Of a DNA stretch of 64,000 bases, positions 1 through 64,000 are shown piece by piece. Location: the NCBI RefSeq assembly GCF_000384215.1, contig NZ_KB913032.1, forward strand, positions 8,579,605-8,643,604. The letters run 5' to 3'. The position numbers and the translations under genes were made by a program. This DNA comes from Amycolatopsis alba DSM 44262. GTDB lineage: Bacteria; Actinomycetota; Actinomycetes; Mycobacteriales; Pseudonocardiaceae. The notes under the pieces are model-generated. The model worked only from the letters and a program-made list of their open reading frames with translations. It did not search any database and was not told the DNA's origin. Every line of letters starts with the position of its first letter. Position 1 is the stretch's first letter.

Positions 1-45
1 CAGGCCCGCGTTTTCAGCGGCGGAGGCGAGTGGTGCGAGGCCCAT
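1..45 (-). CDS. possible 5' end of a gene leaving the left edge
   Basis: An ATG at 45-43 on the minus strand opens a frame that stays open to the window edge (MGLAPLASAAENAG). It is preceded by GAAAGGTGGTGGTC, a plausible ribosome binding site, and is divergent from the gene at 87. Only 15 codons are visible, so no function can be given and the frame may be fortuitous. Confidence 0.3.
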   Translation of the reverse strand, partial: MGLAPLASAAENAGL

Positions 46-86
46 GACCACCACCTTTCGGTTCGTTCACCGCCGGGCCGTCCGGC

Positions 87-2534
87 ATGAACTCCACGAT
101 CCCCGCCTGCCCTGCTCCGGTCAGCGCATCCATCGCCTACGACCACGGCCTGCACGATGGATGGATGAGGCAAGCTGAGCCGATGGTGGATCCGGTCGCG
201 GACGAACAGCTGCGAGCCCTGCTGGGCGCGCTGAAGACCCGCAGCGGCCTCAGCTACGAGAAACTGGCCGAGCGGGCGTCCTGCAGTCGCGGAGCCGCAC
301 TGAACTACGTGACCAAACCAGGTCATGGGCGGGGCGAGAGCGGACTCAAGGCACTGCTCGCCGCGATGGGGGCCGACGCCGTCGAAAGTGCCGAGGCACT
401 CCGCCTGCTGAAGCTCACGCGTCCTGGCGACGTCGCGCCGGACGAGGTCGGTTTCGCCGCGGCCGCGGCGATGGCCGACTGCACGGTATGGGAAATGGAG
501 CGGTTCACGCCCGCCGAAGCGTCCGTGCACGCCGCGATCGACCGCGGCGCTCAGGCTCCTGGCGAGCACCGTCTCATGGCGCCGCCGCCCTACGTGCCGC
601 GAGTACACGACGCGGCTTTGCGCTCGGACATCACCGCTGCCGCGGGCGGCGATCTCTCGGCGTTGATCATGCTGCGAGGCGACTCCTCGACCGGGAAGAC
701 CCGATCGCTGCACGAGGCCCTGCGGGCCCTGTGCCCCGGCTGGGCGGTCGTGCGGCCTCGCTCGGCGGCGGCGCTGCGCGGCCTCGCGGCCTCCGACGTG
801 CTGAGCCGCCGGCCCTGTGTGCTGTGGCTCAACGATCTCCACAAGTTCCTCGGCGCCGACGGGACCGGGCTTTCCCTCGACGTACTGCGGGACCTGCTCG
901 CCGTCCAGCGGAAGCATCCGGTGGTGGCCGTCGGTTCCCTGTGGGCGGAGGCACTGAGCGACGCCACCACGGAGGAAGACCGGCACAGCGACACCATCGA
1001 CCTTCTCGTCACCGACAACGAATGGGTGCGCTGGCACGACGTCAAGCCCGATCTGGTCGCCTCCGAACGCGTCAGTGCACGGGAACTGGCACTCAGGAGC
1101 GGAGATGCCCGGCTCGACGAAGCGCTCATCGACCGCGACCGTGTGGGATTCGCGCAGACGCTCGCCGGCGCCTTCGAACTGCTGCAGCGCTACACGAACG
1201 CACCCCACCGGCTGAACCGGCTATTGCTCGACGCCGCGGCCGACTCGCGACGCCTCGGGCACACTCACGCGCTGCCCCCTGCCTTGCTGCGTGACATCAC
1301 CCTCGGGTTGTGGCGGGAAGAACGCGGCCGGACCAGCCCGCCCGAGGGCTGGTTCGACGGCGCCTTGGCCTACACCACGAAACCGCTCCGCTCCGCCCAG
1401 GGCGTCCGGGCCCTCATTCCCCTCGACGATTCCGCCGCCGAGCACGGCACCGCGGGCTACGACCTGGCCGACTATCTCGATCAGCATCTGCAACGCGTCC
1501 GGCGCAAGATCCCGCCCCCTGCCTCGTTCTGGGACGCCTGCCTCGCTCACGCGCCGCAGTCGCAGGTCCACCATCTCGGCCAGCGGGCCTGCCAGCGTCT
1601 TCTCTACGATCACGCGATCGGCCTCCATCGCCGAGCGGCGGAGGCCGGTGACCTGCGTGCCTTGGCGGAATGGGCGGCGATCCTGCGCCTGCGAGACGAT
1701 CTCGACGGACTCACCGCGCTGTCGACGGACCGTCCGGAAAGCTGTGTGTTCCTGGAACTCGCGCGCCTGCGGGCGCGCCAAGGCATGCTCGCGCCCGCGA
1801 AACAAGCGTGGCACCAGGCAGAAGCGGCCGATCGCCTCGACCAAGCCGACCGGGTGCTCGCGGACATCGGGGCACGAGATCCACTGTGGGCAGCCCGGCA
1901 GTGGCGCGAGCTGGCGGCAGCCGGTTCGATTCGCCCATACCGGTTGATCACGAAACTCTACGAACTCGGGCTCCTGCCCGAAGCGATCGCCGAGTGCCGG
2001 TCACTTCTCCGCCGGGACGCCGACATGCCTCTTCTTCTCCTCACCCTCCAGGACAAGGCCGGTGACGACGAGGCCAATCTTCGCCTGCTCGAAGGATTCC
2101 ACGAGCTGAAAGAGAAGAAGTACAACCCGATCGTCCGGCGGCTGACCGGAACGCCTGCCGCACCACGGGGCAACGACATCAGATCGGTCGCCGCCCGCCT
2201 GCACGAGGACGGCGACCTGCCGAAGTTGCGCGAGCACAGCGAGAAGTACCCGGACAAGATCGTGCGACGGCACCTGACCGAGCTGCTCCTGGCAGCCGAC
2301 CTGGAGGACGAAGCGCGGGACCTGGCCGAAAGGTCCGGCGGCGCCAGTCGTGCCTACGTCGCGTTTCTCATCCGCCTGGCCCGATGGCGGGACCTGGGCA
2401 GACTGATCGCCGAAGGCGACAACGCGGCCAGCACAAGCCTGCGCCTTCATCTCGACGGTGCTCAAGATCTGGACGACACCGCACTGCGGATCAAGCAGCA
2501 TGGTCTCGACACCGACGGGACGATCGCCGGCTGA
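87..2534 (+). CDS. HTH-STAND-type NTPase with TPR-like tail
   Basis: 815 residues. After about 35 residues of weak sequence comes an XRE-like helix-turn-helix (around residues 40-95), then an NTPase domain with Walker A GDSSTGKT (about residue 200) and a Walker B-like strand PCVLWLNDLHKFL. The C-terminal half is all-helical and alanine/arginine rich, with TPR-like units (for example AKQAWHQAEAADRLDQADR). Multidomain proteins of this shape in actinomycetes act as nucleotide-controlled switches, either as regulators or in defence; which applies here is not shown. The first ATG lacks a good ribosome binding site, and in-frame ATGs at residues 27 and 33 are possible true starts. It stands alone and is followed at once by a convergent hydrolase gene. 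Confidence 0.75.
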   Translation: MNSTIPACPAPVSASIAYDHGLHDGWMRQAEPMVDPVADEQLRALLGALKTRSGLSYEKLAERASCSRGAALNYVTKPGHGRGESGLKALLAAMGADAVESAEALRLLKLTRPGDVAPDEVGFAAAAAMADCTVWEMERFTPAEASVHAAIDRGAQAPGEHRLMAPPPYVPRVHDAALRSDITAAAGGDLSALIMLRGDSSTGKTRSLHEALRALCPGWAVVRPRSAAALRGLAASDVLSRRPCVLWLNDLHKFLGADGTGLSLDVLRDLLAVQRKHPVVAVGSLWAEALSDATTEEDRHSDTIDLLVTDNEWVRWHDVKPDLVASERVSARELALRSGDARLDEALIDRDRVGFAQTLAGAFELLQRYTNAPHRLNRLLLDAAADSRRLGHTHALPPALLRDITLGLWREERGRTSPPEGWFDGALAYTTKPLRSAQGVRALIPLDDSAAEHGTAGYDLADYLDQHLQRVRRKIPPPASFWDACLAHAPQSQVHHLGQRACQRLLYDHAIGLHRRAAEAGDLRALAEWAAILRLRDDLDGLTALSTDRPESCVFLELARLRARQGMLAPAKQAWHQAEAADRLDQADRVLADIGARDPLWAARQWRELAAAGSIRPYRLITKLYELGLLPEAIAECRSLLRRDADMPLLLLTLQDKAGDDEANLRLLEGFHELKEKKYNPIVRRLTGTPAAPRGNDIRSVAARLHEDGDLPKLREHSEKYPDKIVRRHLTELLLAADLEDEARDLAERSGGASRAYVAFLIRLARWRDLGRLIAEGDNAASTSLRLHLDGAQDLDDTALRIKQHGLDTDGTIAG

Positions 2535-2549
2535 GACGACAGACCTGTC

Positions 2550-3347
2550 TCAGGTCGAGGAACCGGCCTGGGCGACCACGTCACGCACCGTCGCCAGGGT
2601 CTCCTCGGGATGGTCCAGGTGCACGCTGTGCGTCGCCCCCGGCCAGCACTCGACCCGCCCGCCGAACGCGGCGGCGAAACGCTCGTGAGACCGCCGCATC
2701 GCGCTGTCCGGCTTGCGATCGGCGGTCACCACCACGGCGGGCAGCCGGGGCAAAACGGCGCCCTGCACCTCTTTCGCCAACGCCGTGATGCCGCGGACCG
2801 CGCGCGCCAGCATCGGGGCGTCGAGGTTCGCCGTCCGCACGAACGCGGCCTCGCAGTCCGGCCGGAGTTTCTGGCGTCGCGCTGCCCGGACGACGGCGGC
2901 GTGGGCGACGCGCGGAAAGACCTGGCGCAGCACGGGAACGGTCGAGAGCTTGCCGAGCGCACCCACCGTGCGCTCCAGAGCGGCGCACGTCCGGGGGTCG
3001 TCGATGGGCGTCGGATCGAGCAGGACCAGGCCGGCGACCTTTTCCGGGTACGCGCGGGCGAACAGCACCGCCACGGCACCGCCGAGACTCTGCCCGACGA
3101 CCACGACCGGGCCGCGGTCCAGGCTGTCGACGAGCGCGCTCAGATGGGCCGCGGCGTCCGCCAGCGCACCGTCGTCCGTCGAGGTGCCGGTCCCCGGCCG
3201 GTCGTGCACGATCACCCGGCAGCCCGGATCGGCGACGAGACCTTCGACCAGACCGGGAAAGAAGCCGTCGCAGGACTCGGCACCGCCGGGCAACAGCAGT
3301 ACCGGCTGCCCGGAATCGCCGTGGACCCGGACTCCGCCGTTTTCCAT
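2550..3347 (-). CDS. alpha/beta hydrolase
   Basis: 265 residues with a complete alpha/beta-hydrolase core: oxyanion segment LLLPGG near the N-terminus, nucleophile elbow GQSLGGA (Ser about residue 87), acid region TADRKPD and the catalytic His in ATHSVHLDHP near the C-terminus. There is no signal peptide, so it acts in the cytoplasm. A good ribosome binding site (GAGGAGAGCGG) precedes the ATG. The substrate cannot be deduced; relatives are esterases, lipases and haloalkane or epoxide hydrolases. It is convergent with the STAND gene on its 3' side and is not obviously in an operon. Confidence 0.85.
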   Translation of the reverse strand: MENGGVRVHGDSGQPVLLLPGGAESCDGFFPGLVEGLVADPGCRVIVHDRPGTGTSTDDGALADAAAHLSALVDSLDRGPVVVVGQSLGGAVAVLFARAYPEKVAGLVLLDPTPIDDPRTCAALERTVGALGKLSTVPVLRQVFPRVAHAAVVRAARRQKLRPDCEAAFVRTANLDAPMLARAVRGITALAKEVQGAVLPRLPAVVVTADRKPDSAMRRSHERFAAAFGGRVECWPGATHSVHLDHPEETLATVRDVVAQAGSST

Positions 3348-3637
3348 CCGCTCTCCTCGCCCTGTCGATCATTCAGCCTAGCGCGGATTTGCCATCCGGC
3401 CCGTAAGACCAGGTCGGCGCGGTGCCGCCCCGTGCGAACCGGCTCGCACAGTTCGCTCGAACCGGCGATCCATGGATGAACCGAAGATGAACAGAATTGA
3501 CCCCTGCCGTCACGACCGGCCGCCGGACCTGGTTCTTCCGGCGGTCGGCGCAACCCCCGCGTGCCGCCGGTGGTACCACCGTGCACAGGTGATCACTTAC
3601 GGTTGCGAGGCGAGGGGCGCGACCACCGGGAATCCTC
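3348..3637. other. intergenic region, divergent promoters
   Basis: 290 bases between the divergent hydrolase (3347, minus) and hypothetical gene (3638, plus). It should hold both promoters. No convincing coding sequence, repeat or RNA was seen. Confidence 0.5.
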
Positions 3638-4084
3638 ATGCCGACACTCACCACCGTGGCCGACTGGACGATCACCGCGTCCGAGGACTTCGCCCGATTC
3701 ACCTATCACCTCGGCGATGGCTACTGGGCGCCTCGCGTCTGGAACGGACGTGGCCTCGGGATCGCCGCCGCCGACCTCGCCACCTTCGACAGGGCGCTCG
3801 GCGAGACCTTGAGGCTCCCCCTCTACTGGCGGGCCCGCGCCGGCCGTGGCGACAGCAGCGCCGGAGATCGCGAGGTCTGGTCGGAGCCCTGGTACGAGCC
3901 GGACGACGACTTCGTCTACATCAGCGGCCCTTGCCGGTCCGCCGGGCACGCTCTGGGCTACCGGCCGGTCCCCGCCTTCGACATCGATCTGGTCCACCTG
4001 CGCGGGCTGCGGATCAGGGTCGCCGCGTACCGGGCGGGCGGCGATCGGCTACGCGCAGGGGCGCAGCGCCGTCCCGTCGGGTAA
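3638..4084 (+). CDS. hypothetical protein
   Basis: 148 residues, not recognised. Third codon positions are almost all G or C, which supports real coding. The protein is rich in aromatic and acidic residues (YHLGDGYWAPRVWNG, SEPWYEPDDDFVYISG), has no signal peptide or transmembrane segment, and looks like a small soluble beta-rich protein. Its last 36 bases overlap the 3' end of the converging WD40-STAND gene, which is unusual and could mean that the true end or the frame near the end differs. No function is proposed. Confidence 0.55.
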   Translation: MPTLTTVADWTITASEDFARFTYHLGDGYWAPRVWNGRGLGIAAADLATFDRALGETLRLPLYWRARAGRGDSSAGDREVWSEPWYEPDDDFVYISGPCRSAGHALGYRPVPAFDIDLVHLRGLRIRVAAYRAGGDRLRAGAQRRPVG

Positions 4085-7000
4085 GTATCGCTTCCGCTCG
4101 TCCTCGGTCAGGGAACGCCCGGCCAGCCGGCAGGCGCGGTCCAGCCACGCGCCCTTGACGAACGGCCATTCGACGACCACCGAACCGTTGGCGGCGACGA
4201 GATTCGCGCCGTCCGGCGAGGGCGCGAGCGACCAGACGTAGCCGATGCCGGACTCCAGCTGGCGCCCGATCTGAAGGCCGCCGGCGACGTCCCACAGCCG
4301 GAGGGTCCCGTCCTGGCTCCCGGAGGCCAAAGTCGCGCCGTCGGGCGAGTACGCCAGGGCCAGCACCATGTCGGTGTGCCCTTGAAGGGTGCTTTTCGTC
4401 GTGCCGTCGGCCAGTGTCCAGATGCGGATGCTCCGGTCGTCGCTGCCGCTGGCGAGGAATCGCCCATCGGGGCTGAACGCGAGGCTCGTGACCGGCAGGG
4501 CATGCCCGGTGACGGTCACGACGTCCCGGAACCGTTCACTCTTGCCTGCGAAGGAGATCTGCGGCGGGGCGGAGGCACCGTCGCCGGACGCGACGGCGAC
4601 CCTGTCGCCGTCCGCGCTCAGGGCGATCGCCGTCACGGCGCCTTTGACCGCGGTGAAGGACGTGCCGGGCAGGTCGGTGAACAGCACTTGACCGTCGCTG
4701 AAGCCGGCGGCCAGATTCCCCCGGCCGTCGGCGACGAGAGCGGTGACCGCGGTACCCGGCCGGTCGGCCAGCGTCCGGGTCACCCCGGTGACCGGGTCGA
4801 GTTCGTGGAGGGTTCCGCGGTCGGTGCCGACGGCGATCGCCCCTGACGGCCGCCAGGCGAGCCCGGCAACGGAGCCCTCGAAGTTACGAGTGTCCCTTGT
4901 GGACCCGTCGCGGGTCAGCCGGACGACGCCGTCCGCGCCTCCCGACACGATGGCGCCGTCGGAATTCCTGGCGACGGCCTGGATCGGCCCGGCCGCCTCG
5001 GCGAGCGGGGTACCGGCCGGGGATCGCCTGCCGCTGAGGTCCCACGAGATCACCCGGCCGTCCTGATCCGCTCCCACCAGGAAATCGCCTCCGCTGCCGA
5101 GCGCGACGACAGGCTTGACGAGGCCGGGACGGGTGGGCTCGACGGCCAGCGGTCCCGGAGCGAGGCGCCATGACGTGATCGTGCCGGTATCCGATCCGAC
5201 GAACACCGTGCCGCCGTCACCGGACGACACGACCGCGGTCCCGCCCGGTGCGTCCGTCCACAAGGGAGGTTGCCCGGTGCGGAGATCCCATACGCCGATG
5301 CGGTTCTCGTCCGCCGTCACCACGCGTGCACCGCCGACGACGTCGAGCCGCATCGTCGTGCCGGTCGCCACGCTCCCCGGCTCGGCGAGGGCGGGCAGTT
5401 CGGCCCCGTCGCCGAGCCGCCAGCGTTTGAGCTCCCCCGCCGTCGTGAGGGCGACGACCTGGTCGATCTCGTCGGCGACGGCGAGTGCCACGACATCGCC
5501 GCTCCGGGCCAGAGACGGCAAAGGTGCCGCATCGCCGGTCAGCCGCCAGCGTTCGATCTCGCCGAACCGGGTCGCGGCGAACACCTGGTCGTGTGCCGGG
5601 TCGAGGGCGACGCCGACCACGGCGGAGGCCGCCCGGACCGGGTCGCGGACCGGGGCCGCGGCTCCCGCCCGGTGCAGTGTCGTCAGCCCGGTGGCGTCCG
5701 CGGCCGCGATGAGATCACCGGCGGTCGTGACCGCGCTGATGTTCGCGTGATGACCGGTGAAGCAGAGACCGGTCCGGTGACCGTCCGCCGGGGACAGCGC
5801 GCAGACCTCACCGTCGGCGGTGCCGACGATCGCGGACCCGTCGCGGGTGAACCTGGAGGCGACGGCCGTCGCGTGCCGCCCTGCCGGGAGGAGATACGCG
5901 AGGGGACCACTGCGCGCGGAGACCACGTCCATGACGGCCGCACGGGTGACGGCGTTGTCGTCGGTCTCCGCCCCCGCGACGGCCAGCAGCGCGCCGAGGT
6001 CCCGCTCCTGGCCACTCACCGAACGCGACCGGGCCGCGAGCGAAACGGCGTCCGCGACGGTCTTTTCCCGGCTGATGCGCCGTTGCTGACTCACGACGAC
6101 GAACGTGATCGCCACCGCGGCGGCCAGTGCCGCCGCCAGGAGGCCGAGCAGCCGCGACCGCCACCGTTGCCGATGCTCGAGGCGGCTGCTCAGCGAGAGG
6201 AACCGCAGTTCGACGTCGTTCACCGTCAGCCCGCCCGCCCGGCGCGCGACCTCGATGGCGGTGAGCCGCGCGCCCCGCAGCAGATAGCTCGGGTCGCCGC
6301 TGTGCCGGTCCCACGCCGCCGCGCCGCCGCTGAGGTCGTCCTGCGCGCGCTTCGCTTCCCGGTCTTCGGTCAGCCAGGTCCGCAGCCGGGTCCAGGCGCG
6401 CAGCACCGTCTCGTGGGTGATGTCGACGATCGGGGCCTCGGTCGTGGTGTCCAGATCGGTCGTGAGGATCCGGGCGGCGGCGAGCCGATCGGCGACCTCG
6501 CGAACGGCGGTTTCGTCGTCGGCGTCGGTCACCAGATCCTCGAGGCGGGCCCGGCGGCGCACCGCGACGGCGTTCTCGCCGAGATGCGACAGCCGCAGCA
6601 TCATCCGGCGCGCCGTCGCCCGCTGCCGGTCGCTCAAGGATTCCCAGACGAGTTCGGCGGCGTGGTCGATCGCGCCGTCGAGCGCGCCTGCCTTCGCGTA
6701 CTCGGCGAGGGTCAGCCAGCCGTTGCGCCGCCGTCGCCACGTTTGCGCCAACGCGAACGACAGCAGCGGCAGCGCGTTCTCGGCGGCGCTGGTGTCGGCC
6801 AGCATCCGGTCGATCAGTTCCGGCTCCACGCGCAAGCCGACCTGGTCCGCCGGTTTCTCGATCACCTCGCGGACGGCCCGCGGCCCCAGCGGCAGCACCC
6901 GATGCTGGGCTTCCGAGACCGCCCGCGCCAGCGCGGGTTCTTGATCGAGATGCGGGTAGAAGTCCGACCGCAACGCGACGAGCACCCTGGTCTCGGCGGA

Positions 7001-7681
7001 CGGATCCGGACCGGCGATCGCGGCGAGGAACGCGGCACGTGAGCCGGGATCCACCGCCGGGTCGAACACCTCCTCCAGCTGGTCGATCACCCAGATCGTC
7101 GGCCCGCCGACGACGCTCCGGACCGCCGCGTCGAATTCGCCGAACCCGGCCGGATTCTCCTTGAGCGCCATCGCGATCTCGTCCGCGTGAGTTCCGGTGA
7201 GCTTCGCCAGAACGGCCGCCAGCTGCTCGACCGGCTGACCACCGGGCCGGATCGGCACCACGGTCCACCCGGCCGAACCGGCGACCGCGCCGTCGGCGAG
7301 GGCGGGAAGCACCCCGGCCGACAGCAGCGACGACTTGCCGCTGCCGGACGACCCGACCACGGTCACCAGCCGCGCCCGGCGGAGCAGGGCGAGTACGGCC
7401 TCGACATCTCTTTCCCTGCCGTGGAAATACGCCGCCAGCCGTTCACCGAACGCGTCCAGACCGGGATACGGGCAGAGATCCGAGGCCCGGCCCGGCCGCG
7501 TGACGTGGTCACCGAACGGGGCACCGTCGTCGGCGAGGACGTTGACGGGGCCGTGAACGGTGAGATCCCGGCCCGCGACGAGCCCGCCGCGCAGCTCCAG
7601 ATCGCCGTGCTGGACGACCGGCCCGGCGTTCTCGACCGACAGCGTCCCCGCCGCCTCGGCCTCGTCGTCTTTCCGGTTCAT
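4049..7681 (-). CDS. membrane STAND ATPase with WD40 repeats
   Basis: 1210 residues. Order: a short N-terminal segment with the motif GGLVAGRDLTVHG (about 32-44); a conflict-system-type STAND NTPase beginning CPYPGLDAF, with Walker A GSSGSGKSS (about 110) and Walker B WVIDQLEEVFD; a helical region; one transmembrane helix (LLGLLAAALAAAVAITFVVV, about 510-530); then roughly 600 residues of WD40 beta-propeller repeats, clearest at the end (SPDGRFLASGSDDRSIRIW, SPDGATLASGSQDGTLRLW). Such proteins use the propeller as sensor and the NTPase as switch. Its ATG overlaps the stop of the upstream lipoprotein gene (ATGA), so the two are translationally coupled, and it shares a VAGRD(L/I)T motif with the first gene of the operon. 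Role unknown; signalling or defence is the inference. Confidence 0.88.
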   Translation of the reverse strand: MNRKDDEAEAAGTLSVENAGPVVQHGDLELRGGLVAGRDLTVHGPVNVLADDGAPFGDHVTRPGRASDLCPYPGLDAFGERLAAYFHGRERDVEAVLALLRRARLVTVVGSSGSGKSSLLSAGVLPALADGAVAGSAGWTVVPIRPGGQPVEQLAAVLAKLTGTHADEIAMALKENPAGFGEFDAAVRSVVGGPTIWVIDQLEEVFDPAVDPGSRAAFLAAIAGPDPSAETRVLVALRSDFYPHLDQEPALARAVSEAQHRVLPLGPRAVREVIEKPADQVGLRVEPELIDRMLADTSAAENALPLLSFALAQTWRRRRNGWLTLAEYAKAGALDGAIDHAAELVWESLSDRQRATARRMMLRLSHLGENAVAVRRRARLEDLVTDADDETAVREVADRLAAARILTTDLDTTTEAPIVDITHETVLRAWTRLRTWLTEDREAKRAQDDLSGGAAAWDRHSGDPSYLLRGARLTAIEVARRAGGLTVNDVELRFLSLSSRLEHRQRWRSRLLGLLAAALAAAVAITFVVVSQQRRISREKTVADAVSLAARSRSVSGQERDLGALLAVAGAETDDNAVTRAAVMDVVSARSGPLAYLLPAGRHATAVASRFTRDGSAIVGTADGEVCALSPADGHRTGLCFTGHHANISAVTTAGDLIAAADATGLTTLHRAGAAAPVRDPVRAASAVVGVALDPAHDQVFAATRFGEIERWRLTGDAAPLPSLARSGDVVALAVADEIDQVVALTTAGELKRWRLGDGAELPALAEPGSVATGTTMRLDVVGGARVVTADENRIGVWDLRTGQPPLWTDAPGGTAVVSSGDGGTVFVGSDTGTITSWRLAPGPLAVEPTRPGLVKPVVALGSGGDFLVGADQDGRVISWDLSGRRSPAGTPLAEAAGPIQAVARNSDGAIVSGGADGVVRLTRDGSTRDTRNFEGSVAGLAWRPSGAIAVGTDRGTLHELDPVTGVTRTLADRPGTAVTALVADGRGNLAAGFSDGQVLFTDLPGTSFTAVKGAVTAIALSADGDRVAVASGDGASAPPQISFAGKSERFRDVVTVTGHALPVTSLAFSPDGRFLASGSDDRSIRIWTLADGTTKSTLQGHTDMVLALAYSPDGATLASGSQDGTLRLWDVAGGLQIGRQLESGIGYVWSLAPSPDGANLVAANGSVVVEWPFVKGAWLDRACRLAGRSLTEDERKRYLPDGTALRPCA

Positions 7682-8631
7682 CTCCTGACGACGTAGTGAC
7701 GGTTGTCGTAGCTGCCGTTGGCGATCTGGTTCGAATCCACGGATACGCGGAGGTCACAGGAACCGGGCTGCGCGCCTGGGTCCGTGAGAGGGACCCGCAC
7801 GGTGAAGGTGATGGCCGCGCTGTTGGTTCCGCCGACGCTTCTCGGGGCCTCCGGCTCGCCACAGGCCCCGTTCGCCTGCGTATAGATCATCAACGGCGGT
7901 ATCGCGTGCATGGCCGTCACTCGCACCTGAAGCGTCGCGACGTGGCCCGGCGCCGAGTAGAACAGTGTGTCCGCCGAACCCAGCCAGCCGATCTTGACCG
8001 CCAGCTTGTTCACCATCCAGGTCAAAACGACGGGCTGAGCAGGCGCGAAGGCGGCGTTCCCGGCTTGCGTCGCGGTGACCTCGCAGCTCAACGGCACCGA
8101 CTGGGCACGGGTGGTGGTGCCTGCGAAGTCGGCCGCCCAGCAGCTGCCACCGCGGCCACCGTTCTGGAGCTGGTAGGTGACGGGAAGGCCCGAGGTGGCG
8201 CAGGCGCGCAGGGTCACTTCGACGTCCGGCCACTGGTGTGTGCCGGGCGGGGTGAAGTAGATCCGCTGCTGGGCTCTCCCGTCCCCCGCCGGTCCGGGAG
8301 GTGGCTTCCCGCACGGGTTGCCAGGGGCTCCGGGCGCCGGCTGGGGCTTCCCCGCGGGGCCAGGGGCCTGCCCAGGACCTGTTCCGGGCCGGGGCGGCTG
8401 GTTCGACGGTGGTGCCCCCGTCCCGCCGGGCTTGCCAGGGCCTGCCGAGGCCGACGCGCCGGGCACCGGGTCCGTTCCCGACGACGGCGGGATCGACGTG
8501 GAGTCGGCGGAGGTTTCCGGCCCCTGCGGCAAATCGGGGTTCTTGGCCGCCGGTTCGCGGCCGCAGGACGTCAGCGCGATGACCAGGAGGAGCCCGGCCG
8601 CGAGACTCCCGGCTCTGCTCGTGTTCGCCAT
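7678..8631 (-). CDS. secreted Pro-rich lipoprotein
   Basis: 317 residues from the ATG at 8631, chosen because it gives a perfect lipoprotein signal: MANTSRAG, a hydrophobic core and lipobox LTSC (Cys about residue 23). A Pro/Gly/Ala-rich linker (about 30-125) is followed by a beta-rich domain with several Cys residues (for example TLRACATSG, GGSCWAADF, NGACGEPEAP). It is therefore anchored on the outer face of the membrane. It sits in a three-gene operon: its start is one base after the stop of the small upstream gene, and its stop overlaps the start of the STAND-WD40 gene. It may be the extracellular arm of that system, which is inference. No known family was recognised for the folded domain. 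Confidence 0.8.
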   Translation of the reverse strand: MANTSRAGSLAAGLLLVIALTSCGREPAAKNPDLPQGPETSADSTSIPPSSGTDPVPGASASAGPGKPGGTGAPPSNQPPRPGTGPGQAPGPAGKPQPAPGAPGNPCGKPPPGPAGDGRAQQRIYFTPPGTHQWPDVEVTLRACATSGLPVTYQLQNGGRGGSCWAADFAGTTTRAQSVPLSCEVTATQAGNAAFAPAQPVVLTWMVNKLAVKIGWLGSADTLFYSAPGHVATLQVRVTAMHAIPPLMIYTQANGACGEPEAPRSVGGTNSAAITFTVRVPLTDPGAQPGSCDLRVSVDSNQIANGSYDNRHYVVRR

Positions 8632-8632
8632 G

Positions 8633-9055
8633 TCATTCCCCTGGAGCGGAGATGGTGATGTCCCGTCCGGCGACCTGGCGGGTGCCTTTGATGGACACAT
8701 TCCCGCCGATGGCCAGCGCTCCGGCGTCCCGCACTCGAATGGCGGGGTGGCCGGTCGCTTTTATCCGCTCGGCCAGCTCCGAAAGCGAGGCCGCGAAATC
8801 GGCGTCGGAACCCATGATCTCGTCGAGGTGATCTTCGACGGCGGCTTGCCTGCGCTGATTGTCCGGCTGCTCCGCGAGGCGCTCCATCGCTCCCGAAGCC
8901 TGCGGGTCGGACGAGAGCCTGCCGCGCACTTTTTCCCATAGGGCGCGAAGTCCTTGCGTGACACCTTCGTCGACGACCTCACTCGCGACACCGGCCAGAT
9001 GCCTGCCATAACTGATCAAGAACGACGTGATCGCCGCCGCGGAAACCGCATCCAT
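8633..9055 (-). CDS. small STAND-associated protein with VAGRD motif
   Basis: 140 residues. The start MDAVSAAAITSF at 9055 is chosen because AGGAGGGTGGC lies directly upstream; longer starts add non-typical sequence. A helical N-terminal two-thirds (a membrane-proximal-looking helix, then ALWEKVRGRLSS and ASLSELAERIK) is followed by a C-terminal beta segment, GGNVSIKGTRQVAGRDITI. The same pattern, G-(D/N)-x-x-(L/I)-(R/K)-G then VAGRD(L/I)T, occurs at the N-terminus of the STAND-WD40 protein two genes downstream, suggesting that the two proteins stack or recognise each other through it. First gene of the operon; the function is unknown. Confidence 0.7.
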   Translation of the reverse strand: MDAVSAAAITSFLISYGRHLAGVASEVVDEGVTQGLRALWEKVRGRLSSDPQASGAMERLAEQPDNQRRQAAVEDHLDEIMGSDADFAASLSELAERIKATGHPAIRVRDAGALAIGGNVSIKGTRQVAGRDITISAPGE

Positions 9056-9398
9056 GCCACCCTCCTGGAACCCCTCTGGCATATCCCGTGCGCCGTTCAG
9101 CGTACTCACTCCGGGGAAATCGGGACAAGCGAAGGGATATGTCTCCAAAATGACATCTGAATGGCAAAGTTTTTGTCGAAATCCGTGATTCTTTTTCCGG
9201 TTTCCAAGAAAGTGTCAACGGGATTCGGTGGCGCTGGTCCAGGCGGCCGCACGGGAGGAGGTGACGCGCGCCCGTGTCAGCGTGTTTTTGTCGAGTCGTG
9301 CGCATTTCCCGCAGAACCGTAACAACTTTCGGTCTTCTTACGCCATACCGGACAGCTGTCGCGTTCTTTCCGGTCCCCGCGCAGGAGGAGTTCGTGTC
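9056..9398. other. intergenic region, divergent promoters
   Basis: 343 bases between the STAND operon (minus) and the secreted dehydrogenase (plus). The stretch from about 9110 to 9230 is clearly lower in GC than its surroundings and probably holds both promoters. No open frame, RNA or strong inverted repeat was recognised. Confidence 0.5.
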
Positions 9399-11705
9399 AT
9401 GAGGTCTCGTCGTCCACTGTTCTCACGAAGATCACGGCGTGCACTGGCGATGGGTGTGGTCGGTCCGCTCGTAGGCGCCCTCGCGGTCGCGCTCGTCGCC
9501 GCGGCGCCCGCCGAAGCCGCGGTGCCCGCCGGTTTCACCGACACGGTGGCGATCGGCGGGCTCAGTTCGCCGACCGCCACCGCGTTCGCGCCGGACGGCC
9601 GGGTGTTCGTCGCGGAGAAGAGCGGTCTGCTCAAGGTCTTCGACTCACTCGCCGACCCGACGGCGACGGTCTTCGCCGACCTGCGTCCGCAGACTCAGGA
9701 CTTCTGGGACCGCGGCCTGCTGGGACTGGCTGTCGACCCGGCTTTCCCTGCCAGGCCTTACGTCTACGTGTCCTACACCCTCGACGCGCTGCCCGGCGGC
9801 ACGCCGCCGCAGTGGGGTGACACCTGCCCGACCCCGCCCGGCGCCACCGCCAAGGGCTGTGTCGTCACCGGCCGCGTCTCCCGGCTGACCATGGGCCCGT
9901 CCGGTACGGCCGTCAGCGAGAAGCCGCTGGTCACGGGCTGGTGCCAGCAGTTCCCCAGCCACTCGATCGGCGCGCTCGCCTTCGGGCCGGACGGCGCCCT
10001 GTACGCGGGCGGCGGCGACGGCGCCAGCTTCACCTTCGCCGACTACGGCCAGGTCGAGAACCCCTGCGCCGATCCACCCGAGCCCGCCGGGACGAACCTC
10101 ACGCCGCCGACGGCCGAGGGCGGCGCGCTGCGCTCGCAGTCACCGCGACGGCCTGCCGGGGAGCCGGTCCTGCTCAACGGCACGTTGCTGCGCGTCGATC
10201 CCGACACCGGCGAAGGTCTGCCCGGTAACCCCTTCGCGGGCAGTACCGACGCCAACGCCCGGCGCGTGATCGCCTACGGCGGGCGGAACCAGTTCCGGTT
10301 CGGCTTCCGGCCGGGCACCAGTGAGCTTTGGGCGGGCGACGTCGGCTGGGACACCTGGGAGGAGATCAACCGCGTCGCCGACGTCGGCGACAGCGTGGCG
10401 GAGAACTTCGGCTGGCCTTGTTACGAGGGCAACGCCCGGCAGGCCGGGTACGACGGCGCGAACCTCGACCTGTGCGAGTCCCTGTACACCTCCGGCGGGC
10501 AGACGGCGCCCTACTACACCTACAACCACCGCGCCAAGGTGGTCGCGACCGACCCGTGCCCCACCGGCGGCTCTTCGGTCAGCGGCATCGCCTTCGAATC
10601 CGGGAGCAACTACCCGGCCGAGTACTCCGGCGCGCTGTTCTTCTCCGATTCCTCCCGTGGTTGCATCTGGGCGATGCAGACCGTCGACGGCCAGCCGGAC
10701 GCGAGCCGTCTGGTGCCTTTCGTGACTGGCGTCAACACACCGGTGCAGGTGCTCACCGGCCCTGGCGGCGACCTGTTCTACGTCGCGCTGGGCAGCGGCG
10801 AAGTCCGTCGCGTGAGCCATCCAGGCGGCACCAACCGACCCCCGACCGCGGTGGCCACGGCGAGCCCGGCGAGCGGCCCCGCGCCGCTGACGGTCACGTT
10901 CGACGGCACCGGTTCCACCGATCCCGACGCCGGGGACACCCTGTCCTATGCCTGGGACCTCGACGGTGACGGCGCCTACGACGACTCGTCGGCCTCGCGC
11001 CCCACCTGGACCTACACCGCGGCCGCCGCCGTCGACGCCGGGCTGCGGGTGACGGACTCCCACGGCGCGAGCGGGACCAGGACGGTGCGGGTGACCGTCG
11101 GGAACCCGGAGGGTCTCGACCCGGTGCCGGTCATCGACAGCCCGGCGGGCACGCTGACCTGGTCGGTCGGCCAGACCGTGGCGTTCTCCGGCCGCGCTGT
11201 CGACGCGCAGGACGGCGAACTCCCGGCGTCGGCGCTGTCGTGGCGGCTCGCGATCCGGCACTGCGCGACCAACGGCACCTGCCACACGCACAACGTCCAG
11301 GACTTTCCCGGTGTCGCGGCAGGCTCGTTCGTCGCACCGGACCACGATTACCCGTCGTATCTGCAGCTGACCCTCACGGCGACCGACTCGAGCGGGCGCA
11401 CCGGCACCAAGACGGTCGACCTCCAGCCGAAGACGGTGTCGCTGAACTTCGTCTCCGACCCGAGCCAGGCGCTGCTCACCGTCGGCGGCGCCCAGGAACG
11501 CACACCGTTCTCCCGGACGGTGATCGCCGGATCCACCAACTCGATCAGCGCGGACAGCCCGCAGAACCTGCCACCGCTCAACCTGAAGTACGCCTTCACC
11601 GACTGGTCGCACGGCGGCGCGCGGACGCAGAACATCGTCGCACCGGGCACGTCCACGACCTACCGGGCGAACTACCGGCTCTGCTGGCTGCTGCGCCCCT
11701 GCTGA
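9399..11705 (+). CDS. secreted PQQ-type sugar dehydrogenase with PKD domain
   Basis: 768 residues. The ATG at 9399 is fixed by AGGAGGAG eight bases upstream. The N-terminus carries an export signal with twin arginines (RRSRRALAMG) and ends AAPAEAAV. Residues about 45-430 form a glucose/sorbosone-dehydrogenase six-bladed propeller (SSPTATAFAPDGRVFVAE, GLLGLAVDP, YGGRNQFRFGF, GDVGWDTWEEIN). About 465-555 is a PKD-like domain (ATASPASGPAPLTVTFDGTG, DLDGDGAYDDSS), followed by a beta-rich C-terminal region. Family members oxidise sugars or polyols outside the cell using PQQ; the PKD part probably binds polysaccharide. The substrate is unknown. Transcription appears to end at the hairpin at 11724. 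Confidence 0.88.
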   Translation: MRSRRPLFSRRSRRALAMGVVGPLVGALAVALVAAAPAEAAVPAGFTDTVAIGGLSSPTATAFAPDGRVFVAEKSGLLKVFDSLADPTATVFADLRPQTQDFWDRGLLGLAVDPAFPARPYVYVSYTLDALPGGTPPQWGDTCPTPPGATAKGCVVTGRVSRLTMGPSGTAVSEKPLVTGWCQQFPSHSIGALAFGPDGALYAGGGDGASFTFADYGQVENPCADPPEPAGTNLTPPTAEGGALRSQSPRRPAGEPVLLNGTLLRVDPDTGEGLPGNPFAGSTDANARRVIAYGGRNQFRFGFRPGTSELWAGDVGWDTWEEINRVADVGDSVAENFGWPCYEGNARQAGYDGANLDLCESLYTSGGQTAPYYTYNHRAKVVATDPCPTGGSSVSGIAFESGSNYPAEYSGALFFSDSSRGCIWAMQTVDGQPDASRLVPFVTGVNTPVQVLTGPGGDLFYVALGSGEVRRVSHPGGTNRPPTAVATASPASGPAPLTVTFDGTGSTDPDAGDTLSYAWDLDGDGAYDDSSASRPTWTYTAAAAVDAGLRVTDSHGASGTRTVRVTVGNPEGLDPVPVIDSPAGTLTWSVGQTVAFSGRAVDAQDGELPASALSWRLAIRHCATNGTCHTHNVQDFPGVAAGSFVAPDHDYPSYLQLTLTATDSSGRTGTKTVDLQPKTVSLNFVSDPSQALLTVGGAQERTPFSRTVIAGSTNSISADSPQNLPPLNLKYAFTDWSHGGARTQNIVAPGTSTTYRANYRLCWLLRPC

Positions 11706-11723
11706 GCCGTCACCGTCCGTGGT

Positions 11724-11747
11724 CCCGGCCGCGCCCTCGCGGCCGGG
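11724..11747. terminator. bidirectional terminator hairpin
   Basis: Perfect 10-bp GC stem CCCGGCCGCG / CGCGGCCGGG with a CCCT loop, exactly between the convergent dehydrogenase and acetyltransferase genes. It has no U-tract, as is usual in this group. Confidence 0.65.
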
Positions 11748-11757
11748 GCGACGGTGG

Positions 11758-12222
11758 TCACCCGTCGAGCACGAGCAGCACGTGATCACCGTCCTTTTCG
11801 GGCAGCAGCCGGAAACCGCACTTCTCCAGCACGCGGACCGACCCCACGTTGGTCTCCACCGGATCGGCGTACAGCGGCCGTACCGGCATCTCGTCGAGGA
11901 ACAGCGTGAGCCCTCGCGATCCGACACCTCCTCCCCAGAAATCCCTTCCGTACCAATAACCCACCCATTGCCTGCCGTCCTGCGGCCAGGCCACCACGTT
12001 GCCCGCGACCCGGCCGCCGACCAGAACGGTGCGCACGGTCACCGCCGGATCGCCGAGCACTTTGGTGTTCCAATGCTTCATGAACCGCTCACGGTCACGC
12101 GGCGGGAACGCGGCGCGGCTCGTGGCCTCCGGGTCCTGCTCCTGCTCGAAGAACACGTCGAGATCGGCTTGCTCGACGGCCCTGAGCCATACCTCGTTCG
12201 TCATGTCCATCTCGTTCGTCAT
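11758..12222 (-). CDS. GNAT-family N-acetyltransferase
   Basis: 154 residues from the ATG at 12222. The GNAT core is visible: acceptor-side segment WLRAVEQADLDVFFEQE, beta4 and acetyl-CoA loop VGYWYGRDFWGGGVGSRGL, and C-terminal VETNVGSVRVLEKCGFRLL, typical of the RimJ/RimL-like branch. The substrate is unknown. The start is ambiguous because the DNA repeats ATGACGAACGAG-type units, giving in-frame ATGs at 12222, 12210 and 12204; only the first has a purine-rich stretch (GAGGTGG) just before it. Convergent with the upstream dehydrogenase, divergent from the membrane protein gene at 12401. Confidence 0.8.
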   Translation of the reverse strand: MTNEMDMTNEVWLRAVEQADLDVFFEQEQDPEATSRAAFPPRDRERFMKHWNTKVLGDPAVTVRTVLVGGRVAGNVVAWPQDGRQWVGYWYGRDFWGGGVGSRGLTLFLDEMPVRPLYADPVETNVGSVRVLEKCGFRLLPEKDGDHVLLVLDG

Positions 12223-12400
12223 CGCCACCTCGTTCGTCGTGCCCAGTGTGGCAGCGGCCACCGACAGTTTTCGGCGATGCACACTTTTCCCTTCCAGGAA
12301 ACGGAATCCGGGACGCCGTAAGATCACCGAAAGGTCGGAACCCACACCGGGAAAGCGCCGTCGGATCGCCAATTCAGCTCCCGCGTGGAAGGTGACTCCG

Positions 12401-12979
12401 ATGGACTACCCCGACCAGCAGCACACTCCCGCACGGCCGTCGACCGTCAAGCCCGGCACGGCCGTCGGGATCTTGATCGCCGTGATCGTCTTCGTCGCTT
12501 TCTACATCACCGGTTTCGCCGCTCCCGGTTTCCTGCTCGGCAAGGGCGAAAGCATCCCTCTTCCTGCCCCGTCGTCCAGTCCGGCACCGACTTCCGGCCT
12601 CACGAGCAGCCCGGACGGCACGACGATCAGCCGGGCGACCCGGCCGAGGATCACCGTGACCCGGCGGCCGTCCCCTCAAACGCCCGAGAAGGGGGTTCAG
12701 GTGATCACGGACTTCCTCGCCAAGATCGCCGGGAACGACAAGGCGGGGGCGATCGCGCTGGCCTGCGAAGAGCAGAAGAGGTTCATGGACGACAAGATCG
12801 ACTCCCTCCTCCCGCCGGGTTCCCGCGTCGGGATCACCCGGACCAGCGGAACGTCCAAGTTCGTCCTGGCCGATGTCGCCGGAACCGTCGAGAACCGCTC
12901 CGCCAAAGGCACCGTCATCGCGGATCGCAAGGATGACGGGGGCTTCTGTGTCACGACCTTCAGCATTCGCGACGCCTGA
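12401..12979 (+). CDS. single-pass membrane protein, unknown
   Basis: 192 residues. The ATG at 12401 follows GGAAGGTG. A short Pro-rich cytoplasmic N-terminus leads to one transmembrane helix (GILIAVIVFVAFYITGFAAP, about residues 25-45), a Ser/Pro/Thr linker, and an extracytoplasmic domain of about 95 residues resembling small DUF4878/NTF2-like secreted domains (VITDFLAKIAGNDKAGAIAL, then a C-terminal beta segment GGFCVTTFSI). Function unknown. It runs into the 3' end of the converging regulator gene with 3 bases between them. Confidence 0.7.
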   Translation: MDYPDQQHTPARPSTVKPGTAVGILIAVIVFVAFYITGFAAPGFLLGKGESIPLPAPSSSPAPTSGLTSSPDGTTISRATRPRITVTRRPSPQTPEKGVQVITDFLAKIAGNDKAGAIALACEEQKRFMDDKIDSLLPPGSRVGITRTSGTSKFVLADVAGTVENRSAKGTVIADRKDDGGFCVTTFSIRDA

Positions 12980-12982
12980 CGG

Positions 12983-13525
12983 TCACGCTTGCCCGGAGTC
13001 TTCGATCGGGAATTGGATCGGGCTGAGCAGGTACTGGGTGCGGCCAGGGCCGGGCTCGTTGGACAGCACGGGAACGATGGCCTTCTGCATCGCGCCGATC
13101 ACCTCGAGAAGTTCCTCTCGGGAGAGCCAGACGGCGTGCTGGCGGTACCCCACCAGGTCCGCGACCGGATCGGCCCCGTCCCGGTCCAGGTAGGCGTCGA
13201 ACTCGGCGACCAGCGCGGCCAGCGCGACGGCGAAGCTCCGCCTGAAGTCTTCGGTGGACGCCGACGCGATGGCTTCGGGATCGATGGCCGCACGATCCTG
13301 GCGGAGACGGTAGCCGCGCTCGACAGCGCCCCGCACCCGCCGTTCCTCGGCCACTTCCAGGACACCGCCCGCGTCGAGGAGTTCGACATGCCGGTACACC
13401 ATCGCCTTCGAGGCATCGGGGACGCGTGCGCAGAGCTGGGCCGTCGTGAGCACCCGCTCCCCGCGCATGGCGTGCACGATGCGCAAGCGGACCGGATGTG
13501 CCAGGAGTTCCAACGTGTTCACCAC
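12983..13525 (-). CDS. winged-helix (ArsR-like) transcriptional regulator
   Basis: 180 residues starting at a GTG. The N-terminal winged helix is clear (LLAHPVRLRIVHAMRGE, then the recognition helix region DASKAMVYRHVELLDAGG and wing EERRVRGAVERGY). The rest is a helical ligand-binding or dimerisation part. It resembles ArsR-like HTH_20 regulators that control a divergent gene. Its start region faces a hydrolase gene, and a 12-bp inverted repeat lies between the two starts at 13544-13574. Autoregulation and repression of the hydrolase are the natural inference. No metal-binding Cys pair is seen, so a metal ligand is unlikely. Confidence 0.82.
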   Translation of the reverse strand: MVNTLELLAHPVRLRIVHAMRGERVLTTAQLCARVPDASKAMVYRHVELLDAGGVLEVAEERRVRGAVERGYRLRQDRAAIDPEAIASASTEDFRRSFAVALAALVAEFDAYLDRDGADPVADLVGYRQHAVWLSREELLEVIGAMQKAIVPVLSNEPGPGRTQYLLSPIQFPIEDSGQA

Positions 13526-13543
13526 CGAACGATCTCATGATGT

Positions 13544-13574
13544 GCTACCTTTCGCAAAACATGCGAAAGGTAGC
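13544..13574. promoter_or_regulatory. palindromic operator
   Basis: Perfect inverted repeat GCTACCTTTCGC - AAAACAT - GCGAAAGGTAGC between the divergent regulator (start 13525) and hydrolase (start 13579). Twelve-base arms with a 7-base spacer fit a dimeric winged-helix protein, so this is the likely operator of the neighbouring regulator. Confidence 0.7.
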
Positions 13575-13578
13575 TGAG

Positions 13579-14838
13579 ATGAACCTGGGGCCCACTCCCG
13601 CCGCCGCCGCGACGGCGGTCGTCGAGATGCTGCACGAGGGACGCTTCGACGAGGTCGAAGCCCTCTTTGCGCCGCCGTTGCGCGCGGTCGTCCCGGCCGG
13701 CGCGCTGCGGGCCGCGTGGACGGCCGAAACCGGCAAACACGGCTCCGTCACCGGCTTCGGGGATCCGGTCGCCGAACCCGCCGTCGCGGCGCTCGTCCGG
13801 GTGGGCGTTCCCGTGCGCTGCGAGCGCGGTGACCTCACGGTGCTCATGTCGGTCGACGAGGGCGGTCTCCTGCAAGGTCTTCAGCTCGCGCCCGCGACGA
13901 GTCCTGCGTGGACGCCGCCGCCCTATGCGGACCCGGCGACGTTCACCGAACACGAGATCACGCTCGGCGCCGGTTCCTCCGCCGTGGCGGGGACGCTGAC
14001 CATGCCGAAGGGACCCGGCACCCGGCCCGGCGTCGTCCTGCTGTCCGGCGGTGGACCGTTCGACCGCGATGAGACCAGCGGGCCGAACAAGCCGCTCAAA
14101 GATCTCGCCTGGGGTCTCGCCTGCCGGGGTGTGGCGGTGCTGCGCTTCGACAAGATCACCCACGGCCTGCCCGAAACGGCGAACGCCCCCGGCTTCACGA
14201 TGTCCGACGAATACGTGCCGCACGCCACGGCCGCCATCCGCCTGCTCCAGCAAGAGTCCACTGTGGACCAGGTCTTCGTGCTCGGGCACAGCATGGGCGG
14301 CAAGGTCGCGCCACGGGTCGCGCTCGCCGAGCCCGCTGTCGCGGGACTGGTCATCATGGCGGGCGACACCCAGCCGATGCACCACGCCGCGGTCCGGGTC
14401 GCCCGCCACCTGACGACCACGGCCCCCTGGCTGATCGACCAGGGAGCCGTCGACCTGTTCACCCGTCAGGCGGCCAACGTCGACAGCCCCGACCTCTCCC
14501 CCGCCACACCGGCCGCGGACCTGCCTTTCGGCTTCTCCGCGTCGTACTGGCTCGATCAGCGCGGCTACGATCCGGTCGCGGCCGCCGCGGGACTGGACAA
14601 GCCCATGCTCATCCTCCAGGGCGGCCGCGACTACCAGGTGACCGTCGAGGACGATCTGCCGCGCTGGAGAACAGGTCTCACCCATCGCCCGGACGTCACG
14701 ATCCGCGTCCACGACGCCGCCGATCACCTGTTCTTCCCCGGCACCGGCCCCTCGACCCCGGCGAGCTACACGGAACCGAACCACGTCGACCCCGCGGTGG
14801 TCGACGACATCGCGGACTGGCTGCGCGCGCGGAGGTGA
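13579..14838 (+). CDS. DUF3887-alpha/beta hydrolase
   Basis: 419 residues. An N-terminal domain of about 110 residues (AVVEMLHEGRFDEVEALFAP, DUF3887-like) precedes an alpha/beta hydrolase: GVVLLSGGGPFDRDE oxyanion region, nucleophile GHSMGGK (Ser about 235), acid near LILQGGRDYQ and catalytic His in DAADHLFFPG. The start is taken at ATG 13579, not 13561, because the latter lies inside the operator palindrome and GGTAG precedes the former. Relatives hydrolyse esters or amides; the substrate is unknown. It is divergent from, and probably controlled by, the adjacent winged-helix regulator. Confidence 0.85.
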   Translation: MNLGPTPAAAATAVVEMLHEGRFDEVEALFAPPLRAVVPAGALRAAWTAETGKHGSVTGFGDPVAEPAVAALVRVGVPVRCERGDLTVLMSVDEGGLLQGLQLAPATSPAWTPPPYADPATFTEHEITLGAGSSAVAGTLTMPKGPGTRPGVVLLSGGGPFDRDETSGPNKPLKDLAWGLACRGVAVLRFDKITHGLPETANAPGFTMSDEYVPHATAAIRLLQQESTVDQVFVLGHSMGGKVAPRVALAEPAVAGLVIMAGDTQPMHHAAVRVARHLTTTAPWLIDQGAVDLFTRQAANVDSPDLSPATPAADLPFGFSASYWLDQRGYDPVAAAAGLDKPMLILQGGRDYQVTVEDDLPRWRTGLTHRPDVTIRVHDAADHLFFPGTGPSTPASYTEPNHVDPAVVDDIADWLRARR

Positions 14839-14862
14839 CCCTTCTCGTCGAGTCGTCCGGCC

Positions 14863-17496
14863 TCAGGATCCCTCCAGCAGGTCCAGCTGTTTCTGAACCC
14901 GGCCGGACTCGTCGTTGCGTAGCTGGGATTGGTACAGGCGCAACGCTTCGAGCCAGGTCTCGCGCGCTTCGTCCCGGTGGCCGAGTGCCGCGTGTGTCCG
15001 GGCGATACTGTCCAGTGTGTCCGCCGACGCGTAGGTCGCGCCGAGTTCGCGGCGAAGCGTGAGTGTGCGCTCGAACCGTTCGAGCGCCTCGGCGTGGTCT
15101 CCGTTGGCGAAGGCGAGTTCGCCGAGGGTATTGAGCACAGCCGCCTCGCCCACGGGATAGGCATGCTCGCGGAAAAGGGCGAGCGCCGCCTCGCAAGCGC
15201 TCTCGCCACGCGCGTTCTGCCCGAGTTTGATGGCGAAGGACGCCATCATGGTCAACGCCCACGCTTCCCGGATCGGCCGGTTCGCTTCGCGGTAAAGCGT
15301 CATCGCCCGGCAGGCGTGGTCCAGCGCTTTCTCCAGTTCTCCTTGACGGGCCCACATATGCGCGGCCGCGTGGTGCACGGGGGCCCGGTAAACGACATTC
15401 ACCTCGTCCACTCCCGCGAGCGCTTGTTTGCCGTGTTCGAGCGCTTTGCCGTGCTCGCCCTGACGCGAGTAGGCGTTGAGCAGCATCTGATGCGCCAGGG
15501 TCAGCGGCAGCGGTTCACCCAGCCGTTCGACCGCGGTGAGTGCCGTCTCCCAGACGGCGACGTCGGAATGGATATGTCCTTGCCACCAGTGATAGGCGTG
15601 CAATCCCCAGGCCAGCTGCCAGACCGGGGAAAGCCATCCCCGCTCGAGCGCCGCCTGCTGGACGGAAATGAGGTTGAGGTGTTCCGCGTTGAACCACGAA
15701 AGCGCGTCCGGCGGATTCCGCAGGGCACGCGGCGAGCAGCCTTCGTGCGGGGCGGGCAGCTCGATGGTCTGGCTGTCCGGGTCCAGCAGGAGGTCCGCGG
15801 CGTGGGCGGTGTGCACGTGGAAGTCGACGAACCGGCGGAGGGCGTCGTCCCGCGCGGCCTGGTCGTGCCGCTGCCCGTCGGCGTAGAGCTTGACCAGATC
15901 GTGCATCCGCCACCGCCCTGGGACATGCTGGTGGATGAGGGACGCCCGTTCCAGCGCCTGCAGTTCCGCGGAAACGCGCCCGGCGGGCATGTTCGTCAAG
16001 GTGGCCGCGGCGGTGAGGTCGATGTCGACGCCCGGAGCCATTCCCAGCAGCTCGAAGATCTTCGCCTGATCGTCGGACAGCGCCGCGTAGGACCACGACA
16101 GGACGGCGGGCAGGCTGGCGGCGGGATCGCCTTCGTCGAGCGCGCCCAGCCTGGTGGTCGCGTCACGCAGCTCGGCGGCGAGGACGGCGAGCGGGAAGTC
16201 GCGGTGCGCTTCGGCACGGCCGGCGACGATGCTCAGCGCCAGCGGGAACCCGCCGCAACACGACAGGAGTTCCTCGACAGCTTCTGGTTCGGCGTTCAGC
16301 CTGGCCGCGCCGAGTCGCGTGGCGAGCATGTCCCGTGCCTCGGCGGCGGAGAAGACGTCCACGGGAATCGGGCGCGCGCCGTGGGCCGCGACGAGACCCG
16401 CCAGGCGGTCACGGCTGGTGATCACGACCGCGCAACCGGGGCTGGCAGGCAGGAGCGGGATCACCTGTTTGGTGTCACGGGCGTTGTCCAGCACGATCAG
16501 CATCCTCTTGTCCGCCAGGATGCTGCGGTAGAGCGCCGCTTGCGCCTCCAGTTCGGCGGGCACCCGCGCCGGGTCGACGCCGAAAGTGTCCAGGAAACCC
16601 TGCACCACCGCGCTCGGTGACAGCGGCTGCCCCTCCGGCGCGAAGCCGCGGAGGTCGACGAAGAGCTGGCCGTCCGGGAACAGGTCGAGATGCTGGTACG
16701 CCCAATGCAGCGCGAGCCAGGTCTTGCCGACACCGCCGGTGCCGAAGATCGCGGAGATCACGATCGTCGCGGACTGGTCCGCCGCTTCTTCCAGCACCGA
16801 GGTGAGCACGGCGAGTTCGTCGGCGCGGCCGGTGAAGGAGCGCGGCGCCGCGGGCAGCTGCCGCAGTTCCGGCTCGGCACGGGACGCCGCGAGATACGTG
16901 AGATCCGCCGGATCCTGATGGTCCGGCAGCCAGATCCAGCCGATCGCCGACGTGCCCTTGACCTGGACGCGGGCAGGCCGGAACGTGGCCGGATCGATCT
17001 CTTCACTATGGCGCACCACTTCGTCGAAGAACCATTTCGACACGATCACCGCGAGCACACCCTCCGAGCGGGCCAGCGCTGTCCTCAGCGGGGCCGCGTC
17101 CAGCAACCGGAAGGTGAAATTGACCGATTCCGCTGTCGCACCGTGGTCGTCATAGACGATTTCCCCGGCGTGCAAGGCCATGCGCAGCCGTATCCGTTGT
17201 TCGGCCGGATTCGCGATGTTGTGCTGAGTCAGCCTGGCCGCCAGGGCATTCGGGAGCACTTCGATGAAAGGCGCCTTCGGGATATGCGCGGGCGCGAGCA
17301 CGAAAATCCCGTCACCGCGGTCTTCGTGATGACATTCCGCCCAGGGCGCCCCGGCGACCTCGAAACCTTGTGACAAGGCGTTGTACAACGCTTCGCGGAC
17401 GACAAGCCGATGAGGTGTCGTCCGGCGCTGATCGGTGAACGCCTCCACATCCACGATGACAATCGTCCGATGTACCGCCTGCTGCCGGCGCTCCAT
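14863..17496 (-). CDS. cyclase-like/NB-ARC/TPR signalling protein
   Basis: 877 residues. Residues 1-190 resemble a class III nucleotidyl-cyclase fold (IVIVDVEAFTDQRR, HHEDRGDGIFVLAP, IRLRMALHAGEIVYDDHGAT) but without a clear complete set of catalytic residues. Next comes an NB-ARC NTPase with P-loop GTGGVGKTW (about 275), Walker B KRMLIVLDNARD and GFPLALSIVAGR (GLPL-like). The C-terminal 300 residues are TPRs (for example GEHGKALEHGKQALAG, GDHAEALERFERTLTL). The layout is that of AfsR-like regulators without a SARP DNA-binding domain, so it more likely acts through protein contact or a nucleotide signal. Stands alone; convergent with the hydrolase. Confidence 0.82.
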   Translation of the reverse strand: MERRQQAVHRTIVIVDVEAFTDQRRTTPHRLVVREALYNALSQGFEVAGAPWAECHHEDRGDGIFVLAPAHIPKAPFIEVLPNALAARLTQHNIANPAEQRIRLRMALHAGEIVYDDHGATAESVNFTFRLLDAAPLRTALARSEGVLAVIVSKWFFDEVVRHSEEIDPATFRPARVQVKGTSAIGWIWLPDHQDPADLTYLAASRAEPELRQLPAAPRSFTGRADELAVLTSVLEEAADQSATIVISAIFGTGGVGKTWLALHWAYQHLDLFPDGQLFVDLRGFAPEGQPLSPSAVVQGFLDTFGVDPARVPAELEAQAALYRSILADKRMLIVLDNARDTKQVIPLLPASPGCAVVITSRDRLAGLVAAHGARPIPVDVFSAAEARDMLATRLGAARLNAEPEAVEELLSCCGGFPLALSIVAGRAEAHRDFPLAVLAAELRDATTRLGALDEGDPAASLPAVLSWSYAALSDDQAKIFELLGMAPGVDIDLTAAATLTNMPAGRVSAELQALERASLIHQHVPGRWRMHDLVKLYADGQRHDQAARDDALRRFVDFHVHTAHAADLLLDPDSQTIELPAPHEGCSPRALRNPPDALSWFNAEHLNLISVQQAALERGWLSPVWQLAWGLHAYHWWQGHIHSDVAVWETALTAVERLGEPLPLTLAHQMLLNAYSRQGEHGKALEHGKQALAGVDEVNVVYRAPVHHAAAHMWARQGELEKALDHACRAMTLYREANRPIREAWALTMMASFAIKLGQNARGESACEAALALFREHAYPVGEAAVLNTLGELAFANGDHAEALERFERTLTLRRELGATYASADTLDSIARTHAALGHRDEARETWLEALRLYQSQLRNDESGRVQKQLDLLEGS

Positions 17497-17676
17497 CTTC
17501 CTATCCCCTCACGGCGACCTTGCGACTCTGCAACCGCGCCGATTCCCTGTATCGAAGGTACCACCGAGAGGAACCGGCGCGATGATTTCGAACGCGCCGG
17601 GAAAAGTTGTCAGCATTCCGTTTCGTCCCGGTCAAGGGAGCGGGCCACACAAGTACTGAAACTGGTGAAGGAGCCG

Positions 17677-19182
17677 TCAGAATCGATCTCGCCGGTTTTC
17701 CCGCGCCACGACATCGGGAAGGTCGGCCAGCCTGCCCAGCCCGTTCAACGGTTGACGCATCCTCGGATTGCCCCGCAGGCGATCCGCGTTGCGGTCGAGG
17801 AAGGCCCAATAACCGGCGGTGAACGGGCAGGCGTCGGCGCCCACTCGTTTCTTCGGGTCGTAGGTACATCCACCACAGTGGTCACTCATGCGGTTGAGAT
17901 AGGCCCCGCCCGCCGCGTACGGCTTGGTGCCGACGATGCCCCCGTCCGCGTACTGACTCATCCCGACGACGTTGGCAGGCATGACCCACGGGAACCCGTC
18001 GACGAACGCGGTGGCGAACCAGCCGGTGAGCTCGGCCGGGTCGTAACCGCGTTGCAGGGCGTGGTTGCCCAGCACCATGAGCCGCTCGATGTGGTGGGCG
18101 TAGCCGCGGTCCCGCACACCGGCGAGCGCGGTGCGAAGGCAAGCCGCCTCGACCGAATCGGCGTCGAGCTCCCGCCACCAGCGAGGCAGCTTCCGGTGAG
18201 CGTGGAGTTCGTTCTTCTTCAGGTAATCCGGCCCCAGGTGCCAGTAGAGATGCCAGATCCATTCCCGCCAGCCGAGGATCTGCCGGACGAAGCCTTCCAC
18301 ACTCGCCAAGGGCGCGGCGCCGGACAGATACCGTTCCTCGGCGCGGCGGACGACGTCGAGCGGGTCGAGCAGGCCGAGGTTCAGCGGCACCGACAACAGC
18401 GCGTGCGACATCGCCCAGTCGGCGCTGAGCATGGCGTCCTGGTGCGGGCCGAAAGTCGCCAGCCGGTGGTCGAGGAACCGGTCCAGCGCCTCCTCCGCTT
18501 CGGCCTGGCCGACAGCGAAACGGCGAGGGCCGTCGACGCCGACGGGATGGATGTCGCCGTCCCGTTCCGCCTTGTCGAGATCCGCGCGCACCTGGTCGTC
18601 CACGTCGTCTTCGGACGGGAACCATGGCGCGGGAACGGGCAAGGTCGACCGGCCAGGCGGCGGGCGCCGGTTGTCGTGGTCGAAGTTCCATTTCCCGCTT
18701 GCCGGATCGCCGTCCGGTTCGAGCAGGACACCGAACCGGCGGCGCTGATCGCGGTAGAAGTCCTCCATCACGAACCGCTGCCGGTCCCGCGCCCAGGTCG
18801 CGAAGTCCTCTTTGGACCGGACGAACCCCGGCGTGGGCAGTACTTCCGTGACCAGGCCCTGTTCTCCCAAACGCCGCACCAATGCGTCGGCGGCGTGCGA
18901 GCCCGGCTCGTGCACCACGACCGGCCGCCCGAACCGGCGCAGCCCGTCGGCATAGGTCGGCGCGTCGACGATCCGGGCCCGGTCACCGAGATCCGCGGCG
19001 AGCCGCCGGATCCCGGCTTCGACCAGATGGATCTTCTGCCGGTGGAACGGGCGCCGCGCGAAAGCCGCCGCCGAGCGGATCAGCAGGACCTCGCGGTCCT
19101 GGTTCCCGTCCGTAGCGTGGAAATGCGGTCCCAGCTGATCACCGAACAGCCACAGCGGGTCGGAGCCGCCCTCGCGTCGCAT
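17677..19182 (-). CDS. iron-sulfur bacterial cryptochrome/photolyase
   Basis: 501 residues, the size of FeS-BCP/(6-4) photolyase-like proteins (DPRP family). The N-terminal Rossmann antenna domain starts LWLFGDQLGPHF. The FAD-binding helical part contains EGFVRQILGWREWIWHLYW and AHHIERLMVLGNHAL. Cysteines in DHCGGCTYDPKKRVG and ADACPFTAGYW match the [4Fe-4S] ligands of this subgroup. The enzyme repairs UV photoproducts or senses blue light. The neighbouring upstream gene on the same strand encodes a MerR-B12 regulator, ending 45 bases before this start, so the two are probably an operon controlled by light or stress. Confidence 0.9.
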   Translation of the reverse strand: MRREGGSDPLWLFGDQLGPHFHATDGNQDREVLLIRSAAAFARRPFHRQKIHLVEAGIRRLAADLGDRARIVDAPTYADGLRRFGRPVVVHEPGSHAADALVRRLGEQGLVTEVLPTPGFVRSKEDFATWARDRQRFVMEDFYRDQRRRFGVLLEPDGDPASGKWNFDHDNRRPPPGRSTLPVPAPWFPSEDDVDDQVRADLDKAERDGDIHPVGVDGPRRFAVGQAEAEEALDRFLDHRLATFGPHQDAMLSADWAMSHALLSVPLNLGLLDPLDVVRRAEERYLSGAAPLASVEGFVRQILGWREWIWHLYWHLGPDYLKKNELHAHRKLPRWWRELDADSVEAACLRTALAGVRDRGYAHHIERLMVLGNHALQRGYDPAELTGWFATAFVDGFPWVMPANVVGMSQYADGGIVGTKPYAAGGAYLNRMSDHCGGCTYDPKKRVGADACPFTAGYWAFLDRNADRLRGNPRMRQPLNGLGRLADLPDVVARENRRDRF

Positions 19183-19227
19183 AGCCTGGCCACCTTTCGA
19201 TTCGCAATCGATGCAATCGTAGGCCGG

Positions 19228-20097
19228 TCAATCCTTCAGCCGCTCGGCGGCGAGGTCCAGCGCCCCGGCCAGGTCGTTCACCCAGGGGGCGCCGCGGACA
19301 TTGAGCCCTTCCCAGCCGGGGCCCGCGACCGCGACGGCGAAACCGCGGTGCTGGAGGCGCTGGCGCAGCAGGTTGTCGACGGTCGTCGGGGACATCGACC
19401 ACAGGACGACCAGCACCGGTTCGAGCTTCGCGACCATGCCGGCCGTGGTCTCCGCCGGCACCATGTGCCCGAGGTAGACGGCGGGGATGCCGATCTCCGC
19501 CATCGACGCGCGCAGGATTTCGACAGGCAGGCTGTGGCGTTCTTCGGGGCAGCAGGCGATGAGCACACGGCGATCCGACGGCGTGTAGGCGAACCGGGCG
19601 ACATAGCGCTGGAGCGCGTAGGACACCTCGGAGGTGAGCGCCCACTCGGATTCGAAGCACACGTCGCCCCGTGCCCAGCGGACGCCGAGATCACGCAGGA
19701 TCGGCAACAGGATGTCGGTCCACGTCCTCGCCGCGCCCAGCTCGTCGAGCGTTTCGTCGAGGAGGGCCGCGATGACGGGGAACTCGAGTTCCTCCGAGGC
19801 CCGCTCGAGTTCACCGGCCCGGCGATCGGGGGAAACCTCGGGGACCACGTCGTCCGCGCCGTCGAACACGGCGGCCGCGGCCTCGCGCGGGCGGATGCCG
19901 CGGCCGATCAGCCGCCGCATGTACCGGAGCTTGCGGACGTCGGCGTCGGAGTATCGGCGGTGACGCCCGTCCGGCCGCAGCGAAGGACCGACGCCGTAGC
20001 GCGATGCCCAGGTCCGGAGCGTCACCGGCGAGATGCCCAGTTCCTCGGCGACCATGCCGGGGGTCCAGGAACCCGCGCTCACCTCATCGACGTCCAT
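19228..20097 (-). CDS. MerR-type regulator with B12-binding domain (CarH/LitR-like)
   Basis: 289 residues from ATG 20097 (GAGGTG upstream; a GTG at 20136 is an alternative). Residues about 8-75 are a MerR winged helix (TPGMVAEELGISPVTLRTW, GPSLRPDGRHRRYSDADV). Then come the four-helix bundle and the B12-binding Rossmann fold. The cobalt ligand motif E-x-x-H is kept (CCPEERHSLP). In CarH a W-x9-E-H motif packs over adenosylcobalamin; here the segment is WARGDVCFESEW, so the His is Trp, and the residue after the first Trp is Ala where CarH has the His that caps cobalt after light. Light response may thus differ. Next to the photolyase gene, which it probably controls. Confidence 0.85.
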   Translation of the reverse strand: MDVDEVSAGSWTPGMVAEELGISPVTLRTWASRYGVGPSLRPDGRHRRYSDADVRKLRYMRRLIGRGIRPREAAAAVFDGADDVVPEVSPDRRAGELERASEELEFPVIAALLDETLDELGAARTWTDILLPILRDLGVRWARGDVCFESEWALTSEVSYALQRYVARFAYTPSDRRVLIACCPEERHSLPVEILRASMAEIGIPAVYLGHMVPAETTAGMVAKLEPVLVVLWSMSPTTVDNLLRQRLQHRGFAVAVAGPGWEGLNVRGAPWVNDLAGALDLAAERLKD

Positions 20098-20478
20098 CAA
20101 CACCTCACGAGTCCAGGTGTAGTCCTCCCTTTGCACGGGCGCACACCGCGGCGGCCAGCTTACGAGATCACGCCCGTTCCGGCCGCGGCGACAAGGCCGG
20201 CGCGCGTGTCTTTCCCCGGCGGGCAGCGGGGAACGAGCGGTTGCTGAGTACCCGGCGGCGCCTCGGATCGACCGGGAGGGGGCCGGCTTCCGCCGGGCGC
20301 CGCCGGGCTCACGGAACCCGGCGCGAGGGGGAGGGTGGCCGGGCCCGCGGGGTGACGAAACGGCACGTCACCCAAGTTTTCGAGCGGTCGTTTTCGCTTC
20401 GTGAGCGAACCAGGACGATACACGAATACTGCAACGGTAGCGAATCGAATCCCACGAATGGCGGTCAGCCGGACGTGG
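20098..20478. other. intergenic region upstream of MerR-B12 gene
   Basis: 381 bases. It must hold the promoter of the MerR-B12/photolyase operon and the 3' end of the VOC operon. A hairpin GGGTGACG/CGTCACCC lies at 20350-20373. No convincing gene was seen. Confidence 0.5.
20350..20373. terminator. possible terminator hairpin
   Basis: Eight-base perfect stem GGGTGACG / CGTCACCC with an 8-base loop, about 105 bases past the stop of the minus-strand VOC gene. It would end that operon before the MerR-B12 gene. Confidence 0.4.
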
Positions 20479-20913
20479 TCAGTCGAGACAGAATTCGTTG
20501 CCTTCGATGTCCCGCATATTGATGCACGACTCGTTTTCCTCGTCGGCGAGCAGAACTTGATCGCGGACCGCGCCGAGCGCGACCAGCCGGGCGCACTCGG
20601 CCTGGAGCACGGCGAGACGCTCCTCTCCCACGAGCCCGGTGCCGACACGAACGTCGAGATGCACCCGGTTCTTGGCGACCTTGCCTTCGGGGACACGCTG
20701 GAAGTACAGCCGCGGCCCTTCTCCGGCGGGATCGCTGCAGACGAAACTCGCGTCCTGCTTTTCCGGCGGCAGCGTGCGGGTGTAATCGTCCCAAGTGGCG
20801 AATCCCGCCGGTGGCGGCGGCACGACGTATCCCAGCACCTCGCACCAGAAACGGGCGACACGCTCGGGTTTCGCGCAATCGAAAGTGATCTGTACCTGTT
20901 TTACCGACGCCAT
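20479..20913 (-). CDS. VOC (glyoxalase-like) family protein
   Basis: 144 residues, a single vicinal-oxygen-chelate domain with paired beta-alpha-beta-beta-beta modules: VQITFDCAKPERVARFWCEVLGY at the N-terminus and RVHLDVRVG, then DIEGNEFCLD at the C-terminus. Start fixed by AAGGAGG before ATG 20913. Many VOC proteins of this size bind antibiotics or act as dioxygenases or isomerases; nothing here decides. Its ATG overlaps the stop of the upstream aldo/keto reductase fragment (TGATG), showing that the two were once an operon. Confidence 0.85.
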   Translation of the reverse strand: MASVKQVQITFDCAKPERVARFWCEVLGYVVPPPPAGFATWDDYTRTLPPEKQDASFVCSDPAGEGPRLYFQRVPEGKVAKNRVHLDVRVGTGLVGEERLAVLQAECARLVALGAVRDQVLLADEENESCINMRDIEGNEFCLD

Positions 20914-21368
20914 CAATCCTCCTTGGTCATTGTCGAACGGATCAAGCCTGCGGCGGGTAAATCGCTCCAGACCTGTGCGGGTACCTGCGCGGCGAAGGAC
21001 TCTACGTTGCGCCGCACCTCTTCGGCGGACCGCATCCCCACCACGATTCCGGCGACGGCCGGATACCGGAGCGGGAAGGCCATGGCCGCCTGAGGAAGCG
21101 TCACACCGTGCGCCTCGCACACGTCGGCGATCTTGTTCGCCCGCTCCACGACCTCCGGTGTCGCGGCCTCGTAGTCGAAATGCGCTCCCGCGACCGGCCG
21201 CGGCACGGCGAGCAGCCCGGAGTTGAAGATCGACGCCGCGATCACCGAGACACCGCGTTCCCGGCACGCGGGCAGGAACGCGTCGAGCGCGCTGTGGTCG
21301 AGCAACGTGTGACGGCCGGATTGCATGATCACGTCGACGTCGGTCTCCCGGACCAACGTGGTCAGCAT
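20913..21368 (-). pseudogene. aldo/keto reductase, N-terminal half missing
   Basis: About 151 residues matching only the C-terminal half of aldo/keto reductases of the L-fucose/D-threo-aldose dehydrogenase type: RETDVDVIMQSGRHTLLDHS, ERGVSVIAASIFNSGLLA and the NADP-pocket segment VVGMRSAEEVRRNV. A full enzyme is about 320 residues, with the catalytic Asp, Tyr and Lys in the missing part. Upstream of GSGEAM the reading frame no longer resembles the family. The fragment cannot be an active reductase. It is still translationally linked to the VOC gene. Confidence 0.75.
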
Positions 21369-21457
21369 GGCCTCCCCACTCCCCTTGATCAGCTCGCTGT
21401 GCACGGTGCCACAAGTCGCGCGAAAGATCTCCTGAGTAACGGCGCCCGAGTCCAGAG

Positions 21458-22018
21458 TCACCTCGTGGTGAAGGTGGCAGCGGGCTCCTCGCAGGTCACG
21501 ACCTCGAACCCCCGGCTCGGAAAGACCTTGTCCACGAAGAAGTCGTGCATCTCCGGATCGCCGTCGGCGCAACCGTCGCGCAGCACGGTCACGTGGTAGC
21601 CGCGGTCGGCCGCGTCGTAGGCCGTCGCGGCCACCATCGCGCTGGTCGCGACCCCGGCGATCGCGACGGTGTCGACGCCCCGCGCGCGGAGCACCAGGTC
21701 GAGATCCGTGCCCGCGAACGCGCTCGCACGGCGTTTCAGCACCACCACGTCCTCTTCGGCGACCGGCAGCTCGATCCCGGTTCCGGCCGAACCCTCGTGG
21801 AAGGTGTCCCCGGCCTCGTGGAACGTCTTGAACAGGGCGTTCCCCCGCGGCAGGTCGGCCCCGTTGCCCCGCAGCGCGAAGTGCACGAACACGACGAGCG
21901 CACCGGCCGCGCGGGCGCGGGGAAGCAGTGCCGTGAGCGGCGGCAGGACTTGCTTGGCGAACGGATAATTACCGGTGATCCCCCGCTGGAGGTCACCGAT
22001 GATCAACGCGGTGGTCAT
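21458..22018 (-). CDS. isochorismatase-like hydrolase, catalytic Cys apparently lost
   Basis: 186 residues with the isochorismatase/cysteine-hydrolase fold: IIGDLQRG (Asp of the triad), VVVLKRRASAFAGTDLD (Lys) and GVDTVAIAGVATSAMVAATAYDAADRGY. In active members the last motif has Cys (G-x-x-T-x-x-C-V); here the position reads TSAMV, so the usual nucleophile is absent. It may be inactive, or use a different chemistry as some annotated relatives must. Start ATG 22018. Lies just downstream of a divergent secreted GH5 gene and upstream of the broken reductase. Confidence 0.8.
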   Translation of the reverse strand: MTTALIIGDLQRGITGNYPFAKQVLPPLTALLPRARAAGALVVFVHFALRGNGADLPRGNALFKTFHEAGDTFHEGSAGTGIELPVAEEDVVVLKRRASAFAGTDLDLVLRARGVDTVAIAGVATSAMVAATAYDAADRGYHVTVLRDGCADGDPEMHDFFVDKVFPSRGFEVVTCEEPAATFTTR

Positions 22019-22090
22019 GACGCGAAGCTACCAACAGTGAACCCGATCGTCCGTATACAACCGGCCGCGCGACTGGCTAGCCTCCGGCGG

Positions 22091-23944
22091 GTGAGGATCA
22101 AGAGTGCGCTGCTCGCGGCGCTGGTGACCGTCGGCGTCGTGGTCGCCCCTCCCCCGGCGTCCGCCGCCCGCGCCGGGGCGGACCCGTCGGGCTGGGTGGC
22201 GCCGCTCAGCACACGCGGGCGTTACATCGTCGACGCGGCGGGCGACCGGTTCAAACTGAAGGCCGCCAACTGGCACGGCGCGAGCGGTACGTGGACCGGG
22301 TCGGGCGACGTGAACGATCCCGCCACTCACCACGCCGGTGAGATCGCCTACCAGACGCCGCTCGGGCTGGACCGGGTGTCGATCGACACCGTCATCGACG
22401 GACTGGCCCAGCTGGGCCTGAACAGCGTCCGGCTTCCCTTCTCCAACGCCATGATCCACCACACCGCACCGGTTCCCGCGCTCCCGGCGAACCCCGATCT
22501 GCGTGGACTGACCCCGCTGCAGGTCTACGACCGCGTCGTCACGCGGCTGACCGCTCGCGGGTTCGCGGTGATCCTCAACAATCACACCACGACCTCGCGC
22601 TGGTGCTGCGGTCTCGACGGCAACGAGCGCTGGAACACCGCGCAGACCGAGCAACGCTGGCAGGACGACTGGCTGTTCATGGCCCGCCGCTACGCCGCGA
22701 ACAAGCGGGTGGTCGGCGCCGACCTGTACAACGAGGTCCGCCGCAACGTCCTCGACGATCCCAACTGGGGCTGGGGAAACAGCACGGACTGGCAGCGCGC
22801 GAGCCAGCGGGTGGCCGATCGCATCCTGACCGAGGCCAACCCCGATCTCCTGCTCATCGTCGAGGGCATCAACTGGACCGGCCTGCCCGTGGACGGCCTT
22901 CCGCACGGCAGGCCCACGCTGGAGCCCGCCCGTACGCTGTCGCATACGCTCGTGGATTCCGGGAAACTGGTCTACGCCGCGCATTTCTACGGCTACACCG
23001 GTCCGAACCACTCCGGCGCGACAGGCACCGGTGAGACCCACGACCCGCGCTACCGGGACCTGTCACCGCAGGAACTCCGCGACGTCCTTTACCGGCAAGC
23101 GTTCTTCGTTTCGGCGGAGACCGGAAAGCACTACACCGCGCCGCTCTGGATCAGCGAATTCGGCGAGGGCAGCCACACCACCGACGCGGCGAGCCGCGCG
23201 TGGTTCGAGAACTTCGTCGGCTATCTCGCCGAGACCGACACCGATTTCGCCTATTGGCCCGCGGTCGGTTTTCACGACGGCGGCGGGGGCAACGGATGGT
23301 CCTTGCTGTCGTGGGACACCGCGGGCCGTCGCGTCGACGTGCTCGACGGCACGGACTGGCGCGGCCCGGCCTGGCGACGGCTGGTGAACGCGCCGTCCCG
23401 TACCGGCCGGATCCCGGTGACCGAGCGCTGGTCGATGCTCAATCTCGACTACGCCGACTTCCAGGCCTCCCGCGCGGCCCGGTCGATGGCGGACTGGAAT
23501 CCAGGCGCCCGCAAGGGATCCTGCCCCGACGGTCAGCGGCTCGCCGGCCTTTCCCATACCGGCAACCGGGGTCTGTGCACCGGCACGCTCGCCGTTCCGG
23601 CGGGGTACGCCGTCGTTCGCGATGAGACCTTTGTGGACACCGACTGGGCGTCCGGCTACACCAAGGCGCAATGCCCGCCCGATCACGCGGCGGTCGGCTA
23701 CAGCGTCACCGGCTCGGCGTTCTCCGCCTTGCTGTGCGGCCGGTCCGCGACTCCGCTGGGCCGCACCGGCCGGACGGTCTGGTTCGACCGCGGCGACAAC
23801 CGGCCGTCCGGGGCTCCCGGCGGCGACTTCGCGTCGGGCCACTACAAGGGCCAATGCGCGCCGGGCGAATACGTCGCCGGTGTCGCGTACACCGGCCGCG
23901 TCGGCTCGAACCGCACTCCCGACGCGTTGCTCTGCCGCGCCTGA
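22091..23944 (+). CDS. secreted GH5-family glycosidase with Cys-repeat tail
   Basis: 617 residues from a GTG start with a Sec signal peptide ending APPPASAA. The catalytic (beta/alpha)8 barrel spans about 45-430: LNSVRLPFSNAM, acid/base Glu in DLYNEVRRNV, substrate His in YAAHFYGY and nucleophile Glu in APLWISEFGEGS. This is the cellulase-type GH5 layout. From about 465 there are three tandem copies of a small disulfide module, each starting C-P-x-G/D and ending in L-C (CPDGQRLAGLSHTG, CPPDHAAVGYSVTG, CAPGEYVAGVAYTG), probably for binding. The likely substrate is a beta-linked glucan or related glycan. The start lacks a strong ribosome binding site. Confidence 0.87.
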   Translation: MRIKSALLAALVTVGVVVAPPPASAARAGADPSGWVAPLSTRGRYIVDAAGDRFKLKAANWHGASGTWTGSGDVNDPATHHAGEIAYQTPLGLDRVSIDTVIDGLAQLGLNSVRLPFSNAMIHHTAPVPALPANPDLRGLTPLQVYDRVVTRLTARGFAVILNNHTTTSRWCCGLDGNERWNTAQTEQRWQDDWLFMARRYAANKRVVGADLYNEVRRNVLDDPNWGWGNSTDWQRASQRVADRILTEANPDLLLIVEGINWTGLPVDGLPHGRPTLEPARTLSHTLVDSGKLVYAAHFYGYTGPNHSGATGTGETHDPRYRDLSPQELRDVLYRQAFFVSAETGKHYTAPLWISEFGEGSHTTDAASRAWFENFVGYLAETDTDFAYWPAVGFHDGGGGNGWSLLSWDTAGRRVDVLDGTDWRGPAWRRLVNAPSRTGRIPVTERWSMLNLDYADFQASRAARSMADWNPGARKGSCPDGQRLAGLSHTGNRGLCTGTLAVPAGYAVVRDETFVDTDWASGYTKAQCPPDHAAVGYSVTGSAFSALLCGRSATPLGRTGRTVWFDRGDNRPSGAPGGDFASGHYKGQCAPGEYVAGVAYTGRVGSNRTPDALLCRA

Positions 23945-23949
23945 AACCT

Positions 23950-24381
23950 TCAGACGACGAAGACGCAGAACGGATGCCCTGCCGGATCCGCGTAGACGCG
24001 CAGCGGTTCGTCCGGGTCTTCGCTGCGGTCGTACCTGAGCCTTCCGCCTAATTCGAGGACTCGGCCGTGCTGCGCTTCGAGCTCTTCGACCGAGTCCACG
24101 GTCAGGTCCAGGTGCAGCTGCTGGGGTATCGGCGCAGGGTCGGGCCAGCTCGCTTCCGGCAGCCTGTCGACCTGCTGGAAGGCGAGCTGCGCCCCGCCGT
24201 CCGGGTTTCTCAGCACCAGCCAGTCCTTGTCCTCGGCACCGGGCCGAGGCGGTTCGTCGCCGGGGCGGTAGTCCCACACCAGCAAACGCCGGTAGAACTC
24301 CGCCAGGACACGAGCGTCGGTACAGTCCAGCACCACCTGGCGAAACACCGGGCCCTTGGGCCGCTCGGCCAAGCCGGTCAC
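23950..24381 (-). CDS. VOC family protein
   Basis: 143 residues, one glyoxalase/bleomycin-resistance-like domain: FRQVVLDCTDARVLAEFYRRLL, LHLDLTVDSVEELEA and the closing DPAGHPFCVF. Starts at GTG 24381, overlapping the stop of the PadR gene (GTGA), so it is translated with the regulator. Function unknown; such pairs often respond to and bind small toxic molecules. Confidence 0.85.
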   Translation of the reverse strand: MTGLAERPKGPVFRQVVLDCTDARVLAEFYRRLLVWDYRPGDEPPRPGAEDKDWLVLRNPDGGAQLAFQQVDRLPEASWPDPAPIPQQLHLDLTVDSVEELEAQHGRVLELGGRLRYDRSEDPDEPLRVYADPAGHPFCVFVV

Positions 24382-24947
24382 CTCCCCGAACCCGCGGTCC
24401 CGCGCCGGTCGAGCACCGCGAGAACCTGTTCACACCACCGGATGTTCTCCTGTTCGAACGCGATCCCGCGGGCGAGGGTCAGATACGGGCCGACCCTGGG
24501 CGCGGTCGCGAGGAACTCCACCTCGGCTGACCCACCGAGCATACGGTCACGGAGGCGTTCGAACCGTTTGAGCTTCGTTTCGGCCACGGCCAGCCTGTCC
24601 GCGACGGCGAGCCGGATCCGCTCGTCGTCACCTGCCTCGACGGCCTGGACCTGCACCAGCAGTTCGTCGCGGATCGCCGTCGGCTTCGGTGCCCGCGTGG
24701 TGAACTCAGCGAGTTCGGTCGCGCCGGCGTCGGTCAAGGAGAAGAGCCGCTTGTTCGGCCGCCGCTCCTGTTCGACGACACGGGCCGCCACCAAACCCTG
24801 CGACTCCATCTTGTCCAGCTCCCGGTAGAGCTGCTGGGGTGTCGCGGTCCAGAAGTTGGCGACCGACGCGTTGAAGCTCTTCGCCAGGTCGTAGCCCGAG
24901 GATTCACCGTCCATGAGCATCGCGAGGATCGCGTTCCGCAACGCCAT
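24378..24947 (-). CDS. PadR-family transcriptional regulator
   Basis: 189 residues. N-terminal PadR winged helix (ILAMLMDGESSGYDLAKSF, FWTATPQQLYRELDKMESQGLV, RPNKRLFSLTDAGATEL), followed by the C-terminal dimerisation helices of the long PadR class (VADRLAVAETKLKRFERL). PadR proteins repress a target until a small aromatic or drug-like ligand binds. It is cotranscribed with a VOC gene and divergent from a NTF2-like gene; TAGTCAA-type half sites occur in the intervening DNA. Confidence 0.88.
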   Translation of the reverse strand: MALRNAILAMLMDGESSGYDLAKSFNASVANFWTATPQQLYRELDKMESQGLVAARVVEQERRPNKRLFSLTDAGATELAEFTTRAPKPTAIRDELLVQVQAVEAGDDERIRLAVADRLAVAETKLKRFERLRDRMLGGSAEVEFLATAPRVGPYLTLARGIAFEQENIRWCEQVLAVLDRRGTAGSGR

Positions 24948-25040
24948 GGCGTGATGGTAGTCAACGACCGGATCAGTCGCAAAGTTGATTAGTCACTTCG
25001 ATGGACAGCGGTCCGGCGTTCACCTAGGCTCGGCGACATC

Positions 25041-25058
25041 TACTCAACAAATTGACTA
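25041..25058. promoter_or_regulatory. candidate PadR operator
   Basis: Imperfect inverted repeat TACTCAA-CAAA-TTGACTA just upstream of the NTF2-like start. Related sequences TAGTCAA (24958-24964) and TGATTAGTCA (24986-24995) lie in the same intergenic region next to the padR start. Assignment to PadR is inference. Confidence 0.4.
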
Positions 25059-25071
25059 TGAGGAGATCGTC

Positions 25072-25474
25072 ATGCCCACGTTCCGTCAGGCAGTCGAAGC
25101 GAAGGACGCCGCCGCGATCGAGGCGATGCTCGCCGACGACGTGGTCTTCACCAGCCCGGTGGCTTTCAAGCCCTACCAAGGAAAAGCCATCACCGCGGCG
25201 ATCCTGCGCGGGGTCCTGCGCGTGTTCGAGGACTTCCGCTACGTCCGCGAGATCCACGACGGCGCACACCACGTGATACGAGTTCGAAGCGACGGTGGAC
25301 GGGCTGGAGATCAACGGCTGCGACCTCCTGACCTTCGACGCCGACGGCAAGATCACCGACTTCAAGGTGATGGTCCGGCCGTTGCGGGCGGCGGAGGCCC
25401 TCGCGGGGCGCATGGGCGCCCAGTTCGAGGCCATCAAGGCGGACGCTACGCGTGCCGCCGCACCATCTCGGTGA
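25072..25474 (+). pseudogene. NTF2/SnoaL-like protein, frameshifted
   Basis: Starts well (AGGAG, then MPTFRQAVEAKDAAAIEAML; nuclear-transport-factor-2-like fold, PYQGKAITAAILRGVL). After about residue 68 (HDGAHHVI) the frame derails into Arg/Gly-rich sequence. The expected continuation, YEFEATVDGLEINGCDLLTF through to a TGA at 25472, is one base out of frame from about 25277. One extra base around 25270-25280 explains it. This is either a true frameshift or a sequencing error; the remainder is intact, which makes a recent event or an error more likely than old decay. Confidence 0.7.
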
Positions 25475-26111
25475 TCCAGACAGGCGCGAACGGCGACGTG
25501 CAGTTCGGCGGCGTCGGGTAGTCCTTGAGCACCTCCAGGCGCTCCCCGATGCCGATCGCCCGGCCGCGGTGCTCCGCGTGGTCGATGCCGACCTGCGCCA
25601 GGCAATGGTTCATCGCCCACTGCAGCCGATCCGGCGCGGCCTTCATCTCCGCCTCGATGACGTCGAGCAATCCGGCGAGGTCCAGGCCCTCGGGCGTCTT
25701 CGCCACCCGTTCGGTGGTCAGCGCCCAGCCCGCGCTCGCGACCACGGGATCCGGATCGCCGGACCAGGCCAGGCGCAGCTCCTCGGCGTGCGGATTCTTC
25801 TTGACCACGTAGTTCACGAGCCAGTCGTGCACCTTCGGGGTGCGCGCCTCGCGCATCATGCGGTCCAGGTCGCCGTACTCGAACGCCTTCGGACGGCAGA
25901 TCAGGAGCGCGAGCAGTCTCGCCGCGGTGTCGCCCGTTTCCCAAAGCTCCAGCGCGAGCTCCTGCTGGGTTTTCAGCCGCTTCGCGAGCGCGCGCAGCTT
26001 GCCGAGATTCACGCCGTGGTCGTCACCGTGTTTCTCGTTCACCTGGCGTGCGCGCGGATCCTCGAGCGCGGCCAGTTCGGCCAGCACCCCGGCCGTCGTC
26101 GCTCCGGTCAC
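25446..26111 (-). CDS. DNA alkylation repair protein (AlkD-like)
   Basis: 221 residues from GTG 26111, chosen because GGGAGG lies six bases upstream; a TTG further up is less likely. An all-helical HEAT-like protein: NLGKLRALAKRLKTQQELAL, ALLICRPKAFEYGDLDRMM, KVHDWLVNYVVKK, AGWALTTERVAKTPEGLDL, matching the AlkC/AlkD superfamily that removes N3/N7-alkylated purines without base flipping. The converging NTF2-like gene overlaps its last bases. Confidence 0.8.
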   Translation of the reverse strand: MTGATTAGVLAELAALEDPRARQVNEKHGDDHGVNLGKLRALAKRLKTQQELALELWETGDTAARLLALLICRPKAFEYGDLDRMMREARTPKVHDWLVNYVVKKNPHAEELRLAWSGDPDPVVASAGWALTTERVAKTPEGLDLAGLLDVIEAEMKAAPDRLQWAMNHCLAQVGIDHAEHRGRAIGIGERLEVLKDYPTPPNCTSPFAPVWITEMVRRHA

Positions 26112-26300
26112 CCTCGGCCTCCCGTCCACCGCTTGTGACGTCCAGCCTACGAGCCGGACGACGCTCAACCGGCAGGACGGGCCGTCAGGCTGCTACGGTT
26201 GCCCGGTCGCGGTTCAGTAACCAGCCGCTGGATCCCCTTCTCCTGGGTCCGGCATGTCCACCGGGCAGCTGCCGGTCCCCCGCACCGGCTAGGAGTCACC

Positions 26301-26702
26301 TTGACCGACTACCGCGCTCCCGCTTCCTCTCCGCCCCCTCCGGCGCGGAGATTCGTGTCCTCGCTCGACACCTCGGTCACCACCTCCGCCGGCGACACCG
26401 TGGTCACGGTGTCCGGCGAAATCGATCTCGCCGTCTCGGCGGGCCTGAGACGGACGCTGGAAGAGGAACTCCGGTTCAGCCCGGCGGCGCTGATCGCGGA
26501 CCTGTCCGCGGTCAGCTTCTGCGATTCGTCCGGTTTCACCGCTCTCGTCCAGATCTGCTCGCAGGCAGAGGAGGCCGGTGTCCCGTTCATCCTGGTCACC
26601 AGGGAGCGAGCCCTGCTGCGCCCGATGTCACTGCTCGGCCTCGACGCCGTTTTCACCGTGCACCCGACCCTCGACTCGGCGCGGGACGCGCTCGCCCGCT
26701 GA
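26301..26702 (+). CDS. STAS-domain anti-sigma factor antagonist
   Basis: 133 residues. The start is a TTG at 26301, supported by AGGAG seven bases upstream. A Pro-rich N-terminus precedes the STAS fold: VVTVSGEIDLAVSAGLRRTL and the phosphorylation loop SFCDSSGFTAL. Such proteins are phosphorylated on the loop Ser by an HATPase anti-sigma factor and release a stress sigma factor when dephosphorylated. No partner kinase gene is next to it. Confidence 0.85.
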   Translation: MTDYRAPASSPPPPARRFVSSLDTSVTTSAGDTVVTVSGEIDLAVSAGLRRTLEEELRFSPAALIADLSAVSFCDSSGFTALVQICSQAEEAGVPFILVTRERALLRPMSLLGLDAVFTVHPTLDSARDALAR

Positions 26703-26724
26703 TCAGCTGTCATGATGGGCGGTT

Positions 26725-27960
26725 GTGACGGGTGATGAGGATCCGGGGTTCCGCGTCGGCGGACGTCCATTGGCGGAACGGCTGACCGAAGTCCTGCCGT
26801 CGCTCACGAATACGGTCCTGGCCGAGATCGTCTCCCGGATCCCGGAGTACGGCCTGTTACCCGCCGAGGAGCTCAGCGGCGACATCACCGACGTGATCGA
26901 GCAGAACCTCCGGTCGTTCATCGACACCCTGCGCACCGGGGCGACGCCGACGCGGGAGGAGCTCGACTTCCTCCGCGAATCGGCCGCCCGGCGCGCGGAA
27001 GAGGGCATCCCGATCGACATCGTGCTCACCGCGTACCACATCGGCATCCAGGTGGTCTGGGCGTCGGTGACGACGGACGCGCGGCCGGAGGAGGTCACCG
27101 ACGTCCTGGCCGTCAACGCGCTGACCCTGCGCTACCTCGAGGTGGTCACCCCCGCGGTCGGCGCGGGCTACCTCGACGAACGCCAGACGATGTTCGACGA
27201 CGAGCGTTCGGCGCGGCACACGGTGCTTTCCGCCCTGCTCGACGGCGATCCCGCGGACGTCGCCGCGGGACAGGCAGGCCTGCGCCTGCCACCGTGCTAC
27301 ATCGTCCTCGCGGCGTCGGTCGGGGCACATCCGGACGAGGAGGCCAACGGGGTCGACCCGCTGATCGCCGGGCGCCGGAAGCTCCGGCGGCTGCGGGTCG
27401 AACTGGAACGGCAGATCCGGGGCACGGTCCTCACCTCGCTCACCCCTGAGGGCGGCATCGCCCTGCTGCCGAACGAAACCGCGGCCGGGGAACTGTCCAC
27501 ACGCGACTGGTCACGGCTGGAACGAGTGCTCGCCGACGTCGCCCGCACGGCGGGCGCGGAGGTCATCGCCGGGACCGCGGCGGCCGAACCGTCCGGTGTG
27601 CCCGCCGCGGCGAAGCTCGCGCAGGACGTACTCGCGGTCGCCGCCGGGTCCGGACGGCCACCAGGGCTGTACCGGCTCGACGACGTCCTGCTCGAATACC
27701 AGCTTTCGCGCCCCGGCCCCGCCCTCGACCGGCTGGCCACCCGGCTGGCACCGCTGGAAGGCAACGAAGAACTCCTGCAGACCCTGGAGACCTTTCTCCG
27801 CCGTGGCGGACGACGGCAGACCGCCGCCGCCCTGCACGTCCATCCCAACACCGTCGACTACCGGCTGCGCCGGATCGCCGAGCTCACCGAGCTGGACCCG
27901 ACCCGGCTCGAACACATCGCCTTGCTGAACGCGGCTCTCTCGGCCCGCCGCCCCCTGTGA
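26725..27960 (+). CDS. PucR/CdaR-type transcriptional regulator
   Basis: 411 residues from a GTG start. N-terminal RsbT co-antagonist-like helical domain (about 10-165), a central GGDEF-like CdaR domain, and a C-terminal PucR helix-turn-helix (LETFLRRGGRRQTAAALHVH, NTVDYRLRRIAELT). Members activate catabolic or metabolic genes on binding a ligand. It follows the STAS gene by 22 bases on the same strand, and a second STAS gene faces it, making a small stress-signalling island. Confidence 0.85.
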   Translation: MTGDEDPGFRVGGRPLAERLTEVLPSLTNTVLAEIVSRIPEYGLLPAEELSGDITDVIEQNLRSFIDTLRTGATPTREELDFLRESAARRAEEGIPIDIVLTAYHIGIQVVWASVTTDARPEEVTDVLAVNALTLRYLEVVTPAVGAGYLDERQTMFDDERSARHTVLSALLDGDPADVAAGQAGLRLPPCYIVLAASVGAHPDEEANGVDPLIAGRRKLRRLRVELERQIRGTVLTSLTPEGGIALLPNETAAGELSTRDWSRLERVLADVARTAGAEVIAGTAAAEPSGVPAAAKLAQDVLAVAAGSGRPPGLYRLDDVLLEYQLSRPGPALDRLATRLAPLEGNEELLQTLETFLRRGGRRQTAAALHVHPNTVDYRLRRIAELTELDPTRLEHIALLNAALSARRPL

Positions 27961-27964
27961 CGCG

Positions 27965-28363
27965 TCACAGCGTGTGAAGGCCTTCGCCGTCATGGAGGTC
28001 GAGCATCCGCCTCGCGGAACGGCACTCGCCGGGGAAGACGAACAAGAGCGTTCCCGTGTCGTCGGCGAGCAACTGCGCCCGTTCGAGGACCCGGATTCCC
28101 GTCGTGCCGAAGAAATCGAGCTCGGACAGGTTGACGATCAAAGTGGCGCCGTGGCCCTGGAGCCGCTGGTTCAGCATGTCCCACAACCGGGGCCCGGTAC
28201 CGAGGTCGACCTCACCGTTCGCCTTGACGACGGTGGTCCCCTTGGTCGGCCTGCTCACATGCAGTCGAAGACGTCCCCGTGGTTCTCCGCTTGCCCGCGA
28301 TCCGGAGAGCATCGAGAAGGCGCGCTTCTTGTCAAGCGCGCGGGGCGTCGACAGGGAACTCAT
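27965..28363 (-). CDS. STAS-domain protein
   Basis: 132 residues if ATG 28363 is used (an ATG at 28312 is possible; neither has a strong ribosome binding site). Core STAS motifs: TTVVKANGEVDLGTGPRLWDM and LSELDFFGTTGIRVLERA. The loop residue that is Ser in most anti-anti-sigma factors is Thr here, still phosphorylatable. Convergent with the PucR gene, divergent from the stress protein gene. Confidence 0.75.
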   Translation of the reverse strand: MSSLSTPRALDKKRAFSMLSGSRASGEPRGRLRLHVSRPTKGTTVVKANGEVDLGTGPRLWDMLNQRLQGHGATLIVNLSELDFFGTTGIRVLERAQLLADDTGTLLFVFPGECRSARRMLDLHDGEGLHTL

Positions 28364-28458
28364 ATGTGGAAGTACCCCGATACCGGGTCCGGCGAAACCG
28401 GCAGGCGCTTGAAGTCCCCGGAAAGCGGGTATCACCGGCGGGTCGGAGGTGATGTCCC

Positions 28459-29310
28459 TTGTCCGCTGCCCGAACCGGTCCTGGGCCGGTCGTGACCGGT
28501 TTCGACGGATCGCCGGAGGCCGGTCGCGCCGTCCGCTGGGCGGTCGCCGAAGCGAAAACGCGCGGCCTCGGCCTGGTGCTCGCGTACGCCGATGAAGCGG
28601 CCAGGGAGTCACAGCTGGCTTCGATGGTGGAAGCGCTGAAGCGCTCCGACCCCGATCTCGACGTCCTCGCGGTCGTCCGCGACGGCACTCCGGAGCAGGT
28701 CCTGACCGCGGTCGCCGACGAGACGGACGCGGCGATGATCGTGCTCGGCGAATCCCATACCGGCGTGTTCACCAGGGCCGTCCTCGGCTCGACGGAATCC
28801 GGTGTGACCAAGACCGCCGAATGTCCGGTCGTGGTCGTCCGCGGGGAAGAGCCGCCTCCGGACGGACCGGTGATCCTCGGTACCGACGGCTCGGAGCAGA
28901 GCGCGCCGGCGGCAGGTTTCGCGTTCGATTTCGCGGCGCGTCACGGGCTCACCCTGCACGCGGTCCACGTGGCGCGGATGCCGATCTGGGGTCCCGCGAG
29001 CGAACCTCTGCTCGGCGGGCCGGTGCTGGATCCGTCGCCCGGTCTCCCCCAGGAGGTCGCTGACGAGCTCGTCGCCCGGCAGCTCAAGCCGTGGCAGGAG
29101 CGCTATCCGGAAGTCACCGTGGAGACGGTGCACGGGTTCGGGCCCGCCGCGCAGGCCTTGACCGTGGAATCCAGCGAAGCCGCGCTGCTGGTGCTCGGCC
29201 GGAGCGATCACGGTGATCTCCGGCGTCTGCTGCTGGGCTCGATCAGCGACGACGCGCTGCACCACGCACACTGCCCGGTGGCGGTGGTCCGGGCTCAGCC
29301 GACGGGCTGA
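28459..29310 (+). CDS. tandem universal stress protein
   Basis: 283 residues made of two Usp domains. Each begins with the beta1 signature (VVTGFDGSPEAGRAVRWAV; ILGTDGSEQSAPAAGFAF) and ends with the ATP-binding G-x2-G-x9-G-(S/T) region (VLGESHTGVFTRAVLGST; VLGRSDHGDLRRLLLGSIS). The start is TTG at 28459, seven bases after GGAGGTGA; no better start is present. Probably an ATP-binding stress or dormancy protein. Confidence 0.85.
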   Translation: MSAARTGPGPVVTGFDGSPEAGRAVRWAVAEAKTRGLGLVLAYADEAARESQLASMVEALKRSDPDLDVLAVVRDGTPEQVLTAVADETDAAMIVLGESHTGVFTRAVLGSTESGVTKTAECPVVVVRGEEPPPDGPVILGTDGSEQSAPAAGFAFDFAARHGLTLHAVHVARMPIWGPASEPLLGGPVLDPSPGLPQEVADELVARQLKPWQERYPEVTVETVHGFGPAAQALTVESSEAALLVLGRSDHGDLRRLLLGSISDDALHHAHCPVAVVRAQPTG

Positions 29311-29320
29311 CGTCGGCGCC

Positions 29321-29683
29321 TCACGAAGAAGCGAGTTCGCCGAGCATCCGCTGCGAAGCGCGCAGTTCCGTGGCCATCACCAGTGCGCTCGCGCGGGCCG
29401 CGGCGAGCGCTTCGCCGACGTCGGCGACCTTGCTCCAGGCCTCACCCGCCGAATCACCCGCGCCGATCCGGCCTGCCAGGAGGCTCTCTTCGAGCTGCCC
29501 TTGCACGCCGGGCAGGACATGGGCGAGGTCGTCGGCGAGCTGCTGCAACGCGCCGATGGTCCGGCAGAGGTCGGCAGGCGAGGGCTGCTCGCCTGCTCGC
29601 ATCCGGCGGCACAGCCGACGCACCACGCTTCCCGCCTGCGCGGCCAGCAGGTACGACGGCTCCTCCGACTTGGGTCTCATCAT
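29321..29683 (-). CDS. small helical hypothetical protein
   Basis: About 120 residues from the ATG pair at 29683/29680 (TTCAGGGC just upstream). Entirely helical, with Leu/Ala heptads (TIGALQQLADDLAHVLPGVQGQLE, EALAAARASALVMATELRAS); no transmembrane segment or Cys. Not recognised. It may be a small regulatory or structural helical bundle. Confidence 0.6.
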   Translation of the reverse strand: MMRPKSEEPSYLLAAQAGSVVRRLCRRMRAGEQPSPADLCRTIGALQQLADDLAHVLPGVQGQLEESLLAGRIGAGDSAGEAWSKVADVGEALAAARASALVMATELRASQRMLGELASS

Positions 29684-29747
29684 GCCCTGAAGTACCCCCA
29701 CCGCAACCCACGAAACCAACTTCGCCACCCCGGATCCAGGTGGCAAG

Positions 29748-29800
29748 TCCGTGAAGGCCTCCTTGAGGGATTCAGAGTCCCTCAAGGAGGCCTTCACGGA
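29748..29800. terminator. long perfect hairpin at left end of the cluster
   Basis: A 23-bp perfect inverted repeat (each arm begins or ends TCCGTGAAGGCC / GGCCTTCACGGA) with a 7-base loop TTCAGAG, ten bases past the stop of the last biosynthetic gene. It should end the minus-strand operon. A hairpin with the same GTGAAGGCC(C/T)CCTT core occurs at 40206-40260, so it is also a repeat. Confidence 0.75.
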
Positions 29801-29810
29801 CCGCTGGGGC

Positions 29811-30824
29811 TCAGTGCACCCGCCGGTCCTCCGCCGTGCCCCGGTACCGGATCGTCCACAGGCTGCGCCGGATGTAGGTACGCTGCAGCCACCGGTCGCG
29901 CCCGTTGTGCCGCGCGAAGAACTGCGACCGCGCGTGCAGGCCCTTCCGGTTGTTGATCAGCAGCGCCGTCCCCGGCTCCAGCTTGACCTGGTGCGCGACC
30001 TCGCGGCAGACCCGCTGCAGTTCCTCCAGCGCCTGCTCGGCCTCGACGGTCTCCCCCACCACGCCGTTGGCCGAGACCGCCACCTCCGGCGAGTCCGACG
30101 GCCCGGAGATGACCGGTACGAGGTCGGACAGCACGTCGGCGCCCTTGGCCACGTCACGCACGTAGCTGCCGGGCGCGTTGAGCCGGAACAGCGGGCGGCG
30201 CAGGACGTCGAGCACCTCCGGGTCCAGGGCGGCGGAGATGTCGCGGCCGTCGGCGTAGTAGGTGACGGCCTCCTTGTTCCCGTCCTGGCGGACACAGTTC
30301 AGCACCAGGAAGTCCGGATTGGACACGTCGTACCGGCCGAGTTCGTCATGCACGATGTCGTTGTGGAAGTTCAGGAACACGTGCGAACTCTGGTTGGTCT
30401 GGCTCCGCGCGCCCGCCGACACCGGGACGACGTCGTGCACCAGCCGCCCGCTCTTCTCGGTGGTGAAACCGACGGGCTCGCCGAGCAGCTGGCTCAGTCC
30501 CAAAAGGACGGTCTCGGCGACGAAGGTCTTCTTGTCCTTGCTGGGTTCCCCGTCGATCGGGGTCTCCGGCAGCTCCGGGTCCACCGGCAGGTTGCGCACG
30601 AGCGCGACGCCGGGGGTGTCGACGTGCCTGCCGAAGTCCAGGATCGTCTGCAGCTGGTCGACGGGCAGCCTCGAGAAAGCGACCCGGAGCATCGCCAGCG
30701 AACGGTCGATGTCGCCGACGGGGTCCGGGAAGGATCGCAGCTCGCCGCCGATGACGTCCCGGACCTCGTCGGTGAGCACGACCTCGGCGAAGGTGCCGAC
30801 TAGGGTTTCTTCCTTGCTGGTCAT
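29811..30824 (-). CDS. Fe(II)/2-oxoglutarate amino-acid hydroxylase (TauD/VioC-AsnO type)
   Basis: 337 residues, the size of the clavaminate-synthase-like group that hydroxylates the beta or other carbon of Arg, Asn or Lys. The facial triad is visible as H-x-D in LNFHNDIVHD (about 145-155) and the distal His in LLINNRKGLHARSQF, with the 2-oxoglutarate Arg following (QRTYIRR). Last gene of the left operon, 6 bases after the antiporter stop. With an O-carbamoyltransferase in the same operon, a plausible role is to install the hydroxyl that is then carbamoylated; the substrate is unknown. Confidence 0.85.
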   Translation of the reverse strand: MTSKEETLVGTFAEVVLTDEVRDVIGGELRSFPDPVGDIDRSLAMLRVAFSRLPVDQLQTILDFGRHVDTPGVALVRNLPVDPELPETPIDGEPSKDKKTFVAETVLLGLSQLLGEPVGFTTEKSGRLVHDVVPVSAGARSQTNQSSHVFLNFHNDIVHDELGRYDVSNPDFLVLNCVRQDGNKEAVTYYADGRDISAALDPEVLDVLRRPLFRLNAPGSYVRDVAKGADVLSDLVPVISGPSDSPEVAVSANGVVGETVEAEQALEELQRVCREVAHQVKLEPGTALLINNRKGLHARSQFFARHNGRDRWLQRTYIRRSLWTIRYRGTAEDRRVH

Positions 30825-30830
30825 GGTGTC

Positions 30831-32252
30831 CTATCTACTTTCCGCCGCCGCTGGACCGGCGGTCTTCTCCGAGTCCTTTTCGGACTTCTTCCCGAACTTG
30901 GCGATCAGGGTGAGCGCGGGGGCGGTGGCGATCGTCGAGACCAGCGTCATGATCACGAGCATCGCGAACACCGCCGGGCTGATCACCTTCAGCTGGAGAC
31001 CGACGTTGAGCACGACCAGTTCGGTCAGCCCGCGGCAGTTCATCAGCGCCCCGAGCGACAGCGATTCGCGCCAGCCGACGCCGGTCAGCCGGGCCGCCGT
31101 GGTACTGCCCGCCCATTTCCCGAACACCGCCACCGCCGTGACGGCCAGGGTCCACAGCCACATCGATCCGGAGCCGAGCAGGCTGAACTCGGTGTGCAGA
31201 CCGGTGTAGGCGAAGAACAGCGGCAGCAGCAGGGTGAGGGTGACGCTGCCGAGCTTCCCGGCGGCGCGGGCGACGACCGGGTCCTGCCTCGGCGCGATCA
31301 CGCCGAACAGGAAGGCGCCGAACAGTGCGTGGATGCCGATCTCGTTGGTGGCCAGGGCCGACAGCATGATCCCGCCGAGCAGGATCGCCAGGACCGCTGG
31401 CTCCGGCGCCCTGGCGAGCACCTTGGCCAGCAGCGGCCGGACGACATAGATCATCACCAGGACGAAGGCCAGGGTGAGCCCGACGGTCAGGAACACCTCC
31501 GACGGCGCACCGCCCTGACTCACGGCGACCACGACGGCCAGCAGGCACCACGCGGCGACGTCGTCGACGGCGGCGCACGTGAGCGCGAGCGCGCCCAGCG
31601 GGGTCTTCGAGATGCCGCGGTCGGTCAGGATCCTCGCCAGTACCGGGAACGCCGTCACGCTCATGGACACCGCGATGAACAGCCCGAACGCGAGGAAGCT
31701 GACGTCACCGCCGAAGGCCGGGTACATGCCGAGGGCGAGCACGATGCCGGAGACCATCGGCAGCGCGATGCTGACCTGGCTGACCGTCACCGCGGTGAAT
31801 CCGCGCCTCCGCACCGCGTCGACGTCGATCTCGGAACCGACCAGGTACATGAAGAAGATCAGGCCCAGCTGCGACAGGATGTTGATCGCCGAGACCACCC
31901 CGCTGGGGAACAGCCAGCCGAACGCGCCGGGCCAGACGATCCCGAACAGCGACGGCCCCAGCAGGATGCCCGCGACGATCTCGCCGATCACCGGGGGCTG
32001 GCCGAGCCGCCGGGCCAGCACGCCTGCCAGGTAGCAGGCGCCCAGGACCACCGGGAGCGCGACCAGCAGGCGCGCGTAAGTGTCGGGGCCGCTGCTCGCC
32101 GCCTTGGCCGCCGTGCCCGAGACCGGTTCGTAGGCCGAGCCCAGACCGAGCACCACCACGACGACCACCACGGGTACCGCGATCAGTACCGCCCCGACGA
32201 GGACCCGGCGCACCGTGGCGCGCCCGGTCCGCTCCCGCACAGCTGACTCCAT
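30831..32252 (-). CDS. CPA2-family cation/proton antiporter
   Basis: 473 residues from ATG 32252 (AAGGAG upstream). About 12-13 transmembrane helices; the family signatures are present (PPVIGEIVAGILLGPSLFG, LTCAAVDDVAAWCLLAV with the paired Asp of the ion site). Sits inside the biosynthetic operon between the hydroxylase and DDAH-like genes. Such antiporters in clusters are sometimes linked to export or self-protection; direct substrate export would be unusual and is unproven. Confidence 0.88.
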   Translation of the reverse strand: MESAVRERTGRATVRRVLVGAVLIAVPVVVVVVVLGLGSAYEPVSGTAAKAASSGPDTYARLLVALPVVLGACYLAGVLARRLGQPPVIGEIVAGILLGPSLFGIVWPGAFGWLFPSGVVSAINILSQLGLIFFMYLVGSEIDVDAVRRRGFTAVTVSQVSIALPMVSGIVLALGMYPAFGGDVSFLAFGLFIAVSMSVTAFPVLARILTDRGISKTPLGALALTCAAVDDVAAWCLLAVVVAVSQGGAPSEVFLTVGLTLAFVLVMIYVVRPLLAKVLARAPEPAVLAILLGGIMLSALATNEIGIHALFGAFLFGVIAPRQDPVVARAAGKLGSVTLTLLLPLFFAYTGLHTEFSLLGSGSMWLWTLAVTAVAVFGKWAGSTTAARLTGVGWRESLSLGALMNCRGLTELVVLNVGLQLKVISPAVFAMLVIMTLVSTIATAPALTLIAKFGKKSEKDSEKTAGPAAAESR

Positions 32253-32262
32253 CGAGTTCTCC

Positions 32263-33075
32263 TTACCCGGCACGCAATTCCAGCGTGCAGCATTTGACGC
32301 TGCCGCCTGCCTTCAGTAATTCGGACAAGTCGGCACCGATGGGTTCGAAACCGTGTTCCCGCAACTGTGCGGTCAGCCCGGTGGCCGCCTGCGGGAGCAC
32401 GACGTGCTTGCCGTCCGACACGGCGTTGAGCCCGAAGACAGCGGCGTCGCGTTCCGAGGCCAAGATCGCGTCGGGGTACATCTCCTTGAGCACCCGGCGG
32501 CTGTCTTCCGAGAACGCCTCCGGGTAATACATGACCGTGTCGTCGTCCAGCACGGCGAGCGCGGTGTCGAGGTGATAGTAGCGCGGGTTTATCAACGTCA
32601 GGCCGACGACGGAACAGCCGAAGAACTCGCGGGATTCGTTGTGCGCTTCGGGATTCGTGCGGAATCCGGTGCCGGCGAGGATCCGCTTCCCGGCGACGAG
32701 GTAGTCGCCTTCCCCCTCGTTGACCCACTGCGCCTGCCGGACGTAGCGGTACCCGTTGGCCCGGAACCACTCCAGATACGCGTCGGATTCACCGGCGCGC
32801 TGCGTGTGGTGGAACCGCGCGACGAGGACCTGCCCGTTGACCACGGTGGCGCCGTTGGCCGCGAACACCATGTCGGGCAGGCCGGGCACCGGTTCGAGGA
32901 GGTCGACGCGATGTCCGAGATCGACGTAGAGATCGTGCAGCCACTCCCACTGGGCGACGGCCAGCTCGGTGTACGTCGGTTTCTTCGGGTCCATCCAGGG
33001 ATTGATCGAGTACTCGACGTCGAAGTACGTCGGTCTGACCATCAGGTAATGCCGTTGAGTGGCTGTCCGTGACAC
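32263..33075 (-). CDS. DDAH/arginine-deiminase-like amidinohydrolase
   Basis: 270 residues from a GTG with GGAGGAAGC before it. Guanidine-modifying superfamily: PDMVFAANGATVV near residue 70, catalytic His region RYYHLDTALAVLDD and nucleophile Cys in GGSVKCCTLEL at the end. The family hydrolyses (methyl)arginine to citrulline or transfers amidino groups. Here the substrate is probably a guanidino intermediate of the pathway, or arginine to make a citrulline or ornithine building block. Which of these applies cannot be decided from sequence. Confidence 0.82.
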   Translation of the reverse strand: MSRTATQRHYLMVRPTYFDVEYSINPWMDPKKPTYTELAVAQWEWLHDLYVDLGHRVDLLEPVPGLPDMVFAANGATVVNGQVLVARFHHTQRAGESDAYLEWFRANGYRYVRQAQWVNEGEGDYLVAGKRILAGTGFRTNPEAHNESREFFGCSVVGLTLINPRYYHLDTALAVLDDDTVMYYPEAFSEDSRRVLKEMYPDAILASERDAAVFGLNAVSDGKHVVLPQAATGLTAQLREHGFEPIGADLSELLKAGGSVKCCTLELRAG

Positions 33076-33087
33076 GCTTCCTCCACG

Positions 33088-34341
33088 CTATTTCTGGGTT
33101 TCGCTGAGTTTGACCTCGATCTTCCCGGCCAGGTCGTTCGCGTTGCGCATGGCTTCGTCGAAGGACGCGCCGAGCGCGCCGATGCCGCCGAAGATGTTGT
33201 TGCCGAGCGGCGGGCGCTTGATCAAGTCGCCCGGCTTCGCGAAGATCTTGAGGTAGTACAAGGCTTCCGACTCGTTCACCGCCGGCGGCACGTCGATCGA
33301 GGCGATGACCCCGCCGGGGCAGATCAGGCACATCGCGGCGGTGTGCAGACCGGTCGGGCTGAAGTGGCGGACGTCCGGCCGCACGCCGCGGGAAACGTCC
33401 ATGAGTCCCCGGATCGGGTCGTAGCCTGCCGAAAGCCGTGCCATGTGGTCGAGTCCCCCGCCGCCGGGGCGGACGGCGATCTCCAGCAGGAACGGTTTGC
33501 CCTGGTGGAACCGGACCTCGGCGTGCAACGCGCCGCGGGTGAGTCCTTGCGCCCGCACGCCGGCGGTCACCACGGCGTGCACCTCGGCCACCTGCTCGGG
33601 GGTGAGCGACGTGGGCGCGTGGTGCACGTCGTCGTCGAAGGTCTCGCCTTCCGAGGTGACCCTGTCCACAATGGACCCCAGGTAGACCTCGTCGTCCCAG
33701 GCGAGTGCCTCGATGAGATGTTCGTGACCGTCCAGAAAGGACTCGACGAGCAGGCCGTGCGGACCGAGGTCCAGCCCCTCGGCCTCCATGTTGTACCAGG
33801 TCATCCTGTCGATGCCCTCGCGCGCCTGTGCGTAGCGCTCTCGCATCTTCTCCTCGTCGTCGACGCGGAAAACGAAGTTGCTGGCCGCGCCGAGCGTCGG
33901 CTTCAGGATCACCGGGTAGCCGAAGTCCCCGGCCGCCTGCAACGCCGCGTCGAGGTCTTCGACGAACCGGAAGTCCGGATGCGCCGCCCCGCCCTTTTCG
34001 TGCGCCTGCCGCATGATCAGCTTGTTCCGGCTCGTCCGCGCCGCGTCCACGCCGATACCGGGCAGGCCTAGCGCCTCGGCCACGGCGGCGACCAGGACGA
34101 CGCCTGACTCCGAGAAGGTGAGCACGCCTTCGAAGGACTCCTCCGCGTGCCAGGCCTTCGCGTGCCGGATCAGGTCGTCGATGTGGTTGCTGCCGGCGAT
34201 CCGGTAGCGATCCGACGGCCAGAGATCCTCGGTCCCGATCCCGTTGAGCACGTACAGCACCCCGCCGAAGTCCTCGATCTGCTGGTACCGGGGCAGGTAG
34301 TAGTAGGAGTTCTGGCTGGCTTCCAGCGCGAGCAGTTTCAC
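33088..34341 (-). CDS. ATP-grasp ligase 1
   Basis: 417 residues. The GTG at 34341 overlaps the stop of the FAD oxidase gene (GTGA). ATP-grasp fold: RNKLIMRQAHEKGG, the ATP-binding strand YPVILKPTLGAASNFVF, HGLLVESFLDGHEHLIEAL and the metal/catalytic strand KPFLLEIAVRPGGGGLDH. The group ligates amino acids through acyl phosphates (dapdiamide/bacilysin-type ligases). One of three in the cluster, expected to form an amide or hydrazide bond. Confidence 0.88.
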   Translation of the reverse strand: MKLLALEASQNSYYYLPRYQQIEDFGGVLYVLNGIGTEDLWPSDRYRIAGSNHIDDLIRHAKAWHAEESFEGVLTFSESGVVLVAAVAEALGLPGIGVDAARTSRNKLIMRQAHEKGGAAHPDFRFVEDLDAALQAAGDFGYPVILKPTLGAASNFVFRVDDEEKMRERYAQAREGIDRMTWYNMEAEGLDLGPHGLLVESFLDGHEHLIEALAWDDEVYLGSIVDRVTSEGETFDDDVHHAPTSLTPEQVAEVHAVVTAGVRAQGLTRGALHAEVRFHQGKPFLLEIAVRPGGGGLDHMARLSAGYDPIRGLMDVSRGVRPDVRHFSPTGLHTAAMCLICPGGVIASIDVPPAVNESEALYYLKIFAKPGDLIKRPPLGNNIFGGIGALGASFDEAMRNANDLAGKIEVKLSETQK

Positions 34342-35495
34342 GACACACCTCGTAGGGCAGGACGGAGCGGATGGACACCGGACGCGCGCACGAGCGGCCG
34401 GTCGAGCGGTTCGAGCCCGGTCGGGACCGGGTCGGCGCCGGTCAGGCGCGCGGCCAGGGACCGGGCGATCAGCGGGGCGAACTTGAAGGACGAGCCGCCG
34501 CACGCCGCGTAGGACAGGACCCGGTCGCCGAGGACGGCGAGCAGCGGGCCGAGGGTGGAGCGCCGGGCGAGATAGTGGCAGTCACGGGTGTCGATCAGCC
34601 AGTCCCGGCGGAAGCCGGGGATCAGCTCGCTGAACGTGTCGATCAGGTGCTCACGCCACCACGGGGGCGAGACGGCGCCGCCGACCTCGTCGACGACCCG
34701 GCAGGCGCTCGCGGCGCTGAGCTTCAACGGCGTCCCGGCGACCGGCGGCACCAGCCACGCGCCGCCGTCGGAGCCGAGCGAGGTGATCGCCGGTGTCGCC
34801 GCCCACGCGCCGGCGTCGGCGGGCGGGACGTCGCAGTACAGCATCGTCTGCCGGTGCAGCACGAGTTCCCGCGCCAGCGCGGGGGCCAGCAGTTCACGCG
34901 ACCACGGGCCCGCCGCCAGCAGGACCGCGTCGCCCCGCAGGATCCCGCCGTCGGCCAGCCGGACCTCGGCCCGGTCGGCGTCGACTCCGATCACCTTGCG
35001 GTGCGGGCGCAGTTCCGCGCCGGCGTTCCACCGCAGCCACCCGGCGCAAGCCGTCAGTACCCGATCGGCGAGCAGGACCCCGGCGTGCGACTCGAAGACG
35101 GCGCCGGTCCCTGGAACGAATCCGGCGTGCGGGAACTCGGCGGCTAGCTCGCCCGCTCCGAACACCTCCGCCTTGGATCCGGCCGCGTTCAGCAGGTCCC
35201 GCGCGGCCGTCGCCTCGGCCGCCGGGATCGCGGTGAGCGCGCCGGATTGTTCGTAGAAAGCGGTGGACAGCAGATGCTCGATCTCGATCCACGCGTGATG
35301 CGCGCCGACGGCGGCCGCCGTGGTGGCGAGGTCACCGGGGTGCAGCGCACGCAGCACGCGATGACGATCGAACGAGGTGGCACCGGTGAACGGGATGTCC
35401 GACTGGTCGGCGAGCACCACTTCGTGCCCGGCGGACACACACTCGACGGCGGTCAGCAGCGAGATGACACCGCCGCCCGCGAACACGACTCGCAT
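34338..35495 (-). CDS. FAD-dependent amine oxidase (DAO/glycine-oxidase fold)
   Basis: 385 residues. N-terminal dinucleotide fold VVFAGGGVISLLTAVECV (third Gly replaced by Ser), ADQS acidic strand end, and the C-terminal FAD contact SYAACGGSSFKFAPLIARSL typical of D-amino-acid oxidase, sarcosine oxidase and related enzymes. In triacsin biosynthesis an enzyme of this class (Tri27) cleaves N6-(carboxymethylamino)lysine, the product of the hydrazine synthetase, to give hydrazinoacetate. The presence of the complete partner set in this cluster makes the same role here likely. A strong ribosome binding site (GGAGGGGGAAGGCC) precedes the ATG. Confidence 0.82.
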   Translation of the reverse strand: MRVVFAGGGVISLLTAVECVSAGHEVVLADQSDIPFTGATSFDRHRVLRALHPGDLATTAAAVGAHHAWIEIEHLLSTAFYEQSGALTAIPAAEATAARDLLNAAGSKAEVFGAGELAAEFPHAGFVPGTGAVFESHAGVLLADRVLTACAGWLRWNAGAELRPHRKVIGVDADRAEVRLADGGILRGDAVLLAAGPWSRELLAPALARELVLHRQTMLYCDVPPADAGAWAATPAITSLGSDGGAWLVPPVAGTPLKLSAASACRVVDEVGGAVSPPWWREHLIDTFSELIPGFRRDWLIDTRDCHYLARRSTLGPLLAVLGDRVLSYAACGGSSFKFAPLIARSLAARLTGADPVPTGLEPLDRPLVRASGVHPLRPALRGVS

Positions 35496-35539
35496 GGCCT
35501 TCCCCCTCCGGCGGAACTTCGATCGGGCAGCACGGGGTC

Positions 35540-35573
35540 CCCGGATGCCACGACCGGTCGCGTGACATCCGGG
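35540..35573. other. intercistronic hairpin
   Basis: CCCGGATG / CATCCGGG arms with an inner CACG/CGTG stem, in the 101-base gap between the carbamoyltransferase and FAD oxidase genes. It may set relative expression by RNA processing or partial termination. Confidence 0.5.
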
Positions 35574-35596
35574 TTCAGCCCCCGTCGGGCGAGGAA

Positions 35597-37165
35597 TCAG
35601 GAAGAGCGCGGGGTCACGAACGTGTCGTTGATGACGTAGCCGTCGAGGCCGTACGTCTCCCCGTACTCGATGAGATCACTGGTGCGGTTGAGGAAACCGC
35701 GGCCGTTGTTGTTCAGCGAGGTGTTGCACAGCACGCTGAACCCGGTCTGCTCGCGGAACGCCTCGAGCAGGTCGGTGATGCCTGCGTTGCGTTCCCGCGT
35801 CACCGTCTGGGTGCGCGCTGTCCCGTCGACGTGCGTGATGGCCTTCAGCTCGTCGGAAGTGACGTGGTTGAAGTACAGCATGTACGGGTCCTGCACCGAG
35901 CCGACGAACCACTTCGGGGCGTCGGACTCCAGCGCGATCGGGGCGATCGGCCGGTATTCCTCACGGCGCTTGATCTTGTTGAGCCGCACGGTGGTGTCCA
36001 CGGTGAACGGCGCGGCCAGGATCGACCGGTTGCCCAGCGCCCGCGGGCCCATCTCGTACCGGCCGCGCGCCCAGCCGATGATGTTGCCGTCCTTGATGTA
36101 CTTCGCGACCTCGCTCGCCACGAGCGGCCGGGTCTCGTACTTGGCCGGGTCCGGGATGACGTCTTCGACGAAGCCCTCTCCCGCGTAGACGTCCCAATCG
36201 ATGGTCGCCTGTCCGGTGTAGAACCATTGCGCGTCGATGGCGGTGCCCAGCGCGGAACCGCTGTCGTTGGGGCACGGCGGCACGAACACCGACGAGAACA
36301 GGCCGCTCTCGCGCCACAACCGGTTCCAGTCGCAGTTCAGGCCGCAACCGCCGGAGATCAGCAGCGGCAGGCCTTCGGTCAGGTTCTTCTCCGCGTAGTC
36401 GTGGAACCGGTTGAAGATCGCCTGCGAATGCTTCGCCGCGGCGTTGCGGTATTCCTGTGACCAGACGCCCGCGTTGTACAGATGGGACCAGGACATCTCC
36501 TCTTTGGACAGACCGAGGATGATGCCGTCGCGGTCGAGGATGAAGTCGATGGTCTTCTGCTCGTCCGGGGTGAGCGGACCCGGTTCGGCGAATCCGGTCA
36601 GCGCCATCTGCTTGCCGGCGTCGTTGAACCGGAACTTCCCCTTGCCGAGCGGGAAACCAGGGTCCGCCAGCGCGAAAAGATACGCGTACTTCGCGCCGGG
36701 GTCGGCCAGCACATGCTTCAGGTGGGTGGCCTCACCGCGTTCGTCGATCCGGTAGAAGTCCCCGATGTTCCCTTCCCACACCAGGGAGTAGTACGCCTGG
36801 CCGGGGGCGGCCGGGGCCATCCCGAGGGAGGTGTAGATATGCGAGCGCTCGTGGGTGGAGGAGAAGTAGCGCACGTCCTTGCCGAAGAACTTGCCCGCTT
36901 CGTCGGAGATCGCGCCTTCGCCGACACCGAAGTATCCGGTGCGGGAAGGGGGTTCCACCGAGAACTCGCCCTTGACCCAGCCACCGAGCGCGACCACGTC
37001 GGGCTGCTTGTCGAGCATGCCCGCAGCGCGCGCCATCAGCTCGCCGGTGATCCGGTCGTAGCGCGGGTAGTTGTCCTTTTCCGACTCCAGCGCGAACAGC
37101 AGCTTGCCGTCCTCGATGGCCACGATCCCGCCATCGTGGCCCTCTTTCATCGACAGAATCAGCAT
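35597..37165 (-). CDS. O-carbamoyltransferase (NodU/CmcH family)
   Basis: 522 residues, slightly shorter than typical NodU/TobZ proteins (about 560-600) but with both parts: an N-terminal Kae1-like ATPase domain (MLILSMKEGHDGGIVAIEDG; metal-binding His in STHERSHIYTSLGMAP; PLLISGGCGLNCDWN) and a C-terminal YrdC-like domain (VGSVQDPYMLYFNHVTSD, SVLCNTSLNNNGRGF). These enzymes transfer carbamoyl from carbamoyl phosphate to a hydroxyl through carbamoyl-AMP. It is the first gene of the left operon, 57 bases downstream of the bipartite promoter element at 37222. It predicts an O-carbamoyl group in the product. Confidence 0.9.
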   Translation of the reverse strand: MLILSMKEGHDGGIVAIEDGKLLFALESEKDNYPRYDRITGELMARAAGMLDKQPDVVALGGWVKGEFSVEPPSRTGYFGVGEGAISDEAGKFFGKDVRYFSSTHERSHIYTSLGMAPAAPGQAYYSLVWEGNIGDFYRIDERGEATHLKHVLADPGAKYAYLFALADPGFPLGKGKFRFNDAGKQMALTGFAEPGPLTPDEQKTIDFILDRDGIILGLSKEEMSWSHLYNAGVWSQEYRNAAAKHSQAIFNRFHDYAEKNLTEGLPLLISGGCGLNCDWNRLWRESGLFSSVFVPPCPNDSGSALGTAIDAQWFYTGQATIDWDVYAGEGFVEDVIPDPAKYETRPLVASEVAKYIKDGNIIGWARGRYEMGPRALGNRSILAAPFTVDTTVRLNKIKRREEYRPIAPIALESDAPKWFVGSVQDPYMLYFNHVTSDELKAITHVDGTARTQTVTRERNAGITDLLEAFREQTGFSVLCNTSLNNNGRGFLNRTSDLIEYGETYGLDGYVINDTFVTPRSS

Positions 37166-37221
37166 TGTGTCACCGAATTTCGCTCGCCTTCATTCGTCGA
37201 TTCATTCAAGCCGCGCGGCCC

Positions 37222-37257
37222 GTTGACCGGAAGCGCCGCGCGGCTCGAACAATCAAC
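37222..37257 (-). promoter_or_regulatory. cluster promoter/operator element, copy 1
   Basis: Plus-strand GTTGACCGGAA, 14 bases, GAACAATCAAC. Both blocks are identical to those at 53637-53673, and both sites lie 56-57 bases upstream of a minus-strand operon start. The outer GTTGA/TCAAC bases form an inverted repeat. It overlaps the stop codon of the regulator gene, so the regulator's 3' end carries the promoter of the next operon. Confidence 0.65.
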
Positions 37258-38719
37258 CTTCCGACGAGCCGCCCGGCAGGGTGCGCACAGCCTCGTGGCG
37301 CAGCGATTCGAACGCGTTCTTCCGTGCCCGGCGGCCGACCATCGGGACGGCGGCGGCGAGCGGGTTCGGCTCCCGTTGCCGCTCGGCGGCGAACGCGCTG
37401 ACCAAACGGGACACCGCATAGCGGCCCGCGACGTTGGCGCGCTGGAGAAGTCCCGCGTCCACGACGGACTCGAGGAGCTCGTCGGCGGTCTCGATCATGA
37501 TGCCCATCGCCGCCGCGACACCGATCGACGTCGTCCAGCCCGCCCCGCTCTGCCCGAAGTGGTGGATCGCCTCCCGTCCGGCGGGCGACAGCTGTTCGTA
37601 CGCCGCCGTGAACCGGTCACGGACGTTGACGTCACCCACGCTGAGGCTGTCCATGAGCCGTTCACGATCGGCGAGCCGCCCCGCCGTGTACGCGATCGCC
37701 CATTCCGGGCGCGCGGCGATCTTGCGGCCGACGATGTTGACCGCCAGCGGGAGATCACCGCAGAGTTCGGCGATCGAATCGGTGGCGTCGTGCTCCGCCC
37801 GCACCCGGCCCGGACCGGCGATCCGGCCGATCAACGCCAGCGATTCCTTACGGGAGAACGTGTTCAACTCGATACGGTTCGTGTCCTCCAGCCCGAGCAG
37901 CCGGGCGCGGCTGGTCACCACGACCTGGCTGTGCGGGGCCTGGCCCAGCAGCGGCCGCACCTGTCCCTCGTCGTTGACACCCGCCAGGAGTACGAACAAC
38001 CGGCGTTCCGCCAGCAGGGACCGGTACAGCCCGATCCGCTGCATCGGATCGTCGGGCACGAGATGCGCCGGCACGCCGAGCGCGCGCAGGAAGCCACGCA
38101 CGATCCCGTTGGCCGACCGGCCGCCGGTGCCGCTGTTGCTCAGATCGGCGTAGAGCTGCCCGTCCGGGAAGTCCGCCGCCACCTCTTCGGCGAGCCTCAG
38201 CGCGAAGGCCGTTTTACCCACACCGATCGGACCACTGACGAGCAGCGGCGCTTTGACCTGACCGGTCGCCCCGATCATCTCGGCGGCGTCGGTCAAATCC
38301 TTTTCCCGGCCCACGAAAGTCCTCGATCCCATGGGCAGCTGGGCCGGACGGGCGAGATGGATGACGCCGGATGCGAGCGCGTGCGCGCCGTCCGCCGGTA
38401 TCTCGGCCTGCGCCGGCGTGGGCGCGCGTTCCTCGCGGACCTCGACGCCGCCCCCTGTTTGCCCGGCGACACTCCGCCAGCGCCGCTCCCACGCTGCCCG
38501 GTCTCCCCCGCACGCGGAGACGAACGCCAGTGTCACGGCGAGGGTGGGCAGCCGGTGGCCGCTGGCCGCGCTGGACAGCACGGAAGGTGCGAACAGCGCC
38601 GTCCTCGCGAGTTCCCGGTAACTCGGGTTTCCCGCCCGGTTCCTCAAAACGCGCAGATCATGAGCGAATGCGGCGATCGGACCAGTGGAGCCGTCCAACG
38701 GTCGCTCGGGTCTGCCCAT
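37253..38719 (-). CDS. HTH-NB-ARC cluster regulator
   Basis: 488 residues from ATG 38719 (GGAGGAGAAGGC upstream). An XRE-like helix-turn-helix at about 20-75 (NPSYRELARTALFAPSVLSS, then ASGHRLPTLAVTLAFVSAC), a linker, then an NB-ARC NTPase with TFVGREKDLTDAAEM, P-loop GPIGVGKTAFAL (about 190), sensor VVVTSRARLLGL and GLPL-like LCGDLPLAVNIVGR. It ends after the winged-helix region without TPRs. Located between the two biosynthetic operons and on the same strand, it is the only cluster-situated regulator and the natural candidate to bind the duplicated bipartite element. Confidence 0.85.
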   Translation of the reverse strand: MGRPERPLDGSTGPIAAFAHDLRVLRNRAGNPSYRELARTALFAPSVLSSAASGHRLPTLAVTLAFVSACGGDRAAWERRWRSVAGQTGGGVEVREERAPTPAQAEIPADGAHALASGVIHLARPAQLPMGSRTFVGREKDLTDAAEMIGATGQVKAPLLVSGPIGVGKTAFALRLAEEVAADFPDGQLYADLSNSGTGGRSANGIVRGFLRALGVPAHLVPDDPMQRIGLYRSLLAERRLFVLLAGVNDEGQVRPLLGQAPHSQVVVTSRARLLGLEDTNRIELNTFSRKESLALIGRIAGPGRVRAEHDATDSIAELCGDLPLAVNIVGRKIAARPEWAIAYTAGRLADRERLMDSLSVGDVNVRDRFTAAYEQLSPAGREAIHHFGQSGAGWTTSIGVAAAMGIMIETADELLESVVDAGLLQRANVAGRYAVSRLVSAFAAERQREPNPLAAAVPMVGRRARKNAFESLRHEAVRTLPGGSSEG

Positions 38720-38849
38720 GCCTTCTCCTCCCCTGGATGGGGTAACGCGATCGCACTGCGTAACCGCCATCCTCGTGGCCTTCCTGGCCACAACCCTAAA
38801 GGACCAATGAACCATGCAGCAGATACAAATAGGTGACTCAATGTACAAA

Positions 38850-38864
38850 GTCCAATAGTTGGAC
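38850..38864. promoter_or_regulatory. short palindrome in divergent promoter region
   Basis: GTCCAA-TAG-TTGGAC, a perfect 6-base inverted repeat in an unusually AT-rich stretch between the regulator (38719, minus) and the gene at 38907 (plus). Could be an operator; the binder is unknown. Confidence 0.35.
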
Positions 38865-38906
38865 GCGGAAATTCACCCCCTTGGTGGCACCGGATAGGGT
38901 GCGCCC

Positions 38907-39614
38907 ATGTCTGGCCCCCTGCCCCCGCTCGCCGAACTGCGGCGCGCCGCCGAAGTGTTCAACGGCTTCGCGAATGCCGACACCTCATGGCTCCGCCTTC
39001 TGGCGGCCACGTCCGATGAAAACGGGCTCTCCGCGATCGACCTGTCACAGGCCGCACATCGCACCATTCTTCTGCGCTGGCTGAACTCGTGGGGCTGCCG
39101 CATCCGGTACCCGCGCGAGGGTGAGCCCGCCCCGTTCGACGACGGGATCAAGACCTGGTGGGAGACCTGGGGCGCCGGACTGCCCACTGTCGACCTCGTC
39201 CACCTGACGGACGCGGGCATCGACGCGACCGCGAAGGCGTACGCGGACCTCTCGGCCGTCGTCGTCTCAGCTGGACGGACGAGGCGCACGCTGGGCCCGA
39301 CCGCCGCAGCCAAAGCCCTGTATGCGTTGCGGCCCAACACGATCATGCCGTGGGATGCCGCCATCGCGGCCACCCTCCACGGCGCCCGCGACGGCGCCGC
39401 GTTCGGCGAGCATCTGCGGCTCGGCCGCGAGTGGGCCGCCGCGGTGATCGCGGAGGCGGGTGCCGACGGGGAGAAGATCCCTGCCCTCGTGGGCAGGCCC
39501 GTGTCACTGGCGAAGGTCCTCGACGAATACCTTTACGTCGCCTTCACCATGGGCGCCAAGGGTGACTGGGGAACAGACAGCGGAGAATGGTGGAAAAATG
39601 GCAACCGGGGATGA
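38907..39614 (+). CDS. hypothetical protein
   Basis: 235 residues, not assigned. Strong codon bias supports coding. Contains RTLGPTAAAKALYALRPNTIMPWDAAIAATLHG, reminiscent of the helix-rich interior of uncharacterised actinobacterial proteins that decide compatibility or bind DNA, but no catalytic motif is visible. It is on the plus strand, opposite to the biosynthetic genes around it, and its end overlaps the next gene by 17 bases. Probably not biosynthetic. Confidence 0.7.
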   Translation: MSGPLPPLAELRRAAEVFNGFANADTSWLRLLAATSDENGLSAIDLSQAAHRTILLRWLNSWGCRIRYPREGEPAPFDDGIKTWWETWGAGLPTVDLVHLTDAGIDATAKAYADLSAVVVSAGRTRRTLGPTAAAKALYALRPNTIMPWDAAIAATLHGARDGAAFGEHLRLGREWAAAVIAEAGADGEKIPALVGRPVSLAKVLDEYLYVAFTMGAKGDWGTDSGEWWKNGNRG

Positions 39615-39948
39615 CGTCAGGCGGATCACTTCGGAGCTGCCCCGCGCCTATGAGGCGCTGGTCCGGGACCGGCCGAAGTTCCGCGTGGGGCGAATCGTGT
39701 TCCTTTCACTCTCGCCCGACGAAACCGAGATGGGATTCGGCTATCCCAAAGAAGAGCGGGAAGCGCTGGTGGCGGGCGAGCCGGACAAGTTCATGATGCC
39801 GATTCCGTCCGATATGCGCTATCAGTGGGCTCGCGCCCGGCTGTCCGCGCTCGATTACGAGGAGTTACGAGAGCTGATCGTCGACTCGTGGCGAATGTGC
39901 GTGCCGAAGAAGGTCTGGGCGGAATACCTGGAAAAGAACCCGCACTGA
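39598..39948 (+). CDS. MmcQ/YjbR-like protein
   Basis: 116 residues from ATG 39598, overlapping the preceding gene's end. MmcQ/YjbR (DUF419) double-wing fold: ELPRAYEALVRDRPKFRVGRIVFLSL, FGYPKEEREALV, MRYQWARARLSALDYEELRELIVDSWRMCVPKKV with the conserved terminal W-x-M-x-x-P-K. Function of the family is unclear (possible DNA-binding). It forms a two-gene plus-strand unit that interrupts the biosynthetic cluster. Confidence 0.82.
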   Translation: MATGDDVRRITSELPRAYEALVRDRPKFRVGRIVFLSLSPDETEMGFGYPKEEREALVAGEPDKFMMPIPSDMRYQWARARLSALDYEELRELIVDSWRMCVPKKVWAEYLEKNPH

Positions 39949-40078
39949 GTTACTCCTTTCGGCGTGCGCCATTCGGCCCCGTCAGCTGCCCTTTTCGGTC
40001 CCGTGAATTGCCTTTCAAGCGATAGAAACGGCCCGTTCACGACAAACCACACCCCGCCGCCACGTGATCGAGGACGTA

Positions 40079-40193
40079 ACTCGCGTGCTTGGGGCCGGAT
40101 CTCGCGTGACTGGAGGCCGCACTCGGGTGTGCGGCCTCTGATCACGCGAGTTACGCCTTCAAACACGCGAGTTCCGGCTCTGATCACGCGAGT
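40079..40193. repeat. symmetric 21-bp-period array of a 9-bp motif
   Basis: Three direct copies of ACTCGCGTG (at 40079, 40100 with T for A, and 40121 with one G) followed by three inverted copies CACGCGAGT (at 40143, 40164, 40185). Copies on each side are exactly 21 bases apart, and every pair is symmetric about the same point (start plus end always 80272). The 12-base spacers are only partly conserved (GCCGGA). It lies in the non-coding gap between convergent genes. Confidence 0.85.
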
Positions 40194-40205
40194 GCCGAGG
40201 CCCAG

Positions 40206-40260
40206 GTACGTGAAGGCCCCCTTCCTTGCGCCTGGCGCAGTGAAGGGGGCCTTCATGTAC
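40206..40260. terminator. hairpin terminator between convergent genes
   Basis: GTACGTGAAGGCCCCCTTC pairs with GAAGGGGGCCTTCATGTAC (one mismatch) around a GC loop. It sits 14 bases past the stop of the last gene of the right operon and past the MmcQ gene on the other strand, so it can stop both. Related in sequence to the hairpin at 29748-29800. Confidence 0.75.
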
Positions 40261-40273
40261 TTCAAGCCAGGCG

Positions 40274-40603
40274 CTACTCGGCGACCTCTTCGATCGCCGA
40301 GGTACCGCGCGAGCCGGGAGTCCCGTACCGCTCCCACACCTCGTTCAGCCGGATCCGCCCGTCCGGCAGGAACTCCGGGGTGTTCGTGCTGTGCCCCGAG
40401 ATCACCTGGCCGCTGGCCAGCACCATCGTGTAGGCCATGTCGATCGTCCCGTCCTCGCCGCACTTCCCGGTGAGCGAACCGAGCCGGACGCCGCCGCCGG
40501 TCAGCTCGGCCCACACCAGGTCGTCCTTTTGCCGGTACAGGGTGACCGGCGCGTCCGGGTCGGTGCTGACCTTGCGGAAGCGTTTCCCGTCGTAGTTGAT
40601 CAT
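40274..40603 (-). CDS. small conserved protein, often labelled N-acetylglutamate synthase-like
   Basis: 109 residues: MINYDGKRFRKVSTDPDAPV, LYRQKDDLVWAELTGGGVRLG, EFLPDGRIRLNEVWERYG. A small beta-barrel-type protein; homologues are often called n-acetylglutamate synthase without evidence, and it lacks a GNAT core. Its ATG overlaps the stop of the flavoprotein gene (ATGA), so it is the last member of the right biosynthetic operon. Could be a lipocalin-like binding protein or shield a labile intermediate; the role is unknown. Confidence 0.7.
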   Translation of the reverse strand: MINYDGKRFRKVSTDPDAPVTLYRQKDDLVWAELTGGGVRLGSLTGKCGEDGTIDMAYTMVLASGQVISGHSTNTPEFLPDGRIRLNEVWERYGTPGSRGTSAIEEVAE

Positions 40604-41853
40604 CCGTGCTGCTCCGTCCGTGCCGAAGAACCAGGGAACCAGAGGTCGTCCGAGGTGAGATCCGCGAGGTCGTACTTCCCGAGCGCGCTGGTGAGCAGCC
40701 GCAGTTCGAGTTCGAGGCAGCGCACCAGCCGCACGAGGCCTTCGGTCGCGTCCTCGTCGACGGCGAGCAGCGCGGCCCGGCCGAGGCCGACCGCGGAAGC
40801 GCCCATGGCCAGGCACTTCAGCGCGCGGGCGCCTTCCCAGACCCGCCCCGACACCAGCAGCGACGCGTCGTGCTTGCCGACCCGGCGCAGGCATTCCACC
40901 AGCGGCAATCCCACCTGGTCGAGGAACACCGACGGTGCCCAGCCGGTGCCGCCCTCGGCGCCGTCCACGGTGACGGCGTCCGCTCCCGCCGCCCACGCGA
41001 CCTGCGCCGCCTCGCCGACGTCGCGGCCCGGATGCAGCTTCACCCAGGCGCGGGAGCGCGGGTAGTTGTTGCGCATCAAGTGGATCTGCTGGCGCAGGAT
41101 CTCCCCGGTGAACGTGCCGGGACTACTGGAGCGCAGCACCATGGCCGTGTCCGTGCCGAAGGTTTCGTCCACTGTGTACTGTTCGGCGATCTCGCCCGCG
41201 GCCGTGCGCGAGAGCACGGTCATCCCGCCGAGCCCCGGCTTGGCGCCCTGGCCGACCTTGAGCTCGAACGCCAGCCGCCCGGTTTCCAGCAGTTTCGTCG
41301 CGGACGGGTCGCTGTAGACGAGGTTCCACACCTCCGCGTCGGCGTCTTCGGTGCTCTGCTGCACAACGACGCCGCCCAGCCCGTCCGGCACCGCGCCGGC
41401 GTACGCCCGGATCCGGCCGAGCAGGCCGTCTTCGGCGCTTTCGCCCATCCGGCCGTAGCCGTGCATGGGCACGACGTTCTCGCCGATCACCATCGGCATC
41501 CCGAGCCTGCCCGCCTGCTCGCTCGCGGCGATCCCGAGACCGCTGCCCGCCACCTGCGTGGACCCGAACGCGCACAGGAACACCGGCGACGGAGCGGTGA
41601 AGCCACCGAGGACCGTCGAGAGCCCGACGTCGCCGTAGACCGGTTCGCGCGCGAGGTCGAACATCTTCTCCAGCCGCCTGGGGACGAACACCGGCGGCAC
41701 GATCCGCGCGCGGTCGAGTTCGTCGCCACCCGAGTCGACGTCCGCGCCGAACAACGAGCGGCCGTATCCCCCGACGTCGGGGAAGATCGCCGCGCTGCCT
41801 TCCCGCGCCCGTGCGCGGATCGCGTCTTCGGGAAGCTGCCGCGCGGTGATCAC
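40600..41853 (-). CDS. glutamate-synthase-like FMN enzyme (stand-alone GltB core)
   Basis: 417 residues from GTG 41853 (GTGA overlap with the upstream stop). Matches only the FMN/2-iminoglutarate domain of glutamate synthase: GGFTAPSPVFLCAFGSTQVAG, PMVIGENVVPMHGYGRM, FELKVGQGAKPGLGG, WVKLHPGRDVGEAAQVAWAAG, VDGAEGGTGWAPSVF and phosphate-binding SGRVWEGARALKCLAMGASAVGLG. The glutaminase and most C-terminal parts of GltB are missing. Stand-alone versions are flavin enzymes of varied chemistry. Its coupling to an AsnRS-like enzyme and glutamate mutase suggests action on a glutamate- or methylaspartate-derived intermediate; the exact reaction is unknown. Confidence 0.82.
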   Translation of the reverse strand: MITARQLPEDAIRARAREGSAAIFPDVGGYGRSLFGADVDSGGDELDRARIVPPVFVPRRLEKMFDLAREPVYGDVGLSTVLGGFTAPSPVFLCAFGSTQVAGSGLGIAASEQAGRLGMPMVIGENVVPMHGYGRMGESAEDGLLGRIRAYAGAVPDGLGGVVVQQSTEDADAEVWNLVYSDPSATKLLETGRLAFELKVGQGAKPGLGGMTVLSRTAAGEIAEQYTVDETFGTDTAMVLRSSSPGTFTGEILRQQIHLMRNNYPRSRAWVKLHPGRDVGEAAQVAWAAGADAVTVDGAEGGTGWAPSVFLDQVGLPLVECLRRVGKHDASLLVSGRVWEGARALKCLAMGASAVGLGRAALLAVDEDATEGLVRLVRCLELELRLLTSALGKYDLADLTSDDLWFPGSSARTEQHG

Positions 41854-42845
41854 GGCGTCGCGATCCCAGGCAGCTTCGGGTACGCGTTCGCCTGCCAGAC
41901 CGCGTCCAGCCCGGCGAGGTAACGCGTCACCCGCTCCAGCCCCATCCCGAAGCCCGCGCTCGGCGGCAGTCCCTCGCGCGCGAGATCGAGGTACCAGGCG
42001 TACTTCGCCGGGTTCTCCCCCGTCTCCCGCATCCGTTCGATCAGCCGGCGGTACTCGTGCGTGCGCTCACCACCGCTGCAGAGCTCTCCGAACCCTTCCG
42101 CGGCGACGAGGTCGAAGTTCCGCAGCACCCCCGGCTCGGTGCTCGACTCGCCGTCGGTGAACCCGCGCGAGCCCTTCGGGTAGTCGACGATGAAGAACGG
42201 CCGGTTCGTCTGCTCGGAGATGATCCGCTCGCCCTGCCAGTCGATCTCCGCGTCGGCGCTCTGCCCGTGCCTCAGCCCCTGCAACCGCGACACCGCCTCG
42301 CGGTGCGTCATCCGCTCGAAGTCCTCCTCCAGCAACGCCGTGAACGCGTCCTGGTCGCGGCCGAGCGTCGCCAGGTCCACTTTGGACTCTCGCAGCGTGT
42401 ACGTGACCACGTGCCGGAGCAGGCCCTGCGCCAGGTCCAGCACGTCCTCACGGCTCGCACGGGCCACCTCGACGTCGATCTGCGTGAACTCCACCAGATG
42501 CCGTCCGGTGGTCGAGGTCTCCAGCGGCTCCAGCCGCACGTTCGGAGCGACGTAGAAGATCTTGTCGAACGCGAGCAGCGACGCCTGCTTGTACAGGATG
42601 ACACTGGTCATCATCTTGTACTTGTGCCCGTAGTAGTCGACGTCGACCTGTTTGGCGCCGCGGCAGCCGGGGTCGGTGACCGGCCCGATCATCGGCGGCT
42701 GGAGCTCCACGAACCCGTTCATGCCCAGGTACTCGCGGGTGCCCGCGGTGATGCTGTTCTGGATGCGCAACGCCGCCTGCGTCACCGGTGACGTCAGATG
42801 CTCGCGGGTGCCCGGCGGCAGTGCCGTTGGCGATGTACCGGTCAT
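41850..42845 (-). CDS. AsnRS-like catalytic core (asparagine-synthetase-type, no anticodon domain)
   Basis: 331 residues, a class IIb aminoacyl-tRNA synthetase core without the N-terminal anticodon-binding barrel. Motif 2 region: FYVAPNVRLEPLETSTTGRH then LVEFTQIDVEVA; motif 3: GFGMGLERVTRYL; also GSRGFTDGESS and FDLVAAEGFGELCSGGERTHEY. Archaeal AsnRS paralogues of this form are asparagine synthetases that adenylate Asp. In this operon it lies directly after glutamate mutase (ATGA overlaps on both sides), so adenylation of 3-methylaspartate, followed by attack of ammonia or of a hydrazine, is the attractive inference. Confidence 0.85.
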   Translation of the reverse strand: MTGTSPTALPPGTREHLTSPVTQAALRIQNSITAGTREYLGMNGFVELQPPMIGPVTDPGCRGAKQVDVDYYGHKYKMMTSVILYKQASLLAFDKIFYVAPNVRLEPLETSTTGRHLVEFTQIDVEVARASREDVLDLAQGLLRHVVTYTLRESKVDLATLGRDQDAFTALLEEDFERMTHREAVSRLQGLRHGQSADAEIDWQGERIISEQTNRPFFIVDYPKGSRGFTDGESSTEPGVLRNFDLVAAEGFGELCSGGERTHEYRRLIERMRETGENPAKYAWYLDLAREGLPPSAGFGMGLERVTRYLAGLDAVWQANAYPKLPGIATP

Positions 42846-44149
42846 GTTTTACTCCCCTGTAGTGATTTCACAGTATCGATTCCCGGCATCCCGTACTTCT
42901 CGTCGAACGTCCGCTCGACGTACCGGAGCGCGTCCAGCAGCTCGCCCGACGTCATCCCCCGGTCTGCGGGCAGGTCGACGAGATCACCCAGCGGCATCGC
43001 GCCGATCCGCTGCCATTCCAGCCGTCCGTTGACGTCCAGCCGTCCGCGCGCTCGGCCGGCGTTGTCCGGGTGCAGGCAGAACGGGACGTCCAGCTGCCCC
43101 CTCGCGAACGCGGTGACCAGCGCCCTCCCGAGATCGCTGTCGAGCGAAAGGACGTTGTCCACCAACGCTTTCGCCTGCGCGTGGATCCCGGTGTCGCCGA
43201 GCTGCCCGATCCGCGAGACGCCGGCGGCGGCCTCGGCGGCGTGTTCGAGCGCGGTCACGTTCTCCGCCACCGTCGGCACCCGGTGCGCCTCGGCGGTGGT
43301 CTTGACGATCAGCCTGCCCGCCCCCGTCCGGGCGGCCAGCCGCGCGGACTCCGCGATCAGCGCCAGCGCGCCGCCGGGAGTCCTCGGATGGACACCCATG
43401 TAGCCGTAGATCACCACATGCGCCCGCGCGTGCGGCACGTATTCCCTGATCAGGGCGTGCAGCGCGGCGATCGCCTCCTCGTCCTGCCCGGCGTGGGTCT
43501 GCTGCGCGTAGCTGAAGGACAGGCACCGGACCCCGTGCCGCCAGAAGAACATCCCCTCCAGCACACTCAGCGCGACCAGCAGCGCCGGCGGGCACAGCTG
43601 GCCCATCATGCAGCCGCCGAAGGTCTCCAGATGCGGTTCCAGCTCCGGCCCTCGGGCCATCGCCAGGGTCTCGCAGGACCGCCGCCAGTTGTCGACGGCG
43701 GCCGAAAGCGGCATGCGGCTATACGGCAGGCAGTACGAGACCGGCCCGCCCTCGGTCGCGTGCAGCCCGTGGTCGAGCAGGGTCCGCACGATCCGGCGGG
43801 GATCCGGCGAGCCGTGCCGGATCTGCACCGGGAACTCCCTGCTCACCACCGCTTCGAGCAACGCCGATGTCGTCGCGGGATCGTGGTCGACGAGCGGATA
43901 GCCGTTGAGATCCGCGCCCACGGCCAAGGCCTCACGCGCGGCTTCGTGGTCGCCGACCCTGGTATAGCTGTCGATCGTGATCGTGCCGACGGTCGCGGCA
44001 CGGGCCGCGCGGGTCGCCAGCAGCCCCCTTCCCATCCGTTCCGGATCCGCGAAACCCATCCGGGGCTGGACGACCAGCTCTCCCCTGGCGTGGTGGCGTG
44101 CGACCACCTCGCCGAACGAAAGGCCCCGCCGCGGGGCGAGCACCTTCAT
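42842..44149 (-). CDS. glmE: glutamate mutase epsilon subunit
   Basis: 435 residues from ATG 44149, which overlaps the GlmS stop (ATGA). Matches the barrel subunit of adenosylcobalamin-dependent methylaspartate mutase: GELVVQPRMGFADPERM, TVGTITIDSYTRVGDHEAA, GYPLVDH, FPVQIRHGSPDPRRI, SYCLPYSRMPL, ETFGGCMMGQLCPP, FSYAQQTHAGQDEEA and LIVKTTAEAHRVPT. With GlmS it converts L-glutamate to (2S,3S)-3-methylaspartate. The clostridial subunit is somewhat longer (about 480). In actinomycetes the pair occurs mainly in natural-product clusters, which fits here. Confidence 0.9.
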   Translation of the reverse strand: MKVLAPRRGLSFGEVVARHHARGELVVQPRMGFADPERMGRGLLATRAARAATVGTITIDSYTRVGDHEAAREALAVGADLNGYPLVDHDPATTSALLEAVVSREFPVQIRHGSPDPRRIVRTLLDHGLHATEGGPVSYCLPYSRMPLSAAVDNWRRSCETLAMARGPELEPHLETFGGCMMGQLCPPALLVALSVLEGMFFWRHGVRCLSFSYAQQTHAGQDEEAIAALHALIREYVPHARAHVVIYGYMGVHPRTPGGALALIAESARLAARTGAGRLIVKTTAEAHRVPTVAENVTALEHAAEAAAGVSRIGQLGDTGIHAQAKALVDNVLSLDSDLGRALVTAFARGQLDVPFCLHPDNAGRARGRLDVNGRLEWQRIGAMPLGDLVDLPADRGMTSGELLDALRYVERTFDEKYGMPGIDTVKSLQGSKT

Positions 44150-44607
44150 CCGGTGCCCAGCGGCACGCCGGTGCGGACCGACAAGGTGTGGATGAACGTC
44201 CGGAACGGGCTCAGCCCGCCGGAGTCTTCGAACACCGCGTCGAATCCCGCCGCCATCAGCCGGGCGGCGTTGCTGCCGCCCACCACGTCGAGCTTCCCGC
44301 CGATCACGACCGGTGTCGTGACCAGCGCCTGCTGCGCGCGGAAGGCATCCATCAGGCGCACGCCGTCCCGGCAGCCGTGCCCGTTGACGCTGCTGATCAC
44401 CACCAGATCCGGTCGCTGGAGCACACACTCGCGCACGATCGTCGCGTCCGGGACGCAGGCGCCGAGATTCCTCACCCGGCAGCCCAGTTCCTCCAGCAAC
44501 AGCTCCAGGTACACCAGGTTCCAGGTGTGCGCGTCGGACGAGAGCCCGGTGACGATCACGTCGAGACCGGCGTCCGGGAGTGCGGGCTGGACGGCTTCGA
44601 TGCTCAT
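44146..44607 (-). CDS. glmS: glutamate mutase sigma (B12-binding) subunit
   Basis: 153 residues from ATG 44607, overlapping the upstream ATP-grasp stop (ATGA). B12-binding Rossmann fold: VTGLSSDAHTWNLVYLELLLEELG carries the D-x-H that ligates cobalt; the usual following x-x-G reads T-W-N here. Next are LVVISSVNGHG and VVIGGKLDVVGG. With GlmE it forms the methylaspartate mutase; adenosylcobalamin is the cofactor. No mutase-reactivating gene is nearby. Confidence 0.9.
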   Translation of the reverse strand: MSIEAVQPALPDAGLDVIVTGLSSDAHTWNLVYLELLLEELGCRVRNLGACVPDATIVRECVLQRPDLVVISSVNGHGCRDGVRLMDAFRAQQALVTTPVVIGGKLDVVGGSNAARLMAAGFDAVFEDSGGLSPFRTFIHTLSVRTGVPLGTG

Positions 44608-45884
44608 GGGGCGGCGTTCTCCCTCTCCTCGCCGTCCGGCCGCACGTCGATCTCGATCAGCGCGACCGCCTCTTCGGCCAGGCGCAACGCCTCCGCCGGG
44701 CTGCCCGCGGTCACCATCAGATCGCCGACGCGGTCCCACGAACTGCGCAGCCCGTCGAACCGGTCACCGGCCGAAACGCCGACGTCGCACAGGAACACCC
44801 CTTCGGCCTGCGACGCCTTCTCCACTCCGCGCACGTCTTCGATGAGACCCGGCTCGATGGACACGAACCGGACCGCGGCCCCGCCCGCGGCCTCGCGCGG
44901 CAGCACGTCCACGACCGGCTCGTCCTTCATCACCGAGAAGTAGGCGCGGTTCAGCTCCACCGGATAGGCGCGCTGGATCAGCTCGATGATGCCGTCACCG
45001 GCGAACCGGCCTGCGCATTCGACCAGGTACGGGACCCCGTCCGAGACGATCCATTCACAGTGGACGATCCCGGTGCCGAACCCGGCCGCGCCGGTGAGCC
45101 GCCGCGTCTCCTCGTTCAGCAGCGTGGTGAGCTCGTCCGGGATGCCGGCGGGGACGATATGCGCGAGCTCCACCGGGCGCGGCCCAGGGAACAACCGCTT
45201 GCCGGTGACGTTGGCGAACAACGGCTCGCCGTCCCGCAGCAGCATTTCGACGCTGTACTCGTCGCCATCGACGAAGCTCTCGGCGAGCATTTTCAGTTCC
45301 ATCGCACGGTCCGGGACGAAGATCCCCTCGTCCTGCACGACACAGTTCGCCCACGCCTGGTCGGCCTCGGCCGCGTCGGTGAGCACCTGCGTCCCCACCG
45401 ACGCCTGGCGGTTCGCGGGCTTCAGGACGGTCTTCCCCGGATGCCGCGCCATGAACTCGCGGACCTCGTCGGGGCTTTCGACCCGCGCCGACGCCGGGTT
45501 CGCGATCCCCGCCGCCCGGCTGACCAGGCGCAGCACCGCCTTGTCCCGCAGGATCTGCGCGGCGCCGAACCCCGCGCCCGGCAGGCCGTAGCGTTCCGCG
45601 AGCCGGGCCGCGAACGGGGTCGCGTACTCGGTCAGCGGCACCACCGCGGCCGGATCGAGGTCGCGGTGGACGTGGTAGAACTCGTCCGCCTTGCCGGGGA
45701 GGTGGAACTCCCATTCGATCAGTTCGCGCACCAGCGCCGAACCGGCCACCGTCTCCCGTGCGTTGCGTTTGCGGACGACATCGGGCTCTTCGACGAAGAT
45801 GACCGACCCGTCCGGCTGGAAGTCCTTGATGGACGAACCCAGCGCGGCCGCCACGAAGCCGACCAGCACCACCGGCCGCGTCAT
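44604..45884 (-). CDS. ATP-grasp ligase 2
   Basis: 426 residues from ATG 45884 (ATGA overlap with the binding-protein gene). ATP-grasp features: QILRDKAVLRLVSRAAG, PGKTVLKPANRQASVGTQVL, MLAESFVDGDEYSVEML, GTGIVHCEWIVSDGVPYLVECAGRFAGDGI. Related to amino-acid or carnosine-synthase-like ligases. Immediately precedes the glutamate mutase genes, so 3-methylaspartate (or its derivative) is a likely substrate. Inference only. Confidence 0.87.
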   Translation of the reverse strand: MTRPVVLVGFVAAALGSSIKDFQPDGSVIFVEEPDVVRKRNARETVAGSALVRELIEWEFHLPGKADEFYHVHRDLDPAAVVPLTEYATPFAARLAERYGLPGAGFGAAQILRDKAVLRLVSRAAGIANPASARVESPDEVREFMARHPGKTVLKPANRQASVGTQVLTDAAEADQAWANCVVQDEGIFVPDRAMELKMLAESFVDGDEYSVEMLLRDGEPLFANVTGKRLFPGPRPVELAHIVPAGIPDELTTLLNEETRRLTGAAGFGTGIVHCEWIVSDGVPYLVECAGRFAGDGIIELIQRAYPVELNRAYFSVMKDEPVVDVLPREAAGGAAVRFVSIEPGLIEDVRGVEKASQAEGVFLCDVGVSAGDRFDGLRSSWDRVGDLMVTAGSPAEALRLAEEAVALIEIDVRPDGEERENAAP

Positions 45885-47632
45885 GCCTCGCCCTCCGCTG
45901 TGTCGTCGATGTAGTACCAGTTCTCGGGGTTGATCAGGCCGTACGGGTTGATCGGCGAGAATCCGCGCAGGTTGCCCGCGACCTCGAACAGCCGTCGCGG
46001 GAACGTCGGCATGAAGATCACCGGCGCCTGGTCGGCGATGTACTCCTGGTACTCGTACAGCGCTTCGAGGCAGTCGGTGGTGACCGTCTTCGCGATCAGC
46101 TCGTCCGCCCTGGCGTCCCGGTAGTTGCTGAAGTTGCACGCGGCGCCGCTCTGGAAGAGGTTCTCGCCGGTCGGGTAGTTGTAGACCCAGCCGCCGCCCC
46201 AGCAGGACAGCTCCCACATCCGCTTCTCACCGGGGCCGTCCTCGGCCACCAGGACCGATCCCATCACCTCTTCCAGGCGGATCTCGATCCCGGCCTTGGC
46301 CGCGTCGTCCCGGAACTGCGCCATGAGCCGCGCCAGCGAGGGCCGCCCTTCCCAATAGCGCAGGGAGAAACTCAGCTCGGTGCCTGCCGGGATGCCTTCG
46401 CCTGCTTCCTCGGGCCGCACGCACACCGCGGGGGAAGCGCTGACATCCCAGCCGTTGTCGGCGAGTAACTGCCGCGCCTTCTCCAGGTCGAACGGCCAGA
46501 ACCCGCCGCGTTCGGCGATCTTCGGCGAGACCAGGTCACTCTTGGGCAGCACCGGGATCGACCCGGTCTGACTCCAGCCGTAGCCCTGGTATACCTCGCG
46601 GGCCCCGTACTCCTGGTCGAAGCAGCTCTGGAGGGCCTGCCGGACGTAAGGCTGCCGGATCATGTTCCCGGCGACGGTCGGGTTGCTGAAGTTGACCGCC
46701 ATGAAGTTGATGTTGAACAGGATCTGCGGTTCCAGCTGGAAGCCGTCGCCGAGCGGGTTCGGCCCGCCCTTGGTCGGGTCGCCGTCCGGCTGGACACCCA
46801 TCCCCGGCGGCAGGAAGCCGACCTGGACGTCCCCGGATTGCAGCAGTTCGTACTGCTGCTCGTCCGACGTCGTCGAGACCTGGCGCAACTCGTCGAGATG
46901 CGGCGGGTTGGGTCCGCTGTAGTGCTCGTTCGGGACGAAGGTGACGACACCTTCCTCGGTGTAGCTCTTGAGCCGCCACGGTCCGTTGACGACACTCCAC
47001 ACCGGACTTTCGGCCCAGCGGGTGCGGTGCGAGTTGTCCTCCTCGACGACGTCGCCGTTCTCCGCCATCAGGAATTCGTAGACCGCCTCGGCCTGCTCGA
47101 TGTCGTGTGTCGCGTCGGCCGGGCCGTCCGCGGTGCGGTCCCAGGCCTTCGGCATCGGCGTGATCATGGTGAGCTGGTTCAGCAGTACCCAGTTCTTCGA
47201 GTACGCCTTGTCGAAGGTGAAGCTGACCTTGTCGTCGTCGACCTTCGCGAACGACACCAGGTTGTCCGGGAAGTAGCCCTCGGAGTAGGCACCGAACCTC
47301 GGCCCCTTCACCTTCAGCATGTTCATCCAGAAGATGACGTTGTCCGCGCAGAGCGTCTCGCCGTTGGACCACTTCCACGGTTTGATCCGGACCGTGCAGG
47401 TGCGGCCGGTCTCGTCCCACACCGGCTCTTCGCCGACACTGAGGTCCCAGTCGATCTCCGGCGCGCCGTCGCGGCCCAGCCAGTACAGCGGCCGGTACAT
47501 CAGCATCTGGAACTCGTAGAGGCTCCGCACGCCGAAGCGTTCGCCAGGGGTGAAGGGGAAGATCACCGCGGGCGGGAACCCTGGCAGGCAGGCCCAGGTC
47601 GCGACGCCGCCCTTGATCGGCTTGTCCGTCAT
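45881..47632 (-). CDS. peptide-binding (SBP_bac_5) protein without a signal peptide
   Basis: 583 residues, full length for an oligopeptide/nickel-type solute-binding protein: YRPLYWLGRDGAPEID, IKPWKWSNGETLCADNVIFW, VVNGPWRLKSYTEEG, YVRQALQSCFDQEYG, NLRGFSPINPYGLINPENWYY. The N-terminus MTDKPIKGGVATWACLPGF has no hydrophobic core and no lipobox, and no in-frame upstream start supplies one; permease and ATPase genes are absent. It should therefore stay in the cytoplasm, where it might bind the product or an intermediate. The clavulanic acid cluster also needs oppA-type proteins, but those carry export signals. Confidence 0.88.
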   Translation of the reverse strand: MTDKPIKGGVATWACLPGFPPAVIFPFTPGERFGVRSLYEFQMLMYRPLYWLGRDGAPEIDWDLSVGEEPVWDETGRTCTVRIKPWKWSNGETLCADNVIFWMNMLKVKGPRFGAYSEGYFPDNLVSFAKVDDDKVSFTFDKAYSKNWVLLNQLTMITPMPKAWDRTADGPADATHDIEQAEAVYEFLMAENGDVVEEDNSHRTRWAESPVWSVVNGPWRLKSYTEEGVVTFVPNEHYSGPNPPHLDELRQVSTTSDEQQYELLQSGDVQVGFLPPGMGVQPDGDPTKGGPNPLGDGFQLEPQILFNINFMAVNFSNPTVAGNMIRQPYVRQALQSCFDQEYGAREVYQGYGWSQTGSIPVLPKSDLVSPKIAERGGFWPFDLEKARQLLADNGWDVSASPAVCVRPEEAGEGIPAGTELSFSLRYWEGRPSLARLMAQFRDDAAKAGIEIRLEEVMGSVLVAEDGPGEKRMWELSCWGGGWVYNYPTGENLFQSGAACNFSNYRDARADELIAKTVTTDCLEALYEYQEYIADQAPVIFMPTFPRRLFEVAGNLRGFSPINPYGLINPENWYYIDDTAEGEA

Positions 47633-47662
47633 GACTTTCGCTTCCTCCGAATCAGGCCGCGC

Positions 47663-48922
47663 TCAGGCGGCGGTCGCCTCGAGAACCTCGGCCGGCTGCT
47701 TCTTCTCCTGCGCCGACAGCGGTTTCGCCAGACTGAAGTAGGTGCCGATCACGATCGCGCCCTGCAGGATCGCCAGCCCCCAGAACGCGTAGGGCACGGT
47801 GGTCGCGTCGGCCAGCGCGGACAATCCGACCGTCGCGCCGACACCGAGCCCGAGGCCGACGGCCTGCGTGCCGCCGAAGATCCGGCCGACCCGGTCCTCC
47901 GGGCTCGCCCGCATCAGCAGGGTGCGGGCGGCGATCCGGCCCTGGGCGAAGCAGAACCCGGCGAACGGGATCGCCGCCATCAGCGCGATGTAGTGCACCG
48001 GCTGGATCGCGAGGCAGATCAGGTTCCCGAGCGTGCCCAGCACGGCCAGATGGATGCCCTTGAACCGCTTGCTGACCTTGCCGTACGCGGCGGCGCCGAC
48101 GATGAAGCCGACCCCGGCCAGCGCGTCGACCACGCCGATCATCCACGCGCCCTGGCCGAAGGTCTGCAGGATCAGCGTGGTCAGGATGACGTTGGCGACC
48201 ATCAGGCCGATGTTCCCGTTGGCGTACAGCAGCGCGAGCCGTTTGATCGGCTGGTGCACCGGGGCTTCGACCGGCGCCGACGCGTCGGCGGTCGCGGTCT
48301 CCACGGCCACCGGCGCCTTGGCGGGCTTGCGGCCGATCCCGTAGACGAGCACGGCGGAGACGACGAAGGTCAGCGAGTTGAAGATGAACAGCGGCGTCGC
48401 GCCGAACCAGATCACCAGGAATCCCGCGAGCGAGGACGCGAGCAGCATGCCTGCGTTGCTCGCCATCTCGAAGTGCGAGTTGAACTTCCCGAGCCGCTCG
48501 TCGCGGATGCGTTCCTTGATCAGGCCGTTGCTCGCGGGCATGAACAACGCCGCGGTGCAGGCGAGCATGAAGTTCGCTATGTAGGACCCCAGGTTCGCCG
48601 GGCCGCCGATCCACAGCCAGACCGGCAGGGCGAACGCGGTCAGCGCGCTGACCAGGTCCGCGGCGACGCACAGCATCCGCCTGTCGACCTTGTCGACCAG
48701 CTTGCCGAACAGCAGCGCGAGCGCGACCTGCGGGATCGACACCGCGATGAACAGCCAGCCGACGGCGAGGGTGGTCTGCTCGGCGTGGAAGACCAGGATC
48801 GCGGCGGCGGTGATCTGGAACGCGTTGCCCGCCGTGGTGACGAAGCCCGCCGGGACCAGCAGGCGTTCGGCGAGCCGGGAACTCCGGACCGCGTCGGCGG
48901 GAAGGGAACTGTCGAGTGACAT
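47663..48922 (-). CDS. MFS transporter
   Basis: 419 residues, about 12 transmembrane helices, with the loop motif LLFGKLVDKVDRRM between helices 2 and 3. Belongs to the DHA/enterobactin-exporter-like (MFS_1/MFS_3) group. Lies between the MetRS-like and binding-protein genes with 6- and 30-base gaps, so it belongs to the operon. Most likely the product exporter and a self-resistance element. Confidence 0.88.
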   Translation of the reverse strand: MSLDSSLPADAVRSSRLAERLLVPAGFVTTAGNAFQITAAAILVFHAEQTTLAVGWLFIAVSIPQVALALLFGKLVDKVDRRMLCVAADLVSALTAFALPVWLWIGGPANLGSYIANFMLACTAALFMPASNGLIKERIRDERLGKFNSHFEMASNAGMLLASSLAGFLVIWFGATPLFIFNSLTFVVSAVLVYGIGRKPAKAPVAVETATADASAPVEAPVHQPIKRLALLYANGNIGLMVANVILTTLILQTFGQGAWMIGVVDALAGVGFIVGAAAYGKVSKRFKGIHLAVLGTLGNLICLAIQPVHYIALMAAIPFAGFCFAQGRIAARTLLMRASPEDRVGRIFGGTQAVGLGLGVGATVGLSALADATTVPYAFWGLAILQGAIVIGTYFSLAKPLSAQEKKQPAEVLEATAA

Positions 48923-48928
48923 GGGGTC

Positions 48929-50548
48929 TCAGACCTCGCTCGTCGGGGGGAATTCCAGTGATGGCACGGCGAACGCCGTGGTGTGCGTGACGTCGAAGGC
49001 GGCCGCGTCGATCCGAAGGTCGAACCCGCCCGCTTCGGCGGCACGCGCGGCGAGGTCGATCAGGATCGGCGAGGCGCAGCCGATCAAGGCCCGCAGTTCG
49101 AGGAAGAGGTCGCCCAGCGCGCCGCGGAGCACCTCCTGGTCGAGATTGCCTTTCAGGGTGCGTTCGGTGGCCGCGCCCAGGCGCCCGACGTGCTGCACGA
49201 TCAGATCGGCGGCCCGGCTGAGGCTGAAATCCTCGAGTTCGTAGTTCAGGGCGAACCGGGAGACCATCGCCGCCGCGCGTTCCGTGGCCTCGACCGACAC
49301 CGGGAGCGAGCCGTTCTCCCCGCCGACCTCGGCGGTGAGTTTGGCCAGGGTCTCGGCGAGTTCGTTCCAGGGCGCGACGAGCCGCTCCCCCGCGACCTTC
49401 TCCAGCGCGGCGCGGGAGAAGTTGGTCCTGGCGAACTCGGGGGCGGTGAGATTGAGGTGGAACCGCGCGATGTCGCGAGGCACTTCGGCCGCGAGTTCGC
49501 GGGCCCAGACCACGTGTCCCTTGCTGGTGGAAAACTTCTCGTTCTCCAGCTCGTAGAACTCGTTGACGAGCAGGGTGTCCGGGAGGACGTAACGGCCTTC
49601 GAGGGCCATCAGCTCGGCGACGTGGACGACGCCCCAGGTGAACAGCGGATCGAACCCCATGAACACCACGACCCGCGCGTCGTTCTCCGCGAGCCACGCG
49701 TCGTCGTCGGCGGCCTTCGGTTTTCCGTTGCGCCGCAACGCGTACTCGGTGCAGTACATCGAGGCGGGCATCCCCTCGACCCACGCGTTGAGCCGCTGCC
49801 CCGGCGTCTGCAGGAACGGCGCCGGCAGCCCCCATTTCACCGGGTACGTGATCGCGAAGTCCGGCAACGGCCCGGCCAGCAGTTCCCGCATCAGGCCGAG
49901 CACGTGCGGCCGCCACGACGGGCCGCGTTCCTCGTAGTAGGCGAGGAGCTGTTCGCGGTACTCCGAGACGGGGAAGACCATGATCTCCGTCTCGCGGTAG
50001 GTCACCTCGTCGGCCGGGTCGAGCACCGAATAGGGCTCGATGAGCGCGTCGAAGTCGATCGGATGCCCGCAGCCCTCGCAGAACCCGCCGCGGCTGTCGG
50101 CGAGACACGTCGGGCAGCCGCCGCCGACGAACCCCTCGACCAGGAACTCGCCCTTGCTCTCGCTGTAGGGCAGCCGCACCTTGCGCAGCCGAAGCTTTCC
50201 CTTGTCGTACAAGCGTTTGACGTAGTCATGGACGAGCGCCCTGTACCCGTCGTCGGTCGGCGAGAACCCGTCGACCTCGACACCCATCGCCTTGAACGTG
50301 CGCTGGATGTCCTCGGTCGACTGCTTCACCAGCTCGGGTGGTGTCGACCCGACCCTGGCCGCGCTGGTGACGAGATAGGTCTGGCTGTCGTCGGTGCAGG
50401 AGGCGAACACGCCCTCGCGGCCCGCCGCGCGCAGGTAGCGCCGGTGCACGTCGGCGCCGAGATACGGTCCGGCGATATGCCCGATGTGCAGGTCCCCGTT
50501 GGACGTCGGGGGGCCGCCGATGATCACCACCGGTCTCGTGTCTGCCAT
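48929..50548 (-). CDS. MetRS-like subunit of a hydrazine synthetase
   Basis: 539 residues from ATG 50548, two bases after the cupin stop and behind GAGGAG. Class I methionyl-tRNA-synthetase core: GPPTSNGDLHIGHI (HIGH), Cys4 zinc knuckle CPTCLADSRGGFCEGC, KMSKS variant ENEKFSTSKGH, and a helical C-terminal domain. Next to a cupin and a lysine N-hydroxylase it matches the cupin-MetRS enzyme (Spb40/Tri28 type) that links glycine to N6-hydroxylysine and rearranges the ester to an N-N bond. In those the two domains are fused; here they are separate genes. Role by family and context is strong; a housekeeping MetRS is unlikely. Confidence 0.88.
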   Translation of the reverse strand: MADTRPVVIIGGPPTSNGDLHIGHIAGPYLGADVHRRYLRAAGREGVFASCTDDSQTYLVTSAARVGSTPPELVKQSTEDIQRTFKAMGVEVDGFSPTDDGYRALVHDYVKRLYDKGKLRLRKVRLPYSESKGEFLVEGFVGGGCPTCLADSRGGFCEGCGHPIDFDALIEPYSVLDPADEVTYRETEIMVFPVSEYREQLLAYYEERGPSWRPHVLGLMRELLAGPLPDFAITYPVKWGLPAPFLQTPGQRLNAWVEGMPASMYCTEYALRRNGKPKAADDDAWLAENDARVVVFMGFDPLFTWGVVHVAELMALEGRYVLPDTLLVNEFYELENEKFSTSKGHVVWARELAAEVPRDIARFHLNLTAPEFARTNFSRAALEKVAGERLVAPWNELAETLAKLTAEVGGENGSLPVSVEATERAAAMVSRFALNYELEDFSLSRAADLIVQHVGRLGAATERTLKGNLDQEVLRGALGDLFLELRALIGCASPILIDLAARAAEAGGFDLRIDAAAFDVTHTTAFAVPSLEFPPTSEV

Positions 50549-50550
50549 GG

Positions 50551-50916
50551 TCACGCCAGCTCCTCGTGCCGGGCGGCGAACTTCGCCGTCATGTCGGAGT
50601 CCCACCAGATCGCGTACATCTCGAAGTCCTCGGCGCCGTCGTTGAGGATGCGGTGCTCGGTGCCGGGCCGGTGGAACTCGATGTCACCCGGCCGGAAGGC
50701 GCGGCGCTCTCCCCCGGACTCCACGACCGCCTCACCGTTGACGGCGATGAAGAGCTCGTACTCGTGGTGGGAGTGCGCACCCGTCGCGCCGTGCGCGGGC
50801 ACCGTGACCCATGCCCCCTCGAACGGCGCGTTCAGCGCCGCCCACGGCAGCAGCCGCTGGCCGTAGGCGCCGTTCTCGAAGACCATCTTTTCCCGCTCCA
50901 GCGGACGGATCTCCAT
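50551..50916 (-). CDS. cupin subunit of a hydrazine synthetase
   Basis: 121 residues, one cupin barrel: motif 1 GAHSHHEYELFIAVNGEAVV with metal-ligand His residues and Glu, motif 2 FRPGDIEFHRPGTEHRILN with the last His. In fused homologues this zinc cupin catalyses the N-N bond-forming rearrangement of the glycyl ester of N6-hydroxylysine. The gene lies between the N-hydroxylase and the MetRS-like gene, and its stop is two bases from the next start (TGA-CC-ATG), so the two halves are made together. Standing alone it is the most unusual part of the cassette. Confidence 0.85.
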   Translation of the reverse strand: MEIRPLEREKMVFENGAYGQRLLPWAALNAPFEGAWVTVPAHGATGAHSHHEYELFIAVNGEAVVESGGERRAFRPGDIEFHRPGTEHRILNDGAEDFEMYAIWWDSDMTAKFAARHEELA

Positions 50917-50939
50917 GACGTTCTCTTTCTGCTCGGGGA

Positions 50940-52271
50940 TCAGCGGGTGGCGACAACGGGGTCGGCGGTGTCGGCGGTGTCGGCGTCCGACGTCGGCTGC
51001 GGCGGCACCTCGGGGGTCTCGCCGCGATGGGCGAGGATGTCCTGCAGGATGTCGTTGGCACGCGGGGCGAGGACGCTCAGCAACGAGTCCGCGATCCCGT
51101 GCGTCGCTTCGTTGACGCCCTGGAGGTACACGGCCGCGGTGGCGGGCTGGTCGATCTCCAGCCGGTAGTCGCGGGTCACCTTGATCTCCGAGAGTCCGAT
51201 CGATTTGGCGATCTCCTGGACCATCCTCGGCATCTCCGGGGAGAAACCGGTGCCGAGCAGGACGAGATCGGTGCGCAGTTCCTGGGTCTCGCCGGTGCGC
51301 CGGTCGGTCAGTTCCAGCACGATCTCGTCACCCTCGTCGCGGGCGTCCGTGATGTCGCTCATCGTGACCATGTTCAGCCGGGAACGACCGGAAAGACGGT
51401 CCAGGTAGATCGAGCGGTAGAGCGCGTCCATCGTGCCCGGCGCCAGCCCGGAGTAGTTGGTGTGGTGCATCTCCTTGAGCATCTGCTCACGCGCTTCCGG
51501 TCGCGCGTCGAAGAATTTGTCCACATGGGACGGGAAGAACAGCTCGTTGTTGAACTTGCTGCTCTCGTAGTAGTTCAGGCCGATCGAGCGCATCACCATG
51601 GTCGGCTTGCATTCGGGCAGGTCCCGCTGCACCGCGCCGAACAGCTCCGCCGCGCTCTGCCCGGCGCCGATCACCGCGACACGGTACGGAAGGTCCTTGC
51701 GCAGCTTGGCGATCCTCGGCAGATACTGAGTACTGTGGATGACGCGGTCCTGATCCACCGTCCGGAGCAGGTCGGGGATCCGCGCGTCCCGGCCGGCGCC
51801 GACCACCAGGTACCGGCTGCGGATCGTCTCGCCGTCGGCGACCCTGGTGTCCCAGCCGGTCAGCGTCCCGTCCGTCCACACGGGAGTGATGTCGAGGCAT
51901 TCCCGGCCACGCTGCAGATCCACCAGTGAAAGCGAATCGGCCGTCCACTTGAGATAGTCGGCGAGCTCGACCCGGTACGGGACGAAGCTGCCCATGTTCA
52001 CGAACTCGTTGAGCCGGTTCGTCGCGTGCAGGTAGTTGAGGAACGAGAAGCGGCTGCGCGGGTTGCGCAGGGTCACCAGGTCCTTGAGGAACGAGACCTG
52101 CGACAGCGCCTCCGGCAGCAGCATGCCCCGCTGCCAGGAGACCTCCTCGTCGCGTTCGAGCAGGACCGAATCGCGGGCCAGGCCGGGCGCGAGCTCCTCG
52201 AGCGCCACGGCGAGTGCCAGGTTGGACGGTCCTGCTCCGACTGCGAGAAGCTCGACATCACGGTTCGCCAT
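50940..52271 (-). CDS. L-lysine N6-monooxygenase
   Basis: 443 residues, flavin N-hydroxylase family (IucD/SidA/PvdA). FAD motif LAVGAGPSNLALAVAL, substrate region WQRGMLLPEALSQVSFLKDLV and FSFLNYL, NADPH motif VAVIGAGQSAAELFGAV, NNELFFPSHVDKFF and the closing LLGTGFSP. In this context it makes N6-hydroxylysine for the hydrazine synthetase; ornithine is the alternative substrate for the family. The C-terminal tail is Thr/Ala/Asp-rich with a short repeat (DTADTAD) from tandem GTCGGCGGT units. Placed 23 bases before the cupin gene. Confidence 0.92.
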   Translation of the reverse strand: MANRDVELLAVGAGPSNLALAVALEELAPGLARDSVLLERDEEVSWQRGMLLPEALSQVSFLKDLVTLRNPRSRFSFLNYLHATNRLNEFVNMGSFVPYRVELADYLKWTADSLSLVDLQRGRECLDITPVWTDGTLTGWDTRVADGETIRSRYLVVGAGRDARIPDLLRTVDQDRVIHSTQYLPRIAKLRKDLPYRVAVIGAGQSAAELFGAVQRDLPECKPTMVMRSIGLNYYESSKFNNELFFPSHVDKFFDARPEAREQMLKEMHHTNYSGLAPGTMDALYRSIYLDRLSGRSRLNMVTMSDITDARDEGDEIVLELTDRRTGETQELRTDLVLLGTGFSPEMPRMVQEIAKSIGLSEIKVTRDYRLEIDQPATAAVYLQGVNEATHGIADSLLSVLAPRANDILQDILAHRGETPEVPPQPTSDADTADTADPVVATR

Positions 52272-52324
52272 TTGTTTGCTCCGCCATCGTTGTGAGTGCT
52301 TGGAAGGTGTTCTGCGGTGCCCGG

Positions 52325-53581
52325 TCAGCCACCGGCGGCCACCGAGGGCAGCAGGGGGTGCGCGGTCAGCCGGACCTGGGCCATGGCCTTGTCCAGCACC
52401 ACCTCACAGTCGTCGGGATCACGGCCCGCGCAGATCACGTACGCGTGCCGCGAGATGAACTCCGCCGGCGGCAGCCGCATCCGCGCCCCCGGCTCGACGA
52501 GCGCGTCGGCGGTGAGAATCCCGTTGTCCCGCATGGAACCCGGCACGGACACGGACTCGACGACACAGTCCTGCTTCGGATAACCGAACCGCACCCCGAC
52601 CCACCGCGGCTCGGCCTCGTGCGGGATGTGCGGATGCAGGCCGAGCGCGACGTCGACCGCGGCCGCGCCAGGGTCGATCCCGGTCGCGAACCGGGCGAGC
52701 AACGGGATCAGATCCCCGCCGAGCCTGCCGTTGATCTCCACGATCACCGGTCCGCGCTCGGTGAGCTTGAGTTCGGTGTGGGTGATGCCGTACCGGAAGT
52801 CGATCGCGCTGTGCGCGCGGGCCAGCGTCGAGCGGAGCGCCGGGTCCGCGAGCAGCTCGTCCGCGGAGCTCACCAGATGGCCGAGTTCCTCGAAGTACGG
52901 GTGCATGCCGACCGTCTTGTGCGCCACGAACATCGGCGTGTACTCACCGTCCACGACGGCACCGTCCACACTGATCTCGGGTCCGGTCAGGTACTCCTCG
53001 ACCAGCGCCCCGCCCTGGTAGGCGGGAGAGCCACCGAAGCTGGCGTCCTCCGCGGTCCGGAACGCCTTCCGCACCGCCTCGCCGTCTTCCGCGAAACTGA
53101 CGCCGATGCTGGCCCCGCCCCCGCGCGGCTTGACCACGACCGGATACCCGATCCGGTCGGCCACCCGGACCGCCTGCTCCTCGTCGTGCACGAACCCGAA
53201 GTCCGGCTGCGCGACCCCGGCCGCGGTGAGCGTCCGCCGGTTGAGCCACTTGTCCCGGCACCCCTCGATCGCGGAGATCCCCGCACCCGGCAGGCCGAGC
53301 TCGTCCGCGACGTGCGCCGCGGTGACGATCAGCGCCTCGTCCCACGACACCACGCCGAGCACCGGCGTCTTCGCGTTCACCGCGCGGGCCGCGGCCAGTA
53401 CGGCGTCACGATCCTGCAGGTCCAGCACCGTGGCGCCGGTGATGTAGCGCTCCTGCCAGGTCGGTTCGGCCCCGTTGAACAGCCACAAGGGATGCCGGTG
53501 CCCGGCCGACGCCAACAGGTACTCCCGGTACGGCCGCATCCCGCAGCCGATCACCAGGACAACACCCTCCGCTGAGCTCAT
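52325..53581 (-). CDS. ATP-grasp ligase 3
   Basis: 418 residues from ATG 53581, directly behind GGGAGAGGGA; longer starts would run through the promoter. ATP-grasp fold: WLNRRTLTAAGVAQPDFGFV, YPVVVKPRGGGASIGVSF, ALVEEYLTGPEISVDGAVV, THTELKLTERGPVIVEINGRLGGDLI. Close in style to the L-amino-acid ligases (BacD/DdaF type). First gene of the right operon, 56 bases after the bipartite element. Expected to form an amide or hydrazide between pathway amino acids. Confidence 0.88.
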   Translation of the reverse strand: MSSAEGVVLVIGCGMRPYREYLLASAGHRHPLWLFNGAEPTWQERYITGATVLDLQDRDAVLAAARAVNAKTPVLGVVSWDEALIVTAAHVADELGLPGAGISAIEGCRDKWLNRRTLTAAGVAQPDFGFVHDEEQAVRVADRIGYPVVVKPRGGGASIGVSFAEDGEAVRKAFRTAEDASFGGSPAYQGGALVEEYLTGPEISVDGAVVDGEYTPMFVAHKTVGMHPYFEELGHLVSSADELLADPALRSTLARAHSAIDFRYGITHTELKLTERGPVIVEINGRLGGDLIPLLARFATGIDPGAAAVDVALGLHPHIPHEAEPRWVGVRFGYPKQDCVVESVSVPGSMRDNGILTADALVEPGARMRLPPAEFISRHAYVICAGRDPDDCEVVLDKAMAQVRLTAHPLLPSVAAGG

Positions 53582-53636
53582 TCCCTCTCCCCACCAGCCC
53601 GTCGCTTCGTCGCGGGCTACTACATCTCGGGGATTG

Positions 53637-53673
53637 GTTGACCGGAACCCTTGATTCACACAGAACAATCAAC
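53637..53673 (-). promoter_or_regulatory. cluster promoter/operator element, copy 2
   Basis: Plus-strand GTTGACCGGAA, 15 bases, GAACAATCAAC. Both 11-base blocks are identical to those at 37222-37257; spacers differ in sequence and by one base. Located 56 bases upstream of ATP-grasp 3, first gene of the right operon. An inner TTGATT/AATCAA repeat (53651-53672) is present only in this copy. Confidence 0.65.
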
Positions 53674-53857
53674 GAGATGCGTGGCGGGGTGACGGGTGGT
53701 ATGCGGATGGCGTTGCCGTCCCGACGGCCGGGAGTGGCCTTCCTGAGTCACGGCCCGACCGATCATCGGCCGCCGACTGCTCGAACTGGGATGACATTCA
53801 TTGATCTACCGTTCACCCTTAAGTGGGAATTACACATTCTCACGACTACTTAAAAGT

Positions 53858-53873
53858 ACGAACACCTGTTCGA
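53858..53873 (+). promoter_or_regulatory. SOS (LexA) box
   Basis: ACGAACACCTGTTCGA matches the actinobacterial LexA box (TCGAAC-N4-GTTCGA) at 11 of 12 defined positions. It lies 24 bases before the HNH gene start, with TATCAT as a possible -10 between, so the gene should be induced by DNA damage. Confidence 0.8.
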
Positions 53874-53896
53874 TAGATATCTGGTATCATTAAGGT

Positions 53897-55150
53897 GTGT
53901 CCGAGACCTTTCTTCCCGAGTTGCCGCAGGAGTTGTGGCGTGCCGGCAAGCTGGAGCTTGCGCATGGTGTGCGGCAGTTCTTGCAGGTGATGCGGGTCGC
54001 CTGCGCCGGCCTGGGGCGGTATCTGGCGGAGGTGGAGTCTCGGGGCGCGAAAGACCTGTACGGCTATGGGTCGACGATTACGTGGTTTGCTGATGTGGCG
54101 GGGTTGTCGTTTGGTGAGGCGCGGTCGGTGGTGAATCAGGCGATCGCGTTGAACCCGACGCGGGCGTTGGATGGCAGTGAGGTTGCGGCGTTCGCGCCCG
54201 CCACTGCCGCTGTGGCGGCGGAAGGGCTGGTCGGGCACGAGCGGATCCAGCAGATCCTGGACATCCTGGGGAGAATCCCTGCGGATACGTCTGCCGAGGA
54301 TCGGGAGTGTGCGGAGAAGATCCTCGCGACCCTCGCTCGTGACGCCGGGCCTCGGCAGCTGGCGAAGGCCGAGCAGGACCTGCTCGGCTGGCTCGACCCC
54401 GACGGCAACGAGCCCAAGGATCCCGAACCTGCCGAGCCTCGCCGCGAGGTCACCCTGGAACGCCGCAAAGACGGCTTCTGGAAGCTGAACGGGTTGCTGG
54501 ATGACGAGCTCGGGGCCCGGACGGCGGCCGCGCTGGAGGCGTACGCGACACCGCGCCCGGTGGACGAGTTCGGCCAGGCGGATCTGCGGACCAAACCCGA
54601 ACGCCAGGGTGACGCCTGGGCCGAACTTCTCGACCTCGCGATCGCCTGCCCGGACCAGCCCGGCACCAGCGGCTACCGCACCCTCGTGCACGTCACCATC
54701 GGACTCGACGAACTCAAAACCGGTCTCGGGACCGCCTGCCTGGACTCCGTCGGCACCATGACCGCCCGCGACGCCCGCATGGCCGCCTGCGACTGCCTCA
54801 TGCTCCCCGTCGTGCTGAACGCCGCCGGAGAACCCCTCGACCTAGGACGGCTGAGACGGTTCGTCACACCAGGTCAACGCCGGGCGCTGAACATCCGCGA
54901 CGGAGGCTGCGCGTTCCCCGGTTGTCATCGAAGACCCAAGAACTGCCATGCCCACCATATTGATCACTGGGCAGACGGCGGACCGACCGACCTCCGCAAT
55001 CTGGTGCTGCTGTGTGGATTCCATCACCGGCTGATCCATCATGGTGATTGGGAAGTCCGGATGGCTCCCGATGGGTTACCGGAGTTCATCCCGCCCCAAT
55101 ACTTGGACCCGCTCCGAAGAACCCGGCGCAACACCCTCCACCACACCTGA
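53897..55150 (+). CDS. DUF222-HNH endonuclease (REP13E12 type)
   Basis: 417 residues from a GTG start close behind the SOS box. An N-terminal DUF222 helical domain (about 10-300; WFADVAGLSFGEARSVVNQA) is followed by a C-terminal HNH nuclease with zinc Cys: GGCAFPGCHRRPKNCHAHHI, DHWADGGPTDLRNLVLLCGFHHRLIH. All HNH residues are present. The 13E12 family is repeated in mycobacterial and other actinobacterial genomes, and several members are SOS-induced. The first third has lower GC and more T/G-ending codons than its neighbours, hinting at transfer. Ends at a strong hairpin. Confidence 0.92.
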   Translation: MSETFLPELPQELWRAGKLELAHGVRQFLQVMRVACAGLGRYLAEVESRGAKDLYGYGSTITWFADVAGLSFGEARSVVNQAIALNPTRALDGSEVAAFAPATAAVAAEGLVGHERIQQILDILGRIPADTSAEDRECAEKILATLARDAGPRQLAKAEQDLLGWLDPDGNEPKDPEPAEPRREVTLERRKDGFWKLNGLLDDELGARTAAALEAYATPRPVDEFGQADLRTKPERQGDAWAELLDLAIACPDQPGTSGYRTLVHVTIGLDELKTGLGTACLDSVGTMTARDARMAACDCLMLPVVLNAAGEPLDLGRLRRFVTPGQRRALNIRDGGCAFPGCHRRPKNCHAHHIDHWADGGPTDLRNLVLLCGFHHRLIHHGDWEVRMAPDGLPEFIPPQYLDPLRRTRRNTLHHT

Positions 55151-55536
55151 ACCCCGCACGACCCCGAGGAGCCCGCCGGCCACACCGGCGACGGGCCCCT
55201 CACCATGCCCACAGACCGGCAAGTCACCGGAACCAGGGTGACAATCCGCAAAGTCCCCGCGTGACCGGTCCGGTCACGAAGAGGTGTGGAAACAGGGACG
55301 TTGAACGTCCCTGTTTCCACACACCCCTCACCCCGAGCTACACCTCGCGCGCAGCGGCTCACACAGGGTTTCGCCCGCTTCGGTGAGCGCGCACTCGACC
55401 CGGATCGACACTTCCGGCCAGCCAGTGCCACGCACAAGACCATCCCGTTCGAGCCCGCGAAGGCCCAACGTCCCGGATTTCGAAGGAAGGCGACTCGTGT
55501 CTCGCATTACTGTCATCGGCCACTGAGCGCGCCGGC
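55151..55536. other. intergenic region with hairpins
   Basis: 386 bases between the convergent HNH and lipoprotein genes. It holds a small palindrome GTGACCGGTCCGGTCAC (55261-55277) and the strong terminator at 55284. The rest shows no credible gene. Confidence 0.55.
55284..55322. terminator. strong terminator hairpin
   Basis: GTGTGGAAACAGGGACGTT paired perfectly with AACGTCCCTGTTTCCACAC: 19-base arms separated by a single G, about 130 bases past the HNH stop. Serves both convergent genes. Confidence 0.7.
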
Positions 55537-55881
55537 CTAGTTCCGGTTCCCGTAGGACTGTTCGCACGGATACCCGTCGCGGTCGGCGTCCCAGCTCAGC
55601 GGGCGCCCCGCGTTCACCCAGGCGCTGTACGCGTACGTGTACGAGAATCCTTCGGCGAGAAGGCGCTGACACGACGTGAGTGAAGGTGCCCGCGTGACCG
55701 TCACCGGCGGCTCCGCCACGACCACCGAGGTGGCAGGCGGCGCGACGATCGCGGTGGTCGTCGACGGCGGCACGATCTCCCGCACCACGGTGACCGGTGT
55801 CCCGGCGGTCGTCGTCCCGCAGCCACCCAGTACCGCGGCGGCGCCCGCCGATGCCAGCAGTACCGCGACCATTCTGTTCAT
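55537..55881 (-). CDS. lipoprotein with Excalibur calcium-binding motif
   Basis: 114 residues from ATG 55881 (GGGAGGCGAGAAC upstream). Lipoprotein signal with lipobox LGGC (Cys about residue 21), a Thr/Val/Pro-rich linker, then an Excalibur-like domain with paired Cys (TSCQRLLAEGFSYTYAYSAW, DADRDGYPCEQ), the D-x-D-x-D-G calcium loop. Such proteins sit on the cell surface; the role is unknown. An unusual hairpin lies 14 bases upstream of its start. Confidence 0.82.
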   Translation of the reverse strand: MNRMVAVLLASAGAAAVLGGCGTTTAGTPVTVVREIVPPSTTTAIVAPPATSVVVAEPPVTVTRAPSLTSCQRLLAEGFSYTYAYSAWVNAGRPLSWDADRDGYPCEQSYGNRN

Positions 55882-55894
55882 GTTCTCGCCTCCC

Positions 55895-55939
55895 GGTGAA
55901 ACCGCCGAATCCTCACGAGAGGAGAACGGCGGTTTCACC
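55895..55939. other. hairpin in lipoprotein leader
   Basis: GGTGAAACCGCCG / CGGCGGTTTCACC, 13-base perfect arms with an inner CCTC/GAGG stem, directly before the ribosome binding site of the lipoprotein gene. It could be a leader control element or a terminator from upstream transcription. Confidence 0.5.
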
Positions 55940-56025
55940 GGCGGCATCACAGGTTCGGCGCGATCGGAGCCCCAAGTCCCCGGAAGTCGGGAGCTTCGGC
56001 ACGGATCGGGCAGGGCCGGAAGACC

Positions 56026-56433
56026 CTAGGACTGGACGACGTTCACCATCCAGGAGATACCGAACTTGTCCGTGCAGGCACCGAATTCATCGCCCCACAT
56101 CTGCTTTTCGAACGGGACCGAAACAGCACCCTCGGCGGACAGTTTCTCCCAGTATCCGCGCAATTCCTCACCGTCGTCACCACTGAGGCTGACCGACAGG
56201 TTGGTGCCCGGCTTGTGCTCCATTCCCGGCGGCGTGTCCGACGCCATGATCGTGTAGCCGCTCGGCGAATCGAGCTGACTGTGCATGATCTGGTTCTCCA
56301 CCGGCGAACCCGCCATACCGGACTCGCCGAACGTATTCAGCGTCAGCTCTCCGCCGAACACCGACTTGTAGAACTCCATGGCCTGCCGGGCGTCGCCGGC
56401 GAAGCTGATGTAAGGATTGAGTCGGGAAGCCAC
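56026..56433 (-). CDS. PhnB-type VOC protein
   Basis: 135 residues from GTG 56433, behind AAGGAG. PhnB/YjdN branch of the VOC superfamily: LNPYISFAGDARQAMEFYKSVFGGE, QIMHSQLDSPSGYTIMASD, and the characteristic end QMWGDEFGACTDKFGISWMV. A small soluble dimer of unknown substrate; wrongly called demethylubiquinone methyltransferase in many databases. Confidence 0.87.
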   Translation of the reverse strand: MASRLNPYISFAGDARQAMEFYKSVFGGELTLNTFGESGMAGSPVENQIMHSQLDSPSGYTIMASDTPPGMEHKPGTNLSVSLSGDDGEELRGYWEKLSAEGAVSVPFEKQMWGDEFGACTDKFGISWMVNVVQS

Positions 56434-56618
56434 TGGAAACGCTCCTTCTGGTCGGGTCACGAGCATCCTGGCAGACCCCACCCGGCGCGACAACGACTGG
56501 ACCACGGCCGGGTGAATCCCGAAATTCAACGCCGTGCACCGAATGCGGTGAGCGATTTCCCCAATGCGCTCCGATGACCGACGTAGCCGTGTCGTGTATG
56601 CCGCTTTAGTGTCGTCCT

Positions 56619-56856
56619 ATGCCCGCATTCCGGATCCACCCCGCGACGGCAGACCGGTTCGGCGACGTCCAGGCGGGCCATCGCCGGCAGGGTGGCGCGC
56701 ACGCGCTGCTGGACGGGGCGATCTCCTACGCCCGGTCACACGGCGACCCATGTCGGGACGGTCGGGCTGTTCGCCGCCGCGGGTTTCGAGCTCATCGAGG
56801 AGACCAAAGCGCGTTCGGACCGGCGACCGCGCTGGCTGATGCGCCTCGACCTGTGA
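56619..56856 (+). pseudogene. decayed GNAT acetyltransferase
   Basis: Begins as an intact gene (MPAFRIHPATADRFGDVQ), jumps directly to the acetyl-CoA loop AGHRRQGGAHALLDGAISYARSHG, then loses frame. The family C-terminus GTVGLFAAAGFELIEETKAR continues in another frame to a TGA at 56854-56856. Relatives are about 190 residues; this has about 79, so at least one large internal deletion (roughly 90 residues) and a second shift have occurred. It cannot make a working enzyme. Ends one base before the groEL stop on the other strand. Confidence 0.75.
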
Positions 56857-56857
56857 G

Positions 56858-58576
<1,719 letters not shown>

Positions 58577-59602
58577 TCAGGGGGTGAGGATCGCGCGGCC
58601 GCGGACCCGGCCGTGGCCGAGATCGGCGAGGGCGTCGAGCGCCGCGTCCAGCGGGTACTTCCTGGTGTGCAGGGTGACCCGGCCGGTCTGGGCCAGCACC
58701 ATCAGTTCGGCGAGGTCGTTGTAGGTGCCGACCAGGTTGCCGATCACGTTGCGTTCGGTGGAGATCAGGTCGATCGCCGGGATCTCGAGCTTGCCGCCGT
58801 AGCCGATCACGAACTGCGAACCGGCGCGGCGGGTCATCGCGAACGTGTCCTGCTGCGCGCCCTGTTCGGCCACGAAGTCCAGGACGACCTCCGCGCCGTC
58901 GCCGCCGGTGAGGTCCAGTACGGCTTCGACGTGCTTCCCGTCGGCGAGGACGGTGTGATCGGCGCCGAGCATCGCCGCCAGGTCCAGGGCTTCGGGGTTG
59001 CGATCGATCACCACGACGGTGGTCGCGGTCAGCGCGCGCAGTGACTGGATGCCGATGTGCCCGAGCCCGCCGGCGCCGTTCACCACGCACACCGTGCCCG
59101 GCGGCAGCAAGGGGACCGCCTTGCGGACCGCGTGGTAGGCGGTGATCCCGGCGTCGGCCAGCGCGGCGACGTCCTCGGGCCGCGTCTCCGGATCGAGTTT
59201 GATACACGCCCTCGCCGACGTCAGCAGGTACTCCGCCATCCCGCCGTCGGTGGTGATACCGGGGAATGTCCCGTCAGAACAGTGCATGTCGTCACCGGCG
59301 CGGCAGGCGCGGCACAGCCCGCAGGTCGGCGTCGGATGCAGGATGACGGTGTCGCCGACCTCCACACTGGACACGGCGGAGCCGACTTCGTGCACCCAGC
59401 CCGCGTTCTCGTGCCCGATCGTGTAAGGCAGGGTGACGCCGGACTTCTCCGCCCACTGTTCCTCGATGATGTGCAGATCGGTGCGGCACACCCCGGCGCC
59501 GCCGATCTTCACCACCACGTCGAACGGGCCGGTGGCGCGGGGTTCCGGGACCTCCTCGACGACGGGCCGCCGATGATAGGCGTGCAGGCGAACCGCTTTC
59601 AT
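58577..59602 (-). CDS. zinc-dependent alcohol dehydrogenase
   Basis: 341 residues, medium-chain Zn-ADH. Catalytic zinc region GVCRTDLHIIEEQW and GHENAGWVHEVGS; structural zinc Cys HPTPTCGLCRACRAGDDMHC; NAD fold VVNGAGGLGHIGIQSLRAL with Asp in VVIDRNPEAL. In this operon it should oxidise the alcohol made by the monooxygenase (for example 2-propanol to acetone). The ATG overlaps the stop of the preceding gene (ATGA). Confidence 0.9.
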   Translation of the reverse strand: MKAVRLHAYHRRPVVEEVPEPRATGPFDVVVKIGGAGVCRTDLHIIEEQWAEKSGVTLPYTIGHENAGWVHEVGSAVSSVEVGDTVILHPTPTCGLCRACRAGDDMHCSDGTFPGITTDGGMAEYLLTSARACIKLDPETRPEDVAALADAGITAYHAVRKAVPLLPPGTVCVVNGAGGLGHIGIQSLRALTATTVVVIDRNPEALDLAAMLGADHTVLADGKHVEAVLDLTGGDGAEVVLDFVAEQGAQQDTFAMTRRAGSQFVIGYGGKLEIPAIDLISTERNVIGNLVGTYNDLAELMVLAQTGRVTLHTRKYPLDAALDALADLGHGRVRGRAILTP

Positions 59603-60297
59603 CCCGTGTTCTCCTCACCTCGGGCCTGCGGGTACCGCACGCGCAGCATGCCGCGGCACACGCCGGAATTGGCCTCCATGCTGGTCCTCGTGAGCCGGGC
59701 GAAGGCGAGATGCCGCTTCGCCTCCGACGGCGTGATCGGCAGTGCCGTCACCGGGTCGAGCAGCAGGGCGTCTTCGTCGCCGTCGGGCAGGCACAGTTCG
59801 CTCCGGCGGCGCCGCAACCGGTCGAGGTCGGGTCCCGCCGGGACGTCGCCCAGGGTGAGTCCGGGCAGCCGGGCGGCGTCGGCACCGTTGGCGAGCAACG
59901 CCCGGCATACCCGGTCGGTTCCGGCGAGCACGGCCTTGCGGACGAAATCGGCCCGCAGTCCGTCCAGTTCGCCGGCCGCCTCCCCGTCGAACGACGCTTC
60001 GAAGCCTTCGCGCGCCGCCACCCCGTGATTGATGGCGTCGGCGGCGAAATGGTCGAGCAGGACCACTTCCACCCCGGTCACTCCCCTCGTCCCCGCCACC
60101 GCGTCGTAGGTGTCGGCGACCATGAGGAACGCGAAGTTGGGCGCGCAGAAGTACGTGGGCAGCCGCAGTTCCACCCGCACCCGGCCCGCCGGATCGACCT
60201 CGCACCGGGCCACGAAACCGAGGTCCGGCAACGGCTCGTCCAGCTCCGGATCCCGCACGGTGCGCAGGGCGGACCAGACCGCCGCCATGACGGTCAT
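59599..60297 (-). CDS. MIP18/DUF59-type protein of monooxygenase operons
   Basis: 232 residues. N-terminal DUF59 (iron-sulfur assembly-like) domain: ALRTVRDPELDEPLPDLGFV, VRVELRLPTYFCAPNFAFLM with the family's Cys; C-terminal region specific to this operon type, ending GVCRGMLRVRYPQARG. Standard accessory gene in propane monooxygenase loci, presumably helping load iron into the hydroxylase. Coupled by ATGA to the amidohydrolase upstream. Confidence 0.83.
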   Translation of the reverse strand: MTVMAAVWSALRTVRDPELDEPLPDLGFVARCEVDPAGRVRVELRLPTYFCAPNFAFLMVADTYDAVAGTRGVTGVEVVLLDHFAADAINHGVAAREGFEASFDGEAAGELDGLRADFVRKAVLAGTDRVCRALLANGADAARLPGLTLGDVPAGPDLDRLRRRRSELCLPDGDEDALLLDPVTALPITPSEAKRHLAFARLTRTSMEANSGVCRGMLRVRYPQARGEENTG

Positions 60298-61325
60298 GGC
60301 TGCCGCACACCGACCGGTTCGATCTCCGGCTCCAGTCCCAGTTCCGGCGGCACCTCGATGTCGTAGAGCCGGGCGGCGTTGAGGCCGAGGATCTTCTTCT
60401 TTTGCGTGACCGTCAGCGGGGCGAAGTCCGAAAGCTCGTCGTCCTCGGGCATGTTCCAGTCGACGAAGCCCTCGACCTGCCATTTCGGCTCCCAGATCGC
60501 GTAGTCGGCGCCGAAGATCAGTTTGTCCTCGCCGATCCAGAACATCAGCTCGCCCATGACCTTCGCGAAGAACTTCGGCCGGGCGTGCATCAACGCGCCG
60601 ACGACGACCGCGAGCCCCGCGTAGACGTTGCGCTCCTGCGTCGCCATGAAGCAGAAGTCCTCGATCCGCGGCAGGCCGACGTGTTCGACGATGAAGTTCA
60701 GGCCCTGGAAGTCCGTCGCCACGTGGTCGATGTCGGAGACGTCGAAGGCGTCCTTGTCCAGCGGCCAGATCGTCGGTCCTTTGTGGACATGGATGTTCCT
60801 GACGCCCAGCTCTTCGCATTTCTCCAGGTACCGGGCCGCTTCCGGATCCTTCAGGCTCCAGCCTCGCGACTCGCCTCGCCACTCGGCCGTGTAGAGCTTG
60901 ACTCCCTTGGCGCCGTAGCGTTTGACCCGTTCCTCGAACGCCTTCAGCCCCTCCCTGCCCTCGCGCGGGTCGAACGTGGTGTTGACGAGGAACCGCCCCG
61001 GATGCCGTTCGGCCATCGCGCCGTCGGCCTCGGTGGTGTTGAACCCGTTCTTGTACCACTGCCGCAGATTCGTCGGCTGGAAGATCGCCTTGTCGACGTG
61101 CCCTGCCTCGAACAGGTCGTGTATCATCAGCTCTTCGGAATACTTCCGGAACCGGCCGATCGGCCAGTGGGTCTCTTCCGGGCCGAGTCCGTGGTAGGCG
61201 TGGAAGCATTCGATCCAGCCCCGTGCGAACTCCTCCTGTCCCGCCACCCAGTTCTCCGGACCGGCGTCCCAGAAATGGGTGTGGCCATCGACGATGAAGT
61301 ACCGCTCTCCGTCCTTTGTGTACAT
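60294..61325 (-). CDS. amidohydrolase-family protein of the monooxygenase operon
   Basis: 343 residues, amidohydrolase_2 TIM barrel. The metal motif is visible at the start (FIVDGHTHFWD), with RFLVNTTFDPREG, GVKLYTAEWRGES, NIHVHKGPTIWP, FIVEHVGLPRIEDF and LIFGADYAIWEPKW (final Asp). A conserved companion of propane monooxygenase genes; its role (maturation or metabolism) is not settled. Behind GGAGGCGCCTC. Confidence 0.87.
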   Translation of the reverse strand: MYTKDGERYFIVDGHTHFWDAGPENWVAGQEEFARGWIECFHAYHGLGPEETHWPIGRFRKYSEELMIHDLFEAGHVDKAIFQPTNLRQWYKNGFNTTEADGAMAERHPGRFLVNTTFDPREGREGLKAFEERVKRYGAKGVKLYTAEWRGESRGWSLKDPEAARYLEKCEELGVRNIHVHKGPTIWPLDKDAFDVSDIDHVATDFQGLNFIVEHVGLPRIEDFCFMATQERNVYAGLAVVVGALMHARPKFFAKVMGELMFWIGEDKLIFGADYAIWEPKWQVEGFVDWNMPEDDELSDFAPLTVTQKKKILGLNAARLYDIEVPPELGLEPEIEPVGVRQP

Positions 61326-61345
61326 GAGGCGCCTCCAGCCGGGCG

Positions 61346-61696
61346 TCAGCGGATGGGCTTGAGGTCGAAGTCGAGGTACTCGGCCGCGTCCTCGGGGTTG
61401 GCGAACATGATCGTGCGATCGTCGAGATGCACCATCCGGCCGTAGTGGGTGGACATGCTCTCTTCGAACTCCGCCGAGGTGAACCAGCCCTCCTCCTCAC
61501 CGGCGGCTTCGTCGATGTCGGCGTAGACGAGATCCATCCGGCCGACGGCGTCGACGCGGATCATCGACGGCAACGGCGTGGTGGCGACGTTGTCCAGCTG
61601 TCCCGCGACCCCGGCGATGATCACGCCGACCTGGTTGTTCATCAGCGTGAAACCGCACATGCCGGAGGCGGTGCTGTCGGCCTTGAACACGGTCAT
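61346..61696 (-). CDS. prmD: monooxygenase coupling (effector) protein
   Basis: 116 residues, MmoB/DmpM family regulatory protein: SGMCGFTLMNNQVGVIIAGVAG, PSMIRVDAVGRMDLVY, ending HLDDRTIMFANPEDAAEYLD. Cofactor-free; binds the hydroxylase and couples electron transfer to oxygenation. Start coupled by ATGA to prmC. Confidence 0.9.
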   Translation of the reverse strand: MTVFKADSTASGMCGFTLMNNQVGVIIAGVAGQLDNVATTPLPSMIRVDAVGRMDLVYADIDEAAGEEEGWFTSAEFEESMSTHYGRMVHLDDRTIMFANPEDAAEYLDFDLKPIR

Positions 61697-62862
61697 CGGC
61701 CCAGCTCCTTCGGTGCTTTGAGACCCAGATCGGACAGGATGCCGGCGAACCGGCTCTTCGCCCGGTCGAGGCCGTCTTCGAACCGGGTCGGCTTGGCGTC
61801 GGGCTGCGACCACAACGGCTGCAGCGTGCGAGCGGCGGCGACGCACCGGGGAACCCAGTCCTGAAGCCAGCCCTGGAGGATCTCCTTGTTGTGCCCGGCG
61901 TACTGCCGGTCGTTGACGAGCAGATCGAACATCGGCTTCGTGTACCGGAGATCGCGTTCGGAGTAGTCGAACTCTTCGGCGCCGACGAGGGTCGGCGTGA
62001 CGAAGTCGCCGTTCGCCGGCGCGGCCTCCTGAACGAGGTTGCTGCGGAACAGTTCGCCGACCAGCGGCTCGAAGACCACGTTCGCGGCGAAGATCGCCTC
62101 GCACCAGTCCCAGATCCCGGTGAGCTGTTCGGCCGTCTCACGGACGCCCTGCCAGGCCGGGTCGGCATCCCACGTCTCCAGATGCGCCGAACCGTCGAAA
62201 CCCTCGATCTCCTCGGTGAGCGTGAGGTTGTACAGGGCCAGGTCCTGCGCGGCGCGGATGCGGTGCATGCTGTTCACCGAGATCGCGTTGTTGTGCATGT
62301 TGGTCGGCGCCCGGCGGTTGGCGTTGGCGAACAGGTACAGCCCGAGGCCGTGGTCGACATGCATCCACGCGCCGACGTGCTTGGCCACGAAGTCCACCCA
62401 GTTGGGGTTCCACTGCTCGAAGGCCTTGGCCTGCCGCGCCGCGTCGACGTTCTGGTTCAGCTGCCGGACGACGTTCGCGTTGTAGCGGTAGAGGGTCAGT
62501 TCCCATTCCTCGTTGGGATCACGGAACTCGTGCCAGCCGTGCGCCGGCCAGTCGTAGCCCTTGCCGCCCGAGCCGGGACCGCGTTCCGGTTCCGGCCGGT
62601 CCGAACCCCAGGCCTTCAGCACCGTCCAGCCGAGCGGATAGCCTGCCTTGCCGTCGGCGAAGGCGTACAGCCAGCCCTGGGAGAGGTAGTGCCGCGGATC
62701 CGGCTGGACCTCGACGGTCACATCCTCGTAATGGCTCTGCTTGCGCCTGGCCGGGTTGAAGTAGGTGAAACGGCGCGCGTCCGAATCCGGGAACACCTTG
62801 GCTCCGGCCTCGGCGTCGGTGAAGACCGGCTTCGGCACACTGCGTTCTTCAGTGCCTGTCAT
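61693..62862 (-). CDS. prmC: di-iron monooxygenase beta (small) subunit
   Basis: 389 residues from ATG 62862, eight bases after GAGGAG, which overlaps the prmB stop; a GTG nine bases earlier has no such site. Beta subunit of the hydroxylase: RRFTYFNPARRKQSHYEDVT, YRYNANVVRQLNQNV, WVDFVAKHVGAWMHVDHGLG, RAPTNMHNNAISVN, helical throughout and lacking the iron ligands, as expected for the non-catalytic subunit. Group 5/6 soluble di-iron (propane-type) monooxygenase. Confidence 0.9.
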   Translation of the reverse strand: MTGTEERSVPKPVFTDAEAGAKVFPDSDARRFTYFNPARRKQSHYEDVTVEVQPDPRHYLSQGWLYAFADGKAGYPLGWTVLKAWGSDRPEPERGPGSGGKGYDWPAHGWHEFRDPNEEWELTLYRYNANVVRQLNQNVDAARQAKAFEQWNPNWVDFVAKHVGAWMHVDHGLGLYLFANANRRAPTNMHNNAISVNSMHRIRAAQDLALYNLTLTEEIEGFDGSAHLETWDADPAWQGVRETAEQLTGIWDWCEAIFAANVVFEPLVGELFRSNLVQEAAPANGDFVTPTLVGAEEFDYSERDLRYTKPMFDLLVNDRQYAGHNKEILQGWLQDWVPRCVAAARTLQPLWSQPDAKPTRFEDGLDRAKSRFAGILSDLGLKAPKELGR

Positions 62863-62867
62863 GGGGT

Positions 62868-63899
62868 TCACTCCTCACCGGTAGTGGTGAACTTGTCATA
62901 GAAGACGCGCTTCTCCGCGACTCCGAGGGAAGGCAGCAGCTCCAGGGCCGCCTCCACCATCGGCGGTGGACCGCAGACGTAGGCGTCGGCGCCGCGGAGA
63001 TCGGGCCCGGCCCGCTTGAGGACGTCGGTGACGAAGCCGGTCTCGCCGTCCCAGTCCTCGTCGCCGGGTTCGGAAAGCGCCGGTAGATAACGGAAGTTCT
63101 TCAGGATTCCGGCGATCGCCGCCAGTTCGGCTTCGAAGCAGAGGTCGTGCCGCCGCCGGGCGCCGTAGTAGAAGGTGGCCTTGCGGTCGATGCCGCGCTC
63201 CGCCATCGACCGCAGCAACGCCAGGACGGGCGCCATCCCGGCCCCGCCGCCGACGAACACGACCTCGGCGCCGGGCGCGTCCCGCAGCGTGAACACCCCG
63301 AACGGCCCGGTGACGTCCAGCCGGTCGCCCGCCTTCACCCGGCTGTCGAGGAACTCCGAGAACAGGCCGCCGGGGTGGATCTTGACGACGAACTCCAGCA
63401 GGCCTTCCCGCGCGGAGGTGTTGGCCATCGAGAACGACCGCGTCTGGTCCGTGCCGGGGACCTTGAAGTCCAGGTACTGGCCGGGGAAGAACTTCAGCGT
63501 CTCCGGTTCGACGAGCCGCACGACCAGCTGCCGCAGATCAGGGGTGACGTGCTCGTTCGACACGACCTCCACGACCGCGTCGGTGATCGGCAACCCGGCC
63601 TGGATCATCTCCTCGTCGTAGTTGAGGAGCTCGATCGTGAGGTCCTCGTAGGCGTGCGCCCGGCACAGCAGGGTGAAACCCTCCTCCTTCTCGTAGTCGG
63701 GCAGGGCGAAGGTCGAGTACCGGTCGTGTTCGACGTCGTCGCCGTCGAGGATGAAGGATTTGCAGGACGCGCACTGGCCTTCCTTGCAGCCGTGCATGAG
63801 CATGACGCCCTGTTCGGCGGCGGCGCGCAGGATCGTCTGGTCCTCGCTGACGTCGATCTCGATGCCGACGGGTTCGAACCTCACCCGGTGCTTTCTCAT
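62868..63899 (-). CDS. prmB: monooxygenase reductase (ferredoxin-FAD-NAD)
   Basis: 343 residues. Plant-type [2Fe-2S] ferredoxin domain at the N-terminus (CKEGQCASCKSFILDGDDV and the fourth Cys in TLLCRAH), FAD domain (TRSFSMANTSAREG) and NAD domain (VVFVGGGAGMAPVLALLRSM, YVCGPPPMVEAAL). It passes electrons from NADH to the di-iron hydroxylase. Follows prmA after a gap that contains a strong hairpin. Confidence 0.93.
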   Translation of the reverse strand: MRKHRVRFEPVGIEIDVSEDQTILRAAAEQGVMLMHGCKEGQCASCKSFILDGDDVEHDRYSTFALPDYEKEEGFTLLCRAHAYEDLTIELLNYDEEMIQAGLPITDAVVEVVSNEHVTPDLRQLVVRLVEPETLKFFPGQYLDFKVPGTDQTRSFSMANTSAREGLLEFVVKIHPGGLFSEFLDSRVKAGDRLDVTGPFGVFTLRDAPGAEVVFVGGGAGMAPVLALLRSMAERGIDRKATFYYGARRRHDLCFEAELAAIAGILKNFRYLPALSEPGDEDWDGETGFVTDVLKRAGPDLRGADAYVCGPPPMVEAALELLPSLGVAEKRVFYDKFTTTGEE

Positions 63900-63922
63900 G
63901 ACTCCTCGTCCCGCGGGAGAAG

Positions 63923-63964
63923 GTGGGGAGGGCGCTGTGTCGCTGAGGGGTGCGCCCTCCCCAC
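63923..63964. other. intercistronic hairpin between prmA and prmB
   Basis: GTGGGGAGGGCGC / GCGCCCTCCCCAC, 13-base perfect arms, 16-base loop, in the 71-base gap. Probably protects the prmA message or limits transcription into prmB, giving more hydroxylase than reductase. Confidence 0.6.
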
Positions 63965-63970
63965 GTGGTC

Positions 63971-64000
63971 TCAGGGGCGCGGAGCGGGCCGCCCGGCCGG
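63971..64000 (-). CDS. prmA: prmA, last 9 codons (partial)
   Basis: An open frame enters from the right edge and ends PAGRPAPRP then TGA at 63971. Position directly upstream of prmB is where the catalytic alpha subunit of the di-iron hydroxylase lies in these operons. Only the tail is visible, so the assignment rests on synteny. Confidence 0.55.
   Translation of the reverse strand, partial: PAGRPAPRP

Follow-up and report, generated by a model that had tools for sequence, protein, structure and literature searches.

A set of about 20 genes on the minus strand of Amycolatopsis alba DSM 44262, spanning positions 53581 to 29811 of the window (the whole 64,000-nucleotide stretch of DNA analysed here), most likely makes a small, secreted, peptide-like compound that carries an N–N bond and is coupled by ATP-grasp ligases (probability about 0.7). 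N–N bonds are rare in biology. All genes counted in the set lie on the minus strand except where stated.

Gene content and borders of the locus

The sequence-only reading had placed an N-monooxygenase, a cupin, a MetRS-like enzyme and an FAD oxidase in one cluster with glutamate mutase, ligase and tailoring genes, and protein-family matches located all of these enzymes at their coordinates, in a single orientation. Beyond that list, the set encodes an FMN/glutamate-synthase-like protein, an asparagine synthetase A, an SBP_bac_5 protein, MFS and CPA2 proteins, and a 109-aa predicted beta-barrel protein. The claim that the cluster works without NRPS or PKS also held: ATP-grasp ligases are present, and no NRPS/PKS domain (condensation, adenylation, ketosynthase) was detected by Pfam in 50 frames scanned across the window, a scan that left out a few short predicted frames. 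Most of the gene set recurs in Amycolatopsis, Kibdelosporangium, Actinokineospora and Dactylosporangium, and genes of the operon are coupled by start/stop overlaps of 4 bases; because of these overlaps and the conservation in other genera, the grouping is not due to chance. That two unrelated clusters, one for a hydrazine and one for 3-methylasparagine, came to lie side by side by accident is very improbable: 67 of 80 loci with the 3-methylasparagine cassette had no MetRS-like match in the flanks retrieved, and hydrazine sets without this cassette also exist among the compared clusters, but mutS and the gene for ligase B overlap by 4 bases and the arrangement is conserved across several genera.

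At one border, the frame at 29321–29797 was present in none of the 14 compared clusters; a DUF222/HNH gene at 53897–55150 lies beyond the other. Overlapping ORFs at 38873 and 39855 and a long form at 40274–40996 were dropped as gene models. The set also includes an NB-ARC regulator-like gene (37253–38719; PF00931; 59–92% in 4 of 12 compared clusters), and a conserved protein of no assigned family is encoded on the plus strand (38907–39614; no Pfam match; 51–89% in 5 of 12), for which the structure model was poor (pLDDT 46).

The hydrazine-forming core and its candidate substrates

The gene for a flavin N-monooxygenase, predicted to act on the omega-amino group of lysine or ornithine (50940–52271; PF13434, E 4.5e-85), adjoins the cupin and MetRS-like genes. 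The metal-binding cupin (50551–50916; Cupin_2), which would carry out the N–N forming step, has the metal site His, His, Glu, His, with the equivalents of H65, E69 and H103 conserved; its D63 position is His, as in the azaserine-type cupin. The closest solved structures are 4rd7 and 4mv2, neither with a named function, and the cupin is also a relative of 5uqp, which is RHS1 (39.6 bits). The third gene (48929–50548; PF09334) encodes the putative stand-alone MetRS-like hydrazine synthetase partner. In the phylogeny proposed as a check by the sequence-only reading, here a tree of 21 rows, this protein was separated with 100/100 support from housekeeping-type MetRS, represented by the genome's own copy (L112), that of Kibdelosporangium (L099) and E. 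coli MetG. The DAO-family FAD oxidase (34338–35495; PF01266; 39–89% in 11 of 12 compared clusters) belongs to the same Pfam family as the oxidase of the azaserine-type cluster (L106), and BLASTP between the two gave no match at E 1e-4, which leaves it uncertain whether this oxidase would release a hydrazino acid by cleavage. Taken together, these genes are well supported by sequence comparison as a hydrazine-synthetase set, which is predicted to form the N–N bond.

Among solved relatives, the monooxygenase ranked the ornithine enzyme PvdA first (266.8 bits), followed by the lysine enzyme MbtG (247.7 bits), whereas a lysine-type control from an RHS1-type cluster ranked PvdA seventh; the ranking and the control do not decide between lysine and ornithine. 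In one alternative, which we regard as a substantial minority possibility, the hydrazine would be built on N5-hydroxyornithine and remain uncleaved, a DDAH-type enzyme would supply ornithine, and the DAO would oxidise the N–N unit to a hydrazone or an N-heterocycle. The PvdA ranking, the dedicated DDAH-type gene copies at both hydrazine loci of the genome and the divergence of the DAO from the azaserine-type oxidase are consistent with this route; however, MbtG scores close to PvdA, the Deinococcus and Pantoea clusters keep the core and have no DDAH gene, and NCBIfam assigns the hydrolase as a dimethylargininase rather than an arginine dihydrolase, so that it would yield citrulline. A PvdA-type monooxygenase might also serve a hydroxamate in a siderophore cluster, but this is barely credible, since siderophore synthetase and ferric uptake families are absent from the gene set and the cupin and MetRS-like partner are kept.

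The pocket of the MetRS-like enzyme was unlike those of the glycine-type and the glutamate-type references and resembled those of homologues from Pantoea, Klebsiella and Deinococcus plasmids. It differed from L106, the single glycine-type reference (32% identity), at 6 of 9 positions, which we take to be substrate-pocket sites, in a comparison that has no same-substrate control for permitted variation; a related Kribbella-type subtype differed from the window at 6–7 of the same nine, which weakens the case against glycine. We consider glycine and glutamate unlikely as the second amino acid. The pathway named by the sequence-only reading, in which N6-hydroxylysine and glycine would give hydrazinoacetic acid as for s56-p1, triacsin and azaserine, shares its enzyme classes with the window but is doubtful on account of these pocket differences, the hydrazonoacetyl genes missing from the set and a monooxygenase only 29% identical to its L106 counterpart. 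The hydrazine-synthetase set of that four-enzyme route stands, whereas glycine is unproven, and so is lysine, because an ornithine enzyme heads the ranking for the window monooxygenase but not for the lysine-type control.

The known systems resemble the window in part. The azaserine, s56-p1 and triacsin clusters share the monooxygenase, the MetRS/cupin functions and a DAO-family oxidase (PMC10445470, PMC13061610, PMC11705231), whereas the window set lacks genes for a GNAT, an adenylase, a carrier protein, a C45 peptidase and an NRPS of the kind described in the accessible portions of those papers, and its pocket is unlike that of L106. In R. jostii RHA1, the stand-alone MetRS/cupin pair of the RHS1 cluster has been shown to yield a hydrazine (PMC8664883). 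The RHS1 accession recurs in a plasmid cluster of Rhodococcus sp. DK176, and this copy resembles the window in its N-monooxygenase, its separate cupin and MetRS-like proteins and its nearby ATP-grasp genes. However, the window MetRS-like enzyme is just 27% identical to that of the RHS1 system, for which glutamate is the amino acid in the accessible text (PMC8664883), a saccharopine dehydrogenase is found there and a DAO here, and the 21 kb displayed for the DK176 cluster contain no 3-methylasparagine cassette. The albofungin afn cluster, likened by its published description, likewise has a separate MetRS-like protein (Afn8), cupin (Afn9) and lysine N-hydroxylase (Afn18), but there an asparagine-synthase-like enzyme is described as transferring free hydrazine to a polyketide (PMC11705231).

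Amino-acid supply, coupling and tailoring

Four contiguous genes (40600–44607) form an slgE1/E2/E3/slgZ-type cassette, as in streptolydigin, a likeness drawn at the level of gene families alone. They encode a cobalamin-binding S-type glutamate mutase subunit (44146–44607; D-A-H-T-W-N motif), the E-type subunit MutE (42842–44149; PF06368), an AsnRS-like, SlgZ-type asparagine synthetase A (41850–42845; NF005052 428.5 bits, cut-off 368) and an SlgE3-type FMN/glutamate-synthase-like protein (40600–41853; PF01645). Both mutase subunits score under the NCBIfam cut-offs (PRK02261/TIGR01501 for S, TIGR01503 for E); MutE is the sole PF06368 copy of the genome, and six glutamate mutase substrate residues are conserved in 80/80 rows (the window and 79 loci). 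The cobalamin motif is DxHxxG. In mutase S its D and H are kept and Asn replaces Gly in 75 of 79 rows, the others being three without the D column and one not covered. This Asn and the mutase scores under cut-off count against the proposed pathway. Loci picked by AsnA contained the GltS-like gene in 80/80 cases, mutase E in 79/80 and mutase S in 78/80, and an archaeal AS-A was among the top solved relatives of the asparagine synthetase A. This cassette suggests that the amino-acid unit is probably 3-methylasparagine; 3-methylaspartate, as first proposed, fits the glutamate mutase and is refined by the asparagine synthetase A. In streptolydigin, the equivalent genes for 3-methylaspartate supply, the glutamate-synthase-like SlgE3 and the AsnRS-like SlgZ are described as feeding a tetramate (PMC5357945), whereas in the window the cassette adjoins ATP-grasp ligases and the hydrazine set.

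Three ATP-grasp amino-acid ligases are encoded: A (52325–53581; PF13535; 42–95% in 9 of 12 compared clusters), B (44604–45884; PF13535 and LAL_C2; 6 of 12) and C (33088–34341; PF13535 and LAL_C2; 51–97% in 11 of 12). A TauD-type Fe/2OG oxygenase (29811–30824; PF02668) is of the AsnO/clavaminate-synthase type, with AsnO (2og5) as best solved relative and GntD and Cs1 as best models, both under cut-off. Among the loci examined, the NodU/CmcH-family O-carbamoyltransferase (35597–37165; PF16861 and partial PF02543) is restricted to Amycolatopsis and Kibdelosporangium cluster 1. The DDAH-superfamily guanidine hydrolase (32263–33075) passed the dimethylargininase model NF045659 (451.8 bits, cut-off 300). 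Its nearest solved structure is Sll1336 (ArgZ); the arginine dihydrolase assignment drawn from it was weakened by NF052232 (207.2 of 450 bits). Transport genes encode an MFS exporter (47663–48922; PF07690; 35–93% in 6 of 12) and a CPA2-type antiporter (30831–32252; PF00999; 30–91% in 8 of 12). The SBP_bac_5 protein (45881–47632; PF00496) has no evident signal peptide and is predicted to be cytosolic, and neither a hydrophobic N-terminus nor a signal peptide was found in 20 relatives. The 109-aa protein (40274–40603; 48–99% in 9 of 12) is modelled as an 8-stranded beta-barrel (pLDDT 93), which is at best avidin-like (Foldseek E 2.2e-3, with no match at E 0.001 or better).

From the gene content and order, their conservation, the conserved catalytic residues and the position of the MetRS-like enzyme apart from the housekeeping type, we infer a product, an order of steps and substrates for the ligase-coupled compound. 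The monooxygenase would hydroxylate ornithine or lysine at its omega-amino group; the MetRS-like enzyme would adenylate a second amino acid and link it to the hydroxylamine as an ester, which the cupin would then rearrange to a hydrazine. The DAO-type oxidase would cleave or oxidise this hydrazine, most likely to an alpha-hydrazino acid. Glutamate mutase and asparagine synthetase A, with the FMN protein in support, would provide 3-methylasparagine, and ligases C, A and B would couple it with the hydrazino acid and one more residue, which may be ornithine or citrulline supplied by the DDAH-type enzyme. The Fe/2OG enzyme may hydroxylate 3-methylasparagine or a basic amino acid, and the carbamoyltransferase may cap the resulting hydroxyl, both substrates being guesses. 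The MFS and CPA2 proteins would serve export or protection, while reactive intermediates may be kept in the cytosol by the beta-barrel and by the binding protein that has no signal peptide. A pyridazine product of the pyridazomycin type was dropped because the carbon count did not fit.

Relatives and a possible modular family

The monooxygenase, cupin, MetRS-like enzyme, oxidase and ligase C were all found by tblastn in 8 of 12 related clusters, among which the 3-methylasparagine, DDAH/beta-barrel, hydroxylation and carbamoylation modules are variable. Even the core varies, as the genome's second hydrazine cluster has no ligase C and the Pantoea DAO was not found by tblastn. In a 396-genome sample of the phylum, with few candidates scored per genome, ligase C was matched at E 1e-120 in its own genome only, suggesting that close relatives are rare. 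We tentatively propose, at somewhat less than even odds, a mobile family of non-NRPS hydrazino-peptide clusters, modular in make-up, with a shared core and swappable modules, in which cytosolic binding proteins would act as carriers or catalysts for N–N intermediates. Its core would be the N-monooxygenase, cupin, MetRS-like enzyme, DAO and ligase C, with a range that extends from Amycolatopsis to plasmids of Deinococcus and Pantoea, and its modules 3-methylasparagine, DDAH with beta-barrel, AsnO-type hydroxylation and carbamoylation. MetRS-like pockets are closely alike in members from three phyla, and the solute-binding-protein versions, predicted to be cytosolic, would come from two unrelated binding-protein families.

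The statement that no named compound is known for this gene set agrees with our search, which found no product in the openly accessible literature. "Undescribed" is too strong for the class, because neighbourhoods of paralogous MetRS were described in 2010 (PMC2922099), and the enzyme family and related neighbourhoods were published then and in 2021. The 2010 neighbourhoods share with the window a cupin, a lysine N-monooxygenase, ATP-grasp and peptide-binding proteins and dimethylargininase, and a Met-Lys peptide was proposed for them, whereas glutamate mutase, AsnRS-type asparagine synthetase and carbamoyltransferase are unmentioned in the accessible part of that survey (PMC2922099).

The hydrazine cluster family of the window appears to depend on ATP-grasp ligases. 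As far as the accessible text describes them, the clusters of the MetRS/cupin enzyme family that have been characterised yield products that are carrier-bound, nucleosides or polyketides (PMC11705231, PMC13061610), or else the dipeptide s56-p1. With Pantoea and Deinococcus providing a natural series of simpler relatives, the product may be deduced by subtraction, and the family is a manageable one in which to explore why signal-less binding-protein folds occur in biosynthetic operons.

Setting and class of the cluster

The cluster comprises 20 genes (53581 to 29811), 19 of them on the minus strand, and lies in a host genome of 9.81 Mb assembled as one contig. Many neighbouring genes overlap by 4 bases (45884/45881, 44607/44604, 44149/44146, 42845/42842, 41853/41850, 40603/40600, and 34341/34338). 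The left-flank genes have no evident link to the cluster; positions 4049-7681 encode an nSTAND1/WD40 protein of 1210 aa. The right flank (56858-63899) holds a propane-monooxygenase-like set (Phenol_Hydrox, Fer2 reductase, amidohydrolase, FeS_assembly_P, alcohol dehydrogenase, and Cpn60).

Peptide-ligase pathways centred on paralogous MetRS, with a cupin and a lysine N-monooxygenase, were predicted in the available text of a 2010 survey, which also recorded ATP-grasp ligases, peptide-binding proteins, and dimethylargininase nearby (PMC2922099). A 2021 paper then proved hydrazine chemistry for other family members (PMC8664883). Since these two studies cover the class, and neither, as far as their available text goes, names a product for the window gene set, the class of cluster is already known and the architecture is new. 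The sequence-only reading had called the cluster undescribed, which holds for the architecture but not for the class; its statement that no named compound corresponds to the gene set agrees with the literature searches.

Predicted hydrazine core and probable 3-methylasparagine cassette

The window cupin is related to RHS1 (5uqp, 39.6 bits), which was demonstrated to convert an O-aminoacyl hydroxylamine to a hydrazine (available text of PMC8664883), and has equivalents of RHS1 H65, E69, and H103. The N-monooxygenase is 29% identical to its counterparts in the glutamate-type (L093) and azaserine-type (L106) reference loci. Among solved proteins it scores best against PvdA (Orn, 266.8 bits), followed by MbtG (Lys, 247.7), SidA-type enzymes (Orn, 229-234), and then KtzI (222.5); by contrast, a desferrioxamine lysine enzyme, a putrescine enzyme, and MbtG all ranked above PvdA for the L093 enzyme.

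In a tree of 21 rows, where both references were flagged as long branches, the window MetRS-like protein splits with full support from the housekeeping-type MetRS of its own genome (L112), Kibdelosporangium L099, and E. coli MetG, and so does not group with housekeeping MetRS, in keeping with the sequence-only reading. We compared nine positions that form the pocket in E. coli MetRS structures (13, 14, 16, 254, 257, 258, 261, 298, and 302, E. coli numbering). Differences from the window numbered 0 in Kibdelosporangium-1, 1 each in Actinokineospora and Dactylosporangium, 2 each in Pantoea, Klebsiella, and Deinococcus, 4 in Streptomyces BHT-5-2, 5 in the second copy of the own genome, 6-7 in the Kribbella/Kibdelosporangium-2/MAG subtype, 6 in L106 (labelled azaserine-type from a gene order that agrees with the azs table, not from a recorded product), and 8 in L093. 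The window pocket would thus seem unlike that of either the glycine or the glutamate reference, a leaning rather than a proof because there is one reference each and the pocket varies this widely among the window protein's own relatives; candidate substrates include alanine, serine, and tyrosine as well as other amino acids.

The cassette (40600-44607, minus strand) includes an asparagine synthetase A that scores above its curated cut-off and whose 21 closest relatives are 95-98% identical, the named ones being Amycolatopsis. Among the best 80 of 223 asparagine synthetase A relatives found in genome_contigs, the FMN/glutamate-synthase-like gene accompanies 80/80, mutase E 79/80, and mutase S 78/80; the two loci without some of these genes sit on contigs of ~4 kb. 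A MetRS-like match lies near the cassette in 13 of these 80 loci at fetched flanks of at most 10 kb, and in Kribbella catacumbae also once the flank was extended, four other Kribbella-type loci being covered at fetched flanks only. Two large proteins neighbouring the cassette in other loci, the two tested, are NRPSs. Six substrate residues of glutamate mutase, namely Y181 and five named in the available text of PMC10947579, are retained in 80/80 rows. The cobalamin motif of mutase S reads D-[A/S]-H-x-W-N in 75/79 rows, while three rows cover only H-x-W-N and one covers none. By gene families, the cassette is the same kind of gene set as that of streptolydigin, in which slgE1-E2-E3 supply 3-methylaspartate for the tetramate and the AsnRS-like SlgZ is also present (PMC5357945, available text). 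Where the sequence-only reading proposed a 3-methylaspartate unit, we infer 3-methylasparagine as the end product of the cassette.

Comparison of related clusters

Twelve clusters and the two references were compared by tblastn (E 1e-6), with flanks of varying size and with MAG_L028 and MAG_L051 cut by contig ends. Ligase C, MetRS-like, cupin, and DAO genes were each present in 11/12 clusters, the N-monooxygenase and DDAH-type genes in 10/12, and the complete five-gene core (ligase C, MetRS-like, cupin, DAO, and N-monooxygenase) in 8/12. The beta-barrel, SBP_bac_5, and ligase A genes were found in nine clusters each, CPA2 and the cassette in eight, MFS and ligase B in six, Fe/2OG (Streptomyces copy 35%) and the plus-strand ORF (38907-39614) in five, the regulator in four, and the carbamoyltransferase in two. 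Of the cluster genes, the Streptomyces sp. BHT-5-2 plasmid is missing only the cassette, ligase B, regulator, and carbamoyltransferase. The core is accompanied by three ligases in Deinococcus ficus and by one in Pantoea ananatis, whose oxidase is assigned to the DAO family by Pfam only. Compact hydrazine-type sets lie on plasmids of Pantoea ananatis and Klebsiella variicola (L089 and L108; MetRS-like 49% and 47% to the window's).

The Kribbella/Kibdelosporangium-2 subtype (L020/L102 and L046/L104) has a P450 together with two N-monooxygenase genes, and lacks counterparts of the window's Fe/2OG, ligase B, and carbamoyltransferase. A protein that carries a PP-loop-like GGGKDS motif and matches no Pfam family (L046:459-1955, L051, L102, and L080) adjoins the cupin in this subtype and accompanies the cassette in Streptomyces griseofuscus. 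In Kibdelosporangium banguiense, a MetG-type MetRS gene (L099:4356-5561; G010 C1:7253040-7254563) lies ~1.1 kb past the Fe/2OG gene of cluster 1; because another MetRS-type match lies at C1:3189147 of this genome, the L099 gene may be either an extra copy for self-protection or no more than the housekeeping one.

The SBP_bac_5 protein starts near a conserved WAC segment, and a hydropathy test, which is not a signal-peptide predictor, found a strongly hydrophobic stretch within 40 residues to either side in 0/20 relatives (21 rows, L020 and L102 being the same gene), with starts uncertain as some frames remain open far upstream. Its gene lies directly behind ligase C in L046 and Kribbella; in Pantoea and Deinococcus, this position is taken by an unrelated binding-protein family (PF13458, above cut-off in Pantoea and just below in Deinococcus), and these proteins, judged by eye, have no clear signal peptide.

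DDAH-type genes and frequency in the family

A second hydrazine-type locus lies in the own genome (L113, G000 C1:845000-864000). It holds MetRS-like, monooxygenase, cupin, beta-barrel, DDAH-type, ligase A- and B-like, DAO, and DUF6875 genes; ligase C and the cassette were not found there by tblastn (E 1e-6). Of the three DDAH-type genes in the genome, the first is the window's; the one in L113 is 75% identical to it, and the third, located elsewhere, 56%. The gene travels with the clusters, since copies from clusters of other genera (63-78% identical) are closer to the window's than is the general copy of its own genome. The window enzyme is predicted to be a dimethylargininase by NCBIfam and Sll1336-like by nearest structure. 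The 109-aa beta-barrel gene co-occurs with the DDAH gene in nine of the ten DDAH-bearing clusters, the exception being MAG_L051, which is cut by a contig end. In Dactylosporangium siamense, an asparaginase gene (L017:12317-13573) follows the beta-barrel gene.

Ligase C was detected in 16/80 genomes of the genus sample at E 1e-60, with at least 94% identity in 15 of those 16 (own included), and a MetRS-like protein in 52/297 genomes of the family sample at E 1e-100. In the family, then, hydrazine-type sets occur commonly and the window's set does not.
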